A stretch of 64,000 bases of DNA from Flagellimonas eckloniae (lineage in GTDB: Bacteria; Bacteroidota; Bacteroidia; Flavobacteriales; Flavobacteriaceae): assembly GCF_001413955.1 (NCBI RefSeq), contig NZ_LCTZ01000002.1:2900501-2964500 (forward strand), given 5' to 3'. This document shows positions 1-64,000 of the stretch, one piece after another (positions within the stretch are counted from its first letter, which is position 1; every line of letters begins with the position of its first letter). The notes under the pieces were generated by a model. It was given only the letters and a program-made list of their open reading frames with translations, made no database searches and was not told the origin of the DNA. Both the position numbers and the translations under genes were made by a program.

Positions 1-218
1 ATCTCATCGGATATATCTTTTGGATTGTTTTTTGCAAAAACTCCATTGTCCAGACCAAAAGATGTAAACACACCCATTACTCTTACAATGCCCCAATAAA
101 TCAGGAAATCCCCAAAAAACTCCTTGGAAGTAAATAGACTTATTGCAAAAATCACCAAGGCACTACCTACTTTAGATGACAGCCGCAGTAGTATGGAAAA
201 GACATTCTTAAAATTCAT
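1..218 (-). CDS. Polysaccharide flippase-like protein, N-terminal fragment cut by window edge
   Basis: The reverse strand is open from an ATG at 218 to the left edge and encodes 72 residues beginning MNFKNVFSILLRLSSKVG. A hydrophobic segment (ALVIFAISLFTS) is followed by a polar break and a second membrane-prone stretch with the FGDFLIYWGIVR and FTSFGLDNGVF pattern common at the start of Wzx/MATE-type flippases, which move lipid-linked oligosaccharide across the inner membrane. The gene faces away from purD and probably continues the polysaccharide locus to the left. A -7/-33 type promoter lies about 195 bp upstream. The family call rests on the hydropathy pattern and context only, because the rest of the protein is outside the window. 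Confidence 0.6.
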   Translation of the reverse strand, partial: MNFKNVFSILLRLSSKVGSALVIFAISLFTSKEFFGDFLIYWGIVRVMGVFTSFGLDNGVFAKNNPKDISDE

Positions 219-411
219 TTTTTTTTAAAGCCTGATAATCTATAATTTGTAACAGATGAATTTGTTTAAGATAATCGTATCTATTCCCAGAATAAGCGAG
301 ATTTCGTTTTTGAGAATCCTTTGTAACACCTTAATCATCAGTTTTAATGGTAAACAAATTATAATGATGCCCCTTTATACACTTTGCTTAATCCAAAAGA
401 CAGTGTTTTTG

Positions 412-441
412 CAAAGATATATGTCTTGGATATACTTCAAG
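412..441 (-). promoter_or_regulatory. Candidate Bacteroidota promoter for the flippase gene
   Basis: On the minus strand TATCTTTG (412-419) matches the -7 consensus TAnnTTTG, and TTG (438-440) lies 18 nt further upstream, close to the usual spacing to the -33 element. It would give a leader of nearly 190 nt. Confidence 0.4.
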
Positions 442-591
442 AGTTTCCGTACACTTTTTATACTTTTTTCAAATTTTAAGACTAAATCTTACAATATTCT
501 TTCAACAAGAGTCAGGGTTTAAAGCCTTACTCTTCATCCACATTGAATGCATTATTTTCTTTGTGAGACTTAGTATATTCTCAAGACTCCT

Positions 592-635
592 AGACTGCAC
601 TTCGTCTCAGCTCAAACCAGACATCTCGGGGTGAC
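592..635. repeat. Degenerate short palindromic repeat-like segment
   Basis: The segment starts GACTGCACTTCGTCTCAG and ends CTCGGGGTGAC. It resembles, in decayed form, the CACTTCGGCTCCGCTCAGTG element found inside gltX at 30846-30865. Short GC-richer elements of this type are scattered through many flavobacterial genomes (recollection, not checked). It stands out from its AT-rich surroundings. Confidence 0.35.
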
Positions 636-684
636 TATCCAAAGAGATTTTGTCCCTATTTAACCAGCGGTATTCAGAAATAGT

Positions 685-1956
685 CTATAAATCGAATCCC
701 AAATCCTTTCTGTAGTACATTCCTTCAAAATGTAGTTTTTCCATGTTTTGATAGGATTTTTGGAGTGCTTCTCTAAAGTCTTTTCCATAGGATGTGATTG
801 CAATTACCCGACCTCCGTTGGTTACCACTTTGCCATCTGATAATTTTGTCCCTGCGTGAAATACCAAAGAGTCGGCAATGCTATCTATTCCAGTGATTTC
901 CTTTCCTTTTTCATAAGCCTCTGGATATCCCCCTGAAACGGCCATAACAGTTGTTGCAGCTCTTTGATCTATTTCCAAATCGATTTCATCAAGCTTTCCT
1001 TCGGCAGTAGCAACCAATAAATCGACCAAGTCATTCTTTATACGAGGCATAACAACTTCTGTCTCTGGATCCCCCATGCGTACATTGTACTCAATTACCT
1101 TAGGTTTATCCCCAACTTTGATCAATCCAATAAAAATGAATCCTTTATAAGGTAGATTATCCTTTTTAAGCCCTTCAACAGTAGGTTTTACAATTTGCTG
1201 CTCGATCTTTTGCATTAAGATGTCATCTGCAAAGGGAACCGGGGAAATGGCTCCCATTCCACCTGTATTTAGTCCGGTGTCTCCTTCACCAATACGTTTG
1301 TAGTCTTTTGCCGTTGGAAGAATTTTGTAATTGGATCCATCCGTCAACACAAAGCAACTCAACTCTATCCCATCCAAAAACTCCTCAATGACCACAGTGG
1401 CGCTGGCATCGCCAAACTTGGAATCCAACAGCATCGCCTTAAGTTCCGCCTTGGCCTCATCCAAATCCTGAAGAATCAAAACACCTTTTCCCGCGGCAAG
1501 ACCATCTGCTTTGAGCACATAAGGTGGTTGTAGGGTCTCTAAAAAGGCATGGCCTTCCTGCAAGTTTTCTGAAGTAAAACTCTGATAGGCTGCTGTTGGA
1601 ATAGCATGACGCATCATGAACTCCTTGGCAAACTCTTTACTGCCTTCTAATGCAGCTGCAGCTTTTTCGGGGCCTATTACGGAAACATTTTTTAGTTCAG
1701 CATCATTTAAGAAAAAATCGTGAACTCCATTCACAAGAGGGTCTTCAGGCCCCACTACTACCAAGGTGATTTTTTCTGCTACGACCAAGGCTTTAATGCC
1801 TTTAAAGTCATTAACGCCAATTGACACATTTTTAGCAACGCCAGAGGTACCGGCATTACCCGGAGCAACAAACAGTGTGTTTACTTTCGGGCTTTTAGAA
1901 ATTTTAAGGGCAATAGCGTGTTCTCGGCCGCCTGAACCTAGAATTAAGATGTTCAT
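685..1956 (-). CDS. purD: Phosphoribosylamine-glycine ligase (GAR synthetase)
   Basis: This cytosolic enzyme catalyses the second step of purine synthesis, the ATP-dependent joining of glycine to 5-phosphoribosylamine. The 423-residue product has the PurD order: N-terminal fold with GSGGREHA (residues 7-14), an ATP-grasp domain with KADGLAAGKGV (near 150), then the C-terminal domain, and the length is normal. The open frame extends one codon upstream to a TTG, but the ATG at 1956 gives the family start MNILILGSGGREHA. A TATTTTTG element (1972-1979) lies just upstream. The gene sits between polysaccharide genes but has no evident functional link to them. Confidence 0.96.
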   Translation of the reverse strand: MNILILGSGGREHAIALKISKSPKVNTLFVAPGNAGTSGVAKNVSIGVNDFKGIKALVVAEKITLVVVGPEDPLVNGVHDFFLNDAELKNVSVIGPEKAAAALEGSKEFAKEFMMRHAIPTAAYQSFTSENLQEGHAFLETLQPPYVLKADGLAAGKGVLILQDLDEAKAELKAMLLDSKFGDASATVVIEEFLDGIELSCFVLTDGSNYKILPTAKDYKRIGEGDTGLNTGGMGAISPVPFADDILMQKIEQQIVKPTVEGLKKDNLPYKGFIFIGLIKVGDKPKVIEYNVRMGDPETEVVMPRIKNDLVDLLVATAEGKLDEIDLEIDQRAATTVMAVSGGYPEAYEKGKEITGIDSIADSLVFHAGTKLSDGKVVTNGGRVIAITSYGKDFREALQKSYQNMEKLHFEGMYYRKDLGFDL

Positions 1957-1971
1957 CAACTAAAATTTTGC

Positions 1972-1979
1972 CAAAAATA
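1972..1979 (-). promoter_or_regulatory. Candidate -7 promoter element of purD
   Basis: TATTTTTG on the minus strand fits TAnnTTTG. Its edge is 16 nt from the purD ATG, implying a very short leader. No good -33 TTTG is seen at the expected spacing. Confidence 0.4.
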
Positions 1980-2009
1980 CACTACCGAAGTCCCTTTCTA
2001 AAGTGTTAT

Positions 2010-2996
2010 CTACTTTTTATTTCTACCTGTGAAATCACGGTGCTCAGTTTTCTCCAAATCTTCTTTGGATAGTCCTTTGAAAAACTCAAAAGTTTTTCGC
2101 ATACCTTCCTCGCGTCCAACTTTTGGTTCCCATCCTAAAATTTCCTTGGCTTTAGAAATATCCGGTTGTCTTTGCATTGGGTCATCTTTGGGCAACGGCT
2201 TGTATATAACCTTTTGATCGGTTCCAGTAAGCTTAATAATTTCCTCTGCAAAATCCTTAATGGTAATCTCATGAGGGTTTCCAATGTTCATGGGCATGGT
2301 ATAATCACTCATCAACAAACGGTAAATTCCTTCAATCTCATCGTCTACATAACAGAAGGAACGAGTTTGTGAACCATCTCCAAATACGGTTAAATCTTCT
2401 CCACGAAGTGCCTGACCCATAAAAGCTGGAATTACACGGCCATCATTCAATCGCATTCTAGGGCCATACGTGTTAAATATTCGTACAATTCTAGTGTCTA
2501 GACCATGAAAACGGTGGTACGCCATTGTAATGGATTCCTGGAAACGTTTAGCCTCGTCGTAAACTCCTCTAGGACCAATGGTATTTACATTTCCATAATA
2601 TTCTTCTGTTTGCGGGTGAACCAAAGGATCTCCGTAAATTTCAGAAGTTGATGCAATCATAAAACGTGCACCCTTTTCTTTTGCCAATCCCAATAAATTA
2701 TGTGTGCCCAAAGCTCCCACTTTAAGTGTCTGAATTGGAATCTTTAAATAGTCTATTGGACTTGCCGGTGATGCAAAGTGAAGGATATAATCCAATTCTC
2801 CTGGAACATGGACAAACTTAGTTACATCATGATGTGAAAATTCGAACTGCTCCAGTCCAAAAAGATGTTCAATGTTCTTAAGGTCACCTGTTATCAGGTT
2901 GTCCATTCCAATAACGTGGAAACCTTCCTTTATAAATCTGTCGCATAAATGTGAGCCTAAAAAACCCGCCGCGCCTGTGATGAGTACTTTTTTCAT
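2010..2996 (-). CDS. UDP-glucuronate decarboxylase (UDP-xylose synthase type), SDR family
   Basis: Extended short-chain dehydrogenase of 328 residues. [10 protein letters not shown] (residues 8-17) is the NAD-binding glycine motif, [10 protein letters not shown] carries the catalytic Ser/Thr, and YDEAKRF is the YxxxK pair. The [17 protein letters not shown] and NTYGPRM signatures are characteristic of UDP-glucuronate decarboxylases, which convert UDP-GlcA to UDP-xylose or its 4-keto intermediate. With the UDP-GlcA 4-epimerase at 9899-10909 it suggests the surface polysaccharide draws on UDP-GlcA. No UDP-glucose dehydrogenase is in the window. dTDP-glucose dehydratase is less likely given these motifs. 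Confidence 0.88.
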
Positions 2997-3027
2997 TATT
3001 GAGATTATGTTGTTTCAAAATTTTGAA

Positions 3028-3035
3028 CAAAAATA
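3028..3035 (-). promoter_or_regulatory. Candidate -7 promoter element of the UDP-glucuronate decarboxylase gene
   Basis: TATTTTTG on the minus strand, about 30 nt upstream of the ATG at 2996. The -33 side is not convincing. Confidence 0.35.
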
Positions 3036-3098
3036 AAGGAGTCCTTCGGTTATTAGAGTATCTTCTGATTAAATTCACATTAAGAAGTTGAATTCACT

Positions 3099-4448
3099 TT
3101 AATAGGCTTTCTCTTCTCCTTTAAGAATATTGAAAATGGTTTGTATTATAATTTTAATATCCAAAAGAAGCGACCAATTCTCAATATAAAAAAAGTCATA
3201 GCGCGTACGATTAATTATATCTTCTTCTTTTTCTATTTCACCTCGATACCCTTTTGCCTGAGCTAAGCCTGTAATTCCCGGTTTGACATAGTGCCTCAAC
3301 ATATATTTTTGTACCGTTGTATTGTATTCATGATTTTGTCTCCATAAATGAGGCCTAGGTCCAACAACAGACATTTGACCAAATAGCACATTTACAAATT
3401 GAGGGAGTTCATCTAGGCTTGTTCTTCTTAAAAAAGCGCCCAATTTGGTGATTCTCGGATCGTTTCTTGTTGCCGATTTTTCCGTCTCGTTGTTGATTCT
3501 CATTGTTCTAAACTTGTAGCAACCAAACCCTTCTTCATTAAAGCCAGGCCTATTTTGGCGAAAATATATAGGGCCTTTAGAGTCTAGTTTTATTAGCAAC
3601 CCTATCAAGGGTAATAACCAAGAAAGTAATAATACCGAGACCAATAACGAAAAGGCAAAGTCAAAGCACCTCTTATAAAATCTGTTAAATGAATCTTCTA
3701 GAGGAATCTCTCTTAGCGAAAGAATCGGAAAATATTCGTAGTAATCCAATTTCAAGTCCTTGGTGAAAATTTCCTTGTTATCTGGAATGAATTTGAGCTT
3801 TATCAGATTGTTATCTGCATAATTGATTAGTTTTGCAATCTCTTTGTCACCCAGTTCCTTAATAGAACTGTATATTTCGTCAATGTTTTGGTCCTGGACA
3901 TACTTGAAAAAATCAGCCAACTTAAAAGCATTGTCTTTCGGAGAAAATTGTTTGACCACTTTATAACCGTATCCCCTATGTTTTTCAAACATGTTTATTA
4001 GTTGATCTGTTTTCTTGTTATTCCCGAGAACCGTAATATATCTCAAATCTCCCTTTATTTTGGCCCTATAGGTCATCAAGAGATAGTAATTGAGAAACTT
4101 GAATATGAACACCAAGACGAAAACTAACAAGAAAAAAAGGCCCAGATTTAATCTGCTGATATTTGGCTGTTTAAAAAGACCGATAAAAGCATACAAAATC
4201 AAAAAGAAAAAGAAAAATTGGGTTATTAATTTCCTCAAAATAACCGGAACCTTGGTATACCTAAAGATTTCATAAAACCCACTCTTAATGGAAAGAACTA
4301 TCCATGCTAAAGAAATATATGAATGGAAAAGCAAACGTTCATAAAGATTCATTGGCCATAAATAAGCAAAGGTGTTGATTATGGCTAAATCTATTACATA
4401 TGAAATAGGTGTAATCAGATTTGAATATGGTCGTTTTTTAAAAAGCAT
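3099..4448 (-). CDS. Polyprenyl glycosylphosphotransferase (initiating sugar transferase, WcaJ/WbaP type)
   Basis: Membrane enzyme that transfers a sugar 1-phosphate from a UDP-sugar to undecaprenyl phosphate, starting repeat-unit synthesis. The 449 residues contain several N-terminal membrane helices (about 15-130), a central soluble Rossmann-like segment with ITVLGNN (about 185) and the C-terminal bacterial sugar transferase domain from KRCFDFAFSLL (about 257). That domain carries YFRQNRPG, YKFRTM, SLDELPQ, VGPRP and KPGITGLAQ, all family hallmarks. It is full length. Which sugar is transferred cannot be read from the sequence. It shares strand and context with the neighbouring polysaccharide genes, although gaps of 100-265 bp separate it from them. 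Confidence 0.92.
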   Translation of the reverse strand: MLFKKRPYSNLITPISYVIDLAIINTFAYLWPMNLYERLLFHSYISLAWIVLSIKSGFYEIFRYTKVPVILRKLITQFFFFFLILYAFIGLFKQPNISRLNLGLFFLLVFVLVFIFKFLNYYLLMTYRAKIKGDLRYITVLGNNKKTDQLINMFEKHRGYGYKVVKQFSPKDNAFKLADFFKYVQDQNIDEIYSSIKELGDKEIAKLINYADNNLIKLKFIPDNKEIFTKDLKLDYYEYFPILSLREIPLEDSFNRFYKRCFDFAFSLLVSVLLLSWLLPLIGLLIKLDSKGPIYFRQNRPGFNEEGFGCYKFRTMRINNETEKSATRNDPRITKLGAFLRRTSLDELPQFVNVLFGQMSVVGPRPHLWRQNHEYNTTVQKYMLRHYVKPGITGLAQAKGYRGEIEKEEDIINRTRYDFFYIENWSLLLDIKIIIQTIFNILKGEEKAY

Positions 4449-4713
4449 TTTGTGCGTTCGAATAAGGATTATATAGTGATGTCAATCCTGAAAAACTAGT
4501 TTGTTTTATTCATATAAATAGCTTCCGACACCTTTTTTTTGACATGATGTTTTCTGTTTCCTTTTAACGCTATATCTCCGATTTCATAAAATAGCAACTA
4601 TAATGTTATCTGTCATAAATACAAGCGTATAGAAATTTTGCTTGCAAATGTAGCTATTCATCTATCAAAATTGCTATAAAGCATCTTGTTTTTGTACTAT
4701 TCTCCTAGTTAGC

Positions 4714-5949
4714 TCAAAGTGCTTTTTGAAAAAAAGACAAGCAGTTATAAAAGGAAAAAAAAGCCATCGTCAAGTTTCTCTCAAAATAGGACTCTGTTAA
4801 CCCCGCTAAAATAAAAACCCCAACAAATATGATATAATAACCATTGTTTGAAAGAATTGCTATTCTAATCATATAGACAAAAGAAAAGAGAAACAACACA
4901 ACTCCCAAGACTCCAGTTCCTAGAAAGATTTGTAAAAATATGTTATGGGTGTTAAAATTATTGTTCATTGCAAAAAGTCGATTGTGCATATATATTTTAT
5001 AACATAATTCAAGTTGGTCTTTTTGATCTCCAACACCAACACCTATGATGGGGTCCGTTTTAATGACCTTAACCGTACAATCCCATATGGACTGTCTCAT
5101 TCCACCCCAATATTTATCTTTGGAGTTCTCCTGGTTATAATTGACCACCTCCTTCATTTTTTTCCCAAAGTAAGGGTTGGCACAATAGTTTAAGAAAATC
5201 ACAGCTACCATTGCAAAAAGTATTTTGATAAAAAGAAAGGGGGTTTTTCTCAAAACCGATTGTACAAAGAATAATGTACAAACACAAGCAGCAGTGAGAA
5301 AGATAAGGTTCCTGCTATTGAGCAATATCAATGTAATTGTCAAAATGAAAACGGTAGCGATTTCTAGAGCAATTGGCCTAAACAATCTGATATGATTTTT
5401 AAATAATTTGATATAGGTATAAGTAATCAAACAAAAAGAAATCAGTAGAGAAAAGCCCAAAAAGTAATTGTCTACAATCGAAGTAGATAAGTTATTTTCT
5501 GTTAAAGTTTCCAAGCCGTACTTGCCCGATAAAACCCCATATAACTGTTTGGCAATTGAAAGAAAACTTACTGCGGTCAAGGAAAACCAAAACCCCTGAA
5601 AGGTTTTCAAATAGGTTCTATTTCCAATTTCTTCCTTAAATGACAAAAAAAACAAGGGGAAAAACAGTAGAAAGGATTGGGAATATATTTTATCCAATCC
5701 ATATTCAATGTTGTCAGTATAAATCAAACTTACAATTGAGTAAAAATAATAGGAACATACCACAATCAAAAAGATTAAGTCCTTTCTTCGAAAATTAATT
5801 TCTCCTTTAAAAATCTTGTAAAGCCAATACCCGATGATTAGAAGGAATACAGAATTGAATAACCCTCTGCCAAGAGGAAGAGTAATGGCGAAAAGGATTA
5901 TTAAATTCTCCCAACTTATGCCAAGTTTGGTTTTAGAAATAAGCATCAT
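4714..5949 (-). CDS. O-antigen polymerase/ligase-like membrane protein
   Basis: The 411-residue protein is almost entirely hydrophobic, with roughly ten to twelve membrane helices. A larger loop near residues 265-330 contains VGVGDQKDQLELCY and MNNNFNTHNIFLQIFLGTGV. The HNIFLQ and GVG pattern after a periplasmic loop is typical of the Wzy_C/WaaL superfamily (O-antigen ligase or polymerase). Such enzymes join or polymerise lipid-linked oligosaccharides at the periplasmic face. Ligase and polymerase cannot be separated from sequence alone. The second codon is also ATG, so the exact start is uncertain by one residue. Confidence 0.8.
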   Translation of the reverse strand: MMLISKTKLGISWENLIILFAITLPLGRGLFNSVFLLIIGYWLYKIFKGEINFRRKDLIFLIVVCSYYFYSIVSLIYTDNIEYGLDKIYSQSFLLFFPLFFLSFKEEIGNRTYLKTFQGFWFSLTAVSFLSIAKQLYGVLSGKYGLETLTENNLSTSIVDNYFLGFSLLISFCLITYTYIKLFKNHIRLFRPIALEIATVFILTITLILLNSRNLIFLTAACVCTLFFVQSVLRKTPFLFIKILFAMVAVIFLNYCANPYFGKKMKEVVNYNQENSKDKYWGGMRQSIWDCTVKVIKTDPIIGVGVGDQKDQLELCYKIYMHNRLFAMNNNFNTHNIFLQIFLGTGVLGVVLFLFSFVYMIRIAILSNNGYYIIFVGVFILAGLTESYFERNLTMAFFSFYNCLSFFQKAL

Positions 5950-6088
5950 GGATATGAGTTAATTTGATTCTCTCAAAAAGATATAAATATTAAATCATAA
6001 CAGCTCTAGAACTTTGCCAGCATTAGTTTAAAGTGTATTTGAGGGTTTCTCTGCATTTCTTTTGTTAGATAATCAAACCAATCCATTT

Positions 6089-6574
6089 TCATTGAGCAAA
6101 TTCATGTAAATCTACATTTTTGAGTGTTAGGACAAATTTTCTCTGCTTGGTTGTTTTATTCTCTACTCCAAAAGTTACTTTTTCAAACAAGCTGTCTTTT
6201 TTCAGGATTAAAGCCTTATGAAACACTAGTGAGTCTCCCAGAGTTTTAGTATTATTTAAAACAATGTTAATTGACTTGTCTCCACTAGAAAAGTTTTTAA
6301 ATCCATGGACAAAAGCCCTATGATCTTTGGACAACTTAATAATATTTCCTTTAAGACATAGGTTTAAGATATATTCGTTTCTGTCCGCACTTTTCTGAAC
6401 AAAAAATGCGTTTATTTCAAAACCTTCGTCCTCAAAAACATATATGTGTTCAATAAGGCTTATTCCTAAATCACTGCATCTATCGATTTTATATATTTTG
6501 TTCTCGTCCTTACAGCCTAATATTGTTAGCGAAAAAACGAGAAAGTAAAGTGAAACTTTGTTGTCGAATTCCAT
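6089..6574 (-). CDS. Hypothetical lipoprotein
   Basis: I do not recognise this 161-residue protein. From the ATG at 6574 it begins MEFDNKVSLYFLVFSLTILG followed by Cys, a plausible lipoprotein signal with a lipobox of type TILGC. The open frame extends nine codons further to an ATG at 6601, but that form would place polar residues before the signal. The mature part is mixed charged and beta-rich with no known domain. It lies 36 nt downstream of the truncated APS kinase and upstream of the O-antigen gene on the same strand, so a role in envelope glycan assembly is possible but unproven. Confidence 0.55.
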   Translation of the reverse strand: MEFDNKVSLYFLVFSLTILGCKDENKIYKIDRCSDLGISLIEHIYVFEDEGFEINAFFVQKSADRNEYILNLCLKGNIIKLSKDHRAFVHGFKNFSSGDKSINIVLNNTKTLGDSLVFHKALILKKDSLFEKVTFGVENKTTKQRKFVLTLKNVDLHEFAQ

Positions 6575-6610
6575 ATTTTCAATAAGCTCCAAAAGAGACA
6601 TATGCTTTTG

Positions 6611-7024
6611 TCATATCAACATTCCGGCTGCTAACGTTTCATTTGTATTCTTTTCAGTCACCGTTATATCTGGGTTCGAGGGTATTTCATAAAGAGCTGA
6701 TATCTCGGTCATATTTTTTATCTCCCCAGCTCGGGCTTTCTTATACAGTCCCCTTACATCTCTATTTTCACACTCCTCCAAACTTGTGTTTACAAAAACT
6801 TCCACATAATTCTCGGCTCCTACCGTTTTTATATACTTCCGGTCTTTTTGGTAAGGAGAAACAAAAGCAGCCAATACCACAATCCCGGCATCGATAAAAA
6901 GCTTGGAGATCTCACCCATCCTTCTGTTGTTTTCTGAACGGCCATCCGGACTAAAGGTTAAATCAAAATATCCCCCTTCTGATATTATCTCCGTCCAGAA
7001 CGTATGTCTTAATTCCTGTATCAA
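6611..7024 (-). pseudogene. cysC: 5'-truncated adenylylsulfate (APS) kinase remnant
   Basis: Residues from about 21 onward match the C-terminal two thirds of APS kinase: DLTFSPDGRSENNRRMGE, AGIVVLAAFVSPY, LEECENRDVRGLYKKARAG and EIKNMT. APS kinase phosphorylates adenylylsulfate to PAPS. The whole N-terminal part is absent, including the GLSGSGKST P-loop and the following DGDN region. The frame opens with TTG, its first internal ATG falls inside the conserved core, and an in-frame TAA lies a few codons upstream. Only 46 nt separate it from the Wzz-like gene, so the missing piece is not nearby in another frame. It is very probably non-functional, and may record a former sulfation function in this locus. 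Confidence 0.8.
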
Positions 7025-7070
7025 AAAGCTTTTGCTCTCAAGTAAAATTTAAGTTTTTGCTTTATAACTC

Positions 7071-8120
7071 CTACTCAGAAACGTATTTTTTTAAATATCT
7101 ATTTAAACCTAATATTCCCAATATTCCCAATATGAGACTTAATAAAACCAAAGGCATTACAAATTTATAACTACTCCAAAATCCTTTCTGTTCAACACCT
7201 CTTAACGGAAAATCTGAAATCACATTGATAATGGAAGATTTATTGGCTCTTTCCTTATTAAGTGTTACTAATCTTTCTTTTAGTACATCCCTTTCTTGAA
7301 TCAAAGCCAATTCCTTGTTTTGCGACTCTCCATTTTCTGCCAAATTAATATTGGTTCCCTGCATGGGTTTGTCCGCTTCTTTCACCAATACTTTTTTATA
7401 GAGACTTTGTAATGAATCTATTTCAGATAACTGTTGTGTGTATATACTATCTTGAAGGTCCAAGTTTAAATCATTTTTGTCTTTCTGCAACTTAAAATAG
7501 CTATTTGAGGAAATTGATTCTACAATAGCTGGTTGGGTTTTCTTTGCTACATAGCTGTTAGTGGAAATAATTGTAATTTGATGAAACCTGGCATCCATTG
7601 CATTGAAATTTTTTAAATAGGCTTCATAATCCAATGCCTTAATGGTAGTGGTATCCAATTCCCTAATAAAATCATCAAACAGTTTAATTTTCTGATTTTC
7701 ATCTGAATATGAATCCACAAAAATCTCTTTTATACTAGCAGCCTCCCGGTGGTTAATTCCCAATGAAGCAGCTAGTGCTATAGAATCTTCGGCATTGGCA
7801 AGATCATTATAGAAATCTATATTGTTATATAACTGTTGTACGCTATTAAAATTGGGTTCCACAACCATTCTGGAAACATATTTCTCCGGTAAATAATTAT
7901 CCAAAAAATAGCCTCCTACAGCACCTATCACAATCGCTACAGCAAGAATTATAAAATTCTTTTGGATAAAAATCAGAAACAAAATCAATATATGAAAAAG
8001 GCCTTTGAAAATACTTCCAATAAAGTTGAAGAACTTTTGAAAAACTCTTCCTATCATGTGAAATAATTGCCCTAAATCTATTTCGTCAGAGGTATTGTTG
8101 TTTACCGGTTGGTTTGCCAT
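7071..8120 (-). CDS. Wzz-like polysaccharide chain-length determinant protein
   Basis: The 349-residue protein has the Wzz/PCP layout. A cytoplasmic N-terminus precedes membrane segments around residues 35-75 (LFHILILFLIFIQ, then FIILAVAIVIGAVGGYFL). A long periplasmic, partly coiled-coil region spans about 80-315, and a C-terminal helix (FVMPLVLLSLILGILGILG) precedes a short charged tail. Such proteins regulate polymer length with Wzy, and the polymerase-like gene lies nearby. No cytoplasmic tyrosine-kinase domain is attached. Its start is 2 nt after the stop of the 8123-9811 gene, so the two are surely cotranscribed. Confidence 0.78.
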   Translation of the reverse strand: MANQPVNNNTSDEIDLGQLFHMIGRVFQKFFNFIGSIFKGLFHILILFLIFIQKNFIILAVAIVIGAVGGYFLDNYLPEKYVSRMVVEPNFNSVQQLYNNIDFYNDLANAEDSIALAASLGINHREAASIKEIFVDSYSDENQKIKLFDDFIRELDTTTIKALDYEAYLKNFNAMDARFHQITIISTNSYVAKKTQPAIVESISSNSYFKLQKDKNDLNLDLQDSIYTQQLSEIDSLQSLYKKVLVKEADKPMQGTNINLAENGESQNKELALIQERDVLKERLVTLNKERANKSSIINVISDFPLRGVEQKGFWSSYKFVMPLVLLSLILGILGILGLNRYLKKYVSE

Positions 8121-8122
8121 TT

Positions 8123-9811
8123 CTATGCGTTAAATATTTGTTTTAAAATCCTATCTGTAATCAAATATGTAGGTTTTACCCCTGTAGTTCCCAAACCACC
8201 AGAAGCCAATGTACTTCCTGTCTCCAACGGGTTGTCAGATGCGTAATATGCATATCTTACTTTTACATCTTTTTTGATGCTCTTTCTAATTTTAGAAGCG
8301 GATTGAATGGCTTTTTGATAATGTACCCCTTCCATTTCCAATCCAATTACATTCCACGTTGATTCATGAAAAAACTGAAGTATGTCTTTATTTTGAAGTG
8401 AGGTCCCCAAAACTGTAACCATAGTTCCTTCTAAAACCTTTAAATCATACCCTTGAAAATCAGCGTTGCATAATTCATTTCTAAAAGGGTAGTTGTCTGC
8501 TGTGCCTTCAAAAATATGTGCTGAAGGAATCATTAAATCTCCTTTGCCACCTTCCAAAATACCTGCCTTACCCATAACCGATATGGAATCTACATTTAAA
8601 AATATGTGCTCTTCTTCAATACTTATAGGCTTTAAAAGCTCATCAATAGTCTCATATGCTTGCTCGCCAAAAGCGTAATCCATAACAAAGATAACAGGTT
8701 TTTTATCTTCAGAAATGTCCTTTGGCAAATCATAGCAACACGTATCTTTTCCAAATTTTACGGAATCAAAAATCTGTACATCTATATTTGCGCCGGACTC
8801 ATCATCAATAAACAGCATACCGTTATTTTTTCCAATTGTCTCCACTTTTTTGCGTAATTCCTTGTTTTTTGAAGAGCTCAGTGCTTCATAAATGCCCAAA
8901 GACTTAGTATCAGGAAATTCCTTGGCTAAAGCTTTTTTTGCGAATAAGGAATTCATCACGCTATGCATATTTGCACTTATAATATGAATTGGTCTTTCTA
9001 ACAAGTTATGATTATAGAGCGTTTCCTTTATCTTTTTGGCCCATCGTTCACCATGAATATGATGCCCGAGCCTTTCCCTTAGCAAAGGACTAAACGTGAT
9101 TGTTCTCTTATTTCCTGTAGTTTCCTCCTCAATGGCCAATTTTCCCAACCAAAAAACAACCTTTAAAAAACGATCGGGTGTTTCCAGAGTTCCCAGATTG
9201 TTCTGCATTTCTACTACCTCATCAAACGTTCTGCCTAAAATATTAGCAGTATGTATCATTGCAACTTCGCGTTCTGCCTCATTTTTTTCTTCACCTTGCA
9301 CAAAATCAACTAGTTTATCCCAATCTCGAATTGTGGCTGTTCCGTCCTCCACCAAAACCCGATTGCAAATTTTTCCTGATTCAATAAATAAAAAAGTAAG
9401 GTGTGTGAGAATATCGTAGATATCACTCCTGCCTCGTGTTATCTCAATATTCATTTGTTCTTCATCAATACGATAACAGTTTCTTCTTCGCTTGGGTGGA
9501 ATAATACATTTGATATGCGATTTTGAAAATCCTTCGTCAGAGGTTAAATTAATAAATTGGCACTCTTCAATACCTTCTGGTAGTCTTTCCAATACATAAA
9601 TAAGCCCGTTGAGCTCTGCTTTTTCATCAGCAACGGAGCCATATATTTCTGGCCTTAACAATAATAAGGCACTACGAAGGGCATTCCCTGAAACCCCTGA
9701 AGGCTTATAAAAGCCGCGATTGAGCAAATGACGCATTGTAATATACAAGCGTTCAATGGCATTTGTAGATTCTTGTGCTCTTGTAGTCTGTTTTACTTCG
9801 GTTGCCATCAT
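8123..9811 (-). CDS. Conserved two-part protein with nucleoside-phosphorylase-like C-terminal half (DUF6909-like)
   Basis: The 562-residue protein probably belongs to the flavobacterial family catalogued as DUF6909 (recollection). The N-terminal half is helical and charged with no motif I can name. The C-terminal half has features of the purine nucleoside/uridine phosphorylase fold: GKAGILEGGKGDLMIPSA near residue 412, VIGLEMEGVHYQKA near 490 and YYASDNPLE near 523. These match the phosphate/ribose loop, the MEG/MEA substrate glutamate and the SD base-binding aspartate of that fold. A substrate cannot be inferred. The open frame reaches a TTG at 9823, but that codon lies inside a promoter element, so an ATG at 9811 or 9808 is the likely start. 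It is the first gene of the unit with the Wzz-like gene. Confidence 0.6.
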   Translation of the reverse strand: MMATEVKQTTRAQESTNAIERLYITMRHLLNRGFYKPSGVSGNALRSALLLLRPEIYGSVADEKAELNGLIYVLERLPEGIEECQFINLTSDEGFSKSHIKCIIPPKRRRNCYRIDEEQMNIEITRGRSDIYDILTHLTFLFIESGKICNRVLVEDGTATIRDWDKLVDFVQGEEKNEAEREVAMIHTANILGRTFDEVVEMQNNLGTLETPDRFLKVVFWLGKLAIEEETTGNKRTITFSPLLRERLGHHIHGERWAKKIKETLYNHNLLERPIHIISANMHSVMNSLFAKKALAKEFPDTKSLGIYEALSSSKNKELRKKVETIGKNNGMLFIDDESGANIDVQIFDSVKFGKDTCCYDLPKDISEDKKPVIFVMDYAFGEQAYETIDELLKPISIEEEHIFLNVDSISVMGKAGILEGGKGDLMIPSAHIFEGTADNYPFRNELCNADFQGYDLKVLEGTMVTVLGTSLQNKDILQFFHESTWNVIGLEMEGVHYQKAIQSASKIRKSIKKDVKVRYAYYASDNPLETGSTLASGGLGTTGVKPTYLITDRILKQIFNA

Positions 9812-9820
9812 AACTTCTGG

Positions 9821-9849
9821 CAAAAATACATGAATTACGGTAGTTGCAA
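9821..9849 (-). promoter_or_regulatory. Promoter of the DUF6909-like/Wzz operon
   Basis: TATTTTTG (9821-9828, minus strand) with TTG 18 nt upstream (9847-9849) fits the Bacteroidota TTTG/TAnnTTTG promoter. Transcription would begin within a few bases of the ATG at 9811, giving a leaderless or nearly leaderless message. Confidence 0.5.
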
Positions 9850-9898
9850 TTAATTCCCCTAAAAATTTAGTTGTGATTATTATAAGATTGTATGTCTG

Positions 9899-10909
9899 TT
9901 AGTTCTTGAAGTACTCTTTATACCATCTTACAAACTTAGCAAGTCCGTCTTTTAAATCAGTTTTGGGAACATATCCCATTTCGTTTTCCAATTGCGATGT
10001 ATCCGCGTATGTAGTCTTTACGTCTCCAGGTTGCATAGGTAACATTTTTTTGTTTGCCTTAAAGCCAAACTCTTCTTCCATATAGGTCACAAAATCCAAC
10101 AGCTTCACAGGTTTTGAATTGCCAATGTTAAAGATGTTGTAGGCTGGTTTTTTGTTTATTTTATAATCTATGCATTTGACCACACCCTCCACAATATCAT
10201 CTATGTAGGTAAAATCACGCTTCATGTCTCCATTGTTAAAGATATTTATCTGCTTTCCATTTGCCATGGCTTTTGCAAAGAGAAAAGGTGCCATATCGGG
10301 TCTTCCCCATGGACCGTATACCGTAAAAAAACGTAGCCCTGTTGTTTGAAATCCATAGAGGTGCGAATACGAATGCGCCATTAGTTCATTACTTTTTTTG
10401 GTTGCGGCATACAAACTTACAGGATAATCTACATTGTCATTTTCTTTAAAAGGAATCTTTTGGCTATTTCCGTAAACTGATGAGCTTGAAGCATAAATTA
10501 AATGTTCAATTCTATGTTGCCTGCAGATTTCCAATATATTGGCAAAACCAACTAGGTTGGATTGTACATATACAAAAGGATTTTCTAATGAATAACGCAC
10601 CCCTCCCTGAGCGGCTAAATGAATAATTGTATCGAATTTTTGATTTTTAAATAACGAAACTAGACCGGGATAATTAGAAATATCCATCTTTACAAAAGTA
10701 AGCCCCGTTAGTTTATCACTTTGAACCTCTCTATCTTCAGCAATTAAATCTGTTGAAATACCGAGCTCCAAAAGCCTATCATATTTTAGGTTTACATTGT
10801 AATAGTTATTGATGTTATCCAAGCCAAGAACTATATGTCCTTCTTTAAGAAGACGTTTTGTTACGTGAAAACCAATAAATCCTGCACAACCAGTAACCAT
10901 TATTTTCAT
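9899..10909 (-). CDS. UDP-glucuronate 4-epimerase (SDR family)
   Basis: Extended SDR epimerase of 336 residues that likely interconverts UDP-glucuronate and UDP-galacturonate. It shows the NAD motif GCAGFIGFHV (residues 7-16), the family-typical LDNINNYYNVNLKYDRL insert, the YASSSSVYGNSQKIPF serine region, YAATKKSNE for the catalytic YxxxK, and RFFTVYGPWGRPDMAPF. The NNYY...LK.DRL segment separates this group from UDP-glucose 4-epimerases. It lies 17 nt after the GH3-like gene on the same strand. With the decarboxylase at 2010-2996 it makes two enzymes acting on UDP-GlcA. Confidence 0.88.
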   Translation of the reverse strand: MKIMVTGCAGFIGFHVTKRLLKEGHIVLGLDNINNYYNVNLKYDRLLELGISTDLIAEDREVQSDKLTGLTFVKMDISNYPGLVSLFKNQKFDTIIHLAAQGGVRYSLENPFVYVQSNLVGFANILEICRQHRIEHLIYASSSSVYGNSQKIPFKENDNVDYPVSLYAATKKSNELMAHSYSHLYGFQTTGLRFFTVYGPWGRPDMAPFLFAKAMANGKQINIFNNGDMKRDFTYIDDIVEGVVKCIDYKINKKPAYNIFNIGNSKPVKLLDFVTYMEEEFGFKANKKMLPMQPGDVKTTYADTSQLENEMGYVPKTDLKDGLAKFVRWYKEYFKN

Positions 10910-10926
10910 ATCTCACAATATATCCG

Positions 10927-12423
10927 TTAGTACTTATATTTTGACAAGTCATCTACAACCTTCCTGTCATTGGCCAGTCGTTGAACTTTATTTTGACCTC
11001 CTAATTTGCCCACTGTTTTCATATACTGCAGAAAGCCACCAGGTTTAATTTGTGTGATCTTTAACTCCTGCAATATCTTGCCTTCCAATAAATCATAATA
11101 ATAACTGTTCTGCGTTTTCATACTTTCTTCTATACAATTGGAAAATTTATTAAGATTGGTTGGAGGTTTTTCAAATTCGATAAACCATTCATGATAGGGT
11201 AATTCTCCATTTTTGGGAGAGGTTTGCGGGGCTACGGTGAATTCATTTACAAGTGCGTCCGTTTGATCCACGGCTATTTTTAGAGCCTCTTCAACCTCCT
11301 TTGCTATAACATGTTCACCAAAGGCTGATATAAAATGTTTTATTCTTCCGGAAACAACAATCTTGTACGGTTGTAAAGAAATAAACCGAACGGTATCTCC
11401 AAGATTATACGCCCACAGCCCTGCATTTGTTGAAATAATCATGACATAGTCCACATGTAGCTCAACATCAGCAATAGTAACTCTCTTCGGAGTTTCATCA
11501 AAAAAGTTGTCTGCTTTTACAAATTCATAGAAAATCCCAGAATCCAGCAGCAAGAGCATGCCTTCTTCTTGTTGAGAGTCTTGATAGGCAAAAAATCCCT
11601 CGCTCGCAGGAAACAATTCAATGCTATCAACCTTTCTTCCAATTAAATTTTCAAATTTGGCCCTGTATGGTTCGTAATTGACTCCTCCGTAAATGAACAA
11701 TTTGAAGTTTTTGAAAAGTTCTCCCACTTTTTTTCCGGACTTAGCATTAAGCCTTTCAAAATACATCTGTACCCATGAAGGAATTCCGGCAATTACTGTC
11801 ATATTCTCATTTTCAGTCTCTTCTATTATCTTATCAACCTTAGTTTCCCAGTCTTCAATACAATTAGTTTCCCAGCTGGGCAATCTGTTTTTTTGTAGAT
11901 AGCTAGGAATATAGTGGGCAGATATTCCAGAAAGCCTTCCCAATTTAATACCTCCTTTTTCCTCAAGAACAGGACTTCCTTGTAGAAAAATCATGCGTCC
12001 ATTAACAAAACCAGTATTACCGGTTTCATGAATATAATTCAAAATCGCATTTCGTGATGCCTCCACCTGATGTTTAATGGATTCCTTTGTAATTGGAATA
12101 TATTTAGCGCCAGATGTAGTTCCTGAAGTTTTGGCAAAATATTCAGGTTTTCCTGGCCATAACACATCATTTTCTCCATTAATAATGTTCTGAACATACT
12201 CTTTTAATTCCTCATAATCCCGTATAGGCACCTTTTTTGCAAATTCCTCATAGGTCGTGATGCCATCAAAATGATGGTCTCTGCCAAACTTTGTTTTTTT
12301 AGCTGTCGCGATAAGGTGTTGAAAAACCTTTTGTTGGGTCTTTATAGGCTCATTGACCCACTTAGCGGTTTTTAGAGAAATGTTTTTGGCAAAAAGTTTT
12401 GCCGCAAATGCTTTTAATGACAT
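10927..12423 (-). CDS. GH3 family (auxin-responsive promoter-like) adenylate-forming enzyme
   Basis: The 498-residue protein has the motifs of the GH3 acyl-acid-amido synthetase fold: KTSGTTSGAKYIPIT (ATP/phosphate loop, near residue 95), IYGGVNYEPY (near 243) and WAYNLGDTVRF (near 347). Plant GH3 enzymes adenylate carboxylic acids and join them to amino acids; bacterial members are common in Bacteroidota but their substrates are not established. The start codon follows the stop of the M23 peptidase gene directly (TAA then ATG), so the pair is translationally coupled. It is full length with no signal peptide, hence cytosolic. Confidence 0.88.
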   Translation of the reverse strand: MSLKAFAAKLFAKNISLKTAKWVNEPIKTQQKVFQHLIATAKKTKFGRDHHFDGITTYEEFAKKVPIRDYEELKEYVQNIINGENDVLWPGKPEYFAKTSGTTSGAKYIPITKESIKHQVEASRNAILNYIHETGNTGFVNGRMIFLQGSPVLEEKGGIKLGRLSGISAHYIPSYLQKNRLPSWETNCIEDWETKVDKIIEETENENMTVIAGIPSWVQMYFERLNAKSGKKVGELFKNFKLFIYGGVNYEPYRAKFENLIGRKVDSIELFPASEGFFAYQDSQQEEGMLLLLDSGIFYEFVKADNFFDETPKRVTIADVELHVDYVMIISTNAGLWAYNLGDTVRFISLQPYKIVVSGRIKHFISAFGEHVIAKEVEEALKIAVDQTDALVNEFTVAPQTSPKNGELPYHEWFIEFEKPPTNLNKFSNCIEESMKTQNSYYYDLLEGKILQELKITQIKPGGFLQYMKTVGKLGGQNKVQRLANDRKVVDDLSKYKY

Positions 12424-13290
12424 TTAATTGAAATCAATGTAATTTAATGGGTTCACAGGCTTTCCTTTATCCCATAGTTCAAAATGTAAATGAGGTCCAG
12501 TAGTTAATTCGCCCGTATCTCCGATTGAAGCTATAACTTCACCTGCCCTTACTAAGTCTCCCTGGGATTTGCTCAAAGAGCCATTGTGCTTGTAGACTGA
12601 GGTAAGGTTATTTAAATGTTTGACGATTATTACATAGCCCGTTTCCGAAGTCCATTCCGAAAAAAGTACAGTGCCATTGGTTATGGATTTTACAGGCGTT
12701 CCTTTTGGTGCCACTACATCTACAGCATAGTGTTTTGTCTTTGGGTCGAAGTTTTGTGATATAGTACCGTTGAGTGGCGAGAACAATAAGGTTTCCACAT
12801 TCTCAACATTTCGTTCAAAGAGATTGTACTTATCTTCTAACTCAACCTCTTCGCGCAGTAATAAATCTTCTCTTATTGGCGTTAGATCAACTGATGATGG
12901 ATCTAACTTGAATTTTTCAAAAAGTGAGTCCCTATTTGTTTCATTATTTTCGATATCTCCACGCAAAACCAACCGCACATTATCTAAATACCGATTAGTA
13001 TAATTCAAAACCGTTACTAAAGAATCCGTTTTATAGGTAAGTTCCGTGGCCTGTCTCTTCAATCTGGTAGACGAGTATCCCGGAATATACTCTCTAAGCG
13101 GGGTAAAAGCGATAAGAAGGCTGGTAAGACCTATCAATACAATTATAAAAAGGCTTCCGGTAACAAATACGTTCAACCTGCTAAGTTTGAATGAGATTTT
13201 TTCTTCAAACGTATTTTCATTAAGTATGACCAAGCGATACTTATGGAGCAGTTTTCTTTTTATCTCTTTTCTCTTCTTGTCCTTTGCCAT
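12424..13290 (-). CDS. M23 family metallopeptidase (membrane-anchored, murein endopeptidase-like)
   Basis: The 288-residue protein has a basic N-terminus (MAKDKKRKEIKRKLL), one membrane helix (about 35-57) and a coiled-coil-like linker. The C-terminal M23 domain carries the zinc ligands in HYAVD and GPHLHFELW. M23 enzymes cut peptidoglycan cross-links or act as scaffolds for amidases. Both metal motifs are intact, so activity is plausible. The frame can be extended three codons to a TTG, but the ATG at 13290 is better. A TATCTTTG element 7 nt upstream implies a leaderless message. Confidence 0.9.
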   Translation of the reverse strand: MAKDKKRKEIKRKLLHKYRLVILNENTFEEKISFKLSRLNVFVTGSLFIIVLIGLTSLLIAFTPLREYIPGYSSTRLKRQATELTYKTDSLVTVLNYTNRYLDNVRLVLRGDIENNETNRDSLFEKFKLDPSSVDLTPIREDLLLREEVELEDKYNLFERNVENVETLLFSPLNGTISQNFDPKTKHYAVDVVAPKGTPVKSITNGTVLFSEWTSETGYVIIVKHLNNLTSVYKHNGSLSKSQGDLVRAGEVIASIGDTGELTTGPHLHFELWDKGKPVNPLNYIDFN

Positions 13291-13296
13291 AATGAA

Positions 13297-13304
13297 CAAA
13301 GATA
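13297..13304 (-). promoter_or_regulatory. Candidate -7 promoter element of the M23/GH3/epimerase unit
   Basis: TATCTTTG on the minus strand, 6 nt upstream of the ATG at 13290. Initiation 5-8 nt downstream would fall on the start codon itself. No clear -33 is visible. Confidence 0.42.
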
Positions 13305-13457
13305 ACTTTAGATTTTTATTTTCATGTTAAGCTTTTTAAAATGTAATTCTCCTGAATTACATCCCAAAGCAATTTGAAATACTAATTTTCGTTATCTGCA
13401 TGGAGCCTTTAGGTTCTTTTTTAGTAATTTTACCATTCACATAAAGGCACATACGTT

Positions 13458-13652
13458 ATGATTGCTCATATTTTTACTCTCGGCATGTTGGGACCTTGGC
13501 AAATTGTTCTCATTGTAGTAGTTGTTCTCTTGCTTTTTGGAGGCAAAAAAATTCCTGAACTCATGCGAGGTTTAGGTAGTGGTATCAAAGAGTTCAAAGA
13601 TGCTTCAAAAGAGGACGAAAAGCTAGAAGGAGGCAAGGAACCTGAAGCCTAA
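13458..13652 (+). CDS. tatA: Sec-independent translocase subunit TatA/TatE
   Basis: This 64-residue protein has one membrane helix ([20 protein letters not shown]), the Phe-Gly hinge, an amphipathic helix ([17 protein letters not shown]) and an acidic tail, the full TatA pattern. TatA oligomers form the pathway by which the TatBC complex exports folded proteins across the inner membrane. No tatC is in the window. It is transcribed away from the M23 peptidase gene and toward the PorE-like gene 227 bp further on. Confidence 0.93.
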
Positions 13653-13879
13653 AATATTTTTTGTGTAGATTTTCTTACATTGAAATTACCTGTATTTAAA
13701 GGGCCTTATCGATGAAAAACTACAGTTTTCCTCTTTTACATGCCACAAATATCTTCTTTCACAACAAAAAATTATACACGCTAGTACCTTAACTTATTTT
13801 AGCGTTTGATATTAGTGCTGCGTTTTACATACAACGTATAATCAATCACCTGATGACAATCAGTGTAGATGGAGTGGTT

Positions 13880-15937
13880 ATGAGAAGACTCATTTTAATT
13901 ATATTCTTTTTACTTTCCCTTGGACTTCGGTCCCAAGAGGTTTCCATGTTACAATTTGAAGATGAAGAATTGTCCATCAACACGGGGGATGTCCAGAAAA
14001 GCACTTCTTCCCAAGATGTATTTGTAAAAAAACTTGCTGGTTTGAACAACAGGCAATTATCCAAGTTTTTTAGCAAAAGTGGTTCTATTGAGAAACTTAT
14101 CAAAAAAGCAGACGAATACTACGACAAAATGTGGTATGCCGAAGCAGCCGGAGTTTATGACTTGGTACTTGAAAAAAGCGACGCTCCCCATACTTTTGAG
14201 CTTCTTTCTAAAGCAGGTGATTCCCATTACTATAGTGGTAACCTTGAAAAGTCCTACAAATGGTACCATGAACTATATGAAACTTTCAACGAAGACATTT
14301 CTGAGGAAAAGTTTTTTAAATACGCCCACACCTTAAAAGGAACGGGAAAGTATAGGAGAGCAGCCAAGCTCACCAAACTGTTTAGGCAGAAAAACGGCAA
14401 ACCACTCAAAGAGCTTTCTGAAAGTCATTTTACCTTTGACGAGCCTGCCTTGGTCGAAATCAAGAATTTGGCCATTAATTCACCATATTCTGACTTTTCC
14501 CCAATGTTCCATAATGATTCAGAGGTCGTTTTTTCATCTGCGCATGATTCGTCATTTTTAACCACACGGAAGTACAGATGGAACAATCAACCTTATTTAG
14601 ATCTTTATGTTGCCAGAGCCGATGGTGATGGAGAAGATTTAACAAGTCCAAAGAAATTCTCGAAAAAGATCAACACAAAATATCACGAGGCCTCGGTTGC
14701 TTTCTCACCAGATCAAAAGACTATCTATTTTACCCGAAACAATTATGGGAAAAAGCTGAAACGAGGAAAAAACGGTATAAATCACCTAAAAATCTATCAA
14801 TCCAAGCTAGTAGATGGTGAATGGACCAGTGCGGTAGAGGTTTCTTTTAATAGTGAGAACTTTTCAACGGGCCATCCTTCCGTCAGTCCAGATGGCAAAA
14901 AGCTTTATTTTGTATCTGATAGACCAGGGGGTTTTGGTTTAACCGATGTATACGCTGTGGATATTTTGGAAAATGGTGCTTTTTCGGAGCCAAAAAATTT
15001 GGGAAGAACCATCAATACAGATAAAAAAGAAATGTTCCCATATATTACAGAAAACACTTTATACTTTTCTTCTGATAGAGAAATGGGTGTTGGAGGTCTG
15101 GATATTTACAAAGCAGATTACATAAATGATTCTTTTAGTGTAGGTGTCAATGTAGGTGAGCCCATTAATAGTAGTAGAGACGATTTTTCATATATTATTG
15201 ATGAAAACAATCAAAAAGGCTATTTTGCCTCCAATAGAAAAGGTGGAAAAGGGGATGATGATATTTATTCCTTTAAAAACATTATAAACCTTAATGTCAT
15301 TTCAGGCTCAGCCGAGGATGATGCAACCGGAGAAAAGCTGGCTGATGCAATTGTAACATTATTTAATAAGGATAACGTTAAGATTGCTGAATCGAAAACC
15401 TTACTAGATGGAACTTTTGTCTTTGAAAACCTCAAACCAGAATCCAACTACACTGTTAAAACCACCAAAAAAGGTTATTTTGAAGGAACAACTTCAATTT
15501 CTACCAAGAACAATATAACTGTTGGTATAACACAATCCCTGAAACAACTAAACGAAATTGTTGAAGAAGAGGGAGTACTAAAGATTGAAACAGAAACCAT
15601 TTATTTTGATTTTGACAGGTTCAATATTAAAAAGCAGGCTTCCGAAGAGTTGGACAAACTGGTAGAGGTAATGACACAGTATCCCAATATGGTCATCAAG
15701 ATAGAATCCCATACAGATGCCATTGGAAGCAAAGCGTACAACAAGTACCTATCAGACAAACGGGCAAAATCTACACGGGACTATATTATTTCCCAGGGAA
15801 TTGATGCATCCAGAATACAAAGTGCAATTGGCTATGGGGAAGAGCAGCTCTTAAATGGATGTTCTGATGGCACCAGGTGTGCAATAACCAAGCACAGACA
15901 AAATAGACGTTCCGAATTCATAATAGTGGAAATGTAA
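13880..15937 (+). CDS. PorE-like OmpA-family protein (TPR, PD40 propeller, CRD, OmpA domains)
   Basis: The 685-residue protein starts with a signal peptide (MRRLILIIFFLLSLGLRSQ). Two to three TPR-like repeats follow (about 60-165), then five or six PD40/WD40-like propeller blades (about 195-475, such as PSVSPDGKKLYFVSD and LYFSSDRE). A carboxypeptidase-regulatory-like beta-sandwich (about 480-565) and an OmpA C-terminal peptidoglycan-binding domain (about 580-685) complete it. The latter has the ligand-binding Asp in SHTDAIGS and Arg in LSDKRAKS. This order is that of Porphyromonas PorE, a T9SS-associated protein thought to tie the apparatus to peptidoglycan. The open frame begins nine codons earlier at 13853, but the signal peptide and a GGAG upstream favour 13880. 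OmpA/PD40 proteins exist in several paralogues, so PorE identity is an inference. Confidence 0.85.
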   Translation: MRRLILIIFFLLSLGLRSQEVSMLQFEDEELSINTGDVQKSTSSQDVFVKKLAGLNNRQLSKFFSKSGSIEKLIKKADEYYDKMWYAEAAGVYDLVLEKSDAPHTFELLSKAGDSHYYSGNLEKSYKWYHELYETFNEDISEEKFFKYAHTLKGTGKYRRAAKLTKLFRQKNGKPLKELSESHFTFDEPALVEIKNLAINSPYSDFSPMFHNDSEVVFSSAHDSSFLTTRKYRWNNQPYLDLYVARADGDGEDLTSPKKFSKKINTKYHEASVAFSPDQKTIYFTRNNYGKKLKRGKNGINHLKIYQSKLVDGEWTSAVEVSFNSENFSTGHPSVSPDGKKLYFVSDRPGGFGLTDVYAVDILENGAFSEPKNLGRTINTDKKEMFPYITENTLYFSSDREMGVGGLDIYKADYINDSFSVGVNVGEPINSSRDDFSYIIDENNQKGYFASNRKGGKGDDDIYSFKNIINLNVISGSAEDDATGEKLADAIVTLFNKDNVKIAESKTLLDGTFVFENLKPESNYTVKTTKKGYFEGTTSISTKNNITVGITQSLKQLNEIVEEEGVLKIETETIYFDFDRFNIKKQASEELDKLVEVMTQYPNMVIKIESHTDAIGSKAYNKYLSDKRAKSTRDYIISQGIDASRIQSAIGYGEEQLLNGCSDGTRCAITKHRQNRRSEFIIVEM

Positions 15938-15956
15938 CTATCACATCGCAAAGAAC

Positions 15957-15981
15957 AAAGGCCCCTATTTGGGGCTTTTTT
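15957..15981 (+). terminator. Rho-independent terminator after the PorE-like gene
   Basis: GCCCC, a 5-nt loop and GGGGC are followed by TTTTTT, 20 nt after the stop codon. Confidence 0.8.
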
Positions 15982-16196
15982 ATGCCCTGTTTCTTATAAA
16001 CTACATTACATCGGTATTTTCACTCGTTATTCGGTTATCCGCTTTGTGCATTTTAACGATGAAAAGATTTGCTTTATAGGCTTTTAAGAAATGAAATGTT
16101 TTTCATCATTCTTTTTGGGTATTTCGCCCCTTTGTTTTCTAAGCTTCTTGCCAAAGCATAATCTTTGCCTTGTCTTTAAATCTTAAAAACTTACAT

Positions 16197-16367
16197 ATGA
16201 AAACATTATTACTTGTTAAAGAAATTTACTTAGAAGGATTCAGAAACATTGGAAACTTTTTAATTCAGAAATATTTTAAAATATTCGCCTGGTTTAGCTT
16301 TATTATGTTCTTTATCGTGCTTTACGCATTTGTATATAGAATTGCTACAGGCTTCGCCTTTGACTAA
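16197..16367 (+). CDS. Small conserved membrane protein (DUF6747-like)
   Basis: A 56-residue protein from the ATG at 16197. An amphipathic N-terminal half (MKTLLLVKEIYLEGFRNIG) precedes one membrane helix (IFAWFSFIMFFIVLYAFVY) and a short tail ending ATGFAFD. I recall very similar short proteins in many Flavobacteriaceae, possibly catalogued as DUF6747; the function is unknown. It has its own gap upstream and a strong terminator downstream, which supports a real single-gene unit. An extension to a TTG at 16170 is open but unlikely. Confidence 0.75.
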   Translation: MKTLLLVKEIYLEGFRNIGNFLIQKYFKIFAWFSFIMFFIVLYAFVYRIATGFAFD

Positions 16368-16393
16368 CAAAAGCAAAAGTATTTAAAGAACTC

Positions 16394-16435
16394 AAAAGCC
16401 CGGTTAGCTGGGGAGCACCGGGCTTTTCTGTTTTA
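16394..16435. terminator. Bidirectional terminator between the small membrane protein and DUF4837 gene
   Basis: An 11-bp stem, AAAAGCCCGGT paired with ACCGGGCTTTT around a 12-nt loop, is flanked by T-rich sequence on the right and A-rich sequence on the left. It serves the convergent genes on both sides. Confidence 0.85.
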
Positions 16436-16452
16436 AAACATGTAGTCTTTGT

Positions 16453-17442
16453 TTAAGAGCCTTTGTTAAACTCAACGGTTCTTAGGATAGCATCCAATTC
16501 GAACATATAGTCCCTTTTCTCTGCAGACGGGGCAAAAGTAAACCCTTCCAATACCAGTTTCCTGTTATTCTCTTTATCGTTGATAATATAGGTTAAAAAA
16601 GGACCCGCCATTGGGTATCCGTTTATTTCCCATATACCTCTAACTTTAGCTGCTTTTTTTCCACTGATTTCAGCAGAGAACACATATGGTGAAAAAGCCT
16701 TTTCGGTCATCATAAATGTATCTTCATAAGGGCCCGGCACATATCTCTTACCTATGGAATCCCTCATTTTTACAATATCACCCACAAAGGTCGAATCATT
16801 TGTAAAGCTATTCAATGGCATTTGATAGGCAATAATGTTCATTGTCCCTTTTGGAATCTGTATATCCATCCAAACAAAGTTTTTTTCGTGCTTTCCTACC
16901 TTGTAAAGTGATGGTACCTTTAAACTAATTCCGAACTCTTCTTCAAATACTTTTTCTTTTGAAAGCGAACGTGTAAATCGCACTTGGGCCTCGGCAATTT
17001 CTACCTCTTTGAATGATTCAATGGCCTTATCTGCGATTGCATCAATGTTTCCAACCAAATCGTTATACGTTTCACCCTTTACAACAGCCACTTTTTGCGG
17101 TTGTGCATAAACATCGGTCTTTATATGGGCAAGTGATAATGAGTCTTGTTCTACGAAGAGCACAGATCTGGAATAAGCCGTGGCTCCTTTGAATACCTGT
17201 GGGGGGATTTGGGTTATGGTAAACTGGGGTTCAGCCTGAGGCAATCCTAAAACTGGTGCCGCAAAATGTTCCCTTATTTTGTCGCCAACCCCACCTTTCC
17301 AAAGCTCTGTGTCCATGACCACCATTAGCGAATTAATTCCTCCTGTGGATGGTGGAAGAAATCGCTGTTTTGGTCCCGAATCTTTACATGATAGCATCAC
17401 CAATGTGAAAATGGTGATGTAAAGTGTTCCTAATTTTTTCAT
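16453..17442 (-). CDS. DUF4837 family lipoprotein
   Basis: The 329-residue protein begins with a lipoprotein signal (MKKLGTLYITIFTLVMLSC, lipid-attachment Cys19). The body has the SLMVVMDTELWKG start and the long alpha/beta region typical of the Bacteroidota DUF4837 family, whose function is not known. It lies 12 nt downstream of the lytic transglycosylase on the same strand and ends at a strong terminator, so the two form an operon and probably share an envelope role. The family name is from memory; the lipoprotein nature is visible in the sequence. Confidence 0.82.
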   Translation of the reverse strand: MKKLGTLYITIFTLVMLSCKDSGPKQRFLPPSTGGINSLMVVMDTELWKGGVGDKIREHFAAPVLGLPQAEPQFTITQIPPQVFKGATAYSRSVLFVEQDSLSLAHIKTDVYAQPQKVAVVKGETYNDLVGNIDAIADKAIESFKEVEIAEAQVRFTRSLSKEKVFEEEFGISLKVPSLYKVGKHEKNFVWMDIQIPKGTMNIIAYQMPLNSFTNDSTFVGDIVKMRDSIGKRYVPGPYEDTFMMTEKAFSPYVFSAEISGKKAAKVRGIWEINGYPMAGPFLTYIINDKENNRKLVLEGFTFAPSAEKRDYMFELDAILRTVEFNKGS

Positions 17443-17454
17443 CTTGATCTAAAT

Positions 17455-19062
17455 TTACGAAGAACAATCGCACAATTTAAGTTTTGTGCCCGGTTTTAGG
17501 TTATTACCACTAAGACCGTTCCATTCTCGTAAATTTTCTATAGAAACTCCTGGATATTTTCTTGATATGGTCCAGAGGGAATCCCCTTCCTGCACCGTAT
17601 GCACTTTTGAGCCATTAGCCAACGTTACCGTAGCAGAGGGTTTCGAAGTGTTCGTTTTGGCCACTGTTTGATTTGGAGTATATGGTTTTCTAGGGAAAAT
17701 AGTAAGTCGTTGTCCTACTCTAAGGTTGTTGCTCCTAAGTCCATTCCATCTTTTTATTTGACTGACGCCTACACCATATCGTTCTGCAATTTTTCCCAAA
17801 TAATCGCCGCTCCTAACCTTATACCTAACTTGATTTTTTGCTTCTGTTAATTGTGGTAAAGGCTTCTCAAGCGAATCCAATTCTTTTTTCGCATAGGCAT
17901 AAATGGCTTCTTCGTTGGTAACAAACTTGCCAATTTTGGTTACCGGAAGTCTAAGTGCATATGTTTTTCCTTTTACTTTGGGTATAATGTTCAACTTATA
18001 GGCGGGGTTCAACATTTCCAACTCCTCTTTGCTTATATCCACAAGTTTGGATATCTGGTCAAACGTAATCATGTTTTTTACATGTACCGTATCCGTTTCA
18101 AAATAAGGCCGCTCTGCTTTTTTATATTGAAGCCCATGTTCTTCAGCATATTCAAAAATATACATGGTTGCCAAAAATGCCGGTAAATATCCAGCAGTTT
18201 CACGTGGAAGGTTTCTTCGAATATTCCAATAATTTTTATATCCGCCAGATCTCCTTATTGCCTTATTTACATTTCCAGGGCCAGAGTTGTAGGCGGCAAG
18301 CGCCAAATCCCAATCATTAAAAACACCATATAAACTAGCTAAGTATTTACAAGCTGCTTTAGTTGCAAAAATCGGGTCGTTTCTTTCATCAACATAACTG
18401 CTAACATCCAAATCGTACATTTTTCCAGTGGGGTACATAAACTGCCATAAGCCTTTGGCGCCAACTCTTGATCGTGCGCGTGGGTTTAATGCTGATTCTA
18501 CAATGGCCAAATATTTTATTTCAAGCGGAATATCGTGGTTGTCCAATTCCTGTTCAAAAAGCGGAAAATAAAACTGACTCGCAGTCAACATTCGTTGCAT
18601 CAATCCCTTTTTTCGAACTAAGTACGATTTAATCACCGATTCTAAAGACGGGTTATATGAAATATTGAATGGTGTTTTTTCATCCAATCTGGCCAATCTT
18701 GCTTTAAGGGTGTCCGTTGGTAAATCAACCATTGTTATTTCCTCTTGGGATGGATTCTGAACTTCCAAAAGCATTTCGCTAAACAATTGTGCGCTATTGT
18801 GCAATTCCTTGAGCCAAAGGCTGTCATATCTTCTAGCTTCTTCCAAATCCTTCAGTTGGTTCTCGCCTTCACTGCTAACAACTTGGAGTACCTGTTTCCC
18901 GTCTATCTGATTTTCGGTAGCCTTAAGATCTAATGTTTGAATTGGTTGTTTTGAAAGGGAATCTGTTTGTTCAACGCCAATTGTTTCCACTTCTTGAGAA
19001 AGGAGAAGGGATGTTGAAAAGGAAAGTACCGCCCACGCGACAATATTTAATTTTTGGTTCAT
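17455..19062 (-). CDS. LysM-containing lytic murein transglycosylase (MltD-like)
   Basis: A 535-residue exported enzyme that cleaves the glycan strands of peptidoglycan. The signal peptide begins MNQKLNIVAWAVLSFS; an in-frame extension to 19089 lacks signal character. The SLT domain (about 165-310) has the catalytic Glu in AIVESALNP, then GAKGLWQFM and ALAAYNSGPGNV. A degenerate LysM-like segment near 340-385 is followed by two clear LysM domains, VRSGDYLGKIAERYGV and VQEGDSLWTISRKYPGV. The architecture matches MltD, with domain number and length in the usual range. It is cotranscribed with the DUF4837 lipoprotein. Confidence 0.92.
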   Translation of the reverse strand: MNQKLNIVAWAVLSFSTSLLLSQEVETIGVEQTDSLSKQPIQTLDLKATENQIDGKQVLQVVSSEGENQLKDLEEARRYDSLWLKELHNSAQLFSEMLLEVQNPSQEEITMVDLPTDTLKARLARLDEKTPFNISYNPSLESVIKSYLVRKKGLMQRMLTASQFYFPLFEQELDNHDIPLEIKYLAIVESALNPRARSRVGAKGLWQFMYPTGKMYDLDVSSYVDERNDPIFATKAACKYLASLYGVFNDWDLALAAYNSGPGNVNKAIRRSGGYKNYWNIRRNLPRETAGYLPAFLATMYIFEYAEEHGLQYKKAERPYFETDTVHVKNMITFDQISKLVDISKEELEMLNPAYKLNIIPKVKGKTYALRLPVTKIGKFVTNEEAIYAYAKKELDSLEKPLPQLTEAKNQVRYKVRSGDYLGKIAERYGVGVSQIKRWNGLRSNNLRVGQRLTIFPRKPYTPNQTVAKTNTSKPSATVTLANGSKVHTVQEGDSLWTISRKYPGVSIENLREWNGLSGNNLKPGTKLKLCDCSS

Positions 19063-19181
19063 TTTGGATTGGGTTTGATTTTGGGGCAAACTAAAATGGC
19101 GTTTTTTTCTGAAATATTAAAGCTTTCAGCCCAAAACATGCCTTTGCTTAGGATTTCTCCCATTAATTTATAACGTGCTTG

Positions 19182-20372
19182 TTAACTCAATATTGCAGCT
19201 ATTCCAGGCAGTGTTCTGCCTTCCAAACTCTCCAACATGGCACCTCCTCCGGTAGAAACATAACTCACTTTATCTTCAAAGCCAAATTGTTTTACCGCGG
19301 CCACTGAATCTCCTCCTCCAACAAGGGAAAATGCCCCGTTTTGAGTTGCTTCATCAATGGCATCACCCACTGCAATAGTTCCCTTTGCAAAATTTTCCAT
19401 TTCGAAAACACCAACTGGACCGTTCCAAAGTATGGTCTTGGATTCCAAAATTACTTTCTTGAAGATTTCCAAGGTTTGTGGCCCTGCATCCAGTCCTTGC
19501 CACCCATCAGGAATTTCGGTAACATCCATAAACTGGGTGTTGGCATTATTATCAAAAGCATCTGCAGCTAAAACATCCACCGGTAAATGAATTTTTACCC
19601 CTTTCTCTTCTGCTTGCTTTAGAATGTTCAATGCCAAATCCATTTTATCATCCTCGCAAATAGAATCTCCAACTTTTCCACCTTGTGCCTTCACAAAGGT
19701 GTAGGTCATTCCCCCGCCAATGATAAGATTGTCCACTTTGTCCAAAATGTTTTCAATAATGGTGATTTTGGAAGAAACCTTGGCTCCGCCCAAAATGGCG
19801 GTCACTGGTTTTTCCCCGGTTTGCATTACTTTTTCTATCGCTTTGATTTCCTTGGCCAAAAGGTATCCAAAGCATTTGCTTTCGGGAAAATAATTAGCAA
19901 CAATGGTTGTAGAGGCATGTGCCCTATGTGCTGTTCCAAAGGCGTCGTTTATATAAATGTCCCCGTTTTTGGAAAGTTCTTCAGCAAAAGCTGCATCTCC
20001 CTTTTCTTCTTCGGCATGAAACCTTAGGTTTTCCAACAACAATACTTCCCCAACTTGAAGGGTTTCAACAGCAGTTTTTGCCTCATCTCCAACACAATTG
20101 TCCACAAACTTTACCTCAACACCTATAATTTCCGATACCTTTTCACAAATATGGGACAAGGACATATCAGCATTTACCTGTCCTTTTGGTCTTCCCAAAT
20201 GGCTCATTAAAATAGCACTTCCTCCATCTTCCAAAACTTTAAGGATGCTAGGTTTTGCAGCTTCAATTCTACTCGTATCGGTAACATTGAATTCGGCATC
20301 CAGAGGAACATTAAAATCAACTCTGATCAATGCTTTTTTATTTTCAAAATTGTAATCGTCAATCGTCTTCAT
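19182..20372 (-). CDS. pgk: Phosphoglycerate kinase
   Basis: Glycolytic enzyme moving phosphate from 1,3-bisphosphoglycerate to ADP. The 396 residues include the N-terminal substrate motif [38 protein letters not shown], the hinge/nucleotide region [11 protein letters not shown] and the C-terminal [14 protein letters not shown] and STGGGAMLE. Length and motifs are standard. It is a single-gene unit divergent from holB, with a TACATTTG element 22 nt upstream of the start. Confidence 0.97.
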
Positions 20373-20394
20373 CGGTATATTATTTTGGCAAGAT

Positions 20395-20402
20395 CAAATG
20401 TA
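20395..20402 (-). promoter_or_regulatory. Candidate -7 promoter element of pgk
   Basis: TACATTTG on the minus strand fits TAnnTTTG and lies 22 nt upstream of the pgk ATG. No exact -33 is seen. Confidence 0.42.
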
Positions 20403-20491
20403 AAGATTTCCTGCTTTCCAGATTGATAAGGATTATCATATTTTTATACATTCAACAAAAAGAGGTTACATCTTTCAGAATCCAAAAAATG

Positions 20492-20499
20492 TATCTTTG
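20492..20499 (+). promoter_or_regulatory. Candidate -7 promoter element of holB
   Basis: TATCTTTG ends 5 nt before the ATG at 20505, so transcription should begin at or next to the start codon. This suggests a leaderless message. Confidence 0.42.
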
Positions 20500-20504
20500 A
20501 TCTT

Positions 20505-21656
20505 ATGCTGTTTAAAGATGTTTTAGGCCTTGGCCACATTAAAAACCATTTAACCACTACTGCCAATTTGGCAAGAGTGGCCCATGCACAATTGTTTGTT
20601 GGCCCCGAAGGTTGTGGCACTTTGCCCATGGCCATTGCTTATGCGCAATATCTGCTTTGCAGTAATTCGGAAGGAGAAAATGAGGGGGGAAACGTTGCCT
20701 GCAATACAAAATGCAATTCGCTTACCCATCCTGATCTACATTTTGTTTTTCCTGTTTCCAATTCTGATAAGGTAAAATCCCATGCAGTAAGCGACCATTA
20801 TATAGAAGATTGGCGCCAATTTGTAAAGGAACAGCCTTATGGGAATCTTTTTGATTGGTACCGACTTATTGGCATAGAAAAAAAACAGGGGCAGATTGGT
20901 GTTGATGAAGCCCAAGATGTGGTTAAGAAACTATCCCTAAAATCATATGAGGGGGGATATAAGGTTTTAATCATTTGGATGGCGGAAAAAATGAACATCG
21001 CATCTTCCAATAAACTGTTGAAATTGATTGAGGAGCCTCCGAACAAAACTGTGCTGCTTTTAATCGCTGAGGATGAAGAGCAAATAATCAACACCATACG
21101 ATCCCGCTGCCAGATTCTCCATTTTCCGCAACTCTCAGAAAGTGATATTTCCGAAGAATTGGTTAAAAGGGGCTCTACAGAACCCGAAGCCCATTCCATT
21201 GCGCAAGAAGCCAATGGGAATTTTAACAAAGCCTTGGACTTGGTCAACAAAGACTCCGAAGATTTGGTGTTTGAACGTTGGTTTGTGCAATGGGTACGAA
21301 GCGCGTTCAAGGCAAAAGGAAACAAAGGGGCAATCCAAGAATTGATTCTTTGGAGTGATGAAGTTGCAAAGACCGGAAGAGAGGTGCAAAAGCAGTTTTT
21401 ACAGTATTGTATTACCATTATGCGCCAAGCACTTCTATTAAACTACAAGGCGGATAAATTGGTTTATCTAAAAATGCATTTGGAAGGATTTGACCTGAAA
21501 AAGTTTGCTCCTTTTGTACATGAAAACAATATTTTGGAAATTGTTGAGGAAATTGAAAAAGCAATTTTTCACGTGGAACGTAACGGAAATTCCAAAATTA
21601 TTTTTACGGACCTTTCCATTAAACTAACGCGGCTTCTCCATACCAAGGCTGCATAA
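20505..21656 (+). CDS. holB: DNA polymerase III subunit delta' (clamp loader)
   Basis: The 383-residue AAA+ clamp-loader protein has LGHIKNHL near the N-terminus, a degenerate P-loop region (VGPEGCGTLPMA, without the GKT), a cysteine-containing segment (ACNTKCNS), IIWMAEKMNIASSNKLLK(L)IEEPP and the SRC motif in TIRSRCQILHFP. Loss of the Walker A lysine is expected in delta', which does not hydrolyse ATP. The protein helps load the sliding clamp onto DNA. The DoxX-like gene starts 13 nt later. A weak ParB-site look-alike lies within it at 21565-21580. Confidence 0.85.
   Translation: MLFKDVLGLGHIKNHLTTTANLARVAHAQLFVGPEGCGTLPMAIAYAQYLLCSNSEGENEGGNVACNTKCNSLTHPDLHFVFPVSNSDKVKSHAVSDHYIEDWRQFVKEQPYGNLFDWYRLIGIEKKQGQIGVDEAQDVVKKLSLKSYEGGYKVLIIWMAEKMNIASSNKLLKLIEEPPNKTVLLLIAEDEEQIINTIRSRCQILHFPQLSESDISEELVKRGSTEPEAHSIAQEANGNFNKALDLVNKDSEDLVFERWFVQWVRSAFKAKGNKGAIQELILWSDEVAKTGREVQKQFLQYCITIMRQALLLNYKADKLVYLKMHLEGFDLKKFAPFVHENNILEIVEEIEKAIFHVERNGNSKIIFTDLSIKLTRLLHTKAA
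21565..21580. other. Degenerate parS-like site inside holB
   Basis: The 16-mer TTTTTCACGTGGAACG differs from TGTTYCACGTGRAACA at positions 2 and 16 only. It is in coding sequence and not perfectly palindromic, so it may be chance. Confidence 0.25.
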
Positions 21657-21669
21657 AACACATTAAACT

Positions 21670-22065
21670 ATGGAACATTTTACCACATCACCTACAGAAA
21701 TTCTTTTGTTGATTTTTTTGGCTATTGTTTTCTTACAAAGCGGGATAGATAAAATTGTGGATTGGAAGGGAAATCTGAGTTGGCTTACTGGGCATTTTTC
21801 CAAAACATTTTTAAAAGGAATGGTCCCTATATTATTGGGAACGGTTTTGGTTGCCGAAATGGCCTCAGGGATTTTAAGTGTCCTAGGAATCCACGAGTTC
21901 TTGTGCTTGGGGGAAAGTCCATTTGCGTTCTATGGAGCTATGTTATCTGCCATTACCTTATTACTATTACTTTTTGGACAACGCGTAGCGAAAGATTATG
22001 AAGGTGCGAAAACCATAGTTATTTACTTGGTTCCAACTTTGTTTTTGGTGTTTTTACTGCAATAA
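21670..22065 (+). CDS. DoxX-like small integral membrane protein
   Basis: The 131-residue protein has four hydrophobic helices, first ILLLIFLAIVFLQSGIDKI, then a polar hairpin with WLTGHFSKTF, and helices ending in VIYLVPTLFLVFLLQ. The SGxxKIxDW motif after helix 1 and the four-helix length resemble the DoxX/DoxD group of membrane proteins. The physiological role of this subgroup is unclear. It follows holB at 13 nt and ends before a terminator shared with the convergent OmpH-like gene. Confidence 0.7.
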   Translation: MEHFTTSPTEILLLIFLAIVFLQSGIDKIVDWKGNLSWLTGHFSKTFLKGMVPILLGTVLVAEMASGILSVLGIHEFLCLGESPFAFYGAMLSAITLLLLLFGQRVAKDYEGAKTIVIYLVPTLFLVFLLQ

Positions 22066-22066
22066 A

Positions 22067-22095
22067 AAGCCCATTCAAAACGAACGGGCTCTTAG
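22067..22095 (-). terminator. Terminator of the OmpH-like gene (possibly bidirectional)
   Basis: Read on the minus strand, AGCCCGTTC and GAATGGGCT form a 9-bp stem with one G-U pair and a 5-nt loop, followed by TTTTTATT. The plus-strand side has only a weak T-run. Confidence 0.75.
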
Positions 22096-22120
22096 TATTA
22101 TGTTCAATATTTTTAGAAGA

Positions 22121-22627
22121 CTAGTTGGTGTACTTATCATTTAAGATTTTAAGCATCGCCTCTGTCAAGTTCTGTGTTTCCTCCCCGTACAAAACTGCTC
22201 CTCCTGCACCGCCGCCTAATATATAGGTAAAACCATTTGCTTTCCCATATGCGCTAATCTCCTTTTTCACTTTACTCACCAAAGAATCCATTTCAGTTTG
22301 GCTGTTCAGCTGAAGTTGTTGCTCTTCCTGCTGTAATTGTTGCCCCACAAACTGTCCGCGTTGTTGTAACAAACCATACTCTTCTTGAGCCTTTTTCTGA
22401 GACATGCTTTGGGCTTTTGTCTGAAAAGCTTGAAGCTCTATCTGGAATGCCTGAGAAATACTATCTCTTTTCTTGGTCAACGCATCAACCTTGGTTTGGA
22501 ATTTAGCCTCAATGTCAGCTTTCTCCTGATAGTCTTCCATCAACTTTACATTGTCTACATATCCAATCTTGTTTTGTTGACATGCTATGGCGGTCAAGGC
22601 GATTGCAAATACTATAAGTTTTTTCAT
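22121..22627 (-). CDS. OmpH/Skp family periplasmic chaperone-like lipoprotein
   Basis: The 168-residue protein starts MKKLIVFAIALTAIAC, a lipoprotein-type signal with the Cys at 16. IGYVDNVKLMEDYQEK is the Skp/OmpH N-terminal strand, and a long Gln/Lys-rich coiled coil (about 40-130) precedes a C-terminal segment with NGFTYILGGGAGGAVLYG. Skp-like trimers hold outer-membrane proteins in the periplasm. A lipidated form would be membrane-bound, which is unusual for Skp but frequent in this phylum (recollection). The open frame extends eight codons to 22651, before a TATTTTTG element. Confidence 0.82.
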   Translation of the reverse strand: MKKLIVFAIALTAIACQQNKIGYVDNVKLMEDYQEKADIEAKFQTKVDALTKKRDSISQAFQIELQAFQTKAQSMSQKKAQEEYGLLQQRGQFVGQQLQQEEQQLQLNSQTEMDSLVSKVKKEISAYGKANGFTYILGGGAGGAVLYGEETQNLTEAMLKILNDKYTN

Positions 22628-22648
22628 CTTTCTCTTTTTAAGGATGCG

Positions 22649-22656
22649 CAAAAATA
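22649..22656 (-). promoter_or_regulatory. Candidate -7 promoter element of the OmpH-like gene
   Basis: TATTTTTG on the minus strand, 21 nt upstream of the ATG at 22627. A TTG lies about 21 nt further upstream, slightly beyond the usual spacing. Confidence 0.4.
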
Positions 22657-22867
22657 GAAAAGCTTTTTGAATGACTGCAATTATCTTTTCATGAATCCAA
22701 AAAACCTTTCACAAGACATATAAGAAATACTTATTAAGAACTTTAGTTTTAATTGACATCATCTATGAAAAGAGCCTTCAGAAGTAGACGCCAGAGCGCA
22801 TTACTTTTTTTCACAGGGATATTATGAATGGTAACGGAAGAAGTGATCAGAATTTGGCTAAAATGAC

Positions 22868-23698
22868 TTAATTCTTCTTTTTTATCACATAAATCAAGGA
22901 AGAATATTCTTTGGAGAAGTAAGCACTAATATTTGACCATAGGCCAACAAAGAAAGCATTGATCAAATACAATTTGTTCCCCCTATACTTTTCTGACAAT
23001 AGTGAAACATAAAACGAATCAAAAAGCATGGGGCGTATAGAAACTACTTCAAAACCATGCCTATCAAAAAGTCGAATAATAGATGTTTTTGAAAAATGCC
23101 ATAAATGTCTGGGCACATCATAAGCAGCCCAATATTGTTTATAATGTTTGGCATCGTAAGATTTGTAATTCGGAACGGCAACTACAACTGTTCCCTTTTC
23201 TTCTAACAATGCTTCTATGTCCCCTATTCGTTTATTCAAATCTGGTAAATGCTCCAAAACATGCCAAAGTGTAATTACATCATACTTTTTTACTTTAAGT
23301 GATGTGATGTCTTCCTGAAGCTCTATTCCTTTTTCTACCGCCTTTGCTCTCGCTTTACCATTAGGTTCAATTCCCTCACCTTCAAAGCCCAGTGAATTGG
23401 CTTTTGCCAAAAAATCTCCGGTTCCTGCTCCGTAATCAAGCAGTTTTTTTGATTTATCTATTTGATTATCAATAAGTTGAATCTTTTTTTTAAGACTATA
23501 CTGCTTTACTTTTTGATATAATCGGTCAGTAAAGGAAATTTTAGAATCCGTATGGGAGATATACAGCTCACTATCATAATAGGGATTGATATTCTTTGGT
23601 TTTGGATGCGTCACCAACATTTCCAAATCTGAGTCATAAAGTAGCTCAAAGGATTCTTGAGAGACTGAAAAATCTTTAGTTTTTAAATACGACTTCAT
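22868..23698 (-). CDS. Class I SAM-dependent methyltransferase
   Basis: The 276-residue protein has methyltransferase motif I LLDYGAGTGDFLAKA (about 102-116), an acidic end to strand 2 (GIEP) and DVITLWHVLEHLPD (post-I/motif II, about 163). Its C-terminal part is the hydrophobic FVGLWSNISAYFSKEYSSL type. VLEHLPD and YxVPRHLWHFS are typical of methyltransferases that act in sugar or lipid biosynthesis, but the substrate is unknown. The ATG at 23698 lies 23 nt inside the end of the upstream lipoprotein gene, so translation is coupled. An in-frame extension to 23758 overlaps that gene more and is unlikely. Confidence 0.85.
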   Translation of the reverse strand: MKSYLKTKDFSVSQESFELLYDSDLEMLVTHPKPKNINPYYDSELYISHTDSKISFTDRLYQKVKQYSLKKKIQLIDNQIDKSKKLLDYGAGTGDFLAKANSLGFEGEGIEPNGKARAKAVEKGIELQEDITSLKVKKYDVITLWHVLEHLPDLNKRIGDIEALLEEKGTVVVAVPNYKSYDAKHYKQYWAAYDVPRHLWHFSKTSIIRLFDRHGFEVVSIRPMLFDSFYVSLLSEKYRGNKLYLINAFFVGLWSNISAYFSKEYSSLIYVIKKKN

Positions 23699-24221
23699 TA
23701 TAGTTGTGCGTGGAAATGTATTCCTGTTTAAGGTTTCGAAGATACGCCAAAACCACATCCCTTGAAATTGAACCCTCCTTTAAACAATCTTTTTCCGTGT
23801 TACTAAAAACTTCCATTGCTATATACCAATTTCCTATTCTAGAAGAATGCACATCTTCAAGCATTGGATCCATTTCAGTAGTTTGACTTATAATTCCATC
23901 AACAACCAAAGGGATTAAATTAATTGTCTTGGTTGGAATCTCAACCTCATAAAAAGAAAAATAATATCTATCATTCTTAATTGTGAATGGTACTTCTGTG
24001 TCCACGTAATAGTCCTCTAAATGAAATTTTGTGTTTATGTAATTATAAAACTCATCTGCATCTTTTGGGTCTTCAAAAACAAAAACTGTTTTCTTTGGAA
24101 GTCCTCGCTTAAATCTTTTGCCTTTAGTGATTTTGTAGTCTTTAATATTCGGAGCGATTCGTATTGGAATACATGAATAAAAAAAAATCACAAATACGGA
24201 AAGGAGCAAAATTTTCTTCAT
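23676..24221 (-). CDS. Hypothetical lipoprotein
   Basis: The 181-residue protein has a clear lipoprotein signal from the ATG at 24221 (MKKILLLSVFVIFFYSC). Mature segments include KGKRFKRGLPKKTVFVFEDP and NWYIAMEVFSNTEKDC. No domain is recognised. Its 3' end overlaps the methyltransferase start by 23 nt. The open frame extends eleven codons upstream without signal character. About 55 nt upstream lies the 34-bp parS palindrome that separates it from the mnmG cluster. Confidence 0.65.
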   Translation of the reverse strand: MKKILLLSVFVIFFYSCIPIRIAPNIKDYKITKGKRFKRGLPKKTVFVFEDPKDADEFYNYINTKFHLEDYYVDTEVPFTIKNDRYYFSFYEVEIPTKTINLIPLVVDGIISQTTEMDPMLEDVHSSRIGNWYIAMEVFSNTEKDCLKEGSISRDVVLAYLRNLKQEYISTHNYNEVVFKN

Positions 24222-24275
24222 TGGTGGTTTAGTTTGATTCCTATATTGAATCAAATATTAAGCCAAAAAAGAAAC

Positions 24276-24309
24276 TGAATAATTTGTTCCACGTGGAACA
24301 AATTATTCA
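24276..24309. other. parS-like ParB-binding site, core of a 34-bp perfect palindrome
   Basis: The core 24285-24300 reads TGTTCCACGTGGAACA, matching the parS consensus TGTTYCACGTGRAACA. Perfect two-fold symmetry continues for nine more base pairs on each side. It covers the stop codon of the 24303-24779 gene. ParB spreading from such sites organises and segregates origin-proximal DNA. Confidence 0.85.
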
Positions 24310-24779
24310 TTAATCTTCACTTCTACCTTTAACATTGTGCCTAATTTTGTTGCTTTTGTGGTGGCCTTTTCAAGTGAATTTGATCTAAAGACCGTAAAAT
24401 GGTTGTTTTGATTGAACAAGCGAATTACATATTCTTTGTTTATTGAATGCTTTCCAATGGCGGCGACTGGACCCCATTCAGAGCCTTTTTTATAGGAAGC
24501 AGAAAAAACACTGATATAGTTTGGAGAAAAAGACGGTAAATTTTGTTTAAAAAGAGATAATCCAAATAATTTAAAGTGCTTGAAATTATTAAAGTTATTA
24601 CACAACTCAAATGAAATTGAATACCCTAATAATACGACTCCTATAACCAACATGATGATGATTTGATTTGATTTGGCAACACCTTCATATATTAACGCTA
24701 GGGTTAATAGAAGTATAAAACCCCCTAAAATTTTGACAGTGATGGGTTTAGATTGTTTAAAAAAAAGCGATTGCTTCAT
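24303..24779 (-). CDS. Hypothetical two-helix membrane protein
   Basis: The 158-residue protein has two hydrophobic helices near residues 15-30 and 38-55 (VKILGGFILLLTLALIY and IIIMLVIGVVLLGYSI). A soluble C-terminal domain contains WGPVAAIGKHSINKEYVIRLF, reminiscent of small PH-like proteins, though I cannot assign a family. The ATG overlaps the mnmG stop in an ATGA arrangement, so it is translationally coupled to mnmG. The stop codon sits within the 34-bp parS palindrome. Confidence 0.6.
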   Translation of the reverse strand: MKQSLFFKQSKPITVKILGGFILLLTLALIYEGVAKSNQIIIMLVIGVVLLGYSISFELCNNFNNFKHFKLFGLSLFKQNLPSFSPNYISVFSASYKKGSEWGPVAAIGKHSINKEYVIRLFNQNNHFTVFRSNSLEKATTKATKLGTMLKVEVKINE

Positions 24780-26644
24780 CTACCCAAAAAAACTAAAAGC
24801 ACACTAATGTCAGAAGGAGAAACACCGCTTATTCTTGAGGCTTGTGAAATTGTAACGGGGCGTATCGCTTCCAACTTTTCCCTTGCTTCATAAGACAATG
24901 ATTTTAATTTGGAATAATCAAACCCTTCTGGAATTTTTACATTCTCCAACCTGTGAAGCTTATCCGCGTTGTTCTTTTCTTTTTCAATATAGCCTGAATA
25001 CTTCACTTGGATTTCAGTTTGTTCTAATACTTCTGAATTGAACTTATTCTCTTCCACAAAACTGGAAACAGAGTCCAATTGAAGCATATGGTCCATGGTA
25101 ACTTTGGGCCTGGAAAAAACTTTAAAAAGCTTATCGGACTGACGAACTTTTGAAGAAGAAACAGACTCTAAAATAGGGTTTATCTCTTCTGGAGAAAAAC
25201 TTGTTTTTCTAAAAAAGCTTACAAAACTATCCGCTTCATTTTGTTTTTTCTCCATGCGTTCCATACGTTCTTTGTTTGCCAGCCCAACCTCAAAACTTTT
25301 GGGTGTCAAACGTAAATCTGCATTGTCTTGGCGAAGCAAAGTTCTATATTCGGCTCGAGAAGTGAACATTCGATAGGGCTCTTCCGTTCCCTTTGTAATC
25401 AAATCATCAACCAGAACGCCAATATAGGCCTCGTCCCTTTTCAAAATAAAGGGGTCTTTTTCATTAATCTTTAAATGCGCATTCATCCCCGCCATCAATC
25501 CTTGCGATGCTGCTTCTTCATATCCGGTAGTTCCGTTAATCTGACCTGCAAAATACAAGTTGTTGACCAACTTGGTTTCCAATGTATGTTTTAGTTGCGT
25601 TGGTGGGAAGTAATCATATTCTATCGCATATCCCGGTCTAAAGAATTTTACATTCTCAAAACCTTTAACTGACTTCAATGCTTTATACTGAACATCCTCT
25701 GGCAAAGAAGTGGAGAAACCATTTACATATACCTCAACTGTATGCCAACCTTCTGGTTCTACAAAAATCTGATGCGAATCCTTATCCGCAAAACGATTGA
25801 TCTTGTCCTCAATAGACGGACAATATCTAGGCCCGATACTTTTAATTCTACCGTTGAACATCGGAGAACGGTCAAACCCTTCTCGTAACAAATCATGAAC
25901 CAAGGCACTGGTATGTGTCATATGACAGTCCCGTTGTTCAGTTAAAACAGGGGTTTGCAAGTAGGAAAATTTTTCTGGGTTTTCGTCTCCGGGCTGAAGA
26001 ATCATTTTAGAATAATCCAAAGAACGGCCATCAACCCTTGGTGGTGTTCCTGTCTTCATTCTTCCACTATCAAAACCGAAATCAGTCAGTTGTTCAGTAA
26101 TCCCAGTAGCTGCTTTTTCACCTGCTCTTCCACCCCCAAATTGTTTCTCTCCTATATGAATAAGGCCATTCAAAAAAGTGCCATTAGTTAAAACAACTGC
26201 TTTAGATTTGACATCAATTCCTAACGATGTTCTAACTCCTACAATCTTATCTCCTTCGACCAATAAACCTGAAACCATCTCCTGGTAAAAATCCACTTTT
26301 GGGGTGTTCTCCAAAGCCAATCTCCACTCTTCAGCAAAACGCATTCTATCATTCTGCGCTCTTGGACTCCACATTGCAGGACCCTTAGATTTATTCAGCA
26401 TCTTAAATTGAATGGCAGACTTGTCCGTAATAATCCCACTATAACCTCCGAGTGCATCAATCTCACGAACTATTTGTCCCTTTGCAATTCCGCCCATGGC
26501 AGGATTACAGGACATTTGTCCAATAGTCTGAAGGTTCATCGTAACCAGCAAAGTCTTAGACCCCATATTGGCTGCCGCGGCTGCCGCCTCAGCTCCGGCA
26601 TGACCTCCACCAACTACAATTACATCATATTCTTTTTCAAACAT
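24776..26644 (-). CDS. mnmG: tRNA uridine-5-carboxymethylaminomethyl modification enzyme MnmG
   Basis: FAD protein that, with MnmE, builds the 5-carboxymethylaminomethyl group on the wobble uridine of several tRNAs. The 622 residues show the FAD dinucleotide motif VVGGGHAGAEAA (9-20), SCNPAMGGIAKGQ, PSIEDKINRFADK, NGFSTSLPEDVQ, the second nucleotide signature GYEEAASQGLMAGMNAH, and the C-terminal MnmE/tRNA-binding part ending SGVSPSDISVLLVFLG. It is full length, 2 nt after ybeY and overlapping the next gene. Two parS sites bracket it; in many bacteria gidA/mnmG lies near oriC and parAB. Confidence 0.97.
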   Translation of the reverse strand: MFEKEYDVIVVGGGHAGAEAAAAAANMGSKTLLVTMNLQTIGQMSCNPAMGGIAKGQIVREIDALGGYSGIITDKSAIQFKMLNKSKGPAMWSPRAQNDRMRFAEEWRLALENTPKVDFYQEMVSGLLVEGDKIVGVRTSLGIDVKSKAVVLTNGTFLNGLIHIGEKQFGGGRAGEKAATGITEQLTDFGFDSGRMKTGTPPRVDGRSLDYSKMILQPGDENPEKFSYLQTPVLTEQRDCHMTHTSALVHDLLREGFDRSPMFNGRIKSIGPRYCPSIEDKINRFADKDSHQIFVEPEGWHTVEVYVNGFSTSLPEDVQYKALKSVKGFENVKFFRPGYAIEYDYFPPTQLKHTLETKLVNNLYFAGQINGTTGYEEAASQGLMAGMNAHLKINEKDPFILKRDEAYIGVLVDDLITKGTEEPYRMFTSRAEYRTLLRQDNADLRLTPKSFEVGLANKERMERMEKKQNEADSFVSFFRKTSFSPEEINPILESVSSSKVRQSDKLFKVFSRPKVTMDHMLQLDSVSSFVEENKFNSEVLEQTEIQVKYSGYIEKEKNNADKLHRLENVKIPEGFDYSKLKSLSYEAREKLEAIRPVTISQASRISGVSPSDISVLLVFLGR

Positions 26645-26646
26645 AT

Positions 26647-27066
26647 CTAATGTTCCACGTGGAACAATTTAATTTTTTCCGCTTCCTTCGCTCTCATTAC
26701 ACTCCTCTCGTCCTCACTCTTATCCTTAAAGCCCATAAGGTGCAACAACCCATGACTCATAACCCTCAAGAGCTCATCTTCTCTACTTGCTTTGTAGGTC
26801 TCTGCATTATCCATTACTCTTTCTGTTGAGATAAAAATATCCCCAGAAAGTGTTTTCTCATTTGAATAATCAAAGGTTATAATATCTGTAAAAGTGTCGT
26901 GATTTAAATACTTCTGATTGATGTTCAACAAATACGAATCTGAGCAAAAAACATAGTCCAATTGTCCCACTGAAAAACTCTCAGTTTCAACAACTCTAGT
27001 AATCCAATCGGAATATTTGGTTTTGTCCTCTAAAACGAATTCTGATTCAAAATGGAACTCAATCAT
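26647..27066 (-). CDS. ybeY: Endoribonuclease YbeY (16S rRNA maturation)
   Basis: The 139-residue metalloprotein has FTDIITFDYS, then GDIFISTERV, and the metal-site motif HGLLHLMGFKDKSEDE. The canonical H-x3-H-x5-H third ligand is Asp here, a substitution I recall as usual in Bacteroidota. YbeY processes 16S rRNA ends and takes part in ribosome quality control. The start overlaps the DUF4175 stop by 8 nt. The last codons (FHVEH) are encoded by a parS site, which extends the C-terminus slightly. Confidence 0.92.
   Translation of the reverse strand: MIEFHFESEFVLEDKTKYSDWITRVVETESFSVGQLDYVFCSDSYLLNINQKYLNHDTFTDIITFDYSNEKTLSGDIFISTERVMDNAETYKASREDELLRVMSHGLLHLMGFKDKSEDERSVMRAKEAEKIKLFHVEH
26651..26666. 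other. parS-like ParB-binding site inside the end of ybeY
   Basis: A perfect 16-bp palindrome, TGTTCCACGTGGAACA, identical to the core at 24285-24300 and 2,366 bp from it. Outside the core the symmetry stops. Confidence 0.85.
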
Positions 27067-30000
27067 TCTTAAAATAAACCTTAACCTTCTTTTCGTAATT
27101 TTGCCGCAAAGGTAGTGCTTGTCTATTTAATATTTCAATGTCGTTCTGGTATTCCCTTAGTAGCTCCGGTTTCGTAGTTATGGGGTTCGTAAATCTATTC
27201 AGGTTTGTATTACTTTCACGCTCCTTTTTCTTACCTTGTTTTAGTGTGGCATTTTCCAACTTTAATAGTTCATGTTGAATCGTATTAACCTTGTTCCTTG
27301 TGCGCTGTGTGATACCATTCTCCAATAAGTCATTTTCAAAATCCTCCATTTGCCTAATCATCTTTTTAGCCAAATTTCTATCAGCTTCATTGATTAAATC
27401 TTTCAACTGTTTTTCTAATTGCTGACGGATATACTGCTGTTCTTTGTAGATTTCATATATCTCACTTAAGCCCATTTCTCCATCGCCACCTTGGCCGCCT
27501 TCTCCGTTTTCACCACCATTCTCACCTTGGCCGCCTTCTTTGCCTTCTCCTTCACCGTCCTTACCTTGACTGCCTTTTTCTCCATCTTTACCTGAGCCCT
27601 CTTTCTCCCCTTCCCCGGGTTTTCCATCGCCATTTTCTCCTTCTTCTCCTTCACTATTCTTTCCCTGTTGACCTGACTTTCCCATCTTCTCTTGAACTCC
27701 TTGCTGTCCCTTGATAATATCTGGAAGTTGAAAATCTGCACCTCCCTGTCCGCTTCCTTGGCCAGGTTTCATGTTTTGTTGCATGTTATCCAAGATATTG
27801 GCCAAGATGTCCGCCAAAGCATTGGTAGCGTTCACCACGTATTGTTGGTAAGAGGCCCCTTGAAATATTTGGTTTTCGGCAATGCTTTCTAATGACTTGT
27901 CAATGTTGTAATACACTTCGGTAATCTGTTCATTCACAAACTCTGATAATTCCGCTCTTCTAAGAGACAATGCAAACAGGCTATCGTCAACGTGCTCAAA
28001 TAACCTACGCAGTTCCTTTTGGTCCCTTACAGTTCTTGAAAATTGTGAAATATCCACATCTGCGCTTTCAATATTCTCTAACAACTTCTCTTGCTTAAAG
28101 GAAAAAGTTACCAGATTATCCAGTATCTGTCTCAACATCTCAGCATCCTCAGTAATTGAAGATCCTCCGCCTCCCATAGAACTTTGTTGTAGCGATTTAC
28201 TCATCTCTTTCATCTTCTGGGCAGCAGATTTTTGTTTTTGTTCCGCTTTACTCTTTGCGGATTTACTCTTTTCTCCTTCGGATTTCTCCTGTTCTTCTTT
28301 ACTCTTGTTTAATTCTTCCAATGCCATTTGTTGGTCTTCTTTTACGCCCTCCTTATCCTTCTCCTGAACATTTAAGCTCATTGGTTTTTTTAAATTTTCA
28401 TTATCCTTCTTCAACTCATCCAATTCCTTTGCCAACTTCTCAAAATCTTCATTTAACTTTTGTTGTTCCTTTTCTTCATTTGAAATATCATTCTCCTTCT
28501 CCGACAATTCCTCTTGCTCTTTAGAAAGCTCCTCCAACTCTTTGGACAGTTGCGCCATTTTCTCGGTTACATAATATCGTTTAGTGAGTTCCAAAATCTG
28601 CTCTAAATTTCGGGCGCTAGAGCTTTGCTTCTTTCCAAGTTCGTCCAGTTTTTTCTTTAATTCTTCCTTATCAATCTTATCTGCTAATTTGTTCAATTCT
28701 TCAAGCAACTTTTCATTCTTTTTAGCTTCCAGTTCTTGTCGTTCAAGTCGTTCCTGTAGCATCTTCTTTCGTTCATCTGAGCTATCCTCTTTATTTAAAC
28801 TTTCCTTTAGTTGCTGGCTGAATTTCTCCATCAACTCTTCTTGTTGCTCTTGCTTTTTAAGAAAATCCTTTATCTCATTTTTATCATCAAAGTTCAAAGT
28901 CTTTTCCTCCTTTTGCTTATCATTGATTTTGGAAAGTGTCTCTTGTTGTTCCTTATACTTTTCCAAAGACTTATCCATTTTGTTCAAAATGCTATTTTGA
29001 AATTCTAACTCTTTGTTTTTCAGTTGATTATCATCAAAAAGGGAGGTGTTGAATGTCTTGCTTTTCGTTACCTTTCCACTCCTAAGTCCATCATTATCAA
29101 CAACTTCGAAATACAATTTATAGTTTCTTCCTTTTTCCAAAGTGAAACCAGAAGGAAACGTATAATAAAACTGATGCACATTGTTGTTTGGAGATTGCAG
29201 AAGCACTCTTTGTATATCCTGATTATCGTCTGCTGGATAACAAACAGCGCGTATCTTACTTACCTTATAATCATCCGCAGTTTGACCCGTATAAAAAGAC
29301 TGATTTTGGTTGATTGAGTCCAACACTTGCTCAGCCTCAATAGATGGATATGCATCCTTGATAACCTCCAATTGATAACCTAGCTTTTCATAGTCTTTTA
29401 CATTCTCATTAGAAGTGCTCAATTCATACCTTAAATCATTGTATACCCTTTCTCTATATGCAAATACATTATTCTCCTTGTCAAACGCAATTAGCGTATC
29501 GTTGGCCGCTATCTCAATCGCATCCACAAACTTCCCTTTAATATTCCATGCTACTTGAGTGCCCTCTGGAATAACGGCATTTCCGGTTCCCTTAATAACT
29601 TCTGATGTCCGTTGCGTGTATTTTGGGTAATTCAATCGCATTTCAAAGTCCAGCAAGGACGGCGTTCTAAAACTTCGTATGGAATAGCTTTTGGAGTTCC
29701 ATCCATTTGCCATTAAATAAAAATTGCTCTCACTAACCGGTGGCTCAAACGTATGGGTATAAACGCCATCAAGGTTTTTTAGCAATAACTCTTCTCCGTT
29801 CATCACCATAAAAACATTTTCCGGTTTTACATCGCCAGTTGTGATTACCCGAACAGTCAATGGTTCATTATCCAGAACCTCTAACTTTTGATTCAGTAAT
29901 TGAAATGCAAAAGGTGCGGGTTGCTCATAGGCCAAATCATAATTCACCACTCTTTTATATGAATTGAAAAAAGAAGCAATGTTCCCAGACAGCCATATGA

Positions 30001-30493
30001 ACCCAAGAATTAGAATGGGAATGACAACATATTTTGCGTATTTGAAACTCTCCTTAAAGTCTATAGCCTTTGCAAATGAAACTTGACTCAAATCTTCGCT
30101 TCGCTGCTCAATACTCGCCATTAAAAGTTCTGAAGTAGATTTGTTTTCTGCCAGTTCCAACAAATTATAAAGCTTATCATCTATCAGCGGAAAATGCCTG
30201 CCTATGAGCAGCGATGCCTCTTTGTTCGATATCCCTTTTCGAACCCTAAAAAGAAAAAACAAGGGAACCAAGATAAACTTATAGAGCAGGAACAACTCCA
30301 CCAAAATAAAGACCAGAAAAAGCACAAGACGCCAATCTTGATTTAACCAAAGCACATATTCCAAGGACATTACCCCCAACAAAAAGAGTAACCCAATTGC
30401 CAAAAACAATAAGATGCCTTTGATCAATTGCTTGGTATAATACTTCTTGGTAAACTCGTTGAGCTTGCTAAGTATCTTGTAATAACTATTCAA
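27059..30493 (-). CDS. DUF4175 family large membrane-anchored coiled-coil protein
   Basis: The 1,144-residue protein has three hydrophobic N-terminal segments (about 22-45, 52-80 and 150-170), a beta-rich region to about 480, and a long Glu/Lys/Gln coiled coil (about 490-770). A Gly/Glu/Lys-rich low-complexity stretch follows (about 935-1010, with repeats such as GEGEKEGSGKDGEKG), then a helical C-terminus. This matches the DUF4175 family known from Bacteroidota and Alphaproteobacteria, with no established function. The only in-frame start near the family N-terminus is TTG at 30493 (NSYYKILSKLNEF); the first in-frame ATG lies about 40 residues inside, after the first helix. It heads the ybeY-mnmG operon. 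Confidence 0.82.
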   Translation of the reverse strand: MNSYYKILSKLNEFTKKYYTKQLIKGILLFLAIGLLFLLGVMSLEYVLWLNQDWRLVLFLVFILVELFLLYKFILVPLFFLFRVRKGISNKEASLLIGRHFPLIDDKLYNLLELAENKSTSELLMASIEQRSEDLSQVSFAKAIDFKESFKYAKYVVIPILILGFIWLSGNIASFFNSYKRVVNYDLAYEQPAPFAFQLLNQKLEVLDNEPLTVRVITTGDVKPENVFMVMNGEELLLKNLDGVYTHTFEPPVSESNFYLMANGWNSKSYSIRSFRTPSLLDFEMRLNYPKYTQRTSEVIKGTGNAVIPEGTQVAWNIKGKFVDAIEIAANDTLIAFDKENNVFAYRERVYNDLRYELSTSNENVKDYEKLGYQLEVIKDAYPSIEAEQVLDSINQNQSFYTGQTADDYKVSKIRAVCYPADDNQDIQRVLLQSPNNNVHQFYYTFPSGFTLEKGRNYKLYFEVVDNDGLRSGKVTKSKTFNTSLFDDNQLKNKELEFQNSILNKMDKSLEKYKEQQETLSKINDKQKEEKTLNFDDKNEIKDFLKKQEQQEELMEKFSQQLKESLNKEDSSDERKKMLQERLERQELEAKKNEKLLEELNKLADKIDKEELKKKLDELGKKQSSSARNLEQILELTKRYYVTEKMAQLSKELEELSKEQEELSEKENDISNEEKEQQKLNEDFEKLAKELDELKKDNENLKKPMSLNVQEKDKEGVKEDQQMALEELNKSKEEQEKSEGEKSKSAKSKAEQKQKSAAQKMKEMSKSLQQSSMGGGGSSITEDAEMLRQILDNLVTFSFKQEKLLENIESADVDISQFSRTVRDQKELRRLFEHVDDSLFALSLRRAELSEFVNEQITEVYYNIDKSLESIAENQIFQGASYQQYVVNATNALADILANILDNMQQNMKPGQGSGQGGADFQLPDIIKGQQGVQEKMGKSGQQGKNSEGEEGENGDGKPGEGEKEGSGKDGEKGSQGKDGEGEGKEGGQGENGGENGEGGQGGDGEMGLSEIYEIYKEQQYIRQQLEKQLKDLINEADRNLAKKMIRQMEDFENDLLENGITQRTRNKVNTIQHELLKLENATLKQGKKKERESNTNLNRFTNPITTKPELLREYQNDIEILNRQALPLRQNYEKKVKVYFKND

Positions 30494-30598
30494 AATCCAT
30501 GTTATTTACTACCAAGATACCTGATAGCACCGAATACTCCTGAAAACTTTTTGTTAAAACACATCCCGTCAACTGTTTTCTAGTGCTAGACCAAATAG

Positions 30599-30606
30599 TA
30601 TCTTTG
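30599..30606 (+). promoter_or_regulatory. Candidate -7 promoter element of gltX
   Basis: TATCTTTG ends 18 nt before the ATG. TTTT at 30576-30579 is 19 nt upstream, one mismatch from the TTTG -33 element. Confidence 0.48.
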
Positions 30607-30624
30607 TGCTCTATTTAAAATCGC

Positions 30625-32160
30625 ATGAGTCAAAAAGTACGGGTTCGTTTTGCGCCCAGCCCAACCGGGCCATTACATATTGGAGGTGTACGCACCGCTT
30701 TGTTCAATTATTTGTTTGCCAAAAAACATGGTGGTGATTTTGTCCTCCGAATAGAGGATACAGATCAAAACCGTTATGTGGAAGGTGCCGAAGCGTATAT
30801 TGTGGAAGCCTTAAACTGGTGCGGTATTCCTTTTGATGAAGGGCCCACTTCGGCTCCGCTCAGTGCAGGCTCCAAAGAAGGAAGCTTTGGCCCGTACCGA
30901 CAAAGTGAGCGTAAACACATGTACAAGGAATATGCCTTACAGCTTATTGAAAAAGGGCATGCCTATTATGCGTTTGACACTTCGGAGCGATTAGATTTTC
31001 ACCGAAAAGATCATGAAGAAAAGGGCAAGACCTTTATCTATAATTGGCACAACCGATTAAAGCTTTCCAATTCCCTTTCATTGACCGCTAAAGAGGTGCA
31101 GGAGAAACTGAATTCTGGAGAAGATTATGTAATCCGTTTTAAGTCTCCACAAGACCAAGAATTGGTTTTGCAGGATATCATCCGTGGGGAAATTAAAATA
31201 GACACGAATATTCTTGACGATAAAATCCTATTCAAAAGTGATGGTATGCCTACTTATCATTTAGCAAATATTGTAGATGACCATTTAATGGAAATAACCC
31301 ATGTGATTCGTGGTGAAGAGTGGCTTCCTTCTTTAGCGCTTCATCAATTATTATATAATGCTTTTGAATGGGAAGCTCCGGCATTTGCACATCTTCCACT
31401 TATTATGAAGCCTGTCGGTAAAGGAAAATTGAGCAAGCGCGATGGTGAAAAAGGAGGGTTTCCGGTCTTTCCATTGTCTTGGAACGAATCTCAGGGCTAT
31501 CGGGAAGCGGGATATTTTCCAGAGGCTGTTGTCAACTTTTTGGCACTTTTGGGATGGAACCCTGGAACGGAACAAGAACTGTTTAGTTTAGAGGAATTGA
31601 TTGAAGCTTTTAGCTTGGAACGTGTGAACAAATCTGGCGCACGCTTTGATCCTGAAAAAACGAAATGGTACAATCATCAATACCTACAAAAGAAAAGCGA
31701 CAAAGAACTTGCGGCCTTGTTTGCTCCAATTATCGCTGTCAGGTCGAGCGCAGTCGAGACCTCTTTTGACGGGGATTATATTGAAAAGGTTGTCTCTTTA
31801 ATAAAAGAGCGAGCCGATTTTGTCTCTGATTTTTGGGAACTGGGCAATTACTTCTTTGAAGCGCCTACATCGTACAACGAAAAAGCGGTTAAAAAACAGT
31901 GGAAGGAAGATACGCCTCAGTTGATGCAAAAAGTGGCTGAAATTTTGGAGGCCACTGAAGATTTTAGCTCTGAAACTGTTGAAACCCATGTAAAAGCATG
32001 GATTACGGATACTGAACTTTCCTTTGGAAAAGTGATGGGGCCGTTGCGGCTTATTATTGTTGGGGAGCTAAAAGGCCCCCATATTTTTGATATTCTTGCT
32101 CTTATTGGAAAAGAGGAAAGTATGGGGAGGATAAAAAGGGCTTTGGAGGTTTTGGGTTAA
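30625..32160 (+). CDS. gltX: Glutamate-tRNA ligase
   Basis: Class I synthetase charging tRNA-Glu, 511 residues. The HIGH region is PSPTGPLHIGGVRTAL (11-26) and the KMSKS-type loop is GKGKLSKRDG (about 264-273); the C-terminal helical anticodon domain is complete. Two stretches look foreign to the family. TSAPLSAGSKEGS (about 74-86) lies between DEGP and FGPYRQSER, and VRSSAVETS (about 372-380) lies before YIEKVVSLIKERADF. Both are encoded by GC-richer, partly palindromic DNA (30846-30865 and 31741-31762). The frame is kept in both cases and catalytic motifs are intact, so the enzyme is probably active. Confidence 0.96.
   Translation: MSQKVRVRFAPSPTGPLHIGGVRTALFNYLFAKKHGGDFVLRIEDTDQNRYVEGAEAYIVEALNWCGIPFDEGPTSAPLSAGSKEGSFGPYRQSERKHMYKEYALQLIEKGHAYYAFDTSERLDFHRKDHEEKGKTFIYNWHNRLKLSNSLSLTAKEVQEKLNSGEDYVIRFKSPQDQELVLQDIIRGEIKIDTNILDDKILFKSDGMPTYHLANIVDDHLMEITHVIRGEEWLPSLALHQLLYNAFEWEAPAFAHLPLIMKPVGKGKLSKRDGEKGGFPVFPLSWNESQGYREAGYFPEAVVNFLALLGWNPGTEQELFSLEELIEAFSLERVNKSGARFDPEKTKWYNHQYLQKKSDKELAALFAPIIAVRSSAVETSFDGDYIEKVVSLIKERADFVSDFWELGNYFFEAPTSYNEKAVKKQWKEDTPQLMQKVAEILEATEDFSSETVETHVKAWITDTELSFGKVMGPLRLIIVGELKGPHIFDILALIGKEESMGRIKRALEVLG
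30846..30865. repeat. Short palindromic repeat-like insertion inside gltX (first)
   Basis: CACTTCGGCTCCGCTCAGTG has inverted CACT/AGTG ends. It encodes part of a segment that interrupts the conserved DEGP-FGPYRQSER region of gltX. A decayed relative may lie at 592-635. Confidence 0.5.
31741..31762. repeat. Short palindromic repeat-like insertion inside gltX (second)
   Basis: This 22-nt imperfect inverted repeat starts AGGTCGAGCG and ends GTCGAGACCT. It encodes RSSAVET, which has no counterpart at this place in the gltX family as I recall it. The sequence resembles a repeat seen widely between flavobacterial genes (recollection). Confidence 0.55.
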
Positions 32161-32170
32161 TTACCCTTTT

Positions 32171-32929
32171 TTATTCCAATCCGCTTTTTAATTCCTTCCA
32201 AGATGTCTCAATATTACCGTATTTTAATGATGGGTGAGTTTGCAAAATTGAAAACTCACTCTCAGGATAGTTCCATGAAGAATTGAATCTTACCAATAAC
32301 TTTAACGCCAATAAGGGTTCAAAAGATTTTGACTTCAATCGTGAATTAGTCATAGTAAAATATCTCAATCCACTTATTTGTTTGATAAATTCTAGACTAT
32401 CTATCTTTTGAGGCGTCCAAATACTTCCGTCAATTCCAAGTCCAATTAACTGAGTAAGTTTACCTATACATCTAAAGTCAGAAATTTTATTTAGTTGCTC
32501 CATATGAAGTGTTTTTAAACTTGGCAAGGAAGAAAGCATACCAATATCGTTGATTTGAGATGAGCTGCCCAAATGTAGGTGCTTTAATTTTTTCAGATTA
32601 ATTAATTCGTCTATACTTTTTATCCCACTCCATTTTATCCAAAGTCCTTCCAAGTTAGGCATATTACATATCGCATTAAAAATCTTTTGATTCACTCTTG
32701 ATGGCAGCCATAAATATTTTACTTTATCCAACTCTGGTAATTTCGAGCACCACTTATCCACTAATTTATTTTGTTGATAAGCACTCCTATCCGAAAGCTG
32801 TGTTATAAATAAACTTAACTTATCTGAATCATTATATTCCTCAATATCAGTAATTGAGTCCTGATTTATTCTATTAAATTGAGTTGTGTTCCAAAAACCT
32901 TGTTTTATGAATTCTTCTGTCATTCCCAT
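32171..32929 (-). CDS. Leucine-rich-repeat-like protein of unknown function
   Basis: The 252-residue protein has no signal peptide or membrane segment. From about residue 75 on it shows irregular leucine-rich repeats of 22-26 residues, for example MPNLEGLWIKWSGI, LKKLKHLHLGSSSQINDI, LPSLKTLHMEQLNKISD and LTQLIGLGIDGS. The N-terminal part has no match I know. Such solenoids bind proteins, but the partner is unknown. It is a lone gene convergent with gltX, and its AT-rich coding sequence and lack of operon partners would fit an accessory gene. Confidence 0.65.
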   Translation of the reverse strand: MGMTEEFIKQGFWNTTQFNRINQDSITDIEEYNDSDKLSLFITQLSDRSAYQQNKLVDKWCSKLPELDKVKYLWLPSRVNQKIFNAICNMPNLEGLWIKWSGIKSIDELINLKKLKHLHLGSSSQINDIGMLSSLPSLKTLHMEQLNKISDFRCIGKLTQLIGLGIDGSIWTPQKIDSLEFIKQISGLRYFTMTNSRLKSKSFEPLLALKLLVRFNSSWNYPESEFSILQTHPSLKYGNIETSWKELKSGLE

Positions 32930-33123
32930 AGGTTGTTTTAAAAAAAATAATCTGCTCCCGGAAAGTTAAGAAAATTCCAATACCTTGCTTCAGGTTTTCA
33001 TTTTGGTTCTTTTATAGATAATCCAGGCTTCCAATTGACGTGTATGTAACAAAACTTGATTATTGACTACCTATATCTTACAGAGTTTTGTACTTTAACT
33101 TTTTAACTTAAAATCTATATCCT

Positions 33124-34053
33124 ATGGGCAACTTTCTTCTTATTCCTTTAATATTCGTTGGGCTTGTTATCTTGTTTTCCTCCTTCTTTACCGTGAAACA
33201 ACAAACTGCGGCCATCATAGAGCGTTTTGGCCGTTTTAACAGCATTCGCCAATCTGGTCTACAAATGAAAATACCTTTGATTGATAGAATTGTAGCCCGC
33301 GTCGGCTTAAAAATTCAGCAATTGGATGTTATCGTAGAAACCAAAACTTTGGATGATGTTTTTGTAAAATTGAAGGTCTCGGTTCAGTATGTGGTTATCA
33401 AATCAAAAGTTTACGAGGCGTTCTATAAACTGGAATATCCACATGATCAAATCACTTCTTATGTTTTTGATGTGGTCCGTGCCGAGGTTCCAAAAATGAA
33501 ATTGGATGATGTCTTTGTAAAAAAAGATGATATCGCCATCGCTGTAAAATCAGAATTGCAAGATGCCATGTTGGAATATGGGTATGACATCATCAAAACA
33601 TTGGTTACCGATATAGACCCAGATGCTCAGGTAAAAGAAGCCATGAACCGAATCAATGCTTCAGAACGTGAAAAAATTGCAGCGCAATTTGAAGGGGATG
33701 CTGCAAGAATCCTAATTGTAGAAAAAGCAAAAGCTGAGGCGGAAAGCAAACGTTTACAAGGACAGGGTATTGCCGATCAGCGTCGGGAAATTGCACGTGG
33801 TCTAGAAGAATCTGTTGAGGTTTTGAACAAGGTTGGAATCAATTCGCAAGAAGCGTCTGCTTTAATTGTAGTGACCCAACATTATGATACCCTGCAATCT
33901 ATTGGTGAGGAAACCAATACCAATCTGATTCTTTTACCAAATTCTCCACAGGCAGGTAGTGACATGTTAAATAATATGGTTGCCTCATTTACGGCTAGCA
34001 ATATGATTGGGGAATCCATGAAAAAGACAAACGTTCCAAAACCGAAAAAGTAA
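33124..34053 (+). CDS. SPFH/Band 7 domain membrane protein (stomatin/QmcA-like)
   Basis: The 309-residue protein has one N-terminal membrane anchor (FLLIPLIFVGLVILFSSFF). The SPFH domain (about 26-195) contains VKQQTAAIIERFGRFNSI, then QMKIPLIDRIV, then TLDDVFVKLKVSVQYVV. A charged helical segment with EKAKAEAESKRLQGQG (about 200-235) and a variable tail complete it. These proteins oligomerise in membranes and organise microdomains or regulate membrane proteases. No NfeD-type partner is adjacent. It is a single-gene unit ending in a strong terminator. Confidence 0.92.
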   Translation: MGNFLLIPLIFVGLVILFSSFFTVKQQTAAIIERFGRFNSIRQSGLQMKIPLIDRIVARVGLKIQQLDVIVETKTLDDVFVKLKVSVQYVVIKSKVYEAFYKLEYPHDQITSYVFDVVRAEVPKMKLDDVFVKKDDIAIAVKSELQDAMLEYGYDIIKTLVTDIDPDAQVKEAMNRINASEREKIAAQFEGDAARILIVEKAKAEAESKRLQGQGIADQRREIARGLEESVEVLNKVGINSQEASALIVVTQHYDTLQSIGEETNTNLILLPNSPQAGSDMLNNMVASFTASNMIGESMKKTNVPKPKK

Positions 34054-34072
34054 ACACTTCACTTTTAAATAC

Positions 34073-34098
34073 AAAGGGGCCAAATGGCCCCTTTTTTC
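34073..34098. terminator. Terminator between the SPFH and BamA-like genes
   Basis: AAAGGGGCC and GGCCCCTTT form a 9-bp stem with a 4-nt loop followed by a T-rich run. The left arm begins AAA, so it could act in both directions. Confidence 0.85.
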
Positions 34099-34105
34099 TT
34101 TTTGT

Positions 34106-35383
34106 TTAAAAATACTGTCCTATTCCAAACACAATTCCGTTGGTAGATTCGTTGGAAATTCCAACGCCATAATCCAACCGAAAGACCGCATTAAAGATTC
34201 GTTTGTGAATCAATCGAAATCCCAGTCCGGAATATAATCTGGTGGACGAGCCATCAAACAACTGTCCAAAATCCTCCCCTGGAGTTCGCCATGAGCCTGC
34301 ATCTATAAATGCGTTTCCCTGGACTACAAACCATCCTTTTTCATACAGCGTCTGTCTGTACTCCGTGTTTAGGACCAATGCAGCTGTTCCTCTATCTACT
34401 GTATTTCCCACACCCCTAATGTTCAATTGATTGTCCAAAGTAAAGGGTGCAAAAGGAGAATCTTCATTTCCAAAAGCCGCCGCAAACCGAAGTCTATTTG
34501 CCCAATTTCCTCTTGCTCCTATTTTTCTATAGTGAATCAAATCATTTCGAATAGATAAAAAATCGCCCAAAAACTGGGTGCCAAGTTCATCTCCACTTAA
34601 AAAGCTTATGTATTGTGTAGTAAATTCATTTATGGTACCATCAAAATATTGATAGTCAATATCTAAATCCACATATCGGTACTGTCCCCTATAGATCAGT
34701 TTGTCTGCTTCCAAAGCAAGAGGCCTTCCAGCTAAAGGTTCATCCCCTATAAAATCATAACGCTCTTTTACAAAAGAAGCTCCAAGTTCTGCCTCATTCT
34801 TAAAATCGAATGAAAAGAGCAAACTTCCTTCCACACTTCTTGAGTTAAAACGATAGTCTTTCACCCCTTCTTCAAAAAAAACCGGTTCTTGCGAGGTATT
34901 GTCCTGATAGTTGAATCCTACACCCAATTTATCACTGAATAAAAAGGGATGTTCCCAAAACACACCATATGAATTGAAGACATCTCTTTCATAAAAACCA
35001 CCTATAAGTTGATTGTTCCCAAACAGATTAAACTCGAACGCAGATACCCTAAATGCAAATTCTCCATTGTTCGCTGTTGAGATTCGCAACCCAGGAATAA
35101 TGGTGAAATTTTCTTCTATTTGATAAACAAGCGTTTTTTCATCACCTATGCCATAAATACTGTCTTTTGCATTTGCTATTCCCGGCAATCGTTTTAAACG
35201 TTCAATATCTTGTTTGACCAAAACAGAATCATAAACAGTATTTGGTCTAACTTTTACCAATCTTCTTAAAAAAGATTCTTTGGTGCGTTTAAGTCCTTCA
35301 AATTCTAATTTGGTTATTTTCTGATTTTGCGCAAATCCTAATGTGGTGCAAAACAGGAGGCAAAGTAAAAATAGCTTTTTCAC
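34106..35383 (-). CDS. Small BamA/TamA-like outer membrane protein with a single POTRA-like domain
   Basis: The 425-residue protein begins with a signal peptide (LFLLCLLFCTTLGFAQ). One POTRA-like region follows (about 22-95, KLEFEGLKRTKESFLRRL), then a 16-strand-type beta barrel with RGVGNTVDRGTAALVLNTEYRQ and FIDAGSW near the C-terminus, and a terminal Phe. These are marks of the Omp85/surface-antigen D15 superfamily. With one POTRA domain it is far shorter than BamA and resembles the barrel half of patatin-linked members, but no patatin domain is present. Its client is unknown. Confidence 0.82.
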   Translation of the reverse strand: MKKLFLLCLLFCTTLGFAQNQKITKLEFEGLKRTKESFLRRLVKVRPNTVYDSVLVKQDIERLKRLPGIANAKDSIYGIGDEKTLVYQIEENFTIIPGLRISTANNGEFAFRVSAFEFNLFGNNQLIGGFYERDVFNSYGVFWEHPFLFSDKLGVGFNYQDNTSQEPVFFEEGVKDYRFNSRSVEGSLLFSFDFKNEAELGASFVKERYDFIGDEPLAGRPLALEADKLIYRGQYRYVDLDIDYQYFDGTINEFTTQYISFLSGDELGTQFLGDFLSIRNDLIHYRKIGARGNWANRLRFAAAFGNEDSPFAPFTLDNQLNIRGVGNTVDRGTAALVLNTEYRQTLYEKGWFVVQGNAFIDAGSWRTPGEDFGQLFDGSSTRLYSGLGFRLIHKRIFNAVFRLDYGVGISNESTNGIVFGIGQYF

Positions 35384-35531
35384 AATTTCTTAATTTCTCA
35401 TTATCAGACGAGAAATTACTACAAACCCTACAGGAATTGGTGTTTTTTAATTTAAATGAACTCTAAAGGCATTTTGAATCAACGCCCATAGAAAACCATA
35501 AGACAAAACAAAAACAGTCTTAAATTGATTA

Positions 35532-35547
35532 AAAACCAATTGGTTTT
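35532..35547. repeat. 16-bp perfect palindrome between glnS and the BamA-like gene
   Basis: AAAACCAATTGGTTTT is a perfect inverted repeat in an AT-rich spacer 50 nt past the glnS stop. It could be an operator or a weak hairpin; nothing more is visible. Confidence 0.35.
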
Positions 35548-35596
35548 AATAAAGAAAAATGATGGTTTTACATCATTACAATAGGGCCTAGCTATG

Positions 35597-37282
35597 TTAG
35601 CTTTTTTGCTCCAATTTTGCCCAAGTGTCCCTTAATGTAACCGTTCTGTTGAAAACTAAATTTTCTGCTGTTGAATCAGTGTCCACATTAAAATACCCAA
35701 GACGTTGAAATTGAAATCTATCTCCAACTTTCGCGTCTTTTAGACTTGGTTCTAAGTATCCAGTAATTTTTTGCAAAGAATCAGGATTTACGAATTCCAT
35801 AAACTCTTTCTCTTTATGCGCATCTGGTGTGGCATCTGTAAAAAGACGATCGTACAGTCTCACCTCAGCGGTAATTGCATGTGGAACGGAAACCCAATGC
35901 AAGGTCCCCTTTACTTTTCGTAAACTTTCTTCTGTACCACTGCCACTTTTACTTTTAGGGTCATATGTACACTGAACTTCAGCTATGTTTCCATCAGCAT
36001 CCTTAGTGCAACTTTCCGCTTTTATAATATATCCATTTTTAAGACGAACCTCGCCACCAAGCTTTAATCTAAAAAACTTGCGGTTGGCTTCTTCTCTAAA
36101 ATCTTCCTGCTCTATGTACAACTCCTTAGAAAATGGAACTTGGCGGCTTCCAGCTGATTCATCTCCAGGGTTATTCTCAGCTTCCAACCATTCTTCCTTG
36201 CCTTCCTCGTAATTGGTGATGACAACTTTTAGTGGATTAAGTACGGCCATTACTCTCCGAGTAATTTTGTTCAGGTGTTCTCTAACATGAAATTCCAACA
36301 AAGAAACATCCACTACATTTTCTCTTTTGGCAATACCTATGGTTTCTGCAAAATTTCTGATAGATTCCGGAGTGTATCCTCTCCTTCTTAATCCTGATAT
36401 GGTTGGCATGCGTGGATCATCCCAGCTGTCAACTACACCATTTTCCACCAATTGCAACAATTTTCGCTTGCTTACAACTGTATGACTAAGGTTTCTTCTG
36501 GCAAACTCACGTTGTTTGGGACGAAGTTTTTTAGAATCTACCAATTGGTCTAAAAACCAATTGTACAACTCTCTGTGTGGCAAAAACTCTAACGTACATA
36601 AGGAATGAGAGACTTGTTCTATATAATCGCTTTCACCATGGGTCCAATCATACATAGGATAAATACACCAATCGGTATTTGTTCTATGGTGTGGTTTGTG
36701 CAGCACACGATACATGATAGGGTCGCGCATTAACATATTAGAAGAAGTCATGTCAATCTTGGCTCGTAGTACATGTTTTCCTTCTTCAAAATCGCCATTC
36801 TTCATGCCTTCAAAAAGAGCAATATTCTCTTCTATGGATCTATTTCTGAACGGACTTTCTTTACCAGGTTCTGTTGGAGTTCCTTTCTGCTCTGCCATTT
36901 CCTCTGAACTTTGACTGTCTACATAAGCTTTGCCTTGCTTTATCAACTCAACCGCCCAGTCATAAAGCTGCTGAAAATAATCAGATGCATAACGTTCTGT
37001 ATCCCACTCATACCCCAACCAAGAAACATCTTTCTTGATGGCTTCAACATATTCACTTTCTTCCTTAGCTGGGTTGGTGTCATCAAACCGAAGATTCACC
37101 GGAGCATTGTACCTAAGTCCTAATCCAAAATTTAAACAAATCGAACTGGCATGGCCAATATGGAGGTACCCATTTGGCTCTGGAGGGAACCGAAAACGCA
37201 AGTCTTGCCTTGTATAGCCTTCCTTCAAATCATCCTCAACAATATGCTCTATAAAATTCAGTGATTTCTCTTCTTCATCCAT
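35597..37282 (-). CDS. glnS: Glutamine-tRNA ligase
   Basis: Class I synthetase of 561 residues, with FPPEPNGYLHIGHASSI (HIGH motif, about 33-45), RFDDTNPAKE, IYPMYDWTHGESD and the KMSKS-type VVSKRKLLQL (about 268). The two C-terminal beta-barrel anticodon domains begin near ITNYEEGKE. It charges tRNA-Gln directly, so the organism need not rely on the amidotransferase route. The frame can be extended two codons to a TTG; the ATG at 37282 is preferred. A TACATTTG element lies just upstream. Confidence 0.96.
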   Translation of the reverse strand: MDEEEKSLNFIEHIVEDDLKEGYTRQDLRFRFPPEPNGYLHIGHASSICLNFGLGLRYNAPVNLRFDDTNPAKEESEYVEAIKKDVSWLGYEWDTERYASDYFQQLYDWAVELIKQGKAYVDSQSSEEMAEQKGTPTEPGKESPFRNRSIEENIALFEGMKNGDFEEGKHVLRAKIDMTSSNMLMRDPIMYRVLHKPHHRTNTDWCIYPMYDWTHGESDYIEQVSHSLCTLEFLPHRELYNWFLDQLVDSKKLRPKQREFARRNLSHTVVSKRKLLQLVENGVVDSWDDPRMPTISGLRRRGYTPESIRNFAETIGIAKRENVVDVSLLEFHVREHLNKITRRVMAVLNPLKVVITNYEEGKEEWLEAENNPGDESAGSRQVPFSKELYIEQEDFREEANRKFFRLKLGGEVRLKNGYIIKAESCTKDADGNIAEVQCTYDPKSKSGSGTEESLRKVKGTLHWVSVPHAITAEVRLYDRLFTDATPDAHKEKEFMEFVNPDSLQKITGYLEPSLKDAKVGDRFQFQRLGYFNVDTDSTAENLVFNRTVTLRDTWAKLEQKS

Positions 37283-37299
37283 ATCCAAAAATTGAAGCG

Positions 37300-37307
37300 C
37301 AAATGTA
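37300..37307 (-). promoter_or_regulatory. Candidate -7 promoter element of glnS
   Basis: TACATTTG on the minus strand, 17 nt upstream of the ATG. The -33 side is unclear. Confidence 0.42.
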
Positions 37308-37457
37308 GTAAAAACGAGCGTTCATCGCGATTAATCATGCTTTGGTGTATACAAAGAAAGCCATTTTCACAACACTTTTGGTATCACCTACAACAATATC
37401 TTTCCATTCGATGAAAATAAAATCATATTTGTTATTAGAATATTATATGAAATAGTT

Positions 37458-37523
37458 GGTGTTTTTAACACCTAGAAGAACTGAACAAAATTAAGGGGCA
37501 CAAATTATAGGGCAGTATTGCCC
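37458..37523 (+). promoter_or_regulatory. Two small inverted repeats in the leader of the spr-like operon
   Basis: GGTGTTTTTAACACC (37458-37472, 6-bp arms) and GGGCAGTATTGCCC (37510-37523, 5-bp arms) lie in the 264-bp gap between glnS and the first operon gene. The second ends 23 nt before the start codon. They may be operator sites or leader hairpins controlling the operon. Confidence 0.3.
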
Positions 37524-37546
37524 ATAACCTCTTAAAACTAACGCTG

Positions 37547-39805
37547 ATGAAGAAAACTAATTCGTATAATAGCATTCTTGTGATTGTATTTACAATTATG
37601 CTGCTTGGCGCCAACACTTTAACGGCACAAGTACTTAATCAACCTTTAGCGGCAGACAATCCAAATCTAGCAGGTAATTCTGCTTGGACGGCCGCATGTG
37701 CTTCTGATAGTTTCAATGAGTATTTCGTGGAATTTTCCTGGAACGCTCCTCTTGTGGACTCTTCCAATGAGTTTATCCTTGAACTTTCAGATTCCAATGG
37801 AAATTTTGGAGATCCCACCGAATTAAGTCGTGTTTCCAATGACAATATCGATTTTGAGGTACTGTTTCGATTTGAAGTTCCCAACACCGTTCGTGGTGAA
37901 AATTACAAGTTTAGAGTTCGTAGTACCAGTCCTGTAAAGACAAGTCCAGCTTCGGATGCTTATCCCATGCACTTTGTTGATTACAATTTACCCTTGTTGG
38001 TTAGTGAAGATGGAAGCGGAAGCATACCCCCAGGTGGAGAAATACAAATATGTGATGGGAATCCAGTAACATTGATGCCACACAACATTCCAAATGCAGA
38101 TACATATCGATATAACTGGTATAGAAGCGGTACACTTTTATCAGAAAAATCAGAAAGTCTTACCGTATCTACTGCTGGTATGTATTACGTTGAACTTGAT
38201 TACGGATCCGTATGCTCTGGTTCTGCAAACACACTTTCGAATACAATTGAAATTACCACAGGTAGTGGGTTGGGTGTAGCAATAAGTGGTTCTGATGATA
38301 TTGGGCTTTGCTCTCCAGACCCATACACCTTACAAGCAAATCTAAATGGATCAGGCCTAACCTATACTTGGTACAAGGACGGCAACATCGTTTCAGGTCC
38401 CACACTAGAGGGGCATACTTACGATATTGACACCACGATAGATGGTTTTGCGGGATCGTACGAAGTTGAGACTGATGGTCCAAGCGCTTGTTTAGAAAGA
38501 TCTTCTGCCGTTACGGTTAGGAATCTTGGAGACTTTGCTGTGACCAGGGAAAATGAGGAAAATATCGTTTTACTGCCATCCCAAAGCAAAACAATCTCTG
38601 TATCGTCTTCAGCGACCACTCCAACATATCAATGGTATAAAGACGGCACCCCGATTACAGATGCCACCAATAATATTTTGACTATTACAGAAACGGGCAT
38701 TTACTTCGCTAGGGTCACTGAAAATGGTGGTGGTTGCTCAGGCGCTCCAAGGGATTCAGAAACCACAACTGTTGTTTCTCCAGATTCTTTTGAGTTTGTT
38801 GTAGACTATGCAGGAGCATATACCTCTTGTCAAAATACCGATGTAACGCTTAGCCTTTCAACTATAAATGCCGTTGGAGGTGGAGCAAGAACAGATGTCA
38901 CATCTGACTTGCAATCAGCTTTTTCATACCAATGGGTAAACGAAGGAAGCAATATAAGTGGTGAAACATCCAAAACGATTACGATATCCAATTTTGAAAG
39001 CAACGGCACGTATAGACTTGACGGTAGCTTGGATAGTTTTACTGCAACTTCAAACGACCTACCTGTTAAACTTGTGGTGAACCAACCGTTGGAAATTAAC
39101 GCTAATGGTACTGTTCTGTGTGATGGTGGAGACCCGATTGTATTCAATAGCTCTGAAGGTCTGGATGATGAAACTTTTGAATGGTTAAAAGATGGTGTTG
39201 TCATCGATACCACGACTGAAAATATTACTGCAACAGAAATTGGTGTTTATCAACTAGTCATAAAGACACATGACTGTCCTGTTATATCCAATGAAATCAC
39301 AATTAGAGAATTTGATGAATCTCTTCTTGTGTTAGACGGATCTGAAGAAATTACAATTATTGAGGGTGAAACCGAAACCCTAACAGCGAGTGGCGCAGAC
39401 TCTTATGAATGGTTTGATACCAACAATACCCTTTTAGGCTCACAGAACTTTTACTCTTTTGAAGCAGAGGGAGAATATCTTTTAGTTGCTGATTTTGGCA
39501 ATTGTAGCATAAGCAAGATCATAACCGTCACTTACAGGGATACCTTTTCAATTCCAAATGTTATCACGGTTAATGGAGATGGCATAAATGATTTATGGGT
39601 TTTACCAAACACCTATTCAAGAAGCGAAGATGTTCTGGTAACAATTTATGATGAAAGGGGTAAAGAAATCTTTAGCCAAACCAATTATGAAAACAACTGG
39701 CCACAATCAACAACAGCCTTCAACAACCAAAATATGATTTTTTACTATACGGTTTCCAAAGGAGGTGAAAACCTAAAACAAGGAACCATAACAGTCATCA
39801 GATAA
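37547..39805 (+). CDS. sprC: T9SS type B cargo protein with Ig-like repeats (SprC-like)
   Basis: The 752-residue secreted protein has a signal peptide (SILVIVFTIMLLGANTLTAQ) and a fibronectin-like N-terminal domain (about 35-150). Five or six Ig-like repeats follow, marked by single cysteines and YxWYKDG (for example LTYTWYKDGNIVSG and PTYQWYKDGTPITD). The gliding-motility-associated C-terminal domain (about 665-752) contains IPNVITVNGDGINDLW and VTIYDERGKEIF, the type B signal for secretion by the T9SS. The next gene starts 5 nt after its stop. Position and architecture fit sprC of the Flavobacterium johnsoniae sprC-sprD-sprB-sprF operon; the symbol is assigned by order, not by alignment. 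Confidence 0.78.
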   Translation: MKKTNSYNSILVIVFTIMLLGANTLTAQVLNQPLAADNPNLAGNSAWTAACASDSFNEYFVEFSWNAPLVDSSNEFILELSDSNGNFGDPTELSRVSNDNIDFEVLFRFEVPNTVRGENYKFRVRSTSPVKTSPASDAYPMHFVDYNLPLLVSEDGSGSIPPGGEIQICDGNPVTLMPHNIPNADTYRYNWYRSGTLLSEKSESLTVSTAGMYYVELDYGSVCSGSANTLSNTIEITTGSGLGVAISGSDDIGLCSPDPYTLQANLNGSGLTYTWYKDGNIVSGPTLEGHTYDIDTTIDGFAGSYEVETDGPSACLERSSAVTVRNLGDFAVTRENEENIVLLPSQSKTISVSSSATTPTYQWYKDGTPITDATNNILTITETGIYFARVTENGGGCSGAPRDSETTTVVSPDSFEFVVDYAGAYTSCQNTDVTLSLSTINAVGGGARTDVTSDLQSAFSYQWVNEGSNISGETSKTITISNFESNGTYRLDGSLDSFTATSNDLPVKLVVNQPLEINANGTVLCDGGDPIVFNSSEGLDDETFEWLKDGVVIDTTTENITATEIGVYQLVIKTHDCPVISNEITIREFDESLLVLDGSEEITIIEGETETLTASGADSYEWFDTNNTLLGSQNFYSFEAEGEYLLVADFGNCSISKIITVTYRDTFSIPNVITVNGDGINDLWVLPNTYSRSEDVLVTIYDERGKEIFSQTNYENNWPQSTTAFNNQNMIFYYTVSKGGENLKQGTITVIR

Positions 39806-39810
39806 AAAGC

Positions 39811-41874
39811 ATGCACACGAACAAACCTCTATTCTTACTACTCTTTTTTATGCTTGCCTTTTCTGGGTTACGAAGCCAGGAAGATAATGCATTTGTAGTA
39901 TATGATGTTCCTTCCCAGAACCTTTTGAAATTCAATAGGTTCTTAATAAACCCAACTTTTTCAACGGTTAGGGAGGATAAATCATACATAAACCTATTTC
40001 ATAGAAACCAATCGGTATCTTTTAATGATAACAATCAGGTTTATTTCTTGAGTTATAGTGGTAGAATAGGGGACCGTAGCGGTGTAGGTGCAAGTCTATT
40101 TACAAATAGAGAAGGGCTTTTTAACAATTTTGGTATTCATACAAACTATGCGTATGGCATAAAACTTAGTTCCAAAAGCAATTTCACATTTGGTGCAAAT
40201 TTCTCATACTATCAAAGTGCATTCAATCAAAATAGAGCAAACGCTTTAGACAATGATCCGCTTTTAAACGGGTTGGAAAGTAGCTCTTTAATAACGTTTC
40301 AACCTGGGTTTAATATTTCCTATGGCAATTTTGATTTTGGTGCTTTTGCTGAAAATCTGTTTGATTATAATCTAAAAACCAGTGAGTCCGTTACCGAATT
40401 CAATGAAAAAACGTACTCTGGACACCTACAATATACCCATCAGTTTAAAAATGGTGCTGGATTGTTGGAACAAGCCAGGCTAATGCCTTTGGCCCGCGTA
40501 AGAAAGACTGGAGAGGAAAGTCTTACTCTAGGGGGAAACCTCCTTTTAGATTTGCCAAAACTAGGCTGGGTCCAAGCAGGATATGATGATTTTTATGGTG
40601 CTTCAGCCGGTCTAGGGTTTAACCTCAACAAAAATCTTTCTGTAGGATATACTGTTGAAAAAGGGTTGTCAAGCAGCTTTGAAAACTTTGGGGTTAGCCA
40701 TGAGATTTCCTTGGCATACTCGTTTACTCCCAACCTAACTGAAGATAGAGTTATGTTAGAGCAGGAGAATGAGGACCTCGCAGAGGCTGATGAGACCCCT
40801 CAAGAAAACCTAACGCTTTCAGAAAAAGACCTAAAAATTGCAGAACTGGAGACAAAATTGGCAGAAAACGATGCCATATTGGACGAACTGTTATTACGAC
40901 AAGATTCCATTGAAAATGCAAGAGAACGGGATTTAGAAAGACGGTTTGAAACTGTAATGAAAATGGTCAGACGGGAAACAAGAGGCGAAAAACCAGAACT
41001 TGAAGAAAAGGCCAAAGAAGTTTATTTCGCTAATATGGATAGCGCCGATGTGCTAACCAAAAAACCAATTCAACCATTGGCAAATCATGGCCTTTCCAAT
41101 ACAACGGCCTCCAAAAAGGTTATTCGTTTGAAAAACAAAACAAATGACCGTACCGTTGCCTCAAATAATAGAGTTGTAAAAAGCGATAAAACAAAACGAT
41201 ATTCTAGAAAAACAGTTGGTCGTTTCAAATCATTTAATATTCCAAATATTGAAAGTGGTCATTATTTGATTGCAAATGTTTTTAAAAACACTAAAAATGT
41301 AGATGATTTTGTACAACAATTGCAGGCGCAAGGTATTGACGCAGGTTATTTTGAAAACCCTAAGAACGGACTCAATTACGTCTATTTAAAAGGATATCAA
41401 AACAAAAGCGATGCCATTGACGCGTACCATTCCAAATTAAACGGAAATTATCAAGGAGATGCTTGGGTAATGAATGTTAATGGAGTTGATTCCTATAACA
41501 GTTTTGTTGCGGTGAAAAAAACAGCCAAATCAAAATATGGCAATACCGCCTTGAGCAAAAATATTGCTGAAAGCAAAAACAATCCTTCCCAAGTTTCGTA
41601 TTCCACCCATAAAATTAATGGTTTGGGCTCTGGTTTCTACATTATAGCAAACGTCTTTGAAAATGCAAAGAATGCAAATCGTTTCGTAAAAGAATTAAAT
41701 GCAAAAGGATTAAATGCAAGTTATTTTATTAATCCAGAGAACAATTACAGGTATGTGTACCTCAAAAAACACGAAACCTGGGGCAATGCCCTAACCTCAT
41801 ACTATTCCAAACTAAACGCCTCGTATGATGATCAAATGTGGATCATGCGAGTAAAACCAAATACCAACAGTTAA
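39811..41874 (+). CDS. sprD: PorP/SprF-like outer membrane protein with two SPOR-like C-terminal repeats (SprD-like)
   Basis: The 687-residue protein has a signal peptide (FLLLFFMLAFSGLRSQ). A PorP/SprF-type outer-membrane barrel (about 25-310) has FNRFLINPTFSTVRE, then GRSGVGASLFTNREG-like strands. A charged coiled coil (about 320-390) and a basic linker lead to two homologous repeats of about 75 residues. The repeats begin GHYLIANVFKNTKNVDDF (about 478) and GFYIIANVFENAKNANRF (about 610) and each continue to YVYLK and WxMxV, resembling SPOR domains that bind denuded glycan strands. It probably helps secrete or anchor the neighbouring type B cargo and ties the complex to the wall. The operon position matches sprD. 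Confidence 0.75.
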   Translation: MHTNKPLFLLLFFMLAFSGLRSQEDNAFVVYDVPSQNLLKFNRFLINPTFSTVREDKSYINLFHRNQSVSFNDNNQVYFLSYSGRIGDRSGVGASLFTNREGLFNNFGIHTNYAYGIKLSSKSNFTFGANFSYYQSAFNQNRANALDNDPLLNGLESSSLITFQPGFNISYGNFDFGAFAENLFDYNLKTSESVTEFNEKTYSGHLQYTHQFKNGAGLLEQARLMPLARVRKTGEESLTLGGNLLLDLPKLGWVQAGYDDFYGASAGLGFNLNKNLSVGYTVEKGLSSSFENFGVSHEISLAYSFTPNLTEDRVMLEQENEDLAEADETPQENLTLSEKDLKIAELETKLAENDAILDELLLRQDSIENARERDLERRFETVMKMVRRETRGEKPELEEKAKEVYFANMDSADVLTKKPIQPLANHGLSNTTASKKVIRLKNKTNDRTVASNNRVVKSDKTKRYSRKTVGRFKSFNIPNIESGHYLIANVFKNTKNVDDFVQQLQAQGIDAGYFENPKNGLNYVYLKGYQNKSDAIDAYHSKLNGNYQGDAWVMNVNGVDSYNSFVAVKKTAKSKYGNTALSKNIAESKNNPSQVSYSTHKINGLGSGFYIIANVFENAKNANRFVKELNAKGLNASYFINPENNYRYVYLKKHETWGNALTSYYSKLNASYDDQMWIMRVKPNTNS

Positions 41875-41875
41875 A

Positions 41876-44800
41876 ATGACCCGCAACTTTCTTAAAACAA
41901 TTCTATGCCTATTAGGCATATGGTTTCTTGGCCTTTATGGTCACGCACAAGAAGTGCCGTTTTCACCTCGACTTGATGATGGTGGAAACACATATCTTAA
42001 TATAAAGGGAGACTATACTTTCTTGTCCAATAGTGTGATGAACAGCGTTTCTGACGGACATGATGTCAACACTCCATATAACGGAAACGGAAGTAACAAT
42101 AGTCTTCATGTGGAATATGTGGATATTGACTCTGACCCCTCAACCTTTAATTCAAGTAGCTCCACACTTTCCGTCCCCGCTTGCTCCCAAATCTACTGGG
42201 CAGGACTATACTGGGCGGGAAACTATGACGTGGAACGCGACGGGGACCACCGTAGCAGATATGAAAGTGGTTATACAGATGATTCCAATCATTACGATGT
42301 AACCCAAGTAAAACTAAGAATTCCAGGAAGTACCACATATATAGACCTTCAAGCGGACACCGCGGCCGACCCTGTTGGTGAAGAAGATGATATTATTGTA
42401 AATGGATATAACACCCTTCCCAATGATCCTTATGTTTGCTATAAAAATGTAACGAACATTCTTCAAGGACTTGCAGACCCCAATGGGGATTATTTTGTTG
42501 GAAATGTTAGGGGAACAAGAGGAGCAACATCATATGGTTGCGCCGGATGGACCTTGGTCGTCATTTATGAAAACCCAACCCTTACAGGTAAATACATATC
42601 AGTTTTTGATGGATATGAGGGAATTACAACGCAATCTGGAAATCAAAGCGCAGATATTACAGTTTCAGGCTTTAATACAATTCCAACCGGTCCTGTAAAT
42701 GCCAGAATTGGTGTAAGTACGCTAGAAGGGGAAACTTCATTGGATGGTGACACTTTTGGTATTGTTTCAAATAGCAGCGCGTCCTTTACAGATATAACAA
42801 ACGCCGCGAACCCTGATGACAACTTCTTTAATTCAACAATTACAGATGATGGTGCCAATGTAACCTCACGAAACATAAACAGTACCAACGCAATTGGTTT
42901 TGATTCCGACGTATTTGATCTTAACAACCCAAGCAATAGTATTATCGATAATGATGATACCAGTGCCACGTTGAGATTGGGAACAGATGGTGATTGGTTC
43001 GCCTCATTTTTAGTCACTTTTGGCATAGAAATAATAGAACCTGACATTGTCCTAGAGAAAAAAGTGGAGGATATTGGAGGTAACGATATTACCGGACTAG
43101 GCGTTAATTTGGGACAACAATTAGATTATGTGCTCTCCTTTGTGAACACAGGAAATGACGACGCAACCAATTATACGATACGGGACATTCTTCCAATTAA
43201 TGTAACCTTGGATGAAACCACTTTGACACTTCCCGGTGTTGGTGATGGTGACCCCACGAATGATGTAACATATACGTACAATAGTACAACAAGAGAGGTT
43301 ATATTCTCCATTCCAGATAGCTATGTTGAAGAAGGAGATCCCATTTCCGAAATTCGGATGAGGGTACAAGTTGCGGAAAATTGCTTTGATTTTGTTGATG
43401 CCTGTACCGATATCATTGAGAACCTTGCTTACTCTACCTATGAGGGTGTAATAAATGACAACCAAATCAGTGATGACCCCAGTGTATCAGATTTTGATGA
43501 TTGTGGGTTTACCACTCCAGGTGCAACAAACTTTCTCTTAGATGACTTAACGGGTTGTAATTATACTAGAACCGTTCTTCTTTGTGGAGCTGACGTTACA
43601 TTAGATGCAGGTGATAATTTTGATAACTACGTTTGGTATAGAGATGAAAACGGCAATCAAGAAATTGATGGTGCCGATACTATTCTGACCGATGGTGATC
43701 CGGATGGAGACCCAAGCACATTTTTAGTGGATGAAGCAGCCACCTATATGGTTGACAAACAAGTTGCGGATCCATGTAAGGATTTTGCAGAGATAATCAT
43801 TGTTGAATTGTTTGGTGCCACGCAATCCAATCCCATTACGGCGTTAATAAATGACACAACAAATACGGTTGATGGTGAGATTGTTGTTTGTCCCAATGAT
43901 GGTAGTGAACTCCCACAAATCTTTTTATGTGGATTAAACGACACAGAGCTTGTGCAGATAAACATCCCTGATGCAGATAGTATTGAATGGGAACAATTGG
44001 ATGAAACCAGTTGTGCAGCAGCAACTGCCGATTGTGCAAACACAAACAACTCTTGTACTTGGAATAATGTTGGTGGCGGAAGTGATTTTCTTGCTTCTGA
44101 TGCTGGGCAATACCGTCTTGTAATAAACTATCAAAACGGATGTTTTAGTCGGTTCTATTTCAATATTTTCAAGAATCCGCTAGACCCACAATATACTTCT
44201 AGGGACCTTATCTGTAGTTCTGATGGTAATATTACAGTTACCAACATGCCCTTGGATTATGAATATCGTTTGATTGACCAAACTACTGGAAACGAATTAG
44301 TTGCCTATAATTCTAATCCAAGTTTTACCATTACCAGTAACGGCGCTTATACTGTTGAAATGAGACAGCAAGGTGTAGTTGATGGTTGTGTTTTTGTACT
44401 GGACAACATTGGTATATTGGATAGGGACTTTCAAGTTGATGTTGAAACAAAGGATACAGACTGTAATGGTTTGGGAGAAATTGAAATATCCATCCTCAAT
44501 GTAGAGGCTCAATATTATTATGAAATCTCTCAAGGAGGAACAATTGTAGACACTTTTGGGCCCTCTAATGATAATAATTACACTTTTGAAAATTTAAATG
44601 ATGGTGTTTATGATGTTTCCATTTCAACAGATGATGGATGTACTTACTCAGAACAAGTTACCATCAATGACGTTACGGATTTAGCTGTAACCGCCTTAAC
44701 GACCAAAAACATTGATTGTACAGATGGTATTGTCACTGTAACTGGCTCTGGAGGTTTTCCAAACCCAGATTACACCTATGCAATTTGGAGCTATAATGGA

Positions 44801-47800
44801 GTAGATCTTTACACGGATGTGGGTGATATTCCAGGTGGTGCCTACCAAGTAGTGAACGATTTCACTTTTACCAATGGTGAAGAAGGGGATTATGAATTTA
44901 TTGTGGTTGATGGAAACAACTGCTCTTTTGTTTCAAATAGTGTGTCAATTGTTGTTGCCCCCTCAGTTGAATATACTACGTCTTTAACGGATGAAACTTG
45001 TTTTGGCATAGCCGATGGCACATTTGCTGTCAATGTAACCAATTCTAATGGATATACATTATCATACACATTAACATATCCTGACGCTTCAACTGCAGCA
45101 AATACTTCAGGTTCATTTACAGGATTGCCACAAGGCAATTATTCTTTGGCCATTACCCAAACCCAAGGTTCTGTTTCCTGTGATTTTACAGAAACTTTTA
45201 CCATAGGTGGGCAAGCAAGTGGTATTAGCGGAGACGCAGTGTTGATTCAAGATTATACTTGTTTGCAAGATGGAATTATAGAAGCTCAAAATGTTGCCGG
45301 CGGTACCGCACCCTACGAATATAGTATAGATGGTATCAACTTTTCAAGTGCTGTAGGCGCAGAAACTTTTTCAAACCTTACCAATGGCACATATACAATA
45401 ACCATTCGAGATGCGAACAACTGTACTTTTGCCACAAATTCGATTACGTTAGACCCATTAAATCCACCTTCAGATTTAACTTTCGTTGCCACTACACCTA
45501 ATTGTCCTTCGTTGACTTCAGATGTAACCGTAACCGTGGTGGATGGAAATACCCCATTCGTTTTTGAGATTACTGCACCTTTACCTATTGCCGCGACCTC
45601 CATAACTGGAGCCTCTGCAGATTTTGATGGACTTGCTCCCGGAACCTACACTTTTCAAGTTACCGATGACAAAGGCTGTGTTTACAGTGAATCTTTCACA
45701 ATAAACCCTGTAAGCGAAATTAATGTTACAGGACAGTTAGTAAGCAATATTAGCTGTTTAACCGATACGGATGGTGAAGTTACTTTCACCGTTGCTGATT
45801 TTAATACTGATTTCAATTACTCCGTAACTGGTCCATCAAACTTTTCAGGCACCAACGAAACAAATGGTACAATTCCCTTAACAGGATTGGATGATGGAAC
45901 CTATACTATAGTTGTAACGGATAATCTTACCTATTGTACTGCAACAACAGATGTAACCGTGAATGCTCCAGCCGCAGCCCTAACAATAGGCGCCGCCGAA
46001 ACTCAACCAACGTGTATTGTTGATGGAAGCGTAACACTGACCTCTACTGGAGGATGGGGTGGAAATACATTTACGCTTACCAATCCAGACGCCTCAACTT
46101 TTGGAACAAATAGCACTGGAACTTTTAATACACTTACCCAAACTGGAACATATACGGCCTCAGTAACTGATGTCAATGGCTGTATTGTTACAACAACATT
46201 CGATTTAGACCCGGCAATCGCCCCTGTATTGGCAATCGTGCCAAATAATACCTGTTTTGATGATGCCGTTGGTTTAACCCTAACAGCTAATGTGACTTCA
46301 GGAGGAGATGGAAATTTTGAGTACAGCCTTAATGGTGGTGCTTTTGGAACAAACAATGTTTTCACAGGATTGACATCAGGAACCTATACTATTGATGTAA
46401 GAGACGGTAAAAATTGTACAGACTCTGAGTCCATAACAATAAACCCAGAATTAAGTGTTGTGGCCTCGGCTCCAAACATTACTGCTTGTGCAACTACCAC
46501 TGATGTAGACATAACTGCAGCAGGTGGCGATGGAAACTATGTGTATGCCATTGTTTCAGATGGCGTAACTCCAGTATCAGGAGATTTTGCCACAACAAAC
46601 CCTATAACCGTATCATCAGATGGAGACTACGATGTATATGTAAGGGACAACAGTGGAAATGCAGGCTATTGCGAAGCTTCCTATGATATTACAATTGTTC
46701 AAGACACAGCCTTATCAATTTCTGTGTCCGATTCAGGAATCCAATGTAGTGGTGAGGCTCAAGCAACTATAACAATAACGGCAACTGGAGGCGAAGCGCC
46801 TTACCAATTCAGTATAGATAATGGTGCCAACTATCAACCATCGAATACTTTTGTGAATCAGCTTGCAGGTAGTTATAATATTAGAGTGCGTGATGCCAAC
46901 AACTGTGACGTAACGGATATTTATACGATTACCGAACCGTTGACCTTGTCTGCATCCGCTGCAGTTACCCAATTGGCAGAGTGTAATCCAGGTCTTGGGG
47001 CCGAAGTACGGGTTACAAATGCAATTGGGGGAACAGCTCCCTATGAATATAGTTTTGATGGTGGTACAAACTACTCAACAAATCCAATCGGGTTCTTGCT
47101 TCCAGGAACACATACCGTATACCTAAGGGACGCAAACAACTGTACATTCCCAATGACGGTTACCATTGATCCCGAACCAACGCCCCCAGGAATCGTAACG
47201 GCTGTTGCGTATGAATGTGATGGCGAAGGAGTTGTTACCATTACGCCAGATAGTGCTGATTTTGACTACACCTATGAACTTGATGGAACCCCAAATACTC
47301 CAGCAACATCCAATATTTTCTCAGATATAGCAACTGGCTCACATACAATTACAGTTAATTACACAAGCAATATAGCCCCAACACCTAGCGTCTTGTTATT
47401 GGAGGATTTTGGTACTGGGCCAAACACCTCAATTCCTCAAATTGATGGTGATTATTATTGTTATGATCCCCAAAACGGAAGTACTACACCTTGTAGTCCT
47501 CTAGATGGACGAACCACCAACAGCGGTAACTCCCGTATAAATGATTTGGAATACTCGGTTACAAGCAATATTGTGAGTCCCTTTGGTGCATGGACAAGCC
47601 CGAATGATGCTTCATTAACACCAAATGGAAGGTATTTAGCAGTAAACGTAGGTGATCCCGGGGTAAATACAATTGTCTATTTTAAGGAAGATATTGAAGT
47701 AATCCCCAATAGGGATGTTGAGTTTTCACTAGCCGTATTTAACTTAGTTGATCAAGGCCGTAATCTTATAGAGCCTAATATACTCGTAGAGCTTGTAGAT

Positions 47801-50800
47801 CCATCTGGAGTAATAATCGCTTCTGGAACCACTGGTCTAATTCCTGAAAATACAGGCCCAAACGATTGGCAAAACCTAACAATTCCAGCTCTTAACCCAG
47901 GAGCTAATACAACTATTGACATTGTTATTAGGACCATTGCAACTGGAACAAATGGTAATGATGTTGCTATAGATAATATTCAGGCTATTCAGATACCTGA
48001 AGTTTGTGCGGGCTCATTAACTGTGGATGTCAACATAGAAGATGGAAATGCATTTGATGCAGCCGTAACTGCTTTCTCCGATATTTCATGTAACACTGGA
48101 ACCGATGGTTCCATAACTTTTGAAGTAGAAAATTTTGATGTTAATTTCGAATATCAAGTAAATGGAGGTGGATACTCCGCCCTACAAACTACAAGTCCAA
48201 TAAACCTAACCGGATTATCTGCAGGGGATTACGATATAGATGTAAGGACAACAGACAACTTTGGAAATACGTGTACAACATCCTTTAGCCAAACACTAAC
48301 GGAACCAAATGCCGTAGTGGCTTCTGCTTCACTTACTAGCGTATTGACCTGTACTAACGGAGGCGCAACCATTACCGCCTCTGCGACCGGAGGAACCCCT
48401 GCTTATGAGTATCAATTGGAAGATGGAGTTGGTGGTATTATCACTGGTTTCGATTATGCAACCAATGGAAACAACACCGTTTTTACTGGATTGGCTGTTG
48501 GAGATTATATTGTTCGCGCCAGGGACACCAATCTCTGTGAGGACCCCATTGATACGGCCATTACCATTGCTGATTATATTGATGTAACTTTTACCTCAGC
48601 GCCAACTGCGTGTTACAGCGGAAACAATGATGGAACAATTCAAGTTGATGTTACAGCAGGTAATGGAGATTATCAGTTCAGTATAGATGGTGGGCCATGG
48701 ACAATACCAAATACCAGCACGACACGACACATATTTGACAATCTAACACCTGGCACCTATACCATAGATGTACTTGATGGTTTTGGTTGTACTGGAATCC
48801 AGCAAAATATTACCATTAACCCCCAGCTCACAGCAAGTGCTGCATTGACTAACGATCTTACCTGTTTGGTAGATGCTTCGGTAACCATTACAGCAGGTGG
48901 CGGTTCCGGAAGCTACTCGTATGAATGGTCTAACGATGGGGGAACGAATTACTTCAACACCAATTTTACCGGTTCCCAATTTTCAACAACCACGGCTGGA
49001 ACATATCAATTTAGGGTGACGGATACCACAGCTCCAACAGCTTGTACCGTTGTTACCAATGTAATTATTGTTACACCCGTTGCAACCCCAATAATTACTT
49101 CGGTAACCCCAACACACGTTATTTGTAACGGGGACAGTAATGGTTCGTTGGATGTAGTGATTGATACTTCGGTTGGGCTTGCTCCCTACACTATTGAGGT
49201 GGTTGAAATCAATGGCCCAACAAATTACGGTACACAAACCTCAGGTTTACCAGCCGGAGACTACGAGGTTACAATTACTGACGACAAGGGGTGTGTTTCT
49301 GCGCCTACTTCGGTTAGTATCACCGAGCCAAACGTAATGAATTACACTGTAACAAGTGTTCCTATAACCTGTGACACTTCTGGAATGACAACTAGCCCAG
49401 GTTCAATTGCGGTTAGCGGCATAACTGGGGGTACTGCAGAATACACCTATTATCTAACGGCCAACAATGGAATTTCACCTCAAACCTATACCACGACTTC
49501 AGGTGCAAGAGACCATACTTTTACAATTCTAACTTTTGGTATTTATCAAGTCGATGTGGTTGATGCCAACGGATGTTCTGCATTTAGCACAGAGGTCATT
49601 GCTTCTCCTCCAAATGATTTGGATATAGATGTGAGTACTTTGACTTCTGACTGTACTACAGGTGGTACCGCTATCGTGACCGTAGGAGCCTCTGTTGGAA
49701 GCGGAAACTATGAATTTGCTATATTAGAAACCTTTACCCCGCCATATTCTTCTAGCTATGTGTCTCCTGATACTCCTGGGGGCAGCGTTGCAACCTTTAC
49801 CGGACTAACACCTGGAATATCTTTTACATTTGTTGTTTTTGATATAACTACGAATTGTTATTATTTTGAAACTGCAGCGGCCCCAATAAACACACCATCT
49901 AACATGACGGCTACATTGGACGAAGTTGCCAACGTGACCTGTACTGGTTCGGCCGATGGAAACATCTCCTTTACGTTTGACAATTATGATGCTGGTGCAA
50001 CTGATGTAACTTATGAAATCTTTAATTCCCAATCCAATTTAACTACCGGGCATTCTGGCACAACCTCTGTAAACCCTCCAACTGGAGCTATTGCAATAAC
50101 CGATTTTGCAACACTGGCCCCTGGGGAATATTATCTCTTGCTTACTGAAGTAGGCGGGCCATTTAATGGTTGCTCCGTATTAGGAGGAGAATTCACTATT
50201 CGTGAATCCGTGAATGCATTAAGTGTAACCGCTACAGCAACCAATGATATAGATTGTGGTGCGGATACCGGGACCATTACTGCAATTGCCCAATTTGGCA
50301 CAGGACCATATGAATATCAATTGGAACTACAGACGGCAACTCCTCCAACAGCAGCTACATGGATTGGCGTAAATACGACCGGATTCTTCAGTGGGCTTGC
50401 CAATGATGACTACACCGTTTACGTAAGGGATGCCTACGGCTGTATTATAGATTTTGATATTACCGTTGGTTTGGACGCAAGGCCTGAAATTGCTATAGCT
50501 GTAGTTGATCAATGTGTTGCCGAAGGGACGTTTGAAGTCTTGGTTACCCTAAGTTCAAGTGCGCCAGGAATTGCTCCCTATCAAATAAGAGTTAATGGAG
50601 GTGCTTACCAAAACATTACATTTAACGGAAGTAATCAATATACTGTTACCGGATTAAGTTCGGGGCTTAACCAAAGTATCGCCGTTCGCGATGTTACTGG
50701 ATGTCCAGACACGGATACTTTCAATATTCAGCCTCCGTTGCAATTTAATGCTACCCTTACAACTTTGTTGGATTGTGAAACAGCGCCCAACGACAATGCG

Positions 50801-53800
50801 GAAATTACTATCGATGTGACTGCTGGTTCGGGCACTTACGATTACGAAATAGATGGCCCTGGTGCCGTTGACCAAACAAGAACTGCAATGGGAGGAACTT
50901 CCCTAACCTGGTCTGATGCTAGCCTAGCTGGTTCTTACACGGTTACAGTTTATGATACTTCAACATCAGTTCCTAATTGTTTAGGTTCAATAATTGTTGA
51001 TGTTCCTGCAGCCGTGACTCCATCATTTAGTGTTACCTCATTTACTGATGTTACCTGTAACGGTGATGACAATGGAACGATCTCGGTTGCTGCCGTTGAT
51101 CTTGGCACAGGCCCCTATTCTTTTGAAATAATCTCTGGCCCTGGAAGCACGGCAACTTTTCCAATACTTCCAACAAGTAATAATAACACGACTTCAACTT
51201 TCACAGGATTGGAGGGAACTGCAGTAGGAATAACCTATACCGTAGAAGTAACTGCGGCTGATGGCCAGTGTACAACAACACAAACACAAGTGATAACACA
51301 GCCTGATGGGATTACAAATATTGATGCAACTGTGGTTGAATTCGGTTGTGCCGTTGGAAACAACGTGAACAACGCTTCAATAACCATTAATGATGCCTCA
51401 ACAGCATTGCCAATTGGTCCTATTTCCGGTGGAAGCGGCACCTATGTTATCTATGAGTTTATTGAAGAGGATGACCCCAATACAGTACCTGTCGAAGCGC
51501 CTGCTATCGTTCAGTCCGGGCCAAATCAGACCTTTATAGAAACTGATATTGCTGGAGGAGTTTATACCATCAATGTTTATGACGACAATGGTTGTGTTGG
51601 CACTACAACAGCAACAATAAATCCTTTTGATGAGTTGCTAAGTGCTAGTGCAGTAATCGATGTTGCAGCAACATGCGTTTCAGGTGAAGACATTACCATT
51701 ACAGCAATAGGCTCCCTTACAACTTCTTTAACAACACCTGCCAACTATGAGTTTAGGTTGTTGCCAAGTGGAGGTTTTCAGGCTTCAGGCAGCTTTACAG
51801 GATTGCCCATTGGAATAAACAATTTTGAGGTAAGAAATACTGTTACCGGATGTATCATAGCAATTTCCCATGACGTTGCTGATCCAGAAGTACTGGATTT
51901 AATAGTAGTCAATACCACGGACATCACCTGTTTTGGTGACACCAATGGAACAGTAGAATTGGATTTACAAGATGCAACGAGCACTACCTATGCAAGCGCA
52001 ACCAATTACACACTTTATTATGATGTAAATGGAACGCCTACCAATTTATTGGATGATGTAACCTCAACTGGAACAGATGCTGATGGTAGTTTTACCATTA
52101 CAGGGCTAGCTGCAGGAACATACTATGTTGAAGTGGAAGATACCAATCCTCCAGGTTCAGCGTGTACCTACGCACAATCTTTCAATATAGCCGGACCCAG
52201 CGTTGGAATATCCGCGTCCACCCAAGTTACACCCGTTACTTGTGTTAATGATGGTAGTATAGAAATTATTAATCCTGCTGGTGGATGGGGCGGCTATACC
52301 TACTTTGTAGATTTAGCTTCAAGCCTTGCACCAAGAAGCTACCAAGCTTCTCCTTTGTTTACTGGTTTAGCGGGAGGCGCTAGCCCTGGAACTGATTATC
52401 AAGTTTGGGTGGCAGACCAAAATGGGTGTGAATTCCAGTTGCCCAATGAGACCTTGGTTGATCCAACAGCTATTACAGCAACACTTCAAATCAACCAAGA
52501 TAATTGTACCGCACTTCAGGGAGAAATTGAAGTGACTGGAACTATAGGGGGTCAAGGTTCAAACTACACCTACCAACTTATCCGAAACGGAAGCAACATA
52601 GGGTCTCCACAAACAAATCCTGTATTCTCAGGATTGGGTGCTGGTTCTTATGAAGTTTTGATTGCTGATCAGTGGTCTTGTGACGAAAGGGTTGGGCCCG
52701 TAGTCTTACTGGATGAAATGGTTGCAACTGCCACAGTTGTTAAACCTATTGATTGCTCTGGTAACCCTGGTGGACAAATTACAATCACTGTAAATGGTGG
52801 TTCGTCTAACCTATCTTATGATGTGCTTTTTCCTGACGGAGTAACCACACAGAATAACGCAACGGGAATCTTTACTTCATTGACTGATCCAGGAACATAT
52901 TCCTTTACTGTAACTGACAATGGTACAGCTACCTCATGTATGGTAAACATCACGCAAGACTTAGATGGTGCTGTTGATCCTGACATTACCAACGTAATCA
53001 TGGTTCCTGTAAGTTGTAATGGTGGTTCGGACGGAAGTCTAACGGTGGAATTGGATCCGGCTTCAGCAGTTAATCCTGTTTATACTTATGAACTTTATGA
53101 GGCTTCAGACCTTGTTACACCCTACAGATTTGCACAAACCAGTGCAACATTTGATAACCTTCCTCAAGGTGGTTATCGAGTTCGTGTAATTTCCGCAAGA
53201 GCTTGTGAGGATTTCCATGATGAAACCGTTACGGAACCTACTGCTCTTATTGTTTCAGCTACTGCAACACCATTCGCGTGCAACGCAAGCAATACGGTTA
53301 ACACATCAACTATTACTGCAAGCGCTTCAGGAGGAACAGGCCCTTACTTGTATAGTATTGATAATACAAATTTCCAGACGTCCAATACTTTTGATGTAAT
53401 TGATAATGGTGCGGTTCAGAATATAACCGTTTATATAACTGATGCCAATTCCTGTTCAGAAACAGCAACAGTAGCACCTATTGAACCTATCAATGTGTTT
53501 ACTGCAAACGTAACCCTGAACAATGGAGGAATAAGTTGTGCAGGCCCAGAAGAAGTGTTGATTACCGTTACTGATAATGGAAACCTGGCAAACACCTATA
53601 CTTACGAGTTGTTGCCTGTTGGAAACCCATTAGGAACCGAAATACCTACGCTTTCTAATGTTACAACAACCTTTAATCTGACTGAACCTGGAAGTTATAC
53701 CTTCAGAATTACAGATAATACTACCGGTTGTTATCTTGATACCGCTCCATATGAGATTATGCCTTATGATCTCATCGAAGTTGTTGCAACACCAACAGCT

Positions 53801-56308
53801 CCTGCTATCTGTTTTGGTGATACCAACGGCGCGCTGGAAATTAATGTAACTGGATATACCGGAACATATGATTATGAAGTGTTCAATGCTGATGGAACTA
53901 CCGCTGGATTAACTGGAAGTGGAAACACTAGTACTAATCCATTGACAATCTCTGGACTTGGTGGCGGAAACTATTTTGTAAGAGTAATCGAAACTTCAAA
54001 TCCATTGTGTATTGAAGATTCGAATACCATAACCATTGTATCACCGGACATGGCATTAACAGCAACACCTGTTGAAGTTGCCAATGTTACCTGTACCAAC
54101 GATTTAGGGGAAATTGAAGTGTCGCCTACTGGTGGGTTTGCACCATATGACATACAATTGACCAACACTACAACTACCCAAGTGTACAATGTAACTGATG
54201 TGGTGAGTTTTGTATTCTCCAATCTTTCTGCAGGACTTTTTGATGTCCAGATTACAGATGACAATGGATGTATTATCAACGAGCCCATTACATTGGTTGA
54301 GCCTACTCCAATTACTGCTGATATTGATGCAACTCCAACAAACCTTGTTTGTTATGGAGATACAAATGCAACCGTAACAGCAATAAATGTCTTGAATGGA
54401 GAAGGAGTTTATCAATATGTATTGAACATATACGACCCAACCGGTACCACAATTACATTTAGTTCCGGTGCACAATCTAGTCCTGTTTTCAATAATCTTG
54501 GCGCAGGAGTCTATAGTGTTACCGTTTCTGATGGATGGAGCTGTGGTATGGAAACAACTCAGGTTACCATTTCCGAACCGGTAGAGGTAATGGCCAATCT
54601 AATTCAGTTAACACAGCTTACCTGTACCGCTCAAGCTCAAATAGAGCTTTCCGCCACAGGAGGAACTGGTCCATATGAATTTAGTGTAGATGGAAGCCCT
54701 GGCTCATATACCGCAATGACCGGGGGAACAATCCATACATTCACTGTGCCAGCAGGTCCTTACCAGTATTATGTTCGCGATGCCTTTGGTTGTGATGCCA
54801 TGATATCCAACCAGGTAACTGTTGACCCAATAGTTCCGTTAGATGTAATAATTGATGATAGTGCAGCTCTTATCAATTGTACCGGAGAAGCTTCTGCCAC
54901 TATAATCGCAAATGCTTTTGGAGGCCTAGGAAACTATTCGTACGAGTTATTTACGGATGCAGGATTGACCAATTCCGTAGCCGGACCTCAAACTACAGGA
55001 GAATTCAATGCACTTATTGCCGGAAGCTACTACGTACATGTTACCAGTATGGATTGTGAGGCCACAAGTACCGAAATTACTATTGTGGATCCTATTCCAT
55101 TACAAATAGATAGACAAGAATCTACAGATGTAACCTGTGCAGGGTTGGACGATGGTACAATTACTGTTGAGGTTTCTGGTGGAACTGGGGAGATTCTTTA
55201 CGCCATTACACCAAACCTGAATCAGTTTGACAGCGTAAATACCTTTGAAGACCTTTCTCCTGGAATATATGATGTCATTGCCCAGGATAGAAACGGTTGT
55301 TTTGAAACATTCCAGTTTGAGATTTTGCAACCGGAGCCGCTTCAAATTCAGGCTATAAATATTATGCATGAGGTGTGTTTCAATAGTGAAGATGGTTCTT
55401 TTGAGCTTGATATTGTTGGCGGTACTGCCCCTTATTCATCAAGTCTTAACTCTAACTTGGATACAGACTTTGTTCCAGATCAAGTATTGTTCCAGAACCT
55501 ACCAGCAGGAACCCATGTTGTATTTGTTAGAGATGCCCAAGGTTGTGATACCAATCTTATTGTTGAGATAAATCCTGGTGTAAATCTAGCAGCTACGGTT
55601 ACTCCAATATATGTGTGTTCTGGAATAGTTCCAGACAACTCATTGGAAATTGTATTTGATGATCCCTCTGTTTCAACAAATGTTCTATATGCAATAGATT
55701 CAACCGACCCTGTTGATATGCAGTTAAACGCAGATTTTACAAACATGGCTGCAGGAGATCATTACCTCACAATAGCGCATTCCAATGGATGTATCAACAC
55801 CATAGATTTCAGCATTACTGGATTTGAACCTCTTGAGTTGGTTTTGGAAAACAGTAATATCAATGAAATTACAGCTACCGCTACAGGTGGTCTAGAAGAT
55901 TATACTTTCTATTTTGGTGATATTGACAATGGAACGGACAATACTTTTATCATAAATAGAACTGATACCTACCCAGTAACCGTTATTGATCAGAACGGTT
56001 GTGAAGTTACTTTGGAAATCTTTATGGAATTCATAGATATTGAAACTCCCAACTTCTTCACTCCTGATGGAGATGGTCTAAACGATACCTGGTTGCCAGA
56101 CAATTTAGAGGCCTTCCCTAACGTACTAATGATCATTTTTGATCGTTATGGTAGAGAGCTCTATCGCATGAGATACGGTGATATTGGTTGGAACGGTATT
56201 TACAACAATAGTGAGCTGCCAACCGGTGATTATTGGTACATCATAAAACTACAGGGTGAGAACGATGACCGTGAGTTTGTTGGACATTTCACCTTATATA
56301 GACAATGA
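41876..56308 (+). CDS. sprB: Giant SprB-like surface adhesin, T9SS type B cargo
   Basis: A 4,810-residue protein from one uninterrupted 14.4-kb frame. The signal peptide (ILCLLGIWFLGLYGHAQ) is followed by an N-terminal beta-rich domain (about 30-385, with SQIYWAGLYWAGN and GWTLVVIYE) and a DUF11-like domain (about 386-503, PDIVLEKKVEDIGGND). About 42 SprB-type repeats of 75-110 residues extend from about 850 to 4718; each has an early Cys, a GGxxPYxYS(I/F)DG strand, a GTYT or GxYxVxVxD turn and a GC near its end. An unrelated domain of about 200 residues interrupts them (about 1838-2042). The type B C-terminal domain (about 4721-4810) has TPNFFTPDGDGLNDTW. In F. johnsoniae SprB is moved along the surface by the gliding motor. 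Low-similarity repeats argue against assembly collapse. Confidence 0.88.
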   Translation: MTRNFLKTILCLLGIWFLGLYGHAQEVPFSPRLDDGGNTYLNIKGDYTFLSNSVMNSVSDGHDVNTPYNGNGSNNSLHVEYVDIDSDPSTFNSSSSTLSVPACSQIYWAGLYWAGNYDVERDGDHRSRYESGYTDDSNHYDVTQVKLRIPGSTTYIDLQADTAADPVGEEDDIIVNGYNTLPNDPYVCYKNVTNILQGLADPNGDYFVGNVRGTRGATSYGCAGWTLVVIYENPTLTGKYISVFDGYEGITTQSGNQSADITVSGFNTIPTGPVNARIGVSTLEGETSLDGDTFGIVSNSSASFTDITNAANPDDNFFNSTITDDGANVTSRNINSTNAIGFDSDVFDLNNPSNSIIDNDDTSATLRLGTDGDWFASFLVTFGIEIIEPDIVLEKKVEDIGGNDITGLGVNLGQQLDYVLSFVNTGNDDATNYTIRDILPINVTLDETTLTLPGVGDGDPTNDVTYTYNSTTREVIFSIPDSYVEEGDPISEIRMRVQVAENCFDFVDACTDIIENLAYSTYEGVINDNQISDDPSVSDFDDCGFTTPGATNFLLDDLTGCNYTRTVLLCGADVTLDAGDNFDNYVWYRDENGNQEIDGADTILTDGDPDGDPSTFLVDEAATYMVDKQVADPCKDFAEIIIVELFGATQSNPITALINDTTNTVDGEIVVCPNDGSELPQIFLCGLNDTELVQINIPDADSIEWEQLDETSCAAATADCANTNNSCTWNNVGGGSDFLASDAGQYRLVINYQNGCFSRFYFNIFKNPLDPQYTSRDLICSSDGNITVTNMPLDYEYRLIDQTTGNELVAYNSNPSFTITSNGAYTVEMRQQGVVDGCVFVLDNIGILDRDFQVDVETKDTDCNGLGEIEISILNVEAQYYYEISQGGTIVDTFGPSNDNNYTFENLNDGVYDVSISTDDGCTYSEQVTINDVTDLAVTALTTKNIDCTDGIVTVTGSGGFPNPDYTYAIWSYNGVDLYTDVGDIPGGAYQVVNDFTFTNGEEGDYEFIVVDGNNCSFVSNSVSIVVAPSVEYTTSLTDETCFGIADGTFAVNVTNSNGYTLSYTLTYPDASTAANTSGSFTGLPQGNYSLAITQTQGSVSCDFTETFTIGGQASGISGDAVLIQDYTCLQDGIIEAQNVAGGTAPYEYSIDGINFSSAVGAETFSNLTNGTYTITIRDANNCTFATNSITLDPLNPPSDLTFVATTPNCPSLTSDVTVTVVDGNTPFVFEITAPLPIAATSITGASADFDGLAPGTYTFQVTDDKGCVYSESFTINPVSEINVTGQLVSNISCLTDTDGEVTFTVADFNTDFNYSVTGPSNFSGTNETNGTIPLTGLDDGTYTIVVTDNLTYCTATTDVTVNAPAAALTIGAAETQPTCIVDGSVTLTSTGGWGGNTFTLTNPDASTFGTNSTGTFNTLTQTGTYTASVTDVNGCIVTTTFDLDPAIAPVLAIVPNNTCFDDAVGLTLTANVTSGGDGNFEYSLNGGAFGTNNVFTGLTSGTYTIDVRDGKNCTDSESITINPELSVVASAPNITACATTTDVDITAAGGDGNYVYAIVSDGVTPVSGDFATTNPITVSSDGDYDVYVRDNSGNAGYCEASYDITIVQDTALSISVSDSGIQCSGEAQATITITATGGEAPYQFSIDNGANYQPSNTFVNQLAGSYNIRVRDANNCDVTDIYTITEPLTLSASAAVTQLAECNPGLGAEVRVTNAIGGTAPYEYSFDGGTNYSTNPIGFLLPGTHTVYLRDANNCTFPMTVTIDPEPTPPGIVTAVAYECDGEGVVTITPDSADFDYTYELDGTPNTPATSNIFSDIATGSHTITVNYTSNIAPTPSVLLLEDFGTGPNTSIPQIDGDYYCYDPQNGSTTPCSPLDGRTTNSGNSRINDLEYSVTSNIVSPFGAWTSPNDASLTPNGRYLAVNVGDPGVNTIVYFKEDIEVIPNRDVEFSLAVFNLVDQGRNLIEPNILVELVDPSGVIIASGTTGLIPENTGPNDWQNLTIPALNPGANTTIDIVIRTIATGTNGNDVAIDNIQAIQIPEVCAGSLTVDVNIEDGNAFDAAVTAFSDISCNTGTDGSITFEVENFDVNFEYQVNGGGYSALQTTSPINLTGLSAGDYDIDVRTTDNFGNTCTTSFSQTLTEPNAVVASASLTSVLTCTNGGATITASATGGTPAYEYQLEDGVGGIITGFDYATNGNNTVFTGLAVGDYIVRARDTNLCEDPIDTAITIADYIDVTFTSAPTACYSGNNDGTIQVDVTAGNGDYQFSIDGGPWTIPNTSTTRHIFDNLTPGTYTIDVLDGFGCTGIQQNITINPQLTASAALTNDLTCLVDASVTITAGGGSGSYSYEWSNDGGTNYFNTNFTGSQFSTTTAGTYQFRVTDTTAPTACTVVTNVIIVTPVATPIITSVTPTHVICNGDSNGSLDVVIDTSVGLAPYTIEVVEINGPTNYGTQTSGLPAGDYEVTITDDKGCVSAPTSVSITEPNVMNYTVTSVPITCDTSGMTTSPGSIAVSGITGGTAEYTYYLTANNGISPQTYTTTSGARDHTFTILTFGIYQVDVVDANGCSAFSTEVIASPPNDLDIDVSTLTSDCTTGGTAIVTVGASVGSGNYEFAILETFTPPYSSSYVSPDTPGGSVATFTGLTPGISFTFVVFDITTNCYYFETAAAPINTPSNMTATLDEVANVTCTGSADGNISFTFDNYDAGATDVTYEIFNSQSNLTTGHSGTTSVNPPTGAIAITDFATLAPGEYYLLLTEVGGPFNGCSVLGGEFTIRESVNALSVTATATNDIDCGADTGTITAIAQFGTGPYEYQLELQTATPPTAATWIGVNTTGFFSGLANDDYTVYVRDAYGCIIDFDITVGLDARPEIAIAVVDQCVAEGTFEVLVTLSSSAPGIAPYQIRVNGGAYQNITFNGSNQYTVTGLSSGLNQSIAVRDVTGCPDTDTFNIQPPLQFNATLTTLLDCETAPNDNAEITIDVTAGSGTYDYEIDGPGAVDQTRTAMGGTSLTWSDASLAGSYTVTVYDTSTSVPNCLGSIIVDVPAAVTPSFSVTSFTDVTCNGDDNGTISVAAVDLGTGPYSFEIISGPGSTATFPILPTSNNNTTSTFTGLEGTAVGITYTVEVTAADGQCTTTQTQVITQPDGITNIDATVVEFGCAVGNNVNNASITINDASTALPIGPISGGSGTYVIYEFIEEDDPNTVPVEAPAIVQSGPNQTFIETDIAGGVYTINVYDDNGCVGTTTATINPFDELLSASAVIDVAATCVSGEDITITAIGSLTTSLTTPANYEFRLLPSGGFQASGSFTGLPIGINNFEVRNTVTGCIIAISHDVADPEVLDLIVVNTTDITCFGDTNGTVELDLQDATSTTYASATNYTLYYDVNGTPTNLLDDVTSTGTDADGSFTITGLAAGTYYVEVEDTNPPGSACTYAQSFNIAGPSVGISASTQVTPVTCVNDGSIEIINPAGGWGGYTYFVDLASSLAPRSYQASPLFTGLAGGASPGTDYQVWVADQNGCEFQLPNETLVDPTAITATLQINQDNCTALQGEIEVTGTIGGQGSNYTYQLIRNGSNIGSPQTNPVFSGLGAGSYEVLIADQWSCDERVGPVVLLDEMVATATVVKPIDCSGNPGGQITITVNGGSSNLSYDVLFPDGVTTQNNATGIFTSLTDPGTYSFTVTDNGTATSCMVNITQDLDGAVDPDITNVIMVPVSCNGGSDGSLTVELDPASAVNPVYTYELYEASDLVTPYRFAQTSATFDNLPQGGYRVRVISARACEDFHDETVTEPTALIVSATATPFACNASNTVNTSTITASASGGTGPYLYSIDNTNFQTSNTFDVIDNGAVQNITVYITDANSCSETATVAPIEPINVFTANVTLNNGGISCAGPEEVLITVTDNGNLANTYTYELLPVGNPLGTEIPTLSNVTTTFNLTEPGSYTFRITDNTTGCYLDTAPYEIMPYDLIEVVATPTAPAICFGDTNGALEINVTGYTGTYDYEVFNADGTTAGLTGSGNTSTNPLTISGLGGGNYFVRVIETSNPLCIEDSNTITIVSPDMALTATPVEVANVTCTNDLGEIEVSPTGGFAPYDIQLTNTTTTQVYNVTDVVSFVFSNLSAGLFDVQITDDNGCIINEPITLVEPTPITADIDATPTNLVCYGDTNATVTAINVLNGEGVYQYVLNIYDPTGTTITFSSGAQSSPVFNNLGAGVYSVTVSDGWSCGMETTQVTISEPVEVMANLIQLTQLTCTAQAQIELSATGGTGPYEFSVDGSPGSYTAMTGGTIHTFTVPAGPYQYYVRDAFGCDAMISNQVTVDPIVPLDVIIDDSAALINCTGEASATIIANAFGGLGNYSYELFTDAGLTNSVAGPQTTGEFNALIAGSYYVHVTSMDCEATSTEITIVDPIPLQIDRQESTDVTCAGLDDGTITVEVSGGTGEILYAITPNLNQFDSVNTFEDLSPGIYDVIAQDRNGCFETFQFEILQPEPLQIQAINIMHEVCFNSEDGSFELDIVGGTAPYSSSLNSNLDTDFVPDQVLFQNLPAGTHVVFVRDAQGCDTNLIVEINPGVNLAATVTPIYVCSGIVPDNSLEIVFDDPSVSTNVLYAIDSTDPVDMQLNADFTNMAAGDHYLTIAHSNGCINTIDFSITGFEPLELVLENSNINEITATATGGLEDYTFYFGDIDNGTDNTFIINRTDTYPVTVIDQNGCEVTLEIFMEFIDIETPNFFTPDGDGLNDTWLPDNLEAFPNVLMIIFDRYGRELYRMRYGDIGWNGIYNNSELPTGDYWYIIKLQGENDDREFVGHFTLYRQ

Positions 56309-56324
56309 TAGCTTAACCTACAAC

Positions 56325-57278
56325 ATGATGTTAAAAAAACTATATTCCTCATTTATCATATTTGCGCTAACCGTGGGTGTTGGAGCTCAGGAATTAACCA
56401 TTCCACAGCTATCCCAGTATATAGCGGACAATCCTTTTTTAATGTCTCCAACCTATGCTGGTATTGGGGATCATATAAAAGTTCGTTTGAACGGACTTAC
56501 ACAATGGGTAGGTATTGAGGATGCACCAGATACCCAAACCGTGGCGGCCGATGCCAGAATAGGAAATAGATCCGGTGTTGGAATGCTCATGTACAATGAC
56601 AGCAATGGAGAAACCAAACAAAGGGGTGCGCGAATTTCTTTTGCGCATCATCTTACACTAAATAGGTATGATGATGTTTTTCTCTCTTTTGGTATTTCAT
56701 ACAATTTTAATCAGTTCAGAATTGATGTTGAAAATTTCACAGATAACAATGGTCAGCTTCCAACAGATGACAAATCCACAACTAACCACAATTTTGATTT
56801 AGGTTTTTTATATCGATACAATAAATTCTATATCACGTTAAATGCTTCTAATATTTTAAACAAGGATTTAACTCAATTTAATCCTGTTTTTGAGCCAAAT
56901 ACGTTGAGAAATTATTATGCCTATGCGGGTTATAGTATATCTAAAAGCAAAAACAGTAAATTGGAAATAGAACCCTCTGTATTTTTCCAGTGGTTTGAAA
57001 GTGATGGCCGTTCTGTTACCGATTTAAATGCAAAATTCCGTTTTCATAATTTTGAGGATTATTATTATGTTGGTCTTACCTATCGTTTTTTAAATGACCA
57101 AGTAGGAAAACCGCTTTACATAGCGCCCATTGCAGGTCTTAAAAAGAGTAATTTTTATTTTGGATATTCTTATCAGGTAATTACCAATGAAATTCTAGGA
57201 TATAGTTCTGGAACTCATGTTCTTACAATAGGAATGGACCTCTTTCAGGGTATTAGCAATTGTCGGTGCATGTATTAA
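56325..57278 (+). CDS. sprF: PorP/SprF family T9SS membrane protein (SprF-like)
   Basis: The 317-residue protein has a signal peptide (LYSSFIIFALTVGVGAQ), then the family start LTIPQLSQYIADNPFLMSPTYAGIGDH and barrel strands including RIGNRSGVGMLMYNDSNG and NFDLGFLYRYNKFYITLN, ending near GTHVLTIGMDLF. PorP/SprF proteins work with the T9SS to deliver type B cargo; SprF is needed for SprB to reach the surface in F. johnsoniae. The frame stays open upstream to 56256, overlapping the adhesin gene, but the ATG at 56325 (or 56328), 16 nt after the adhesin stop, gives the signal peptide. It ends the operon. Confidence 0.88.
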   Translation: MMLKKLYSSFIIFALTVGVGAQELTIPQLSQYIADNPFLMSPTYAGIGDHIKVRLNGLTQWVGIEDAPDTQTVAADARIGNRSGVGMLMYNDSNGETKQRGARISFAHHLTLNRYDDVFLSFGISYNFNQFRIDVENFTDNNGQLPTDDKSTTNHNFDLGFLYRYNKFYITLNASNILNKDLTQFNPVFEPNTLRNYYAYAGYSISKSKNSKLEIEPSVFFQWFESDGRSVTDLNAKFRFHNFEDYYYVGLTYRFLNDQVGKPLYIAPIAGLKKSNFYFGYSYQVITNEILGYSSGTHVLTIGMDLFQGISNCRCMY

Positions 57279-57293
57279 TTTATCCATTTGACC

Positions 57294-57301
57294 TATTTTT
57301 G
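57294..57301 (+). promoter_or_regulatory. Candidate -7 promoter element of folB
   Basis: TATTTTTG ends 18 nt before the GTG start. A clear -33 element is not seen at the right distance. Confidence 0.38.
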
Positions 57302-57319
57302 CCCACATAATTATCTGTA

Positions 57320-57682
57320 GTGGGGAAAATTCAAGTAAACAATATAAGGGTACATTCCAATCACGGTTGCCTTAAAGAAGAAATGTTAATTGGCAGTGAT
57401 TATAGGGTTGACCTAGAAGTTCATGCGGATTTATCGATTCCAGCAGAATCCGACAAACTTGGCGATACTGTGGATTATGTTCATCTAAATAATATCGTAA
57501 AAGAAGAAATGGCTGTTCGTTCCAATCTTTTGGAACATGTTGCCAAGCGGATTCTAAATCGGATTTTCTTTGAAATTGCCCCTGTATCAGAAGCAGAAAT
57601 AAAAGTTGCAAAAATTAACCCTCCAATAGGTGGTGATGTTGAAAGTGTAGCCGTTATTTTGCAAGACACAAGAGATAAATAA
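57320..57682 (+). CDS. folB: Dihydroneopterin aldolase
   Basis: The 120-residue enzyme of folate synthesis converts dihydroneopterin to 6-hydroxymethyl-dihydropterin and glycolaldehyde. It shows the family start IQVNNIRVHSNHGCLKEE, then YRVDLEVHADLS, DYVHLNNIVKEEM with the Tyr near the active site, SNLLEHVAKRI with the substrate-binding Glu, and AEIKVAKINPPIGGDV. The start is GTG: an in-frame stop lies just upstream and the next ATG would remove the first strand. It lies 41 nt after the sprF-like gene and directly before tRNA-Cys. Confidence 0.9.
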   Translation: MGKIQVNNIRVHSNHGCLKEEMLIGSDYRVDLEVHADLSIPAESDKLGDTVDYVHLNNIVKEEMAVRSNLLEHVAKRILNRIFFEIAPVSEAEIKVAKINPPIGGDVESVAVILQDTRDK

Positions 57683-57685
57683 GGG

Positions 57686-57716
57686 TTTGGGCAAGCTAAA
57701 AAAAGTAGTACATTTG
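57686..57716 (+). promoter_or_regulatory. Promoter of tRNA-Cys
   Basis: TTTG (57686-57689), exactly 19 nt, then TACATTTG (57709-57716) is a full match to the Bacteroidota -33/-7 consensus. The tRNA begins 13 nt downstream. Confidence 0.8.
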
Positions 57717-57728
57717 CACCACTAAAAT

Positions 57729-57799
57729 GGCATCGTGGCCGAGTGGCTAGGCACAGCTCTGCAAAAGCTTGTACAGCGGTTCGAATCCGCTCGATGCCT
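57729..57799 (+). tRNA. tRNA-Cys (GCA)
   Basis: GGCATCG and CGATGCC form a 7-bp acceptor stem. The anticodon loop CTGCAAA presents GCA, the T arm contains GGTTCGAATCC, and the discriminator base is T, as expected for tRNA-Cys. CCA is not encoded. Promoter and terminator are both evident, so it is a single-gene unit. Confidence 0.95.
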
Positions 57800-57803
57800 C
57801 TTC

Positions 57804-57830
57804 AAAACCCAGCAAATTGCTGGGTTTTTT
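57804..57830 (+). terminator. Terminator of tRNA-Cys
   Basis: AACCCAGCA and TGCTGGGTT form a 9-bp stem with a 3-nt loop followed by T-rich sequence. It also abuts the end of the convergent LysE gene. Confidence 0.88.
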
Positions 57831-58488
57831 ATTCACTTATACGTTCAATCCCGTCCTTAATATTGAACTTTTCCTTTGGTAAAAAACCTTTGGTTATCAT
57901 TACAATTCCACAAACTATAATAACAACTCCCAATCCCTTTTTTATCAACACAATTCGTTCTTGTGTCAAATACCTTTTTAATTGTTTTGCCAGGATAATT
58001 TTTAACAGATCTGTTAAAAAGTAAACCATAATAACGGTGCTAAAAAAAACAACTATTCTATCTGGATTATTATTTAAGCTTGGTCCCACAATTACAATTA
58101 GACCCAGCCAAAAAGCCAATACCCCAATATTGATGAAATTCAATAAAAAACCTTTAATAGCAAGATTTAGATATGTGCCCGTTGATGCTTTTACATTTGC
58201 TTTTTTAGATTCCTTTTTTACAAAAATCACAATACCATAAATAAGCAAAATCATTCCCCCAAAAACAAAAAGTCCAGGTTGGTTGCTCAGGTTTTCTAGC
58301 AATTGAAAACTACTGAAATATGCTATTACCAAAAAGACAATATCCGCAATAATAACCCCAATATCAAAAACCACTCCTGCCCTAAAACCTTTTATTGCAC
58401 TTGTTTCCAATAGCACAAAAAAGACTGGACCTATCATAAAACTCAATAGGAACCCTAAAGGAATGGCCGCTTGAATATCATCTATCAT
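57829..58488 (-). CDS. LysE/RhtB family amino-acid exporter-like protein
   Basis: The 219-residue membrane protein has about six helices. The N-terminal pattern AAIPLGFLLSFMIGPVFFVLLETSAIKGFRAG corresponds, in pieces, to the LysE signature (GP.F..ll......G...g), and VVFDIGVIIADIVFLVIAYF forms the second and third segments. LysE proteins export basic or other amino acids or small metabolites; the substrate is not predictable here. The upstream DUF2807 gene ends 4 nt before it, so the two are cotranscribed. It is convergent with tRNA-Cys. Confidence 0.8.
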   Translation of the reverse strand: MIDDIQAAIPLGFLLSFMIGPVFFVLLETSAIKGFRAGVVFDIGVIIADIVFLVIAYFSSFQLLENLSNQPGLFVFGGMILLIYGIVIFVKKESKKANVKASTGTYLNLAIKGFLLNFINIGVLAFWLGLIVIVGPSLNNNPDRIVVFFSTVIMVYFLTDLLKIILAKQLKRYLTQERIVLIKKGLGVVIIVCGIVMITKGFLPKEKFNIKDGIERISE

Positions 58489-58492
58489 TGTT

Positions 58493-59173
58493 TTATTCCA
58501 TACGTTTTACTTTTCCACCAAAAACGGCCTTTTCATCCATTTTTTGTGGGTTGCCATATACCAAAACTTCACCTCCCGCTTTTACATTTGCCTTTACATA
58601 ATCTGTAGCATAAATTTCCGCATTTCCACCAGCATTTACTGAAACCGTTGTGAATTTGGTTTTAAACTCTTTACCATCATAGATACCACCTGTGTTTATA
58701 ATTACATCTTGATTATCTGAAAATCCTTTTGTAATTATTTCCCCACCCGTTACAGATTTTACAAGTAATTGCTCCGTTTGGCATGTTAATGTCAACTCTC
58801 CACCTTCTTGTGCTTTTAGCTCTAAAACATCTTGTATAATTGGTTCTTCTGATACTATTCTAGCATCTTCATTAACATCTATTACCTTAATTTCTTCTGT
58901 ATGGTATAGGTCTATGAATGTTCGATAACCACTGAAAATTTTATCAATTTCCATTCGGAACTTTAACACACCAGAGTTATTTACAACCGCAACTTTCTTT
59001 GTGTTCGCCCCAGTTATGACCGCCTTGTTCACATCTGATTTGATAAGATTGATGGAAAGTCCATCAAACCCCTTTAATTCTGTAAACCCTTCAAGTTGAT
59101 GTGTAATATTTTCTTCCTGGGAAAATAAACCCTGGAATGAGAGAAATATTAAAAAAAGTTTAATTGTTCTCAT
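58493..59173 (-). CDS. DUF2807 (GIN domain) exported protein
   Basis: The 226-residue protein has a signal peptide (TIKLFLIFLSFQGLFSQ) followed by a right-handed beta-type domain. Repetitive short strands are seen in KAQEGGELTLTCQTEQL, KSVTGGEIITKGF and VSVNAGGNAEIYATDYV. The GG turns and the NAGGNAEIYA pattern are typical of DUF2807, the putative auto-transporter adhesin head or GIN domain, common and functionally obscure in Bacteroidota. It is probably periplasmic or at the outer membrane. It is followed at 4 nt by the LysE-like gene and lies 51 nt downstream of rnr. Confidence 0.82.
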   Translation of the reverse strand: MRTIKLFLIFLSFQGLFSQEENITHQLEGFTELKGFDGLSINLIKSDVNKAVITGANTKKVAVVNNSGVLKFRMEIDKIFSGYRTFIDLYHTEEIKVIDVNEDARIVSEEPIIQDVLELKAQEGGELTLTCQTEQLLVKSVTGGEIITKGFSDNQDVIINTGGIYDGKEFKTKFTTVSVNAGGNAEIYATDYVKANVKAGGEVLVYGNPQKMDEKAVFGGKVKRME

Positions 59174-59224
59174 TGTTTACAAATTGATTGTCAATATGAT
59201 AACAAACTTTATTCCAAAAAAGTA

Positions 59225-61408
59225 TTATTCTTTTTTACCAATCAACGAAAAGTCTAAATGTCGTTTTACCAAATCAGTATTCTTTACCATTACATAAACT
59301 TCATCACCTAATTGATACATTCTTTTTGAACGTTCACCAATAATGGCAAACTGTCTATCATCAAATACATAATAATCGTCTTTTATATCACGGATCCTAA
59401 CCATTCCCTCACATTTATTTTCAACAATCTCAACGTAAATACCCCATTCCGTAACTCCTGAAATCACCCCTAAAAACTCAGATTCTTTATGGTCTTCCAT
59501 GAATTTTATCTGCATATACTTAATAGAATCACGCTCTGCACTTGACGCTAATATTTCCATATTTGAAGAATGTTTGCATTTTTCCTCATACACGGGTTCC
59601 TTTACCTGTTTTCCTCCATCCAAATAATGCTGTAACAGCCTGTGTACCATTACATCTGGATATCTTCTAATGGGTGAGGTAAAATGGGTATAATATTCAA
59701 AACCCAAACCATAATGACCAATATTTTCAGTTGTATATGTGGCCTTGCTCATACTACGAATGGTAAGCGTGTCTACCAAGTTCTGTTCTTTCTTTCCTTT
59801 TACATCTTGCAAAAGTTTGTTCAAAGAACTGTTCAAACTCTTTTTGTCCCTTACATTAATACTATGTCCGAACCTAGAAATAACTCCATTTAAAGCCATT
59901 ATTTTTTCTTCATCTGGCTCATCATGAACACGGTAAACAAAGGTCTTTTTTTGTTTACCAATAAATTCTGCTACCTTTTTATTTGCTAGCAACATAAACT
60001 CTTCAATAAGTTTATTGGCATCCTTTGCTTCCTTAAAATAAACGCTTTCAGGTTCATTATTTTCAGTAAGGTTGAATCTAACTTCGATTTTATCAAAAGA
60101 AATAGCTCCATCATCCATGCGTTTTTCACGCATAATTTTAGCAAGCTTATCCAAAGTCAATGTTGCCTCAACTACCTCTTTTGAAACTGTATAACCCGTT
60201 TCTCTAATTGAAATATCTTCAGGAATCTCCGCTTGTTTCGTTTCAATAATATGTTGTGCTTCTTCGTAGGCAAAACGCTCATTTGAATTTATAGCTGTTC
60301 TACCAAACCATTGATCAATGATATTGGCTCCGGTATCCATCTCAAAAATGGCTGAAAACGTATATTTTTCCTCATTTGGTCTTAATGAACAGGCATTGTT
60401 TGATAAAACCTCTGGAAGCATAGGTACAACCCGATCAACCAAGTAAACCGAGGTTGCTCTTTCATAAGCTTCTTCTTCCAATATAGTATTTGGTTGTAAA
60501 TAGTGTGATACATCTGCAATATGAATTCCAATTTCAAAATTTCCATTTTCTAATTTTTGAAAGGAAAGTGCATCATCAAAATCTTTTGCATCCTTAGGAT
60601 CAATTGTAAAAGTGAGTACATCGCGCATATCTCTCCTTTTCGCAATCTCAGACTCTTTTATCGAAGTATCCAAAGTTTGGGCAAATTGCTCCACCTCATA
60701 TGGAAATTCATAAGGCAACCCATATTCTGCTAATATGGAATGTATTTCAGTATTATGCTCTCCAGGTTTTCCAAGTACTTGTGATACCTCTCCATAAGGT
60801 GAATCTGCATCTTTTGGCCAATCACCTAAGTCTACCAAAACCTTATCCCCATCTTCAGCTTTTTTAAGCTTATCCATCGGAATGAAAATATCTGTGTACA
60901 TTCTCGAATCAGATGGCCGTACAAAAGCAAAGGTTTTTTGCTTGTCAACAATACCTACATAAGCCGTTTTCTTACGTTCCAAAACTTTAGATATCTCACC
61001 TTCGGATTTCTTACCTTTTCTTCTTGGTTTTAGAAAAACTTCAACTGTATCGCCGTGAAATGCCCTATTCAATCGGTTATTTGGAACGAATATGTCATCA
61101 TCAAGTTCATCCACTAAAATATAGGCGTTTCCACTTGAGGTTAAATCTACTTTTCCAGTAAAATACGTATGTAAGGATGGTTTCTTTTTATACTTTCCCC
61201 GGCCTTCCTCAATTATTCTATCGCTCGCTTTTAGTTGGCCCAAACGTTTTATGAGTTCATTACGATCTTGAGTATCCGTAATTCCAAGTTTTGAACTTAT
61301 TTGTTTGTAATTGAAACTTTTAGATGGTTCTTTTTCCAGTACTGTAAAAATGCCTTTTGTTATCTCATTCTTGCGTTGACTTCTTGTCCTTTTCTTTTTC
61401 TTTGACAT
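59225..61408 (-). CDS. rnr: Ribonuclease R
   Basis: The 727-residue 3'-5' exoribonuclease degrades structured RNA. It has a basic N-terminus (MSKKKKRTRSQRKNEI), a winged-helix segment, two cold-shock-type domains (about 70-230), the RNB catalytic domain (about 245-575) with TIDPKDAKDFDDALSF providing the metal-binding aspartates and HFTSPIRRYPDVMVHRLL, and a C-terminal S1 domain (about 640-720). Length and order are standard for RNase R. It probably shares a transcript with the DUF2807 and LysE genes. A long AT-rich gap lies upstream. Confidence 0.95.
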   Translation of the reverse strand: MSKKKKRTRSQRKNEITKGIFTVLEKEPSKSFNYKQISSKLGITDTQDRNELIKRLGQLKASDRIIEEGRGKYKKKPSLHTYFTGKVDLTSSGNAYILVDELDDDIFVPNNRLNRAFHGDTVEVFLKPRRKGKKSEGEISKVLERKKTAYVGIVDKQKTFAFVRPSDSRMYTDIFIPMDKLKKAEDGDKVLVDLGDWPKDADSPYGEVSQVLGKPGEHNTEIHSILAEYGLPYEFPYEVEQFAQTLDTSIKESEIAKRRDMRDVLTFTIDPKDAKDFDDALSFQKLENGNFEIGIHIADVSHYLQPNTILEEEAYERATSVYLVDRVVPMLPEVLSNNACSLRPNEEKYTFSAIFEMDTGANIIDQWFGRTAINSNERFAYEEAQHIIETKQAEIPEDISIRETGYTVSKEVVEATLTLDKLAKIMREKRMDDGAISFDKIEVRFNLTENNEPESVYFKEAKDANKLIEEFMLLANKKVAEFIGKQKKTFVYRVHDEPDEEKIMALNGVISRFGHSINVRDKKSLNSSLNKLLQDVKGKKEQNLVDTLTIRSMSKATYTTENIGHYGLGFEYYTHFTSPIRRYPDVMVHRLLQHYLDGGKQVKEPVYEEKCKHSSNMEILASSAERDSIKYMQIKFMEDHKESEFLGVISGVTEWGIYVEIVENKCEGMVRIRDIKDDYYVFDDRQFAIIGERSKRMYQLGDEVYVMVKNTDLVKRHLDFSLIGKKE

Positions 61409-61994
61409 TTATAAAATATAATTTTTTGAAAAGTACAAATTATAATCCTAGACAATGGAAAGAAGAGAAAACTAATCCTTAACATGAAGTTATTTTATGA
61501 ACAATCATTAACAATACTAATTTTCTTTTATTTAAAATTTATAAAAATGGTGATTATGATTGTATGTTGAAATGTGGCATAAATTATTTAAAGAAAAGTT
61601 GCTCTGAACAGATAAAATAGTTTGTTCACAACCTTTCATTTTTTAAAAAATATAGAAATCAAATAGTTATAATTTTTATGAACGATATTTGATAAGTGTT
61701 TTCAACATGAAATTATTGAAAATTAAAAGTATTTTTAATGTTAACTAAACACATATTTTGTTTTTAAACTGTTGATTAATTTTTGACAGAATACAAGCTC
61801 GTAATTGGATAATAATGATTAATGAAATTATTTTAAATAAAATCAAAATTTATTTTTAGGAAAACAATAAACAAAACAGCATATATCACAAATGCTTGAT
61901 ATATAGTAAAATGGATAGATTTAGTACTATTTGTCAACAAACACCCATTAAAAGAATTGTACCTTTGTATAGTACCCCCATTAAATCATAAACT
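61409..61994. other. 586-bp AT-rich intergenic region between divergent rnr and rpiB
   Basis: The longest gene-free stretch in the window, very AT-rich, separating two divergent promoters. It contains TTGTTCACA (one mismatch to the DnaA-box form TTATNCACA), several TGTTTTCAAC and TTGTCAACAAAC motifs and poly-A/T runs. I see no tRNA, no strong hairpin terminator and no plausible small ORF. It could be a long regulatory leader, an unrecognised small RNA or an origin-type AT-rich element; none is established. Confidence 0.5.
61960..61967 (+). promoter_or_regulatory. Candidate -7 promoter element of rpiB
   Basis: TACCTTTG ends 27 nt before the rpiB ATG. The nearest upstream TTTG is too far (26 nt) to be a normal -33 element. 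Confidence 0.42.
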
Positions 61995-62426
61995 ATGAAA
62001 ATAGCTATAGGTAACGACCATGCAGGAACCGATTATAAGTTAGCAATTATTGGCTTATTAAAGTCCAAAGGCATTGAGGTTATAAATTACGGAACTGATG
62101 GCACTGATAGTGTTGACTATCCAGATTTTGCACATCCTGTTGCAAAAGATGTTGAAGAAGGAACAGTTGACCTTGGCATTGTTATTTGCGGTAGTGGAAA
62201 CGGAGCAAGTATGACCATAAACAAACATCAAAAGGTTAGGGGAGCTCTTTGTTGGACGAAGGAAATTACTGCTTTGGCAAGAGAGCATAATGATGCCAAT
62301 GTTTTAAGTCTTCCTGCTAGATTTATTGCGCTGCAACAAGCTTTGGAAATGGTGGAAACTTTTTTGAACACTGAATTTGAAGGGGGTCGCCACGAAAGAA
62401 GAGTTGAAAAAATAGCTTGCAGATAG
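61995..62426 (+). CDS. rpiB: Ribose-5-phosphate isomerase B
   Basis: The 143-residue enzyme interconverts ribose 5-phosphate and ribulose 5-phosphate in the pentose phosphate pathway. It starts MKIAIGNDHAGTDYKLAI, with the DHAG motif, followed by YGTDGTDSVDYPDFAHPVA, the active-site VICGSGNGASM with the catalytic Cys, and EHNDANVLSLPARFI. The C-terminus FEGGRHERRVEKI is typical. The length is normal. The CDF gene starts 15 nt later on the same strand. Confidence 0.95.
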   Translation: MKIAIGNDHAGTDYKLAIIGLLKSKGIEVINYGTDGTDSVDYPDFAHPVAKDVEEGTVDLGIVICGSGNGASMTINKHQKVRGALCWTKEITALAREHNDANVLSLPARFIALQQALEMVETFLNTEFEGGRHERRVEKIACR

Positions 62427-62441
62427 CATAAATTAAACTAC

Positions 62442-63356
62442 ATGGGGCATCACCACCATGGTCACTCACATACACATGACGATTTAAAAGGGAGAAACCT
62501 TTTAATATCAATTCTTCTTAATATTGCCATTACGATTTCTCAAGTAATAGGTGGAATCATCTCTGGAAGCCTTGCCCTATTATCAGATGCGCTTCATAAT
62601 TTTAGCGATGTACTTTCCTTAATAATAAGTTATATAGCTACCCTTCTTGGAAAAAGGAAGGCGTCCAGCCATAAAACATTTGGATATAAAAGAGCGGAAA
62701 TTATGGCTGCGTTTGTAAATGCGGCCACCTTGGTTGTTGTTGCGGTTATTCTTATGATTGAAGCTGTGGAAAGATTGCTTGAACCACAAGAAATAGAGTC
62801 TAATCTAGTAATCTGGTTATCTTTAATAGGTATAGCGGCAAATGGTTTTAGCGTGCTTTTATTGAAAAAGAATTCCGAAGAAAACATGAACATGAAATCC
62901 GCATATCTACATTTATTGACCGATATGATGGCGTCTGTTGCAGTCCTTATAGGTGGGCTTTTAATGAAGTTTTTTCAGCTGTACTGGGTAGATGCGCTGT
63001 TGACAATGGCCATTGGGGTATATCTGATTTATATGGGATATGATTTATTGAAGGAATCCACAAAAGTGTTGATGTTGTTCACCCCAAAATCTATAGTCGT
63101 GAAAGAAATAGTGGAATCCATATGTACAATTGAACCAGTTAAAAATGTACACCACGTACATATCTGGCAATTAAATGAAGAGGAAATACATTTAGAGGCA
63201 CATATTGATTTCAAAGAGGATATCAAACTTTCTGAGTTTGACGCAATATTGGAACAAATAGAGGAACATGTCTATCATAAACATGGAATTAACCATGTGA
63301 ACATTCAGCCAGAATTTGATAAATGTGACTCAAAAAACGTAATTGTACAGGATTGA
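62442..63356 (+). CDS. Cation diffusion facilitator, probable zinc exporter
   Basis: The 304-residue inner-membrane antiporter has six helices and a C-terminal cytoplasmic metal-binding domain. The N-terminus is histidine-rich (MGHHHHGHSHTHDD). Transport-site motifs are SDALHNFSD in helix 2 and HLLTDMMAS in helix 5, the HxxxD-type pairs of zinc-type CDF proteins (ZitB/CzcD). The C-terminal domain contains VHHVHIWQLNEEE. It exports zinc and perhaps cobalt or cadmium. The acetyltransferase start overlaps its stop (TGATG). Confidence 0.92.
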   Translation: MGHHHHGHSHTHDDLKGRNLLISILLNIAITISQVIGGIISGSLALLSDALHNFSDVLSLIISYIATLLGKRKASSHKTFGYKRAEIMAAFVNAATLVVVAVILMIEAVERLLEPQEIESNLVIWLSLIGIAANGFSVLLLKKNSEENMNMKSAYLHLLTDMMASVAVLIGGLLMKFFQLYWVDALLTMAIGVYLIYMGYDLLKESTKVLMLFTPKSIVVKEIVESICTIEPVKNVHHVHIWQLNEEEIHLEAHIDFKEDIKLSEFDAILEQIEEHVYHKHGINHVNIQPEFDKCDSKNVIVQD

Positions 63357-63796
63357 TGGATGTAATGGTAAAAACATTTGAAGAATTATCCAATTTGGAG
63401 CTTTACCAAATACTGAGATTACGGAGTGAGGTATTTGTGGTAGAACAGGACTGCGTGTACCAGGATTTGGATAATAAAGATCAGAAAGCAATACATGTTT
63501 TAGGTGTTAAAAACAACAATGTGGTTGCATATACAAGAATTTTCAAGCCCGGCGATTATTTTGATAATGCCAGTATAGGTAGGGTAGTGGTGGAGAAAAA
63601 TGAACGAAAATATGGTTATGGAAAAGAAATTATGACCGCATCCCTCAAAGAAATAGGCAAGAGCTTCCCAGCAACTCCAATAGAACTTTCTGCACAGATA
63701 TACCTTATAAAATTTTATGTCGCTTTGGGCTTTTCCTCTATTGGAGAGGAATATTTAGAGGATGGCATTCCACACATTCGTATGGTCAAGGAATAA
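63356..63796 (+). CDS. GNAT family N-acetyltransferase, ElaA-like
   Basis: The 146-residue protein has the ElaA pattern: FEELSNLELYQILRLR, then EVFVVEQDCVYQDLDNKDQ, then the acetyl-CoA region IGRVVVEKNERKYGYGKEIM (motif A of the R/Q-x-x-G-x-G/A type) and the C-terminal QIYLIKFYVALGFSSIGEEYLEDGIPHI. The substrate is unknown. The start overlaps the CDF stop codon; a second ATG three codons on (63365) is an alternative. It is translationally coupled to the CDF gene. Confidence 0.85.
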   Translation: MDVMVKTFEELSNLELYQILRLRSEVFVVEQDCVYQDLDNKDQKAIHVLGVKNNNVVAYTRIFKPGDYFDNASIGRVVVEKNERKYGYGKEIMTASLKEIGKSFPATPIELSAQIYLIKFYVALGFSSIGEEYLEDGIPHIRMVKE

Positions 63797-63802
63797 ATAA
63801 GC

Positions 63803-64000
63803 TCACACAAACTTTTTTGCAACACCTATTTCGATTAAAAAATCTAATTTTAAAATTAGATTCAAGGGCTTTTCCACTTTATTCTTTCTAGAGAAAAAAA
63901 GATACCCTTCACGTCTTGTATCGAGCTTGTTGAGCTCAAATTTTCCATGAAAATCGTTATGTAGTATCGCTATTTCTTTTAGTTTTTCCTTTGATAACCC
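63803..64000 (-). CDS. C-terminal fragment of an unidentified protein, cut by window edge
   Basis: The reverse strand is open from the right edge to a TGA at 63803-63805 and encodes 65 residues, beginning GLSKEKLKEIAILHND and ending LIEIGVAKKFV. It is rich in Lys, Leu and Phe with no recognised motif. It is convergent with the ElaA-like gene, 6 nt from its stop. Most of the gene lies outside the window, so no function is suggested. Confidence 0.55.
   Translation of the reverse strand, partial: GLSKEKLKEIAILHNDFHGKFELNKLDTRREGYLFFSRKNKVEKPLNLILKLDFLIEIGVAKKFV

What the first reader, a model, noticed from the sequence alone, without database searches (positions are those of the whole stretch)
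37547..57278. A complete sprC-sprD-sprB-sprF-type gliding adhesin operon of 19.7 kb
Four plus-strand genes with gaps of 5, 1 and 16 nt encode a type B CTD Ig-repeat protein, a PorP/SprF-like protein, a giant SprB-repeat adhesin and a second PorP/SprF-like protein. The order matches the F. johnsoniae operon needed for gliding. No T9SS core genes are in the window, so the secretion machinery must be elsewhere. The operon implies that the organism can display a mobile surface adhesin.
Basis: partly seen in the sequence, partly recalled or inferred. Interest (0 to 1): 0.85.

Follow-up and report, generated by a model that had tools for sequence, protein, structure and literature searches.

The report
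Gliding adhesin operon with swappable block
This is a genuine four-gene operon for the giant surface fibre that gliding marine bacteria drag along their cells; the operon itself is a known kind, but the middle of the fibre comes in two sharply different versions that have been swapped many times between related species.

Summary
In detail: four plus-strand genes at 37547-57278, gaps 5, 1 and 16 nt, encoding a type B CTD protein (SprC), a PorP/SprF barrel (SprD), a 4810-aa SprB-repeat adhesin and SprF. The order is conserved across the family. SprF ends in the Cys-x-Cys that, in F. johnsoniae, disulfide-links SprF to the track protein GldK. sprA, gldK, gldJ and porV lie elsewhere in this Allomuricauda/Flagellimonas genome; its second sprB-sprF-like pair is a paralogue.
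Three additions were not found in the papers searched. (1) SprB residues ~2316-3054 are a two-type block: 29 of 75 scored named relatives carry the window's type, 38 another (~29% identical), 8 are unclear; an N-terminal tree needs 14 switches, and the window's closest sibling has the other type. (2) SprD carries two SPOR-like domains and no cysteine. (3) Among 99 PorP/SprF carriers from 15 genera, a PorE-like gene follows 1 of 27 CxC-tailed but 38 of 44 PRF[FY]-tailed carriers.
Two species described as non-gliding carry sprC, sprD and the start of sprB, so the operon does not prove gliding.

The parts
37547..39805 (+). sprC: 752 aa, Ig-like domains plus type B CTD; likely cargo of SprD
   Evidence: 27-33% identical (full-length matches) to the ~480-aa SprC of distant genera
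39811..41874 (+). sprD: 687 aa, PorP/SprF barrel, long helix, two SPOR-like domains, no cysteine
41254..41457 (+). SPOR domain 1 of SprD (residues 482-549)
   Evidence: Pfam PF05036 1.5e-10; strand-helix-strand-strand-helix-strand in the AlphaFold model
41629..41853 (+). SPOR-like domain 2 of SprD (residues ~607-681)
   Evidence: same order of secondary structure as domain 1 in the model; aligned with domain 1; not called separately by Pfam
41876..56308 (+). sprB: 4810-aa gliding-adhesin homologue with SprB repeats and type B CTD
48821..51037 (+). two-type exchangeable block of SprB repeats (residues ~2316-3054)
   Evidence: DNA homology gap to sibling L012; typing; breakpoints; tree; PF13573 repeats
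47485..47908 (+). smaller variable stretch of SprB (residues ~1871-2011)
   Evidence: second DNA homology gap to L012
56039..56302 (+). type B CTD of SprB
   Evidence: TIGR04131 87.9 bits, residues 4722-4809
56325..57278 (+). sprF: 317-aa PorP/SprF carrier of SprB
57261..57269 (+). Cys-Arg-Cys motif in the SprF C-tail (residues 313-315)
   Evidence: translation; CxC in 40 of 40 3'-complete SprF from other genera; function in F. johnsoniae from PMC12635249
57320..57682 (+). folB (dihydroneopterin aldolase), 41 nt after sprF; possible fifth gene of the transcript
   Evidence: folB match in 29 of the 30 SprF loci L138-L167

Best explanation
The locus is the orthologue of the F. johnsoniae sprC-sprD-sprB-sprF gliding operon. 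SprB leaves the cell through the T9SS translocon SprA, is taken over by its dedicated outer-membrane carrier SprF by means of the type B CTD, and stays bound to it. The two cysteines of the SprF tail form a disulfide with the conserved cysteine of GldK on the moving track, so the fibre is pulled along the cell. SprC is the cargo of the SprD barrel; SprD has no cysteine and instead carries a long helix and two SPOR-like domains in the periplasm, which probably contact peptidoglycan or the track without a covalent bond. SprB is modular: a block of SprB repeats (residues ~2316-3054) exists as two alternative types exchanged by recombination inside the gene, most likely changing what the fibre binds or what recognises it. 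Shown here: gene content, order, conserved motifs, machinery genes in the genome, the two block types and their switching. Inferred from F. johnsoniae work: export, disulfide link, movement. Inferred only: SprC-SprD pairing in this organism, roles of the SPOR-like domains and of the block.
For: Domains. Synteny: 77 of 80 named loci with sprC-sprD-sprB start and 29 of 40 regions from other genera with all four genes. SprF CxC 40 of 40; SprF in the CxC clade of a tree built without the tails. GldK with cysteines at 18, 279, 335, matching the lipobox and, in spacing, F. johnsoniae Cys285/Cys343 (PMC12635249). sprA 2902 bits, gldK 608 bits, gldJ 881 bits, porV. A published F. johnsoniae sprD primer (1296, PMC9870892) aligns with 4-5 mismatches exactly to the last 33 bp of sprD in L194, L177, L185 and L190; two other placements with 5 mismatches were elsewhere. 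SprD without Cys after residue 25 in 79 of 80. Block: 29 window-type, 38 other type, 8 unclear of 75 scored loci; 14 switches forced; similar 5' boundary in six of seven pairs aligned.
Against: No transcript or motility data. Two species described as non-gliding keep sprC, sprD and the start of sprB (their sprF was not seen). F. johnsoniae itself was not in hand, so reciprocal best matches were not tested. The three upstream F. johnsoniae operon genes (recalled) are absent. One region from another genus has sprB-sprF without sprD before it (L191) and one MAG has sprC-sprD-sprF without sprB (L061). sprE, sprT, porG, gldA, gldB, gldD, gldF-I were not searched for.
Confidence: 0.85

Rival explanations
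1. The operon is intact, but the organism does not glide: SprB serves as a fixed or slowly moving adhesin for attachment or biofilm, as the non-gliding descriptions in the genus suggest.
For: M. okinawensis 81s02 (L066) and M. yonaguniensis 334s03 (L051) are described as non-gliding (PMC10301316 passages) and carry sprC, sprD and an open sprB start.
Against: The CxC tail, which in F. johnsoniae is not needed for export but is needed for movement (PMC12635249), is kept in 40 of 40 SprF from other genera. Absence of gliding in one test is a weak negative (general knowledge). The C-terminus of SprF was not seen in L051 and L066.
Confidence: 0.25
2. The window pair is a paralogous PorP/SprF-cargo pair and the true sprB-sprF is the other pair in the genome (C2:2447152-2458308, 3399 aa plus 314 aa, CxC tail).
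For: The second pair exists, with a similar CTD ending and a CxC tail.
Against: Only the window pair sits with sprC and sprD; the tree joins window SprF with the operon SprF of G066 (100/97) and puts the second copy outside them (98/85). The second SprB has one SprB-repeat hit in the genome search.
Confidence: 0.03
3. The two SprB block types are not exchanged alleles but old paralogues sorted by loss, or an assembly effect.
For: Tandem sprB genes occur in two of the 40 regions from other genera (L186, L207); most loci are draft contigs.
Against: Sequence on both sides of the block is orthologous in the window/L012 pair (92% and 88% DNA identity), so exchange happened inside one gene; five sister pairs on supported branches differ in type and the 5' boundary agrees in six of the seven pairs aligned; 0 of 43 SprB ORFs in more distant genera have the L012 type, 34 the window type, 9 unclear.
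Confidence: 0.12

Closest known systems
F. johnsoniae sprC-sprD-sprB-sprF operon (Rhodes et al. 2011, content recalled, paper not held; title seen in the reference lists of PMC12635249 and PMC9870892)
   Same: gene order, type B CTD cargo, PorP/SprF carriers, twin-cysteine SprF, T9SS and Gld genes elsewhere in the genome
   Different: three recalled upstream operon genes absent; folB downstream; SprB 4810 aa against about 6500 recalled; SprC 752 aa, as in some nearer genera (748-771), against about 480 in distant ones
Type B CTD / PorP-SprF cargo-carrier pairs (PMC12618676: discussion and passages; PMC9143113: passages)
   Same: cargo next to its carrier; in F. johnsoniae the moving pairs lack a PorE neighbour and a static one has it
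   Different: the parts I read do not sort carriers by C-tail; here CxC, PRF[FY] and SPOR tails mark three groups on a tree
Allelic exchange of adhesin domains in P. gingivalis surface proteins (PMC5266723, search listing with start of abstract only)
   Same: surface protein of a Bacteroidota diversified by exchange of internal modules
   Different: here one block of SprB repeats with two types shared by several genera, in a gliding adhesin

Membership tests
sprCDBF gliding operon | order C-D-B-F on one strand with short gaps | tested here: met
sprCDBF gliding operon | SprB: giant SprB-repeat protein with type B CTD | tested here: met
sprCDBF gliding operon | SprF: PorP/SprF barrel with C-tail Cys-x-Cys | tested here: met
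sprCDBF gliding operon | partner cysteine in GldK and T9SS/track genes in the genome | tested here: met
   GldK Cys279/335, gldK, sprA, gldJ, porV; gldL, gldM, gldN by position only; sprE, sprT, porG and the other gld genes not searched
sprCDBF gliding operon | reciprocal best match to F. johnsoniae SprC, SprD, SprB, SprF | not tested
   no F. johnsoniae sequence was identified; only a published sprD primer could be placed
sprCDBF gliding operon | three further genes upstream in the F. johnsoniae operon (recalled) | tested here: not met
   the upstream neighbour is a divergent tRNA synthetase gene; the feature is recalled and not held as defining
sprCDBF gliding operon | co-transcription and requirement for gliding | not testable with these tools
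   no RNA or phenotype data
static PorE-linked type B adhesin | PorE-like gene next to the carrier, PRF[FY] tail | tested here: not met
   folB follows sprF; the tail is CxC
SPOR-domain protein | SPOR domain by curated model | tested here: met
   PF05036 41.7 bits against a cut-off of 21; second domain by model topology only

The most novel reading that the evidence does not exclude
The SprB block at residues ~2316-3054 is a specificity cassette of the gliding fibre: two alternative types, one old and family-wide, the other seen here only in the Allomuricauda-Maribacter-Croceitalea group, circulate by recombination between species and genera and are kept in balance by selection, for example by phages or by surface glycans, so that sister strains glide on, or are recognised by, different things.
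Probability: 0.4. Interest if true: 0.72.

Novelty: new variant of a known kind. Interest (0 to 1): 0.5.

Why it matters
SprB is the main moving fibre of Bacteroidota gliding, and what it binds is poorly known (general knowledge). A sharply bounded block with two natural versions gives a ready pair of alleles to test what the fibre recognises. The tail classes of PorP/SprF carriers turn two 2025 results (the SprF-GldK disulfide; mobile against static type B adhesins) into a prediction readable from sequence: which surface proteins of a genome ride on the track. The SPOR-like domains of SprD suggest a peptidoglycan or track contact for the SprC-SprD pair, whose role is unclear.

Tried and rejected
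F. johnsoniae orthologues: the named genome scan kept 80 of 98 loci, none titled Flavobacterium; unnamed handles could not be matched to F. johnsoniae; I placed only published primers. Of the four primers, only 1296 fell at its expected place; the other three had at best 5-8 mismatches.

Strict co-loss of CxC with the operon failed. I compared orphan-type carriers (no cargo gene beside them in this genome). In 28 genomes with SprF and SprD matches, 26 have such a carrier and all 26 have CxC (the other two gave only SprF as best hit). In 23 genomes put together as lacking the operon, 20 have such a carrier and 12 of them keep CxC, 8 do not. Of these 23, 20 have no SprF match at 1e-60; G019, G027 and G095 have weak SprF matches (40-48%), and G027 also an SprD match, so the grouping is imperfect. 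The Fisher value is 5e-4, not corrected for relatedness. GldJ as a marker of gliding: present in 24 of 24 genomes, with or without the operon, so useless for this.

Species identity: genome size 4.13 Mb and window G+C 37.8% equal those printed for Flagellimonas (Muricauda) eckloniae (PMC6767994 passages), but the 20 stretches of the genome that I took average 39.2%, so identity is open. Flagellin N-domain: no hit in the genome.

Solved structures: no PDB sequence match at 1e-3 for SprD, SprF or SprB; for SprC only weak matches to Ig-type proteins, best E 0.008. The SprD model (pLDDT 57) matches generic beta-barrels, among them a chain of the T9SS complex 8gl6; no SPOR entry is among the 50 rows shown.

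Tail set: 99 carriers = 9 of the 10 of this genome (the window's SprD was not in the set) and 90 of the 95 strong hits; 5 were dropped because another carrier of the same genome had the same last 150 residues, and 4 weak hits (E about 1e-4) were not fetched. Downstream sequence was under 1.5 kb for 5 rows; for three of them a longer stretch of the same place shows no OmpA gene, one holds the start of folB, and one SPOR row (L236) stays open. The carriers are related, so the Fisher value of 1e-12 is descriptive only: the tree shows few label changes. Against the rule: 6 of 44 PRF[FY] carriers have no PorE-like gene next (four of them, L208, L228, L238, L247, are one related group), and one CxC carrier has one (L275). 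Three CxC tails lie inside the PRF[FY] clade; 2 of 3 lack the PorE-like gene.

Block comparisons: L075, L034, L074, L087 and L088 were left out for short segments and L058 for a short N-terminal match.
Full report
What is there. SprC (752 aa) has Ig-like domains and a type B CTD; SprD (687 aa) is a PorP/SprF barrel with a SPOR domain; SprB (4810 aa) has SprB repeats and a type B CTD; SprF (317 aa from the ATG at 56325) is a PorP/SprF protein. The upstream neighbour is a divergent tRNA synthetase gene of the Gln/Glu type; folB follows 41 nt after sprF, then tRNA-Cys.

Where it comes from. Named relatives place the window in Allomuricauda/Flagellimonas (best hit 99% in SprD). The genome has 4,132,279 bases in two contigs.

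Is it the sprCDBF operon? Of 80 named loci kept from 98 relatives, 73 show sprC-sprD-sprB (start), 4 the same with two sprB frames, 2 end after sprD and 1 (L061) has sprC-sprD-sprF without sprB. Flanks of 10 kb mean that sprF is normally out of reach there. In 40 regions chosen from SprF hits in other genera, 29 hold C-D-B-F in order (one with a split sprC, one with a split sprD); of the other 11, 7 are cut by a contig end, 1 by the end of the stretch, 2 have tandem sprB genes and 1 (L191) has no sprD before sprB. Median gaps were 1, 74 and 32.5 nt over 28 of these. In the family sample of 396 genomes, 244 have a match to SprD at 1e-30; in that of 189 genomes, 115 have a match to SprF at 1e-60.

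The link to the track. Liu et al. 2025 (PMC12635249; abstract, introduction, one results section and passages seen) show that the CxC in the F. johnsoniae SprF tail forms a disulfide with GldK Cys343 and is needed for movement but not for export. The window SprF ends NCRCMY. All 40 SprF sequences with a complete 3' end, from 39 of the 40 regions, have CxC in the last 40 residues. The genome's GldK has cysteines at 18, 279 and 335. Three genes that fit gldL, gldM and gldN by position and size follow gldK (inferred); sprA is at C2:2138252, gldJ at C2:3661836, and porV close to gldJ.

The second pair. The genome holds 10 PorP/SprF proteins plus PorV as a weak hit. One other pair resembles SprB-SprF: 3399 aa plus 314 aa with tail NCTCTY at C2:2447152-2458308. 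The OmpA gene before it has DUF5723 and TSP3 domains, not PorE architecture. On a tree of 99 barrels with tails removed, window SprF pairs with the operon SprF of G066 and the second copy falls outside. A third SprB-repeat protein (2775 aa, C2:~167.6-175.9 kb) has no adjacent carrier but ends in GHFTLYR like SprB.

Tail classes. From 15 genomes of 15 genera I sorted 99 carriers: 27 CxC, 44 PRF[FY], 20 SPOR fusions, 8 other (what was left out is told in Tried and rejected). A PorE-like OmpA gene is the next gene downstream in 1 of 27, 38 of 44, 0 of 20 and 0 of 8; five rows had little downstream sequence, four of which are settled by other loci. Cargo with a HFTLxR-type end sits before CxC carriers in 16 cases, before 'other' carriers in 2 and before PRF[FY] carriers in none. 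These classes rest on my own patterns and on HMMs seeded with this genome. Pfam confirms OmpA in three of the neighbour genes in this genome, with further PorE domains (PD40, carboxypeptidase-like) in two. The tree gives three groups: SPOR; a CxC group (24 CxC plus 4 other); a PRF[FY] group (44 plus 4 other plus 3 CxC). The SPOR group as one side of a branch has weak support (53/46) because of one long-branch row. The 4 'other' rows of the CxC group come from G095, G002 and G011, none of which is among the SprD matches (for G095 read from its absence from the list of matches). PMC12618676 (discussion read; passages) reports that SprB, Fjoh_4750 and, in few cells, orphan-type cargo move in F. 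johnsoniae, while PorE-linked Fjoh_3952 is static. Put together, CxC carriers should be track-coupled and PRF[FY] carriers static; this is inference, and I could not look at the F. johnsoniae tails. Orphan-type carriers have CxC in 26 of 26 cases where the operon is present and in 12 of 20 where it is absent or weak.

SprD. No cysteine in the window protein and none after residue 25 in 79 of 80 named loci. The AlphaFold model (27 sequences, mean pLDDT 57, so low) has a barrel at 67-303, a long helix at 336-390 and two strand-helix-strand-strand-helix-strand units at 483-556 and 608-681, of better confidence than the linkers. Pfam names only the first. A standalone SprD-like gene lies at C2:367934-369700; its SPOR-like part is seen by alignment and is not named by Pfam. 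SprC moves on the track in F. johnsoniae (PMC12635249 citing a thesis), so if SprD is its carrier there as here, SprD must couple without a disulfide of its own; the SPOR-like tail is then the obvious candidate. No paper in the library holds 'sprD' with 'SPOR domain' and 'gliding', nor 'PorP' with 'SPOR domain' and 'type IX secretion'.

The two-type block in SprB. Against this sibling (SprC 97.7%, SprD 99.1%; SprF 100%), window SprB is 91-100% identical over residues 1-1800, falls to 31-36% at about 2391-2933, and returns to 89-94% after 3083; the last 493 residues are 98.6% identical. DNA homology stops at window 48820 and resumes at 51038, with a smaller gap at 47485-47908. Typing by best match to the window block or the L012 block: 75 of 80 named loci scored, 29 window type (46-70% to the window block, 28-31% to the other), 38 L012 type (44-100%, against 27-31%), 8 unclear; 5 loci had no scorable SprB. 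Both types occur in loci titled Allomuricauda/Flagellimonas/Muricauda, Maribacter and Croceitalea. On a quick tree of residues 1-1700 (66 named loci, L058 left out, plus the window) the label needs 14 changes, all 14 forced by well-supported branches; shuffled labels need 22. Five sister pairs differ in type (window/L012, L018/L024, L056/L036, L033/L022, L026/L028). Aligning seven pairs (the five and L031/L068, L035/L049), identity drops at about residue 2280-2370 in six; L033/L022 is uninformative because L022 is a fragment. It recovers at about 2960-3080 in four and, after a patchy stretch, at about 3170-3220 in two. In 43 SprB ORFs from the more distant genera, 34 are window type, 0 L012 type, 9 unclear, so the window type looks ancestral. 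Block identity follows N-terminal identity poorly for the window type (Spearman 0.35, 406 pairs) but well for the L012 type (0.78, 528 pairs); two halves of the N-terminus give 0.79 (2211 pairs). So switching between types is well supported, while within the L012 type inheritance looks mostly vertical. The window block is 67.8% identical to that of a Maribacter whose N-terminus is 54% identical, but only 59-61% to L018 and L084, whose N-termini are about 82% identical. Both types are made of SprB repeats. Two literature searches listed no paper on SprB allele exchange; that covers only the open-licence library and those terms.

How it probably works. See Best explanation. Shown: genes, motifs, machinery, block types. 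By homology to F. johnsoniae: export, carrier binding, disulfide, movement. Inferred: function of the SPOR-like tail and of the block.

Limits. No expression or motility data; two species described as non-gliding carry the start of the operon; F. johnsoniae proteins not compared; several gld/spr genes not searched for.

Noticed in passing
G000:C2:2890578-2891774 (L104:578-1774) and window 685-1959: A second purD-like (GARS) frame with the same C-terminus but a different N-terminus lies about 10.6 kb upstream of the window's purD, with what look like glycan genes between (by eye); perhaps an insertion with a duplicated target gene.
   Followed up: no
window 13853-15937 (+): Orphan PorE-architecture protein (PD40, carboxypeptidase-like, OmpA), below both NCBIfam cut-offs for PorE and CHU_0125.
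   Followed up: partly
L061: A Croceivirga MAG has sprC-sprD-sprF with no sprB between them; deletion or misassembly.
   Followed up: no
L191: A region of another genus has sprB-sprF with no sprD or sprC in the 8.9 kb before sprB.
   Followed up: partly
L186, L207: Tandem sprB genes, in L207 with two sprF genes, in other genera.
   Followed up: partly
G000:C2:367934-369700 (L101:7934-9700): Standalone SprD-like barrel of 588 aa with one SPOR-like domain by alignment and no cargo gene beside it; second SprD-like matches occur in many genomes.
   Followed up: partly
window 57320-57682: folB is found beside sprF in 29 of the 30 SprF loci L138-L167; reason unknown.
   Followed up: partly
window 27059-30493 (-): 1144-aa protein with only a weak DUF4175 match (25.4 bits, cut-off 27.3).
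   Followed up: no
G115 and G172 carriers (L272, L275, L290): CxC tails that seem to have arisen anew inside the PRF[FY] clade; two of the three lack the PorE-like neighbour.
   Followed up: partly
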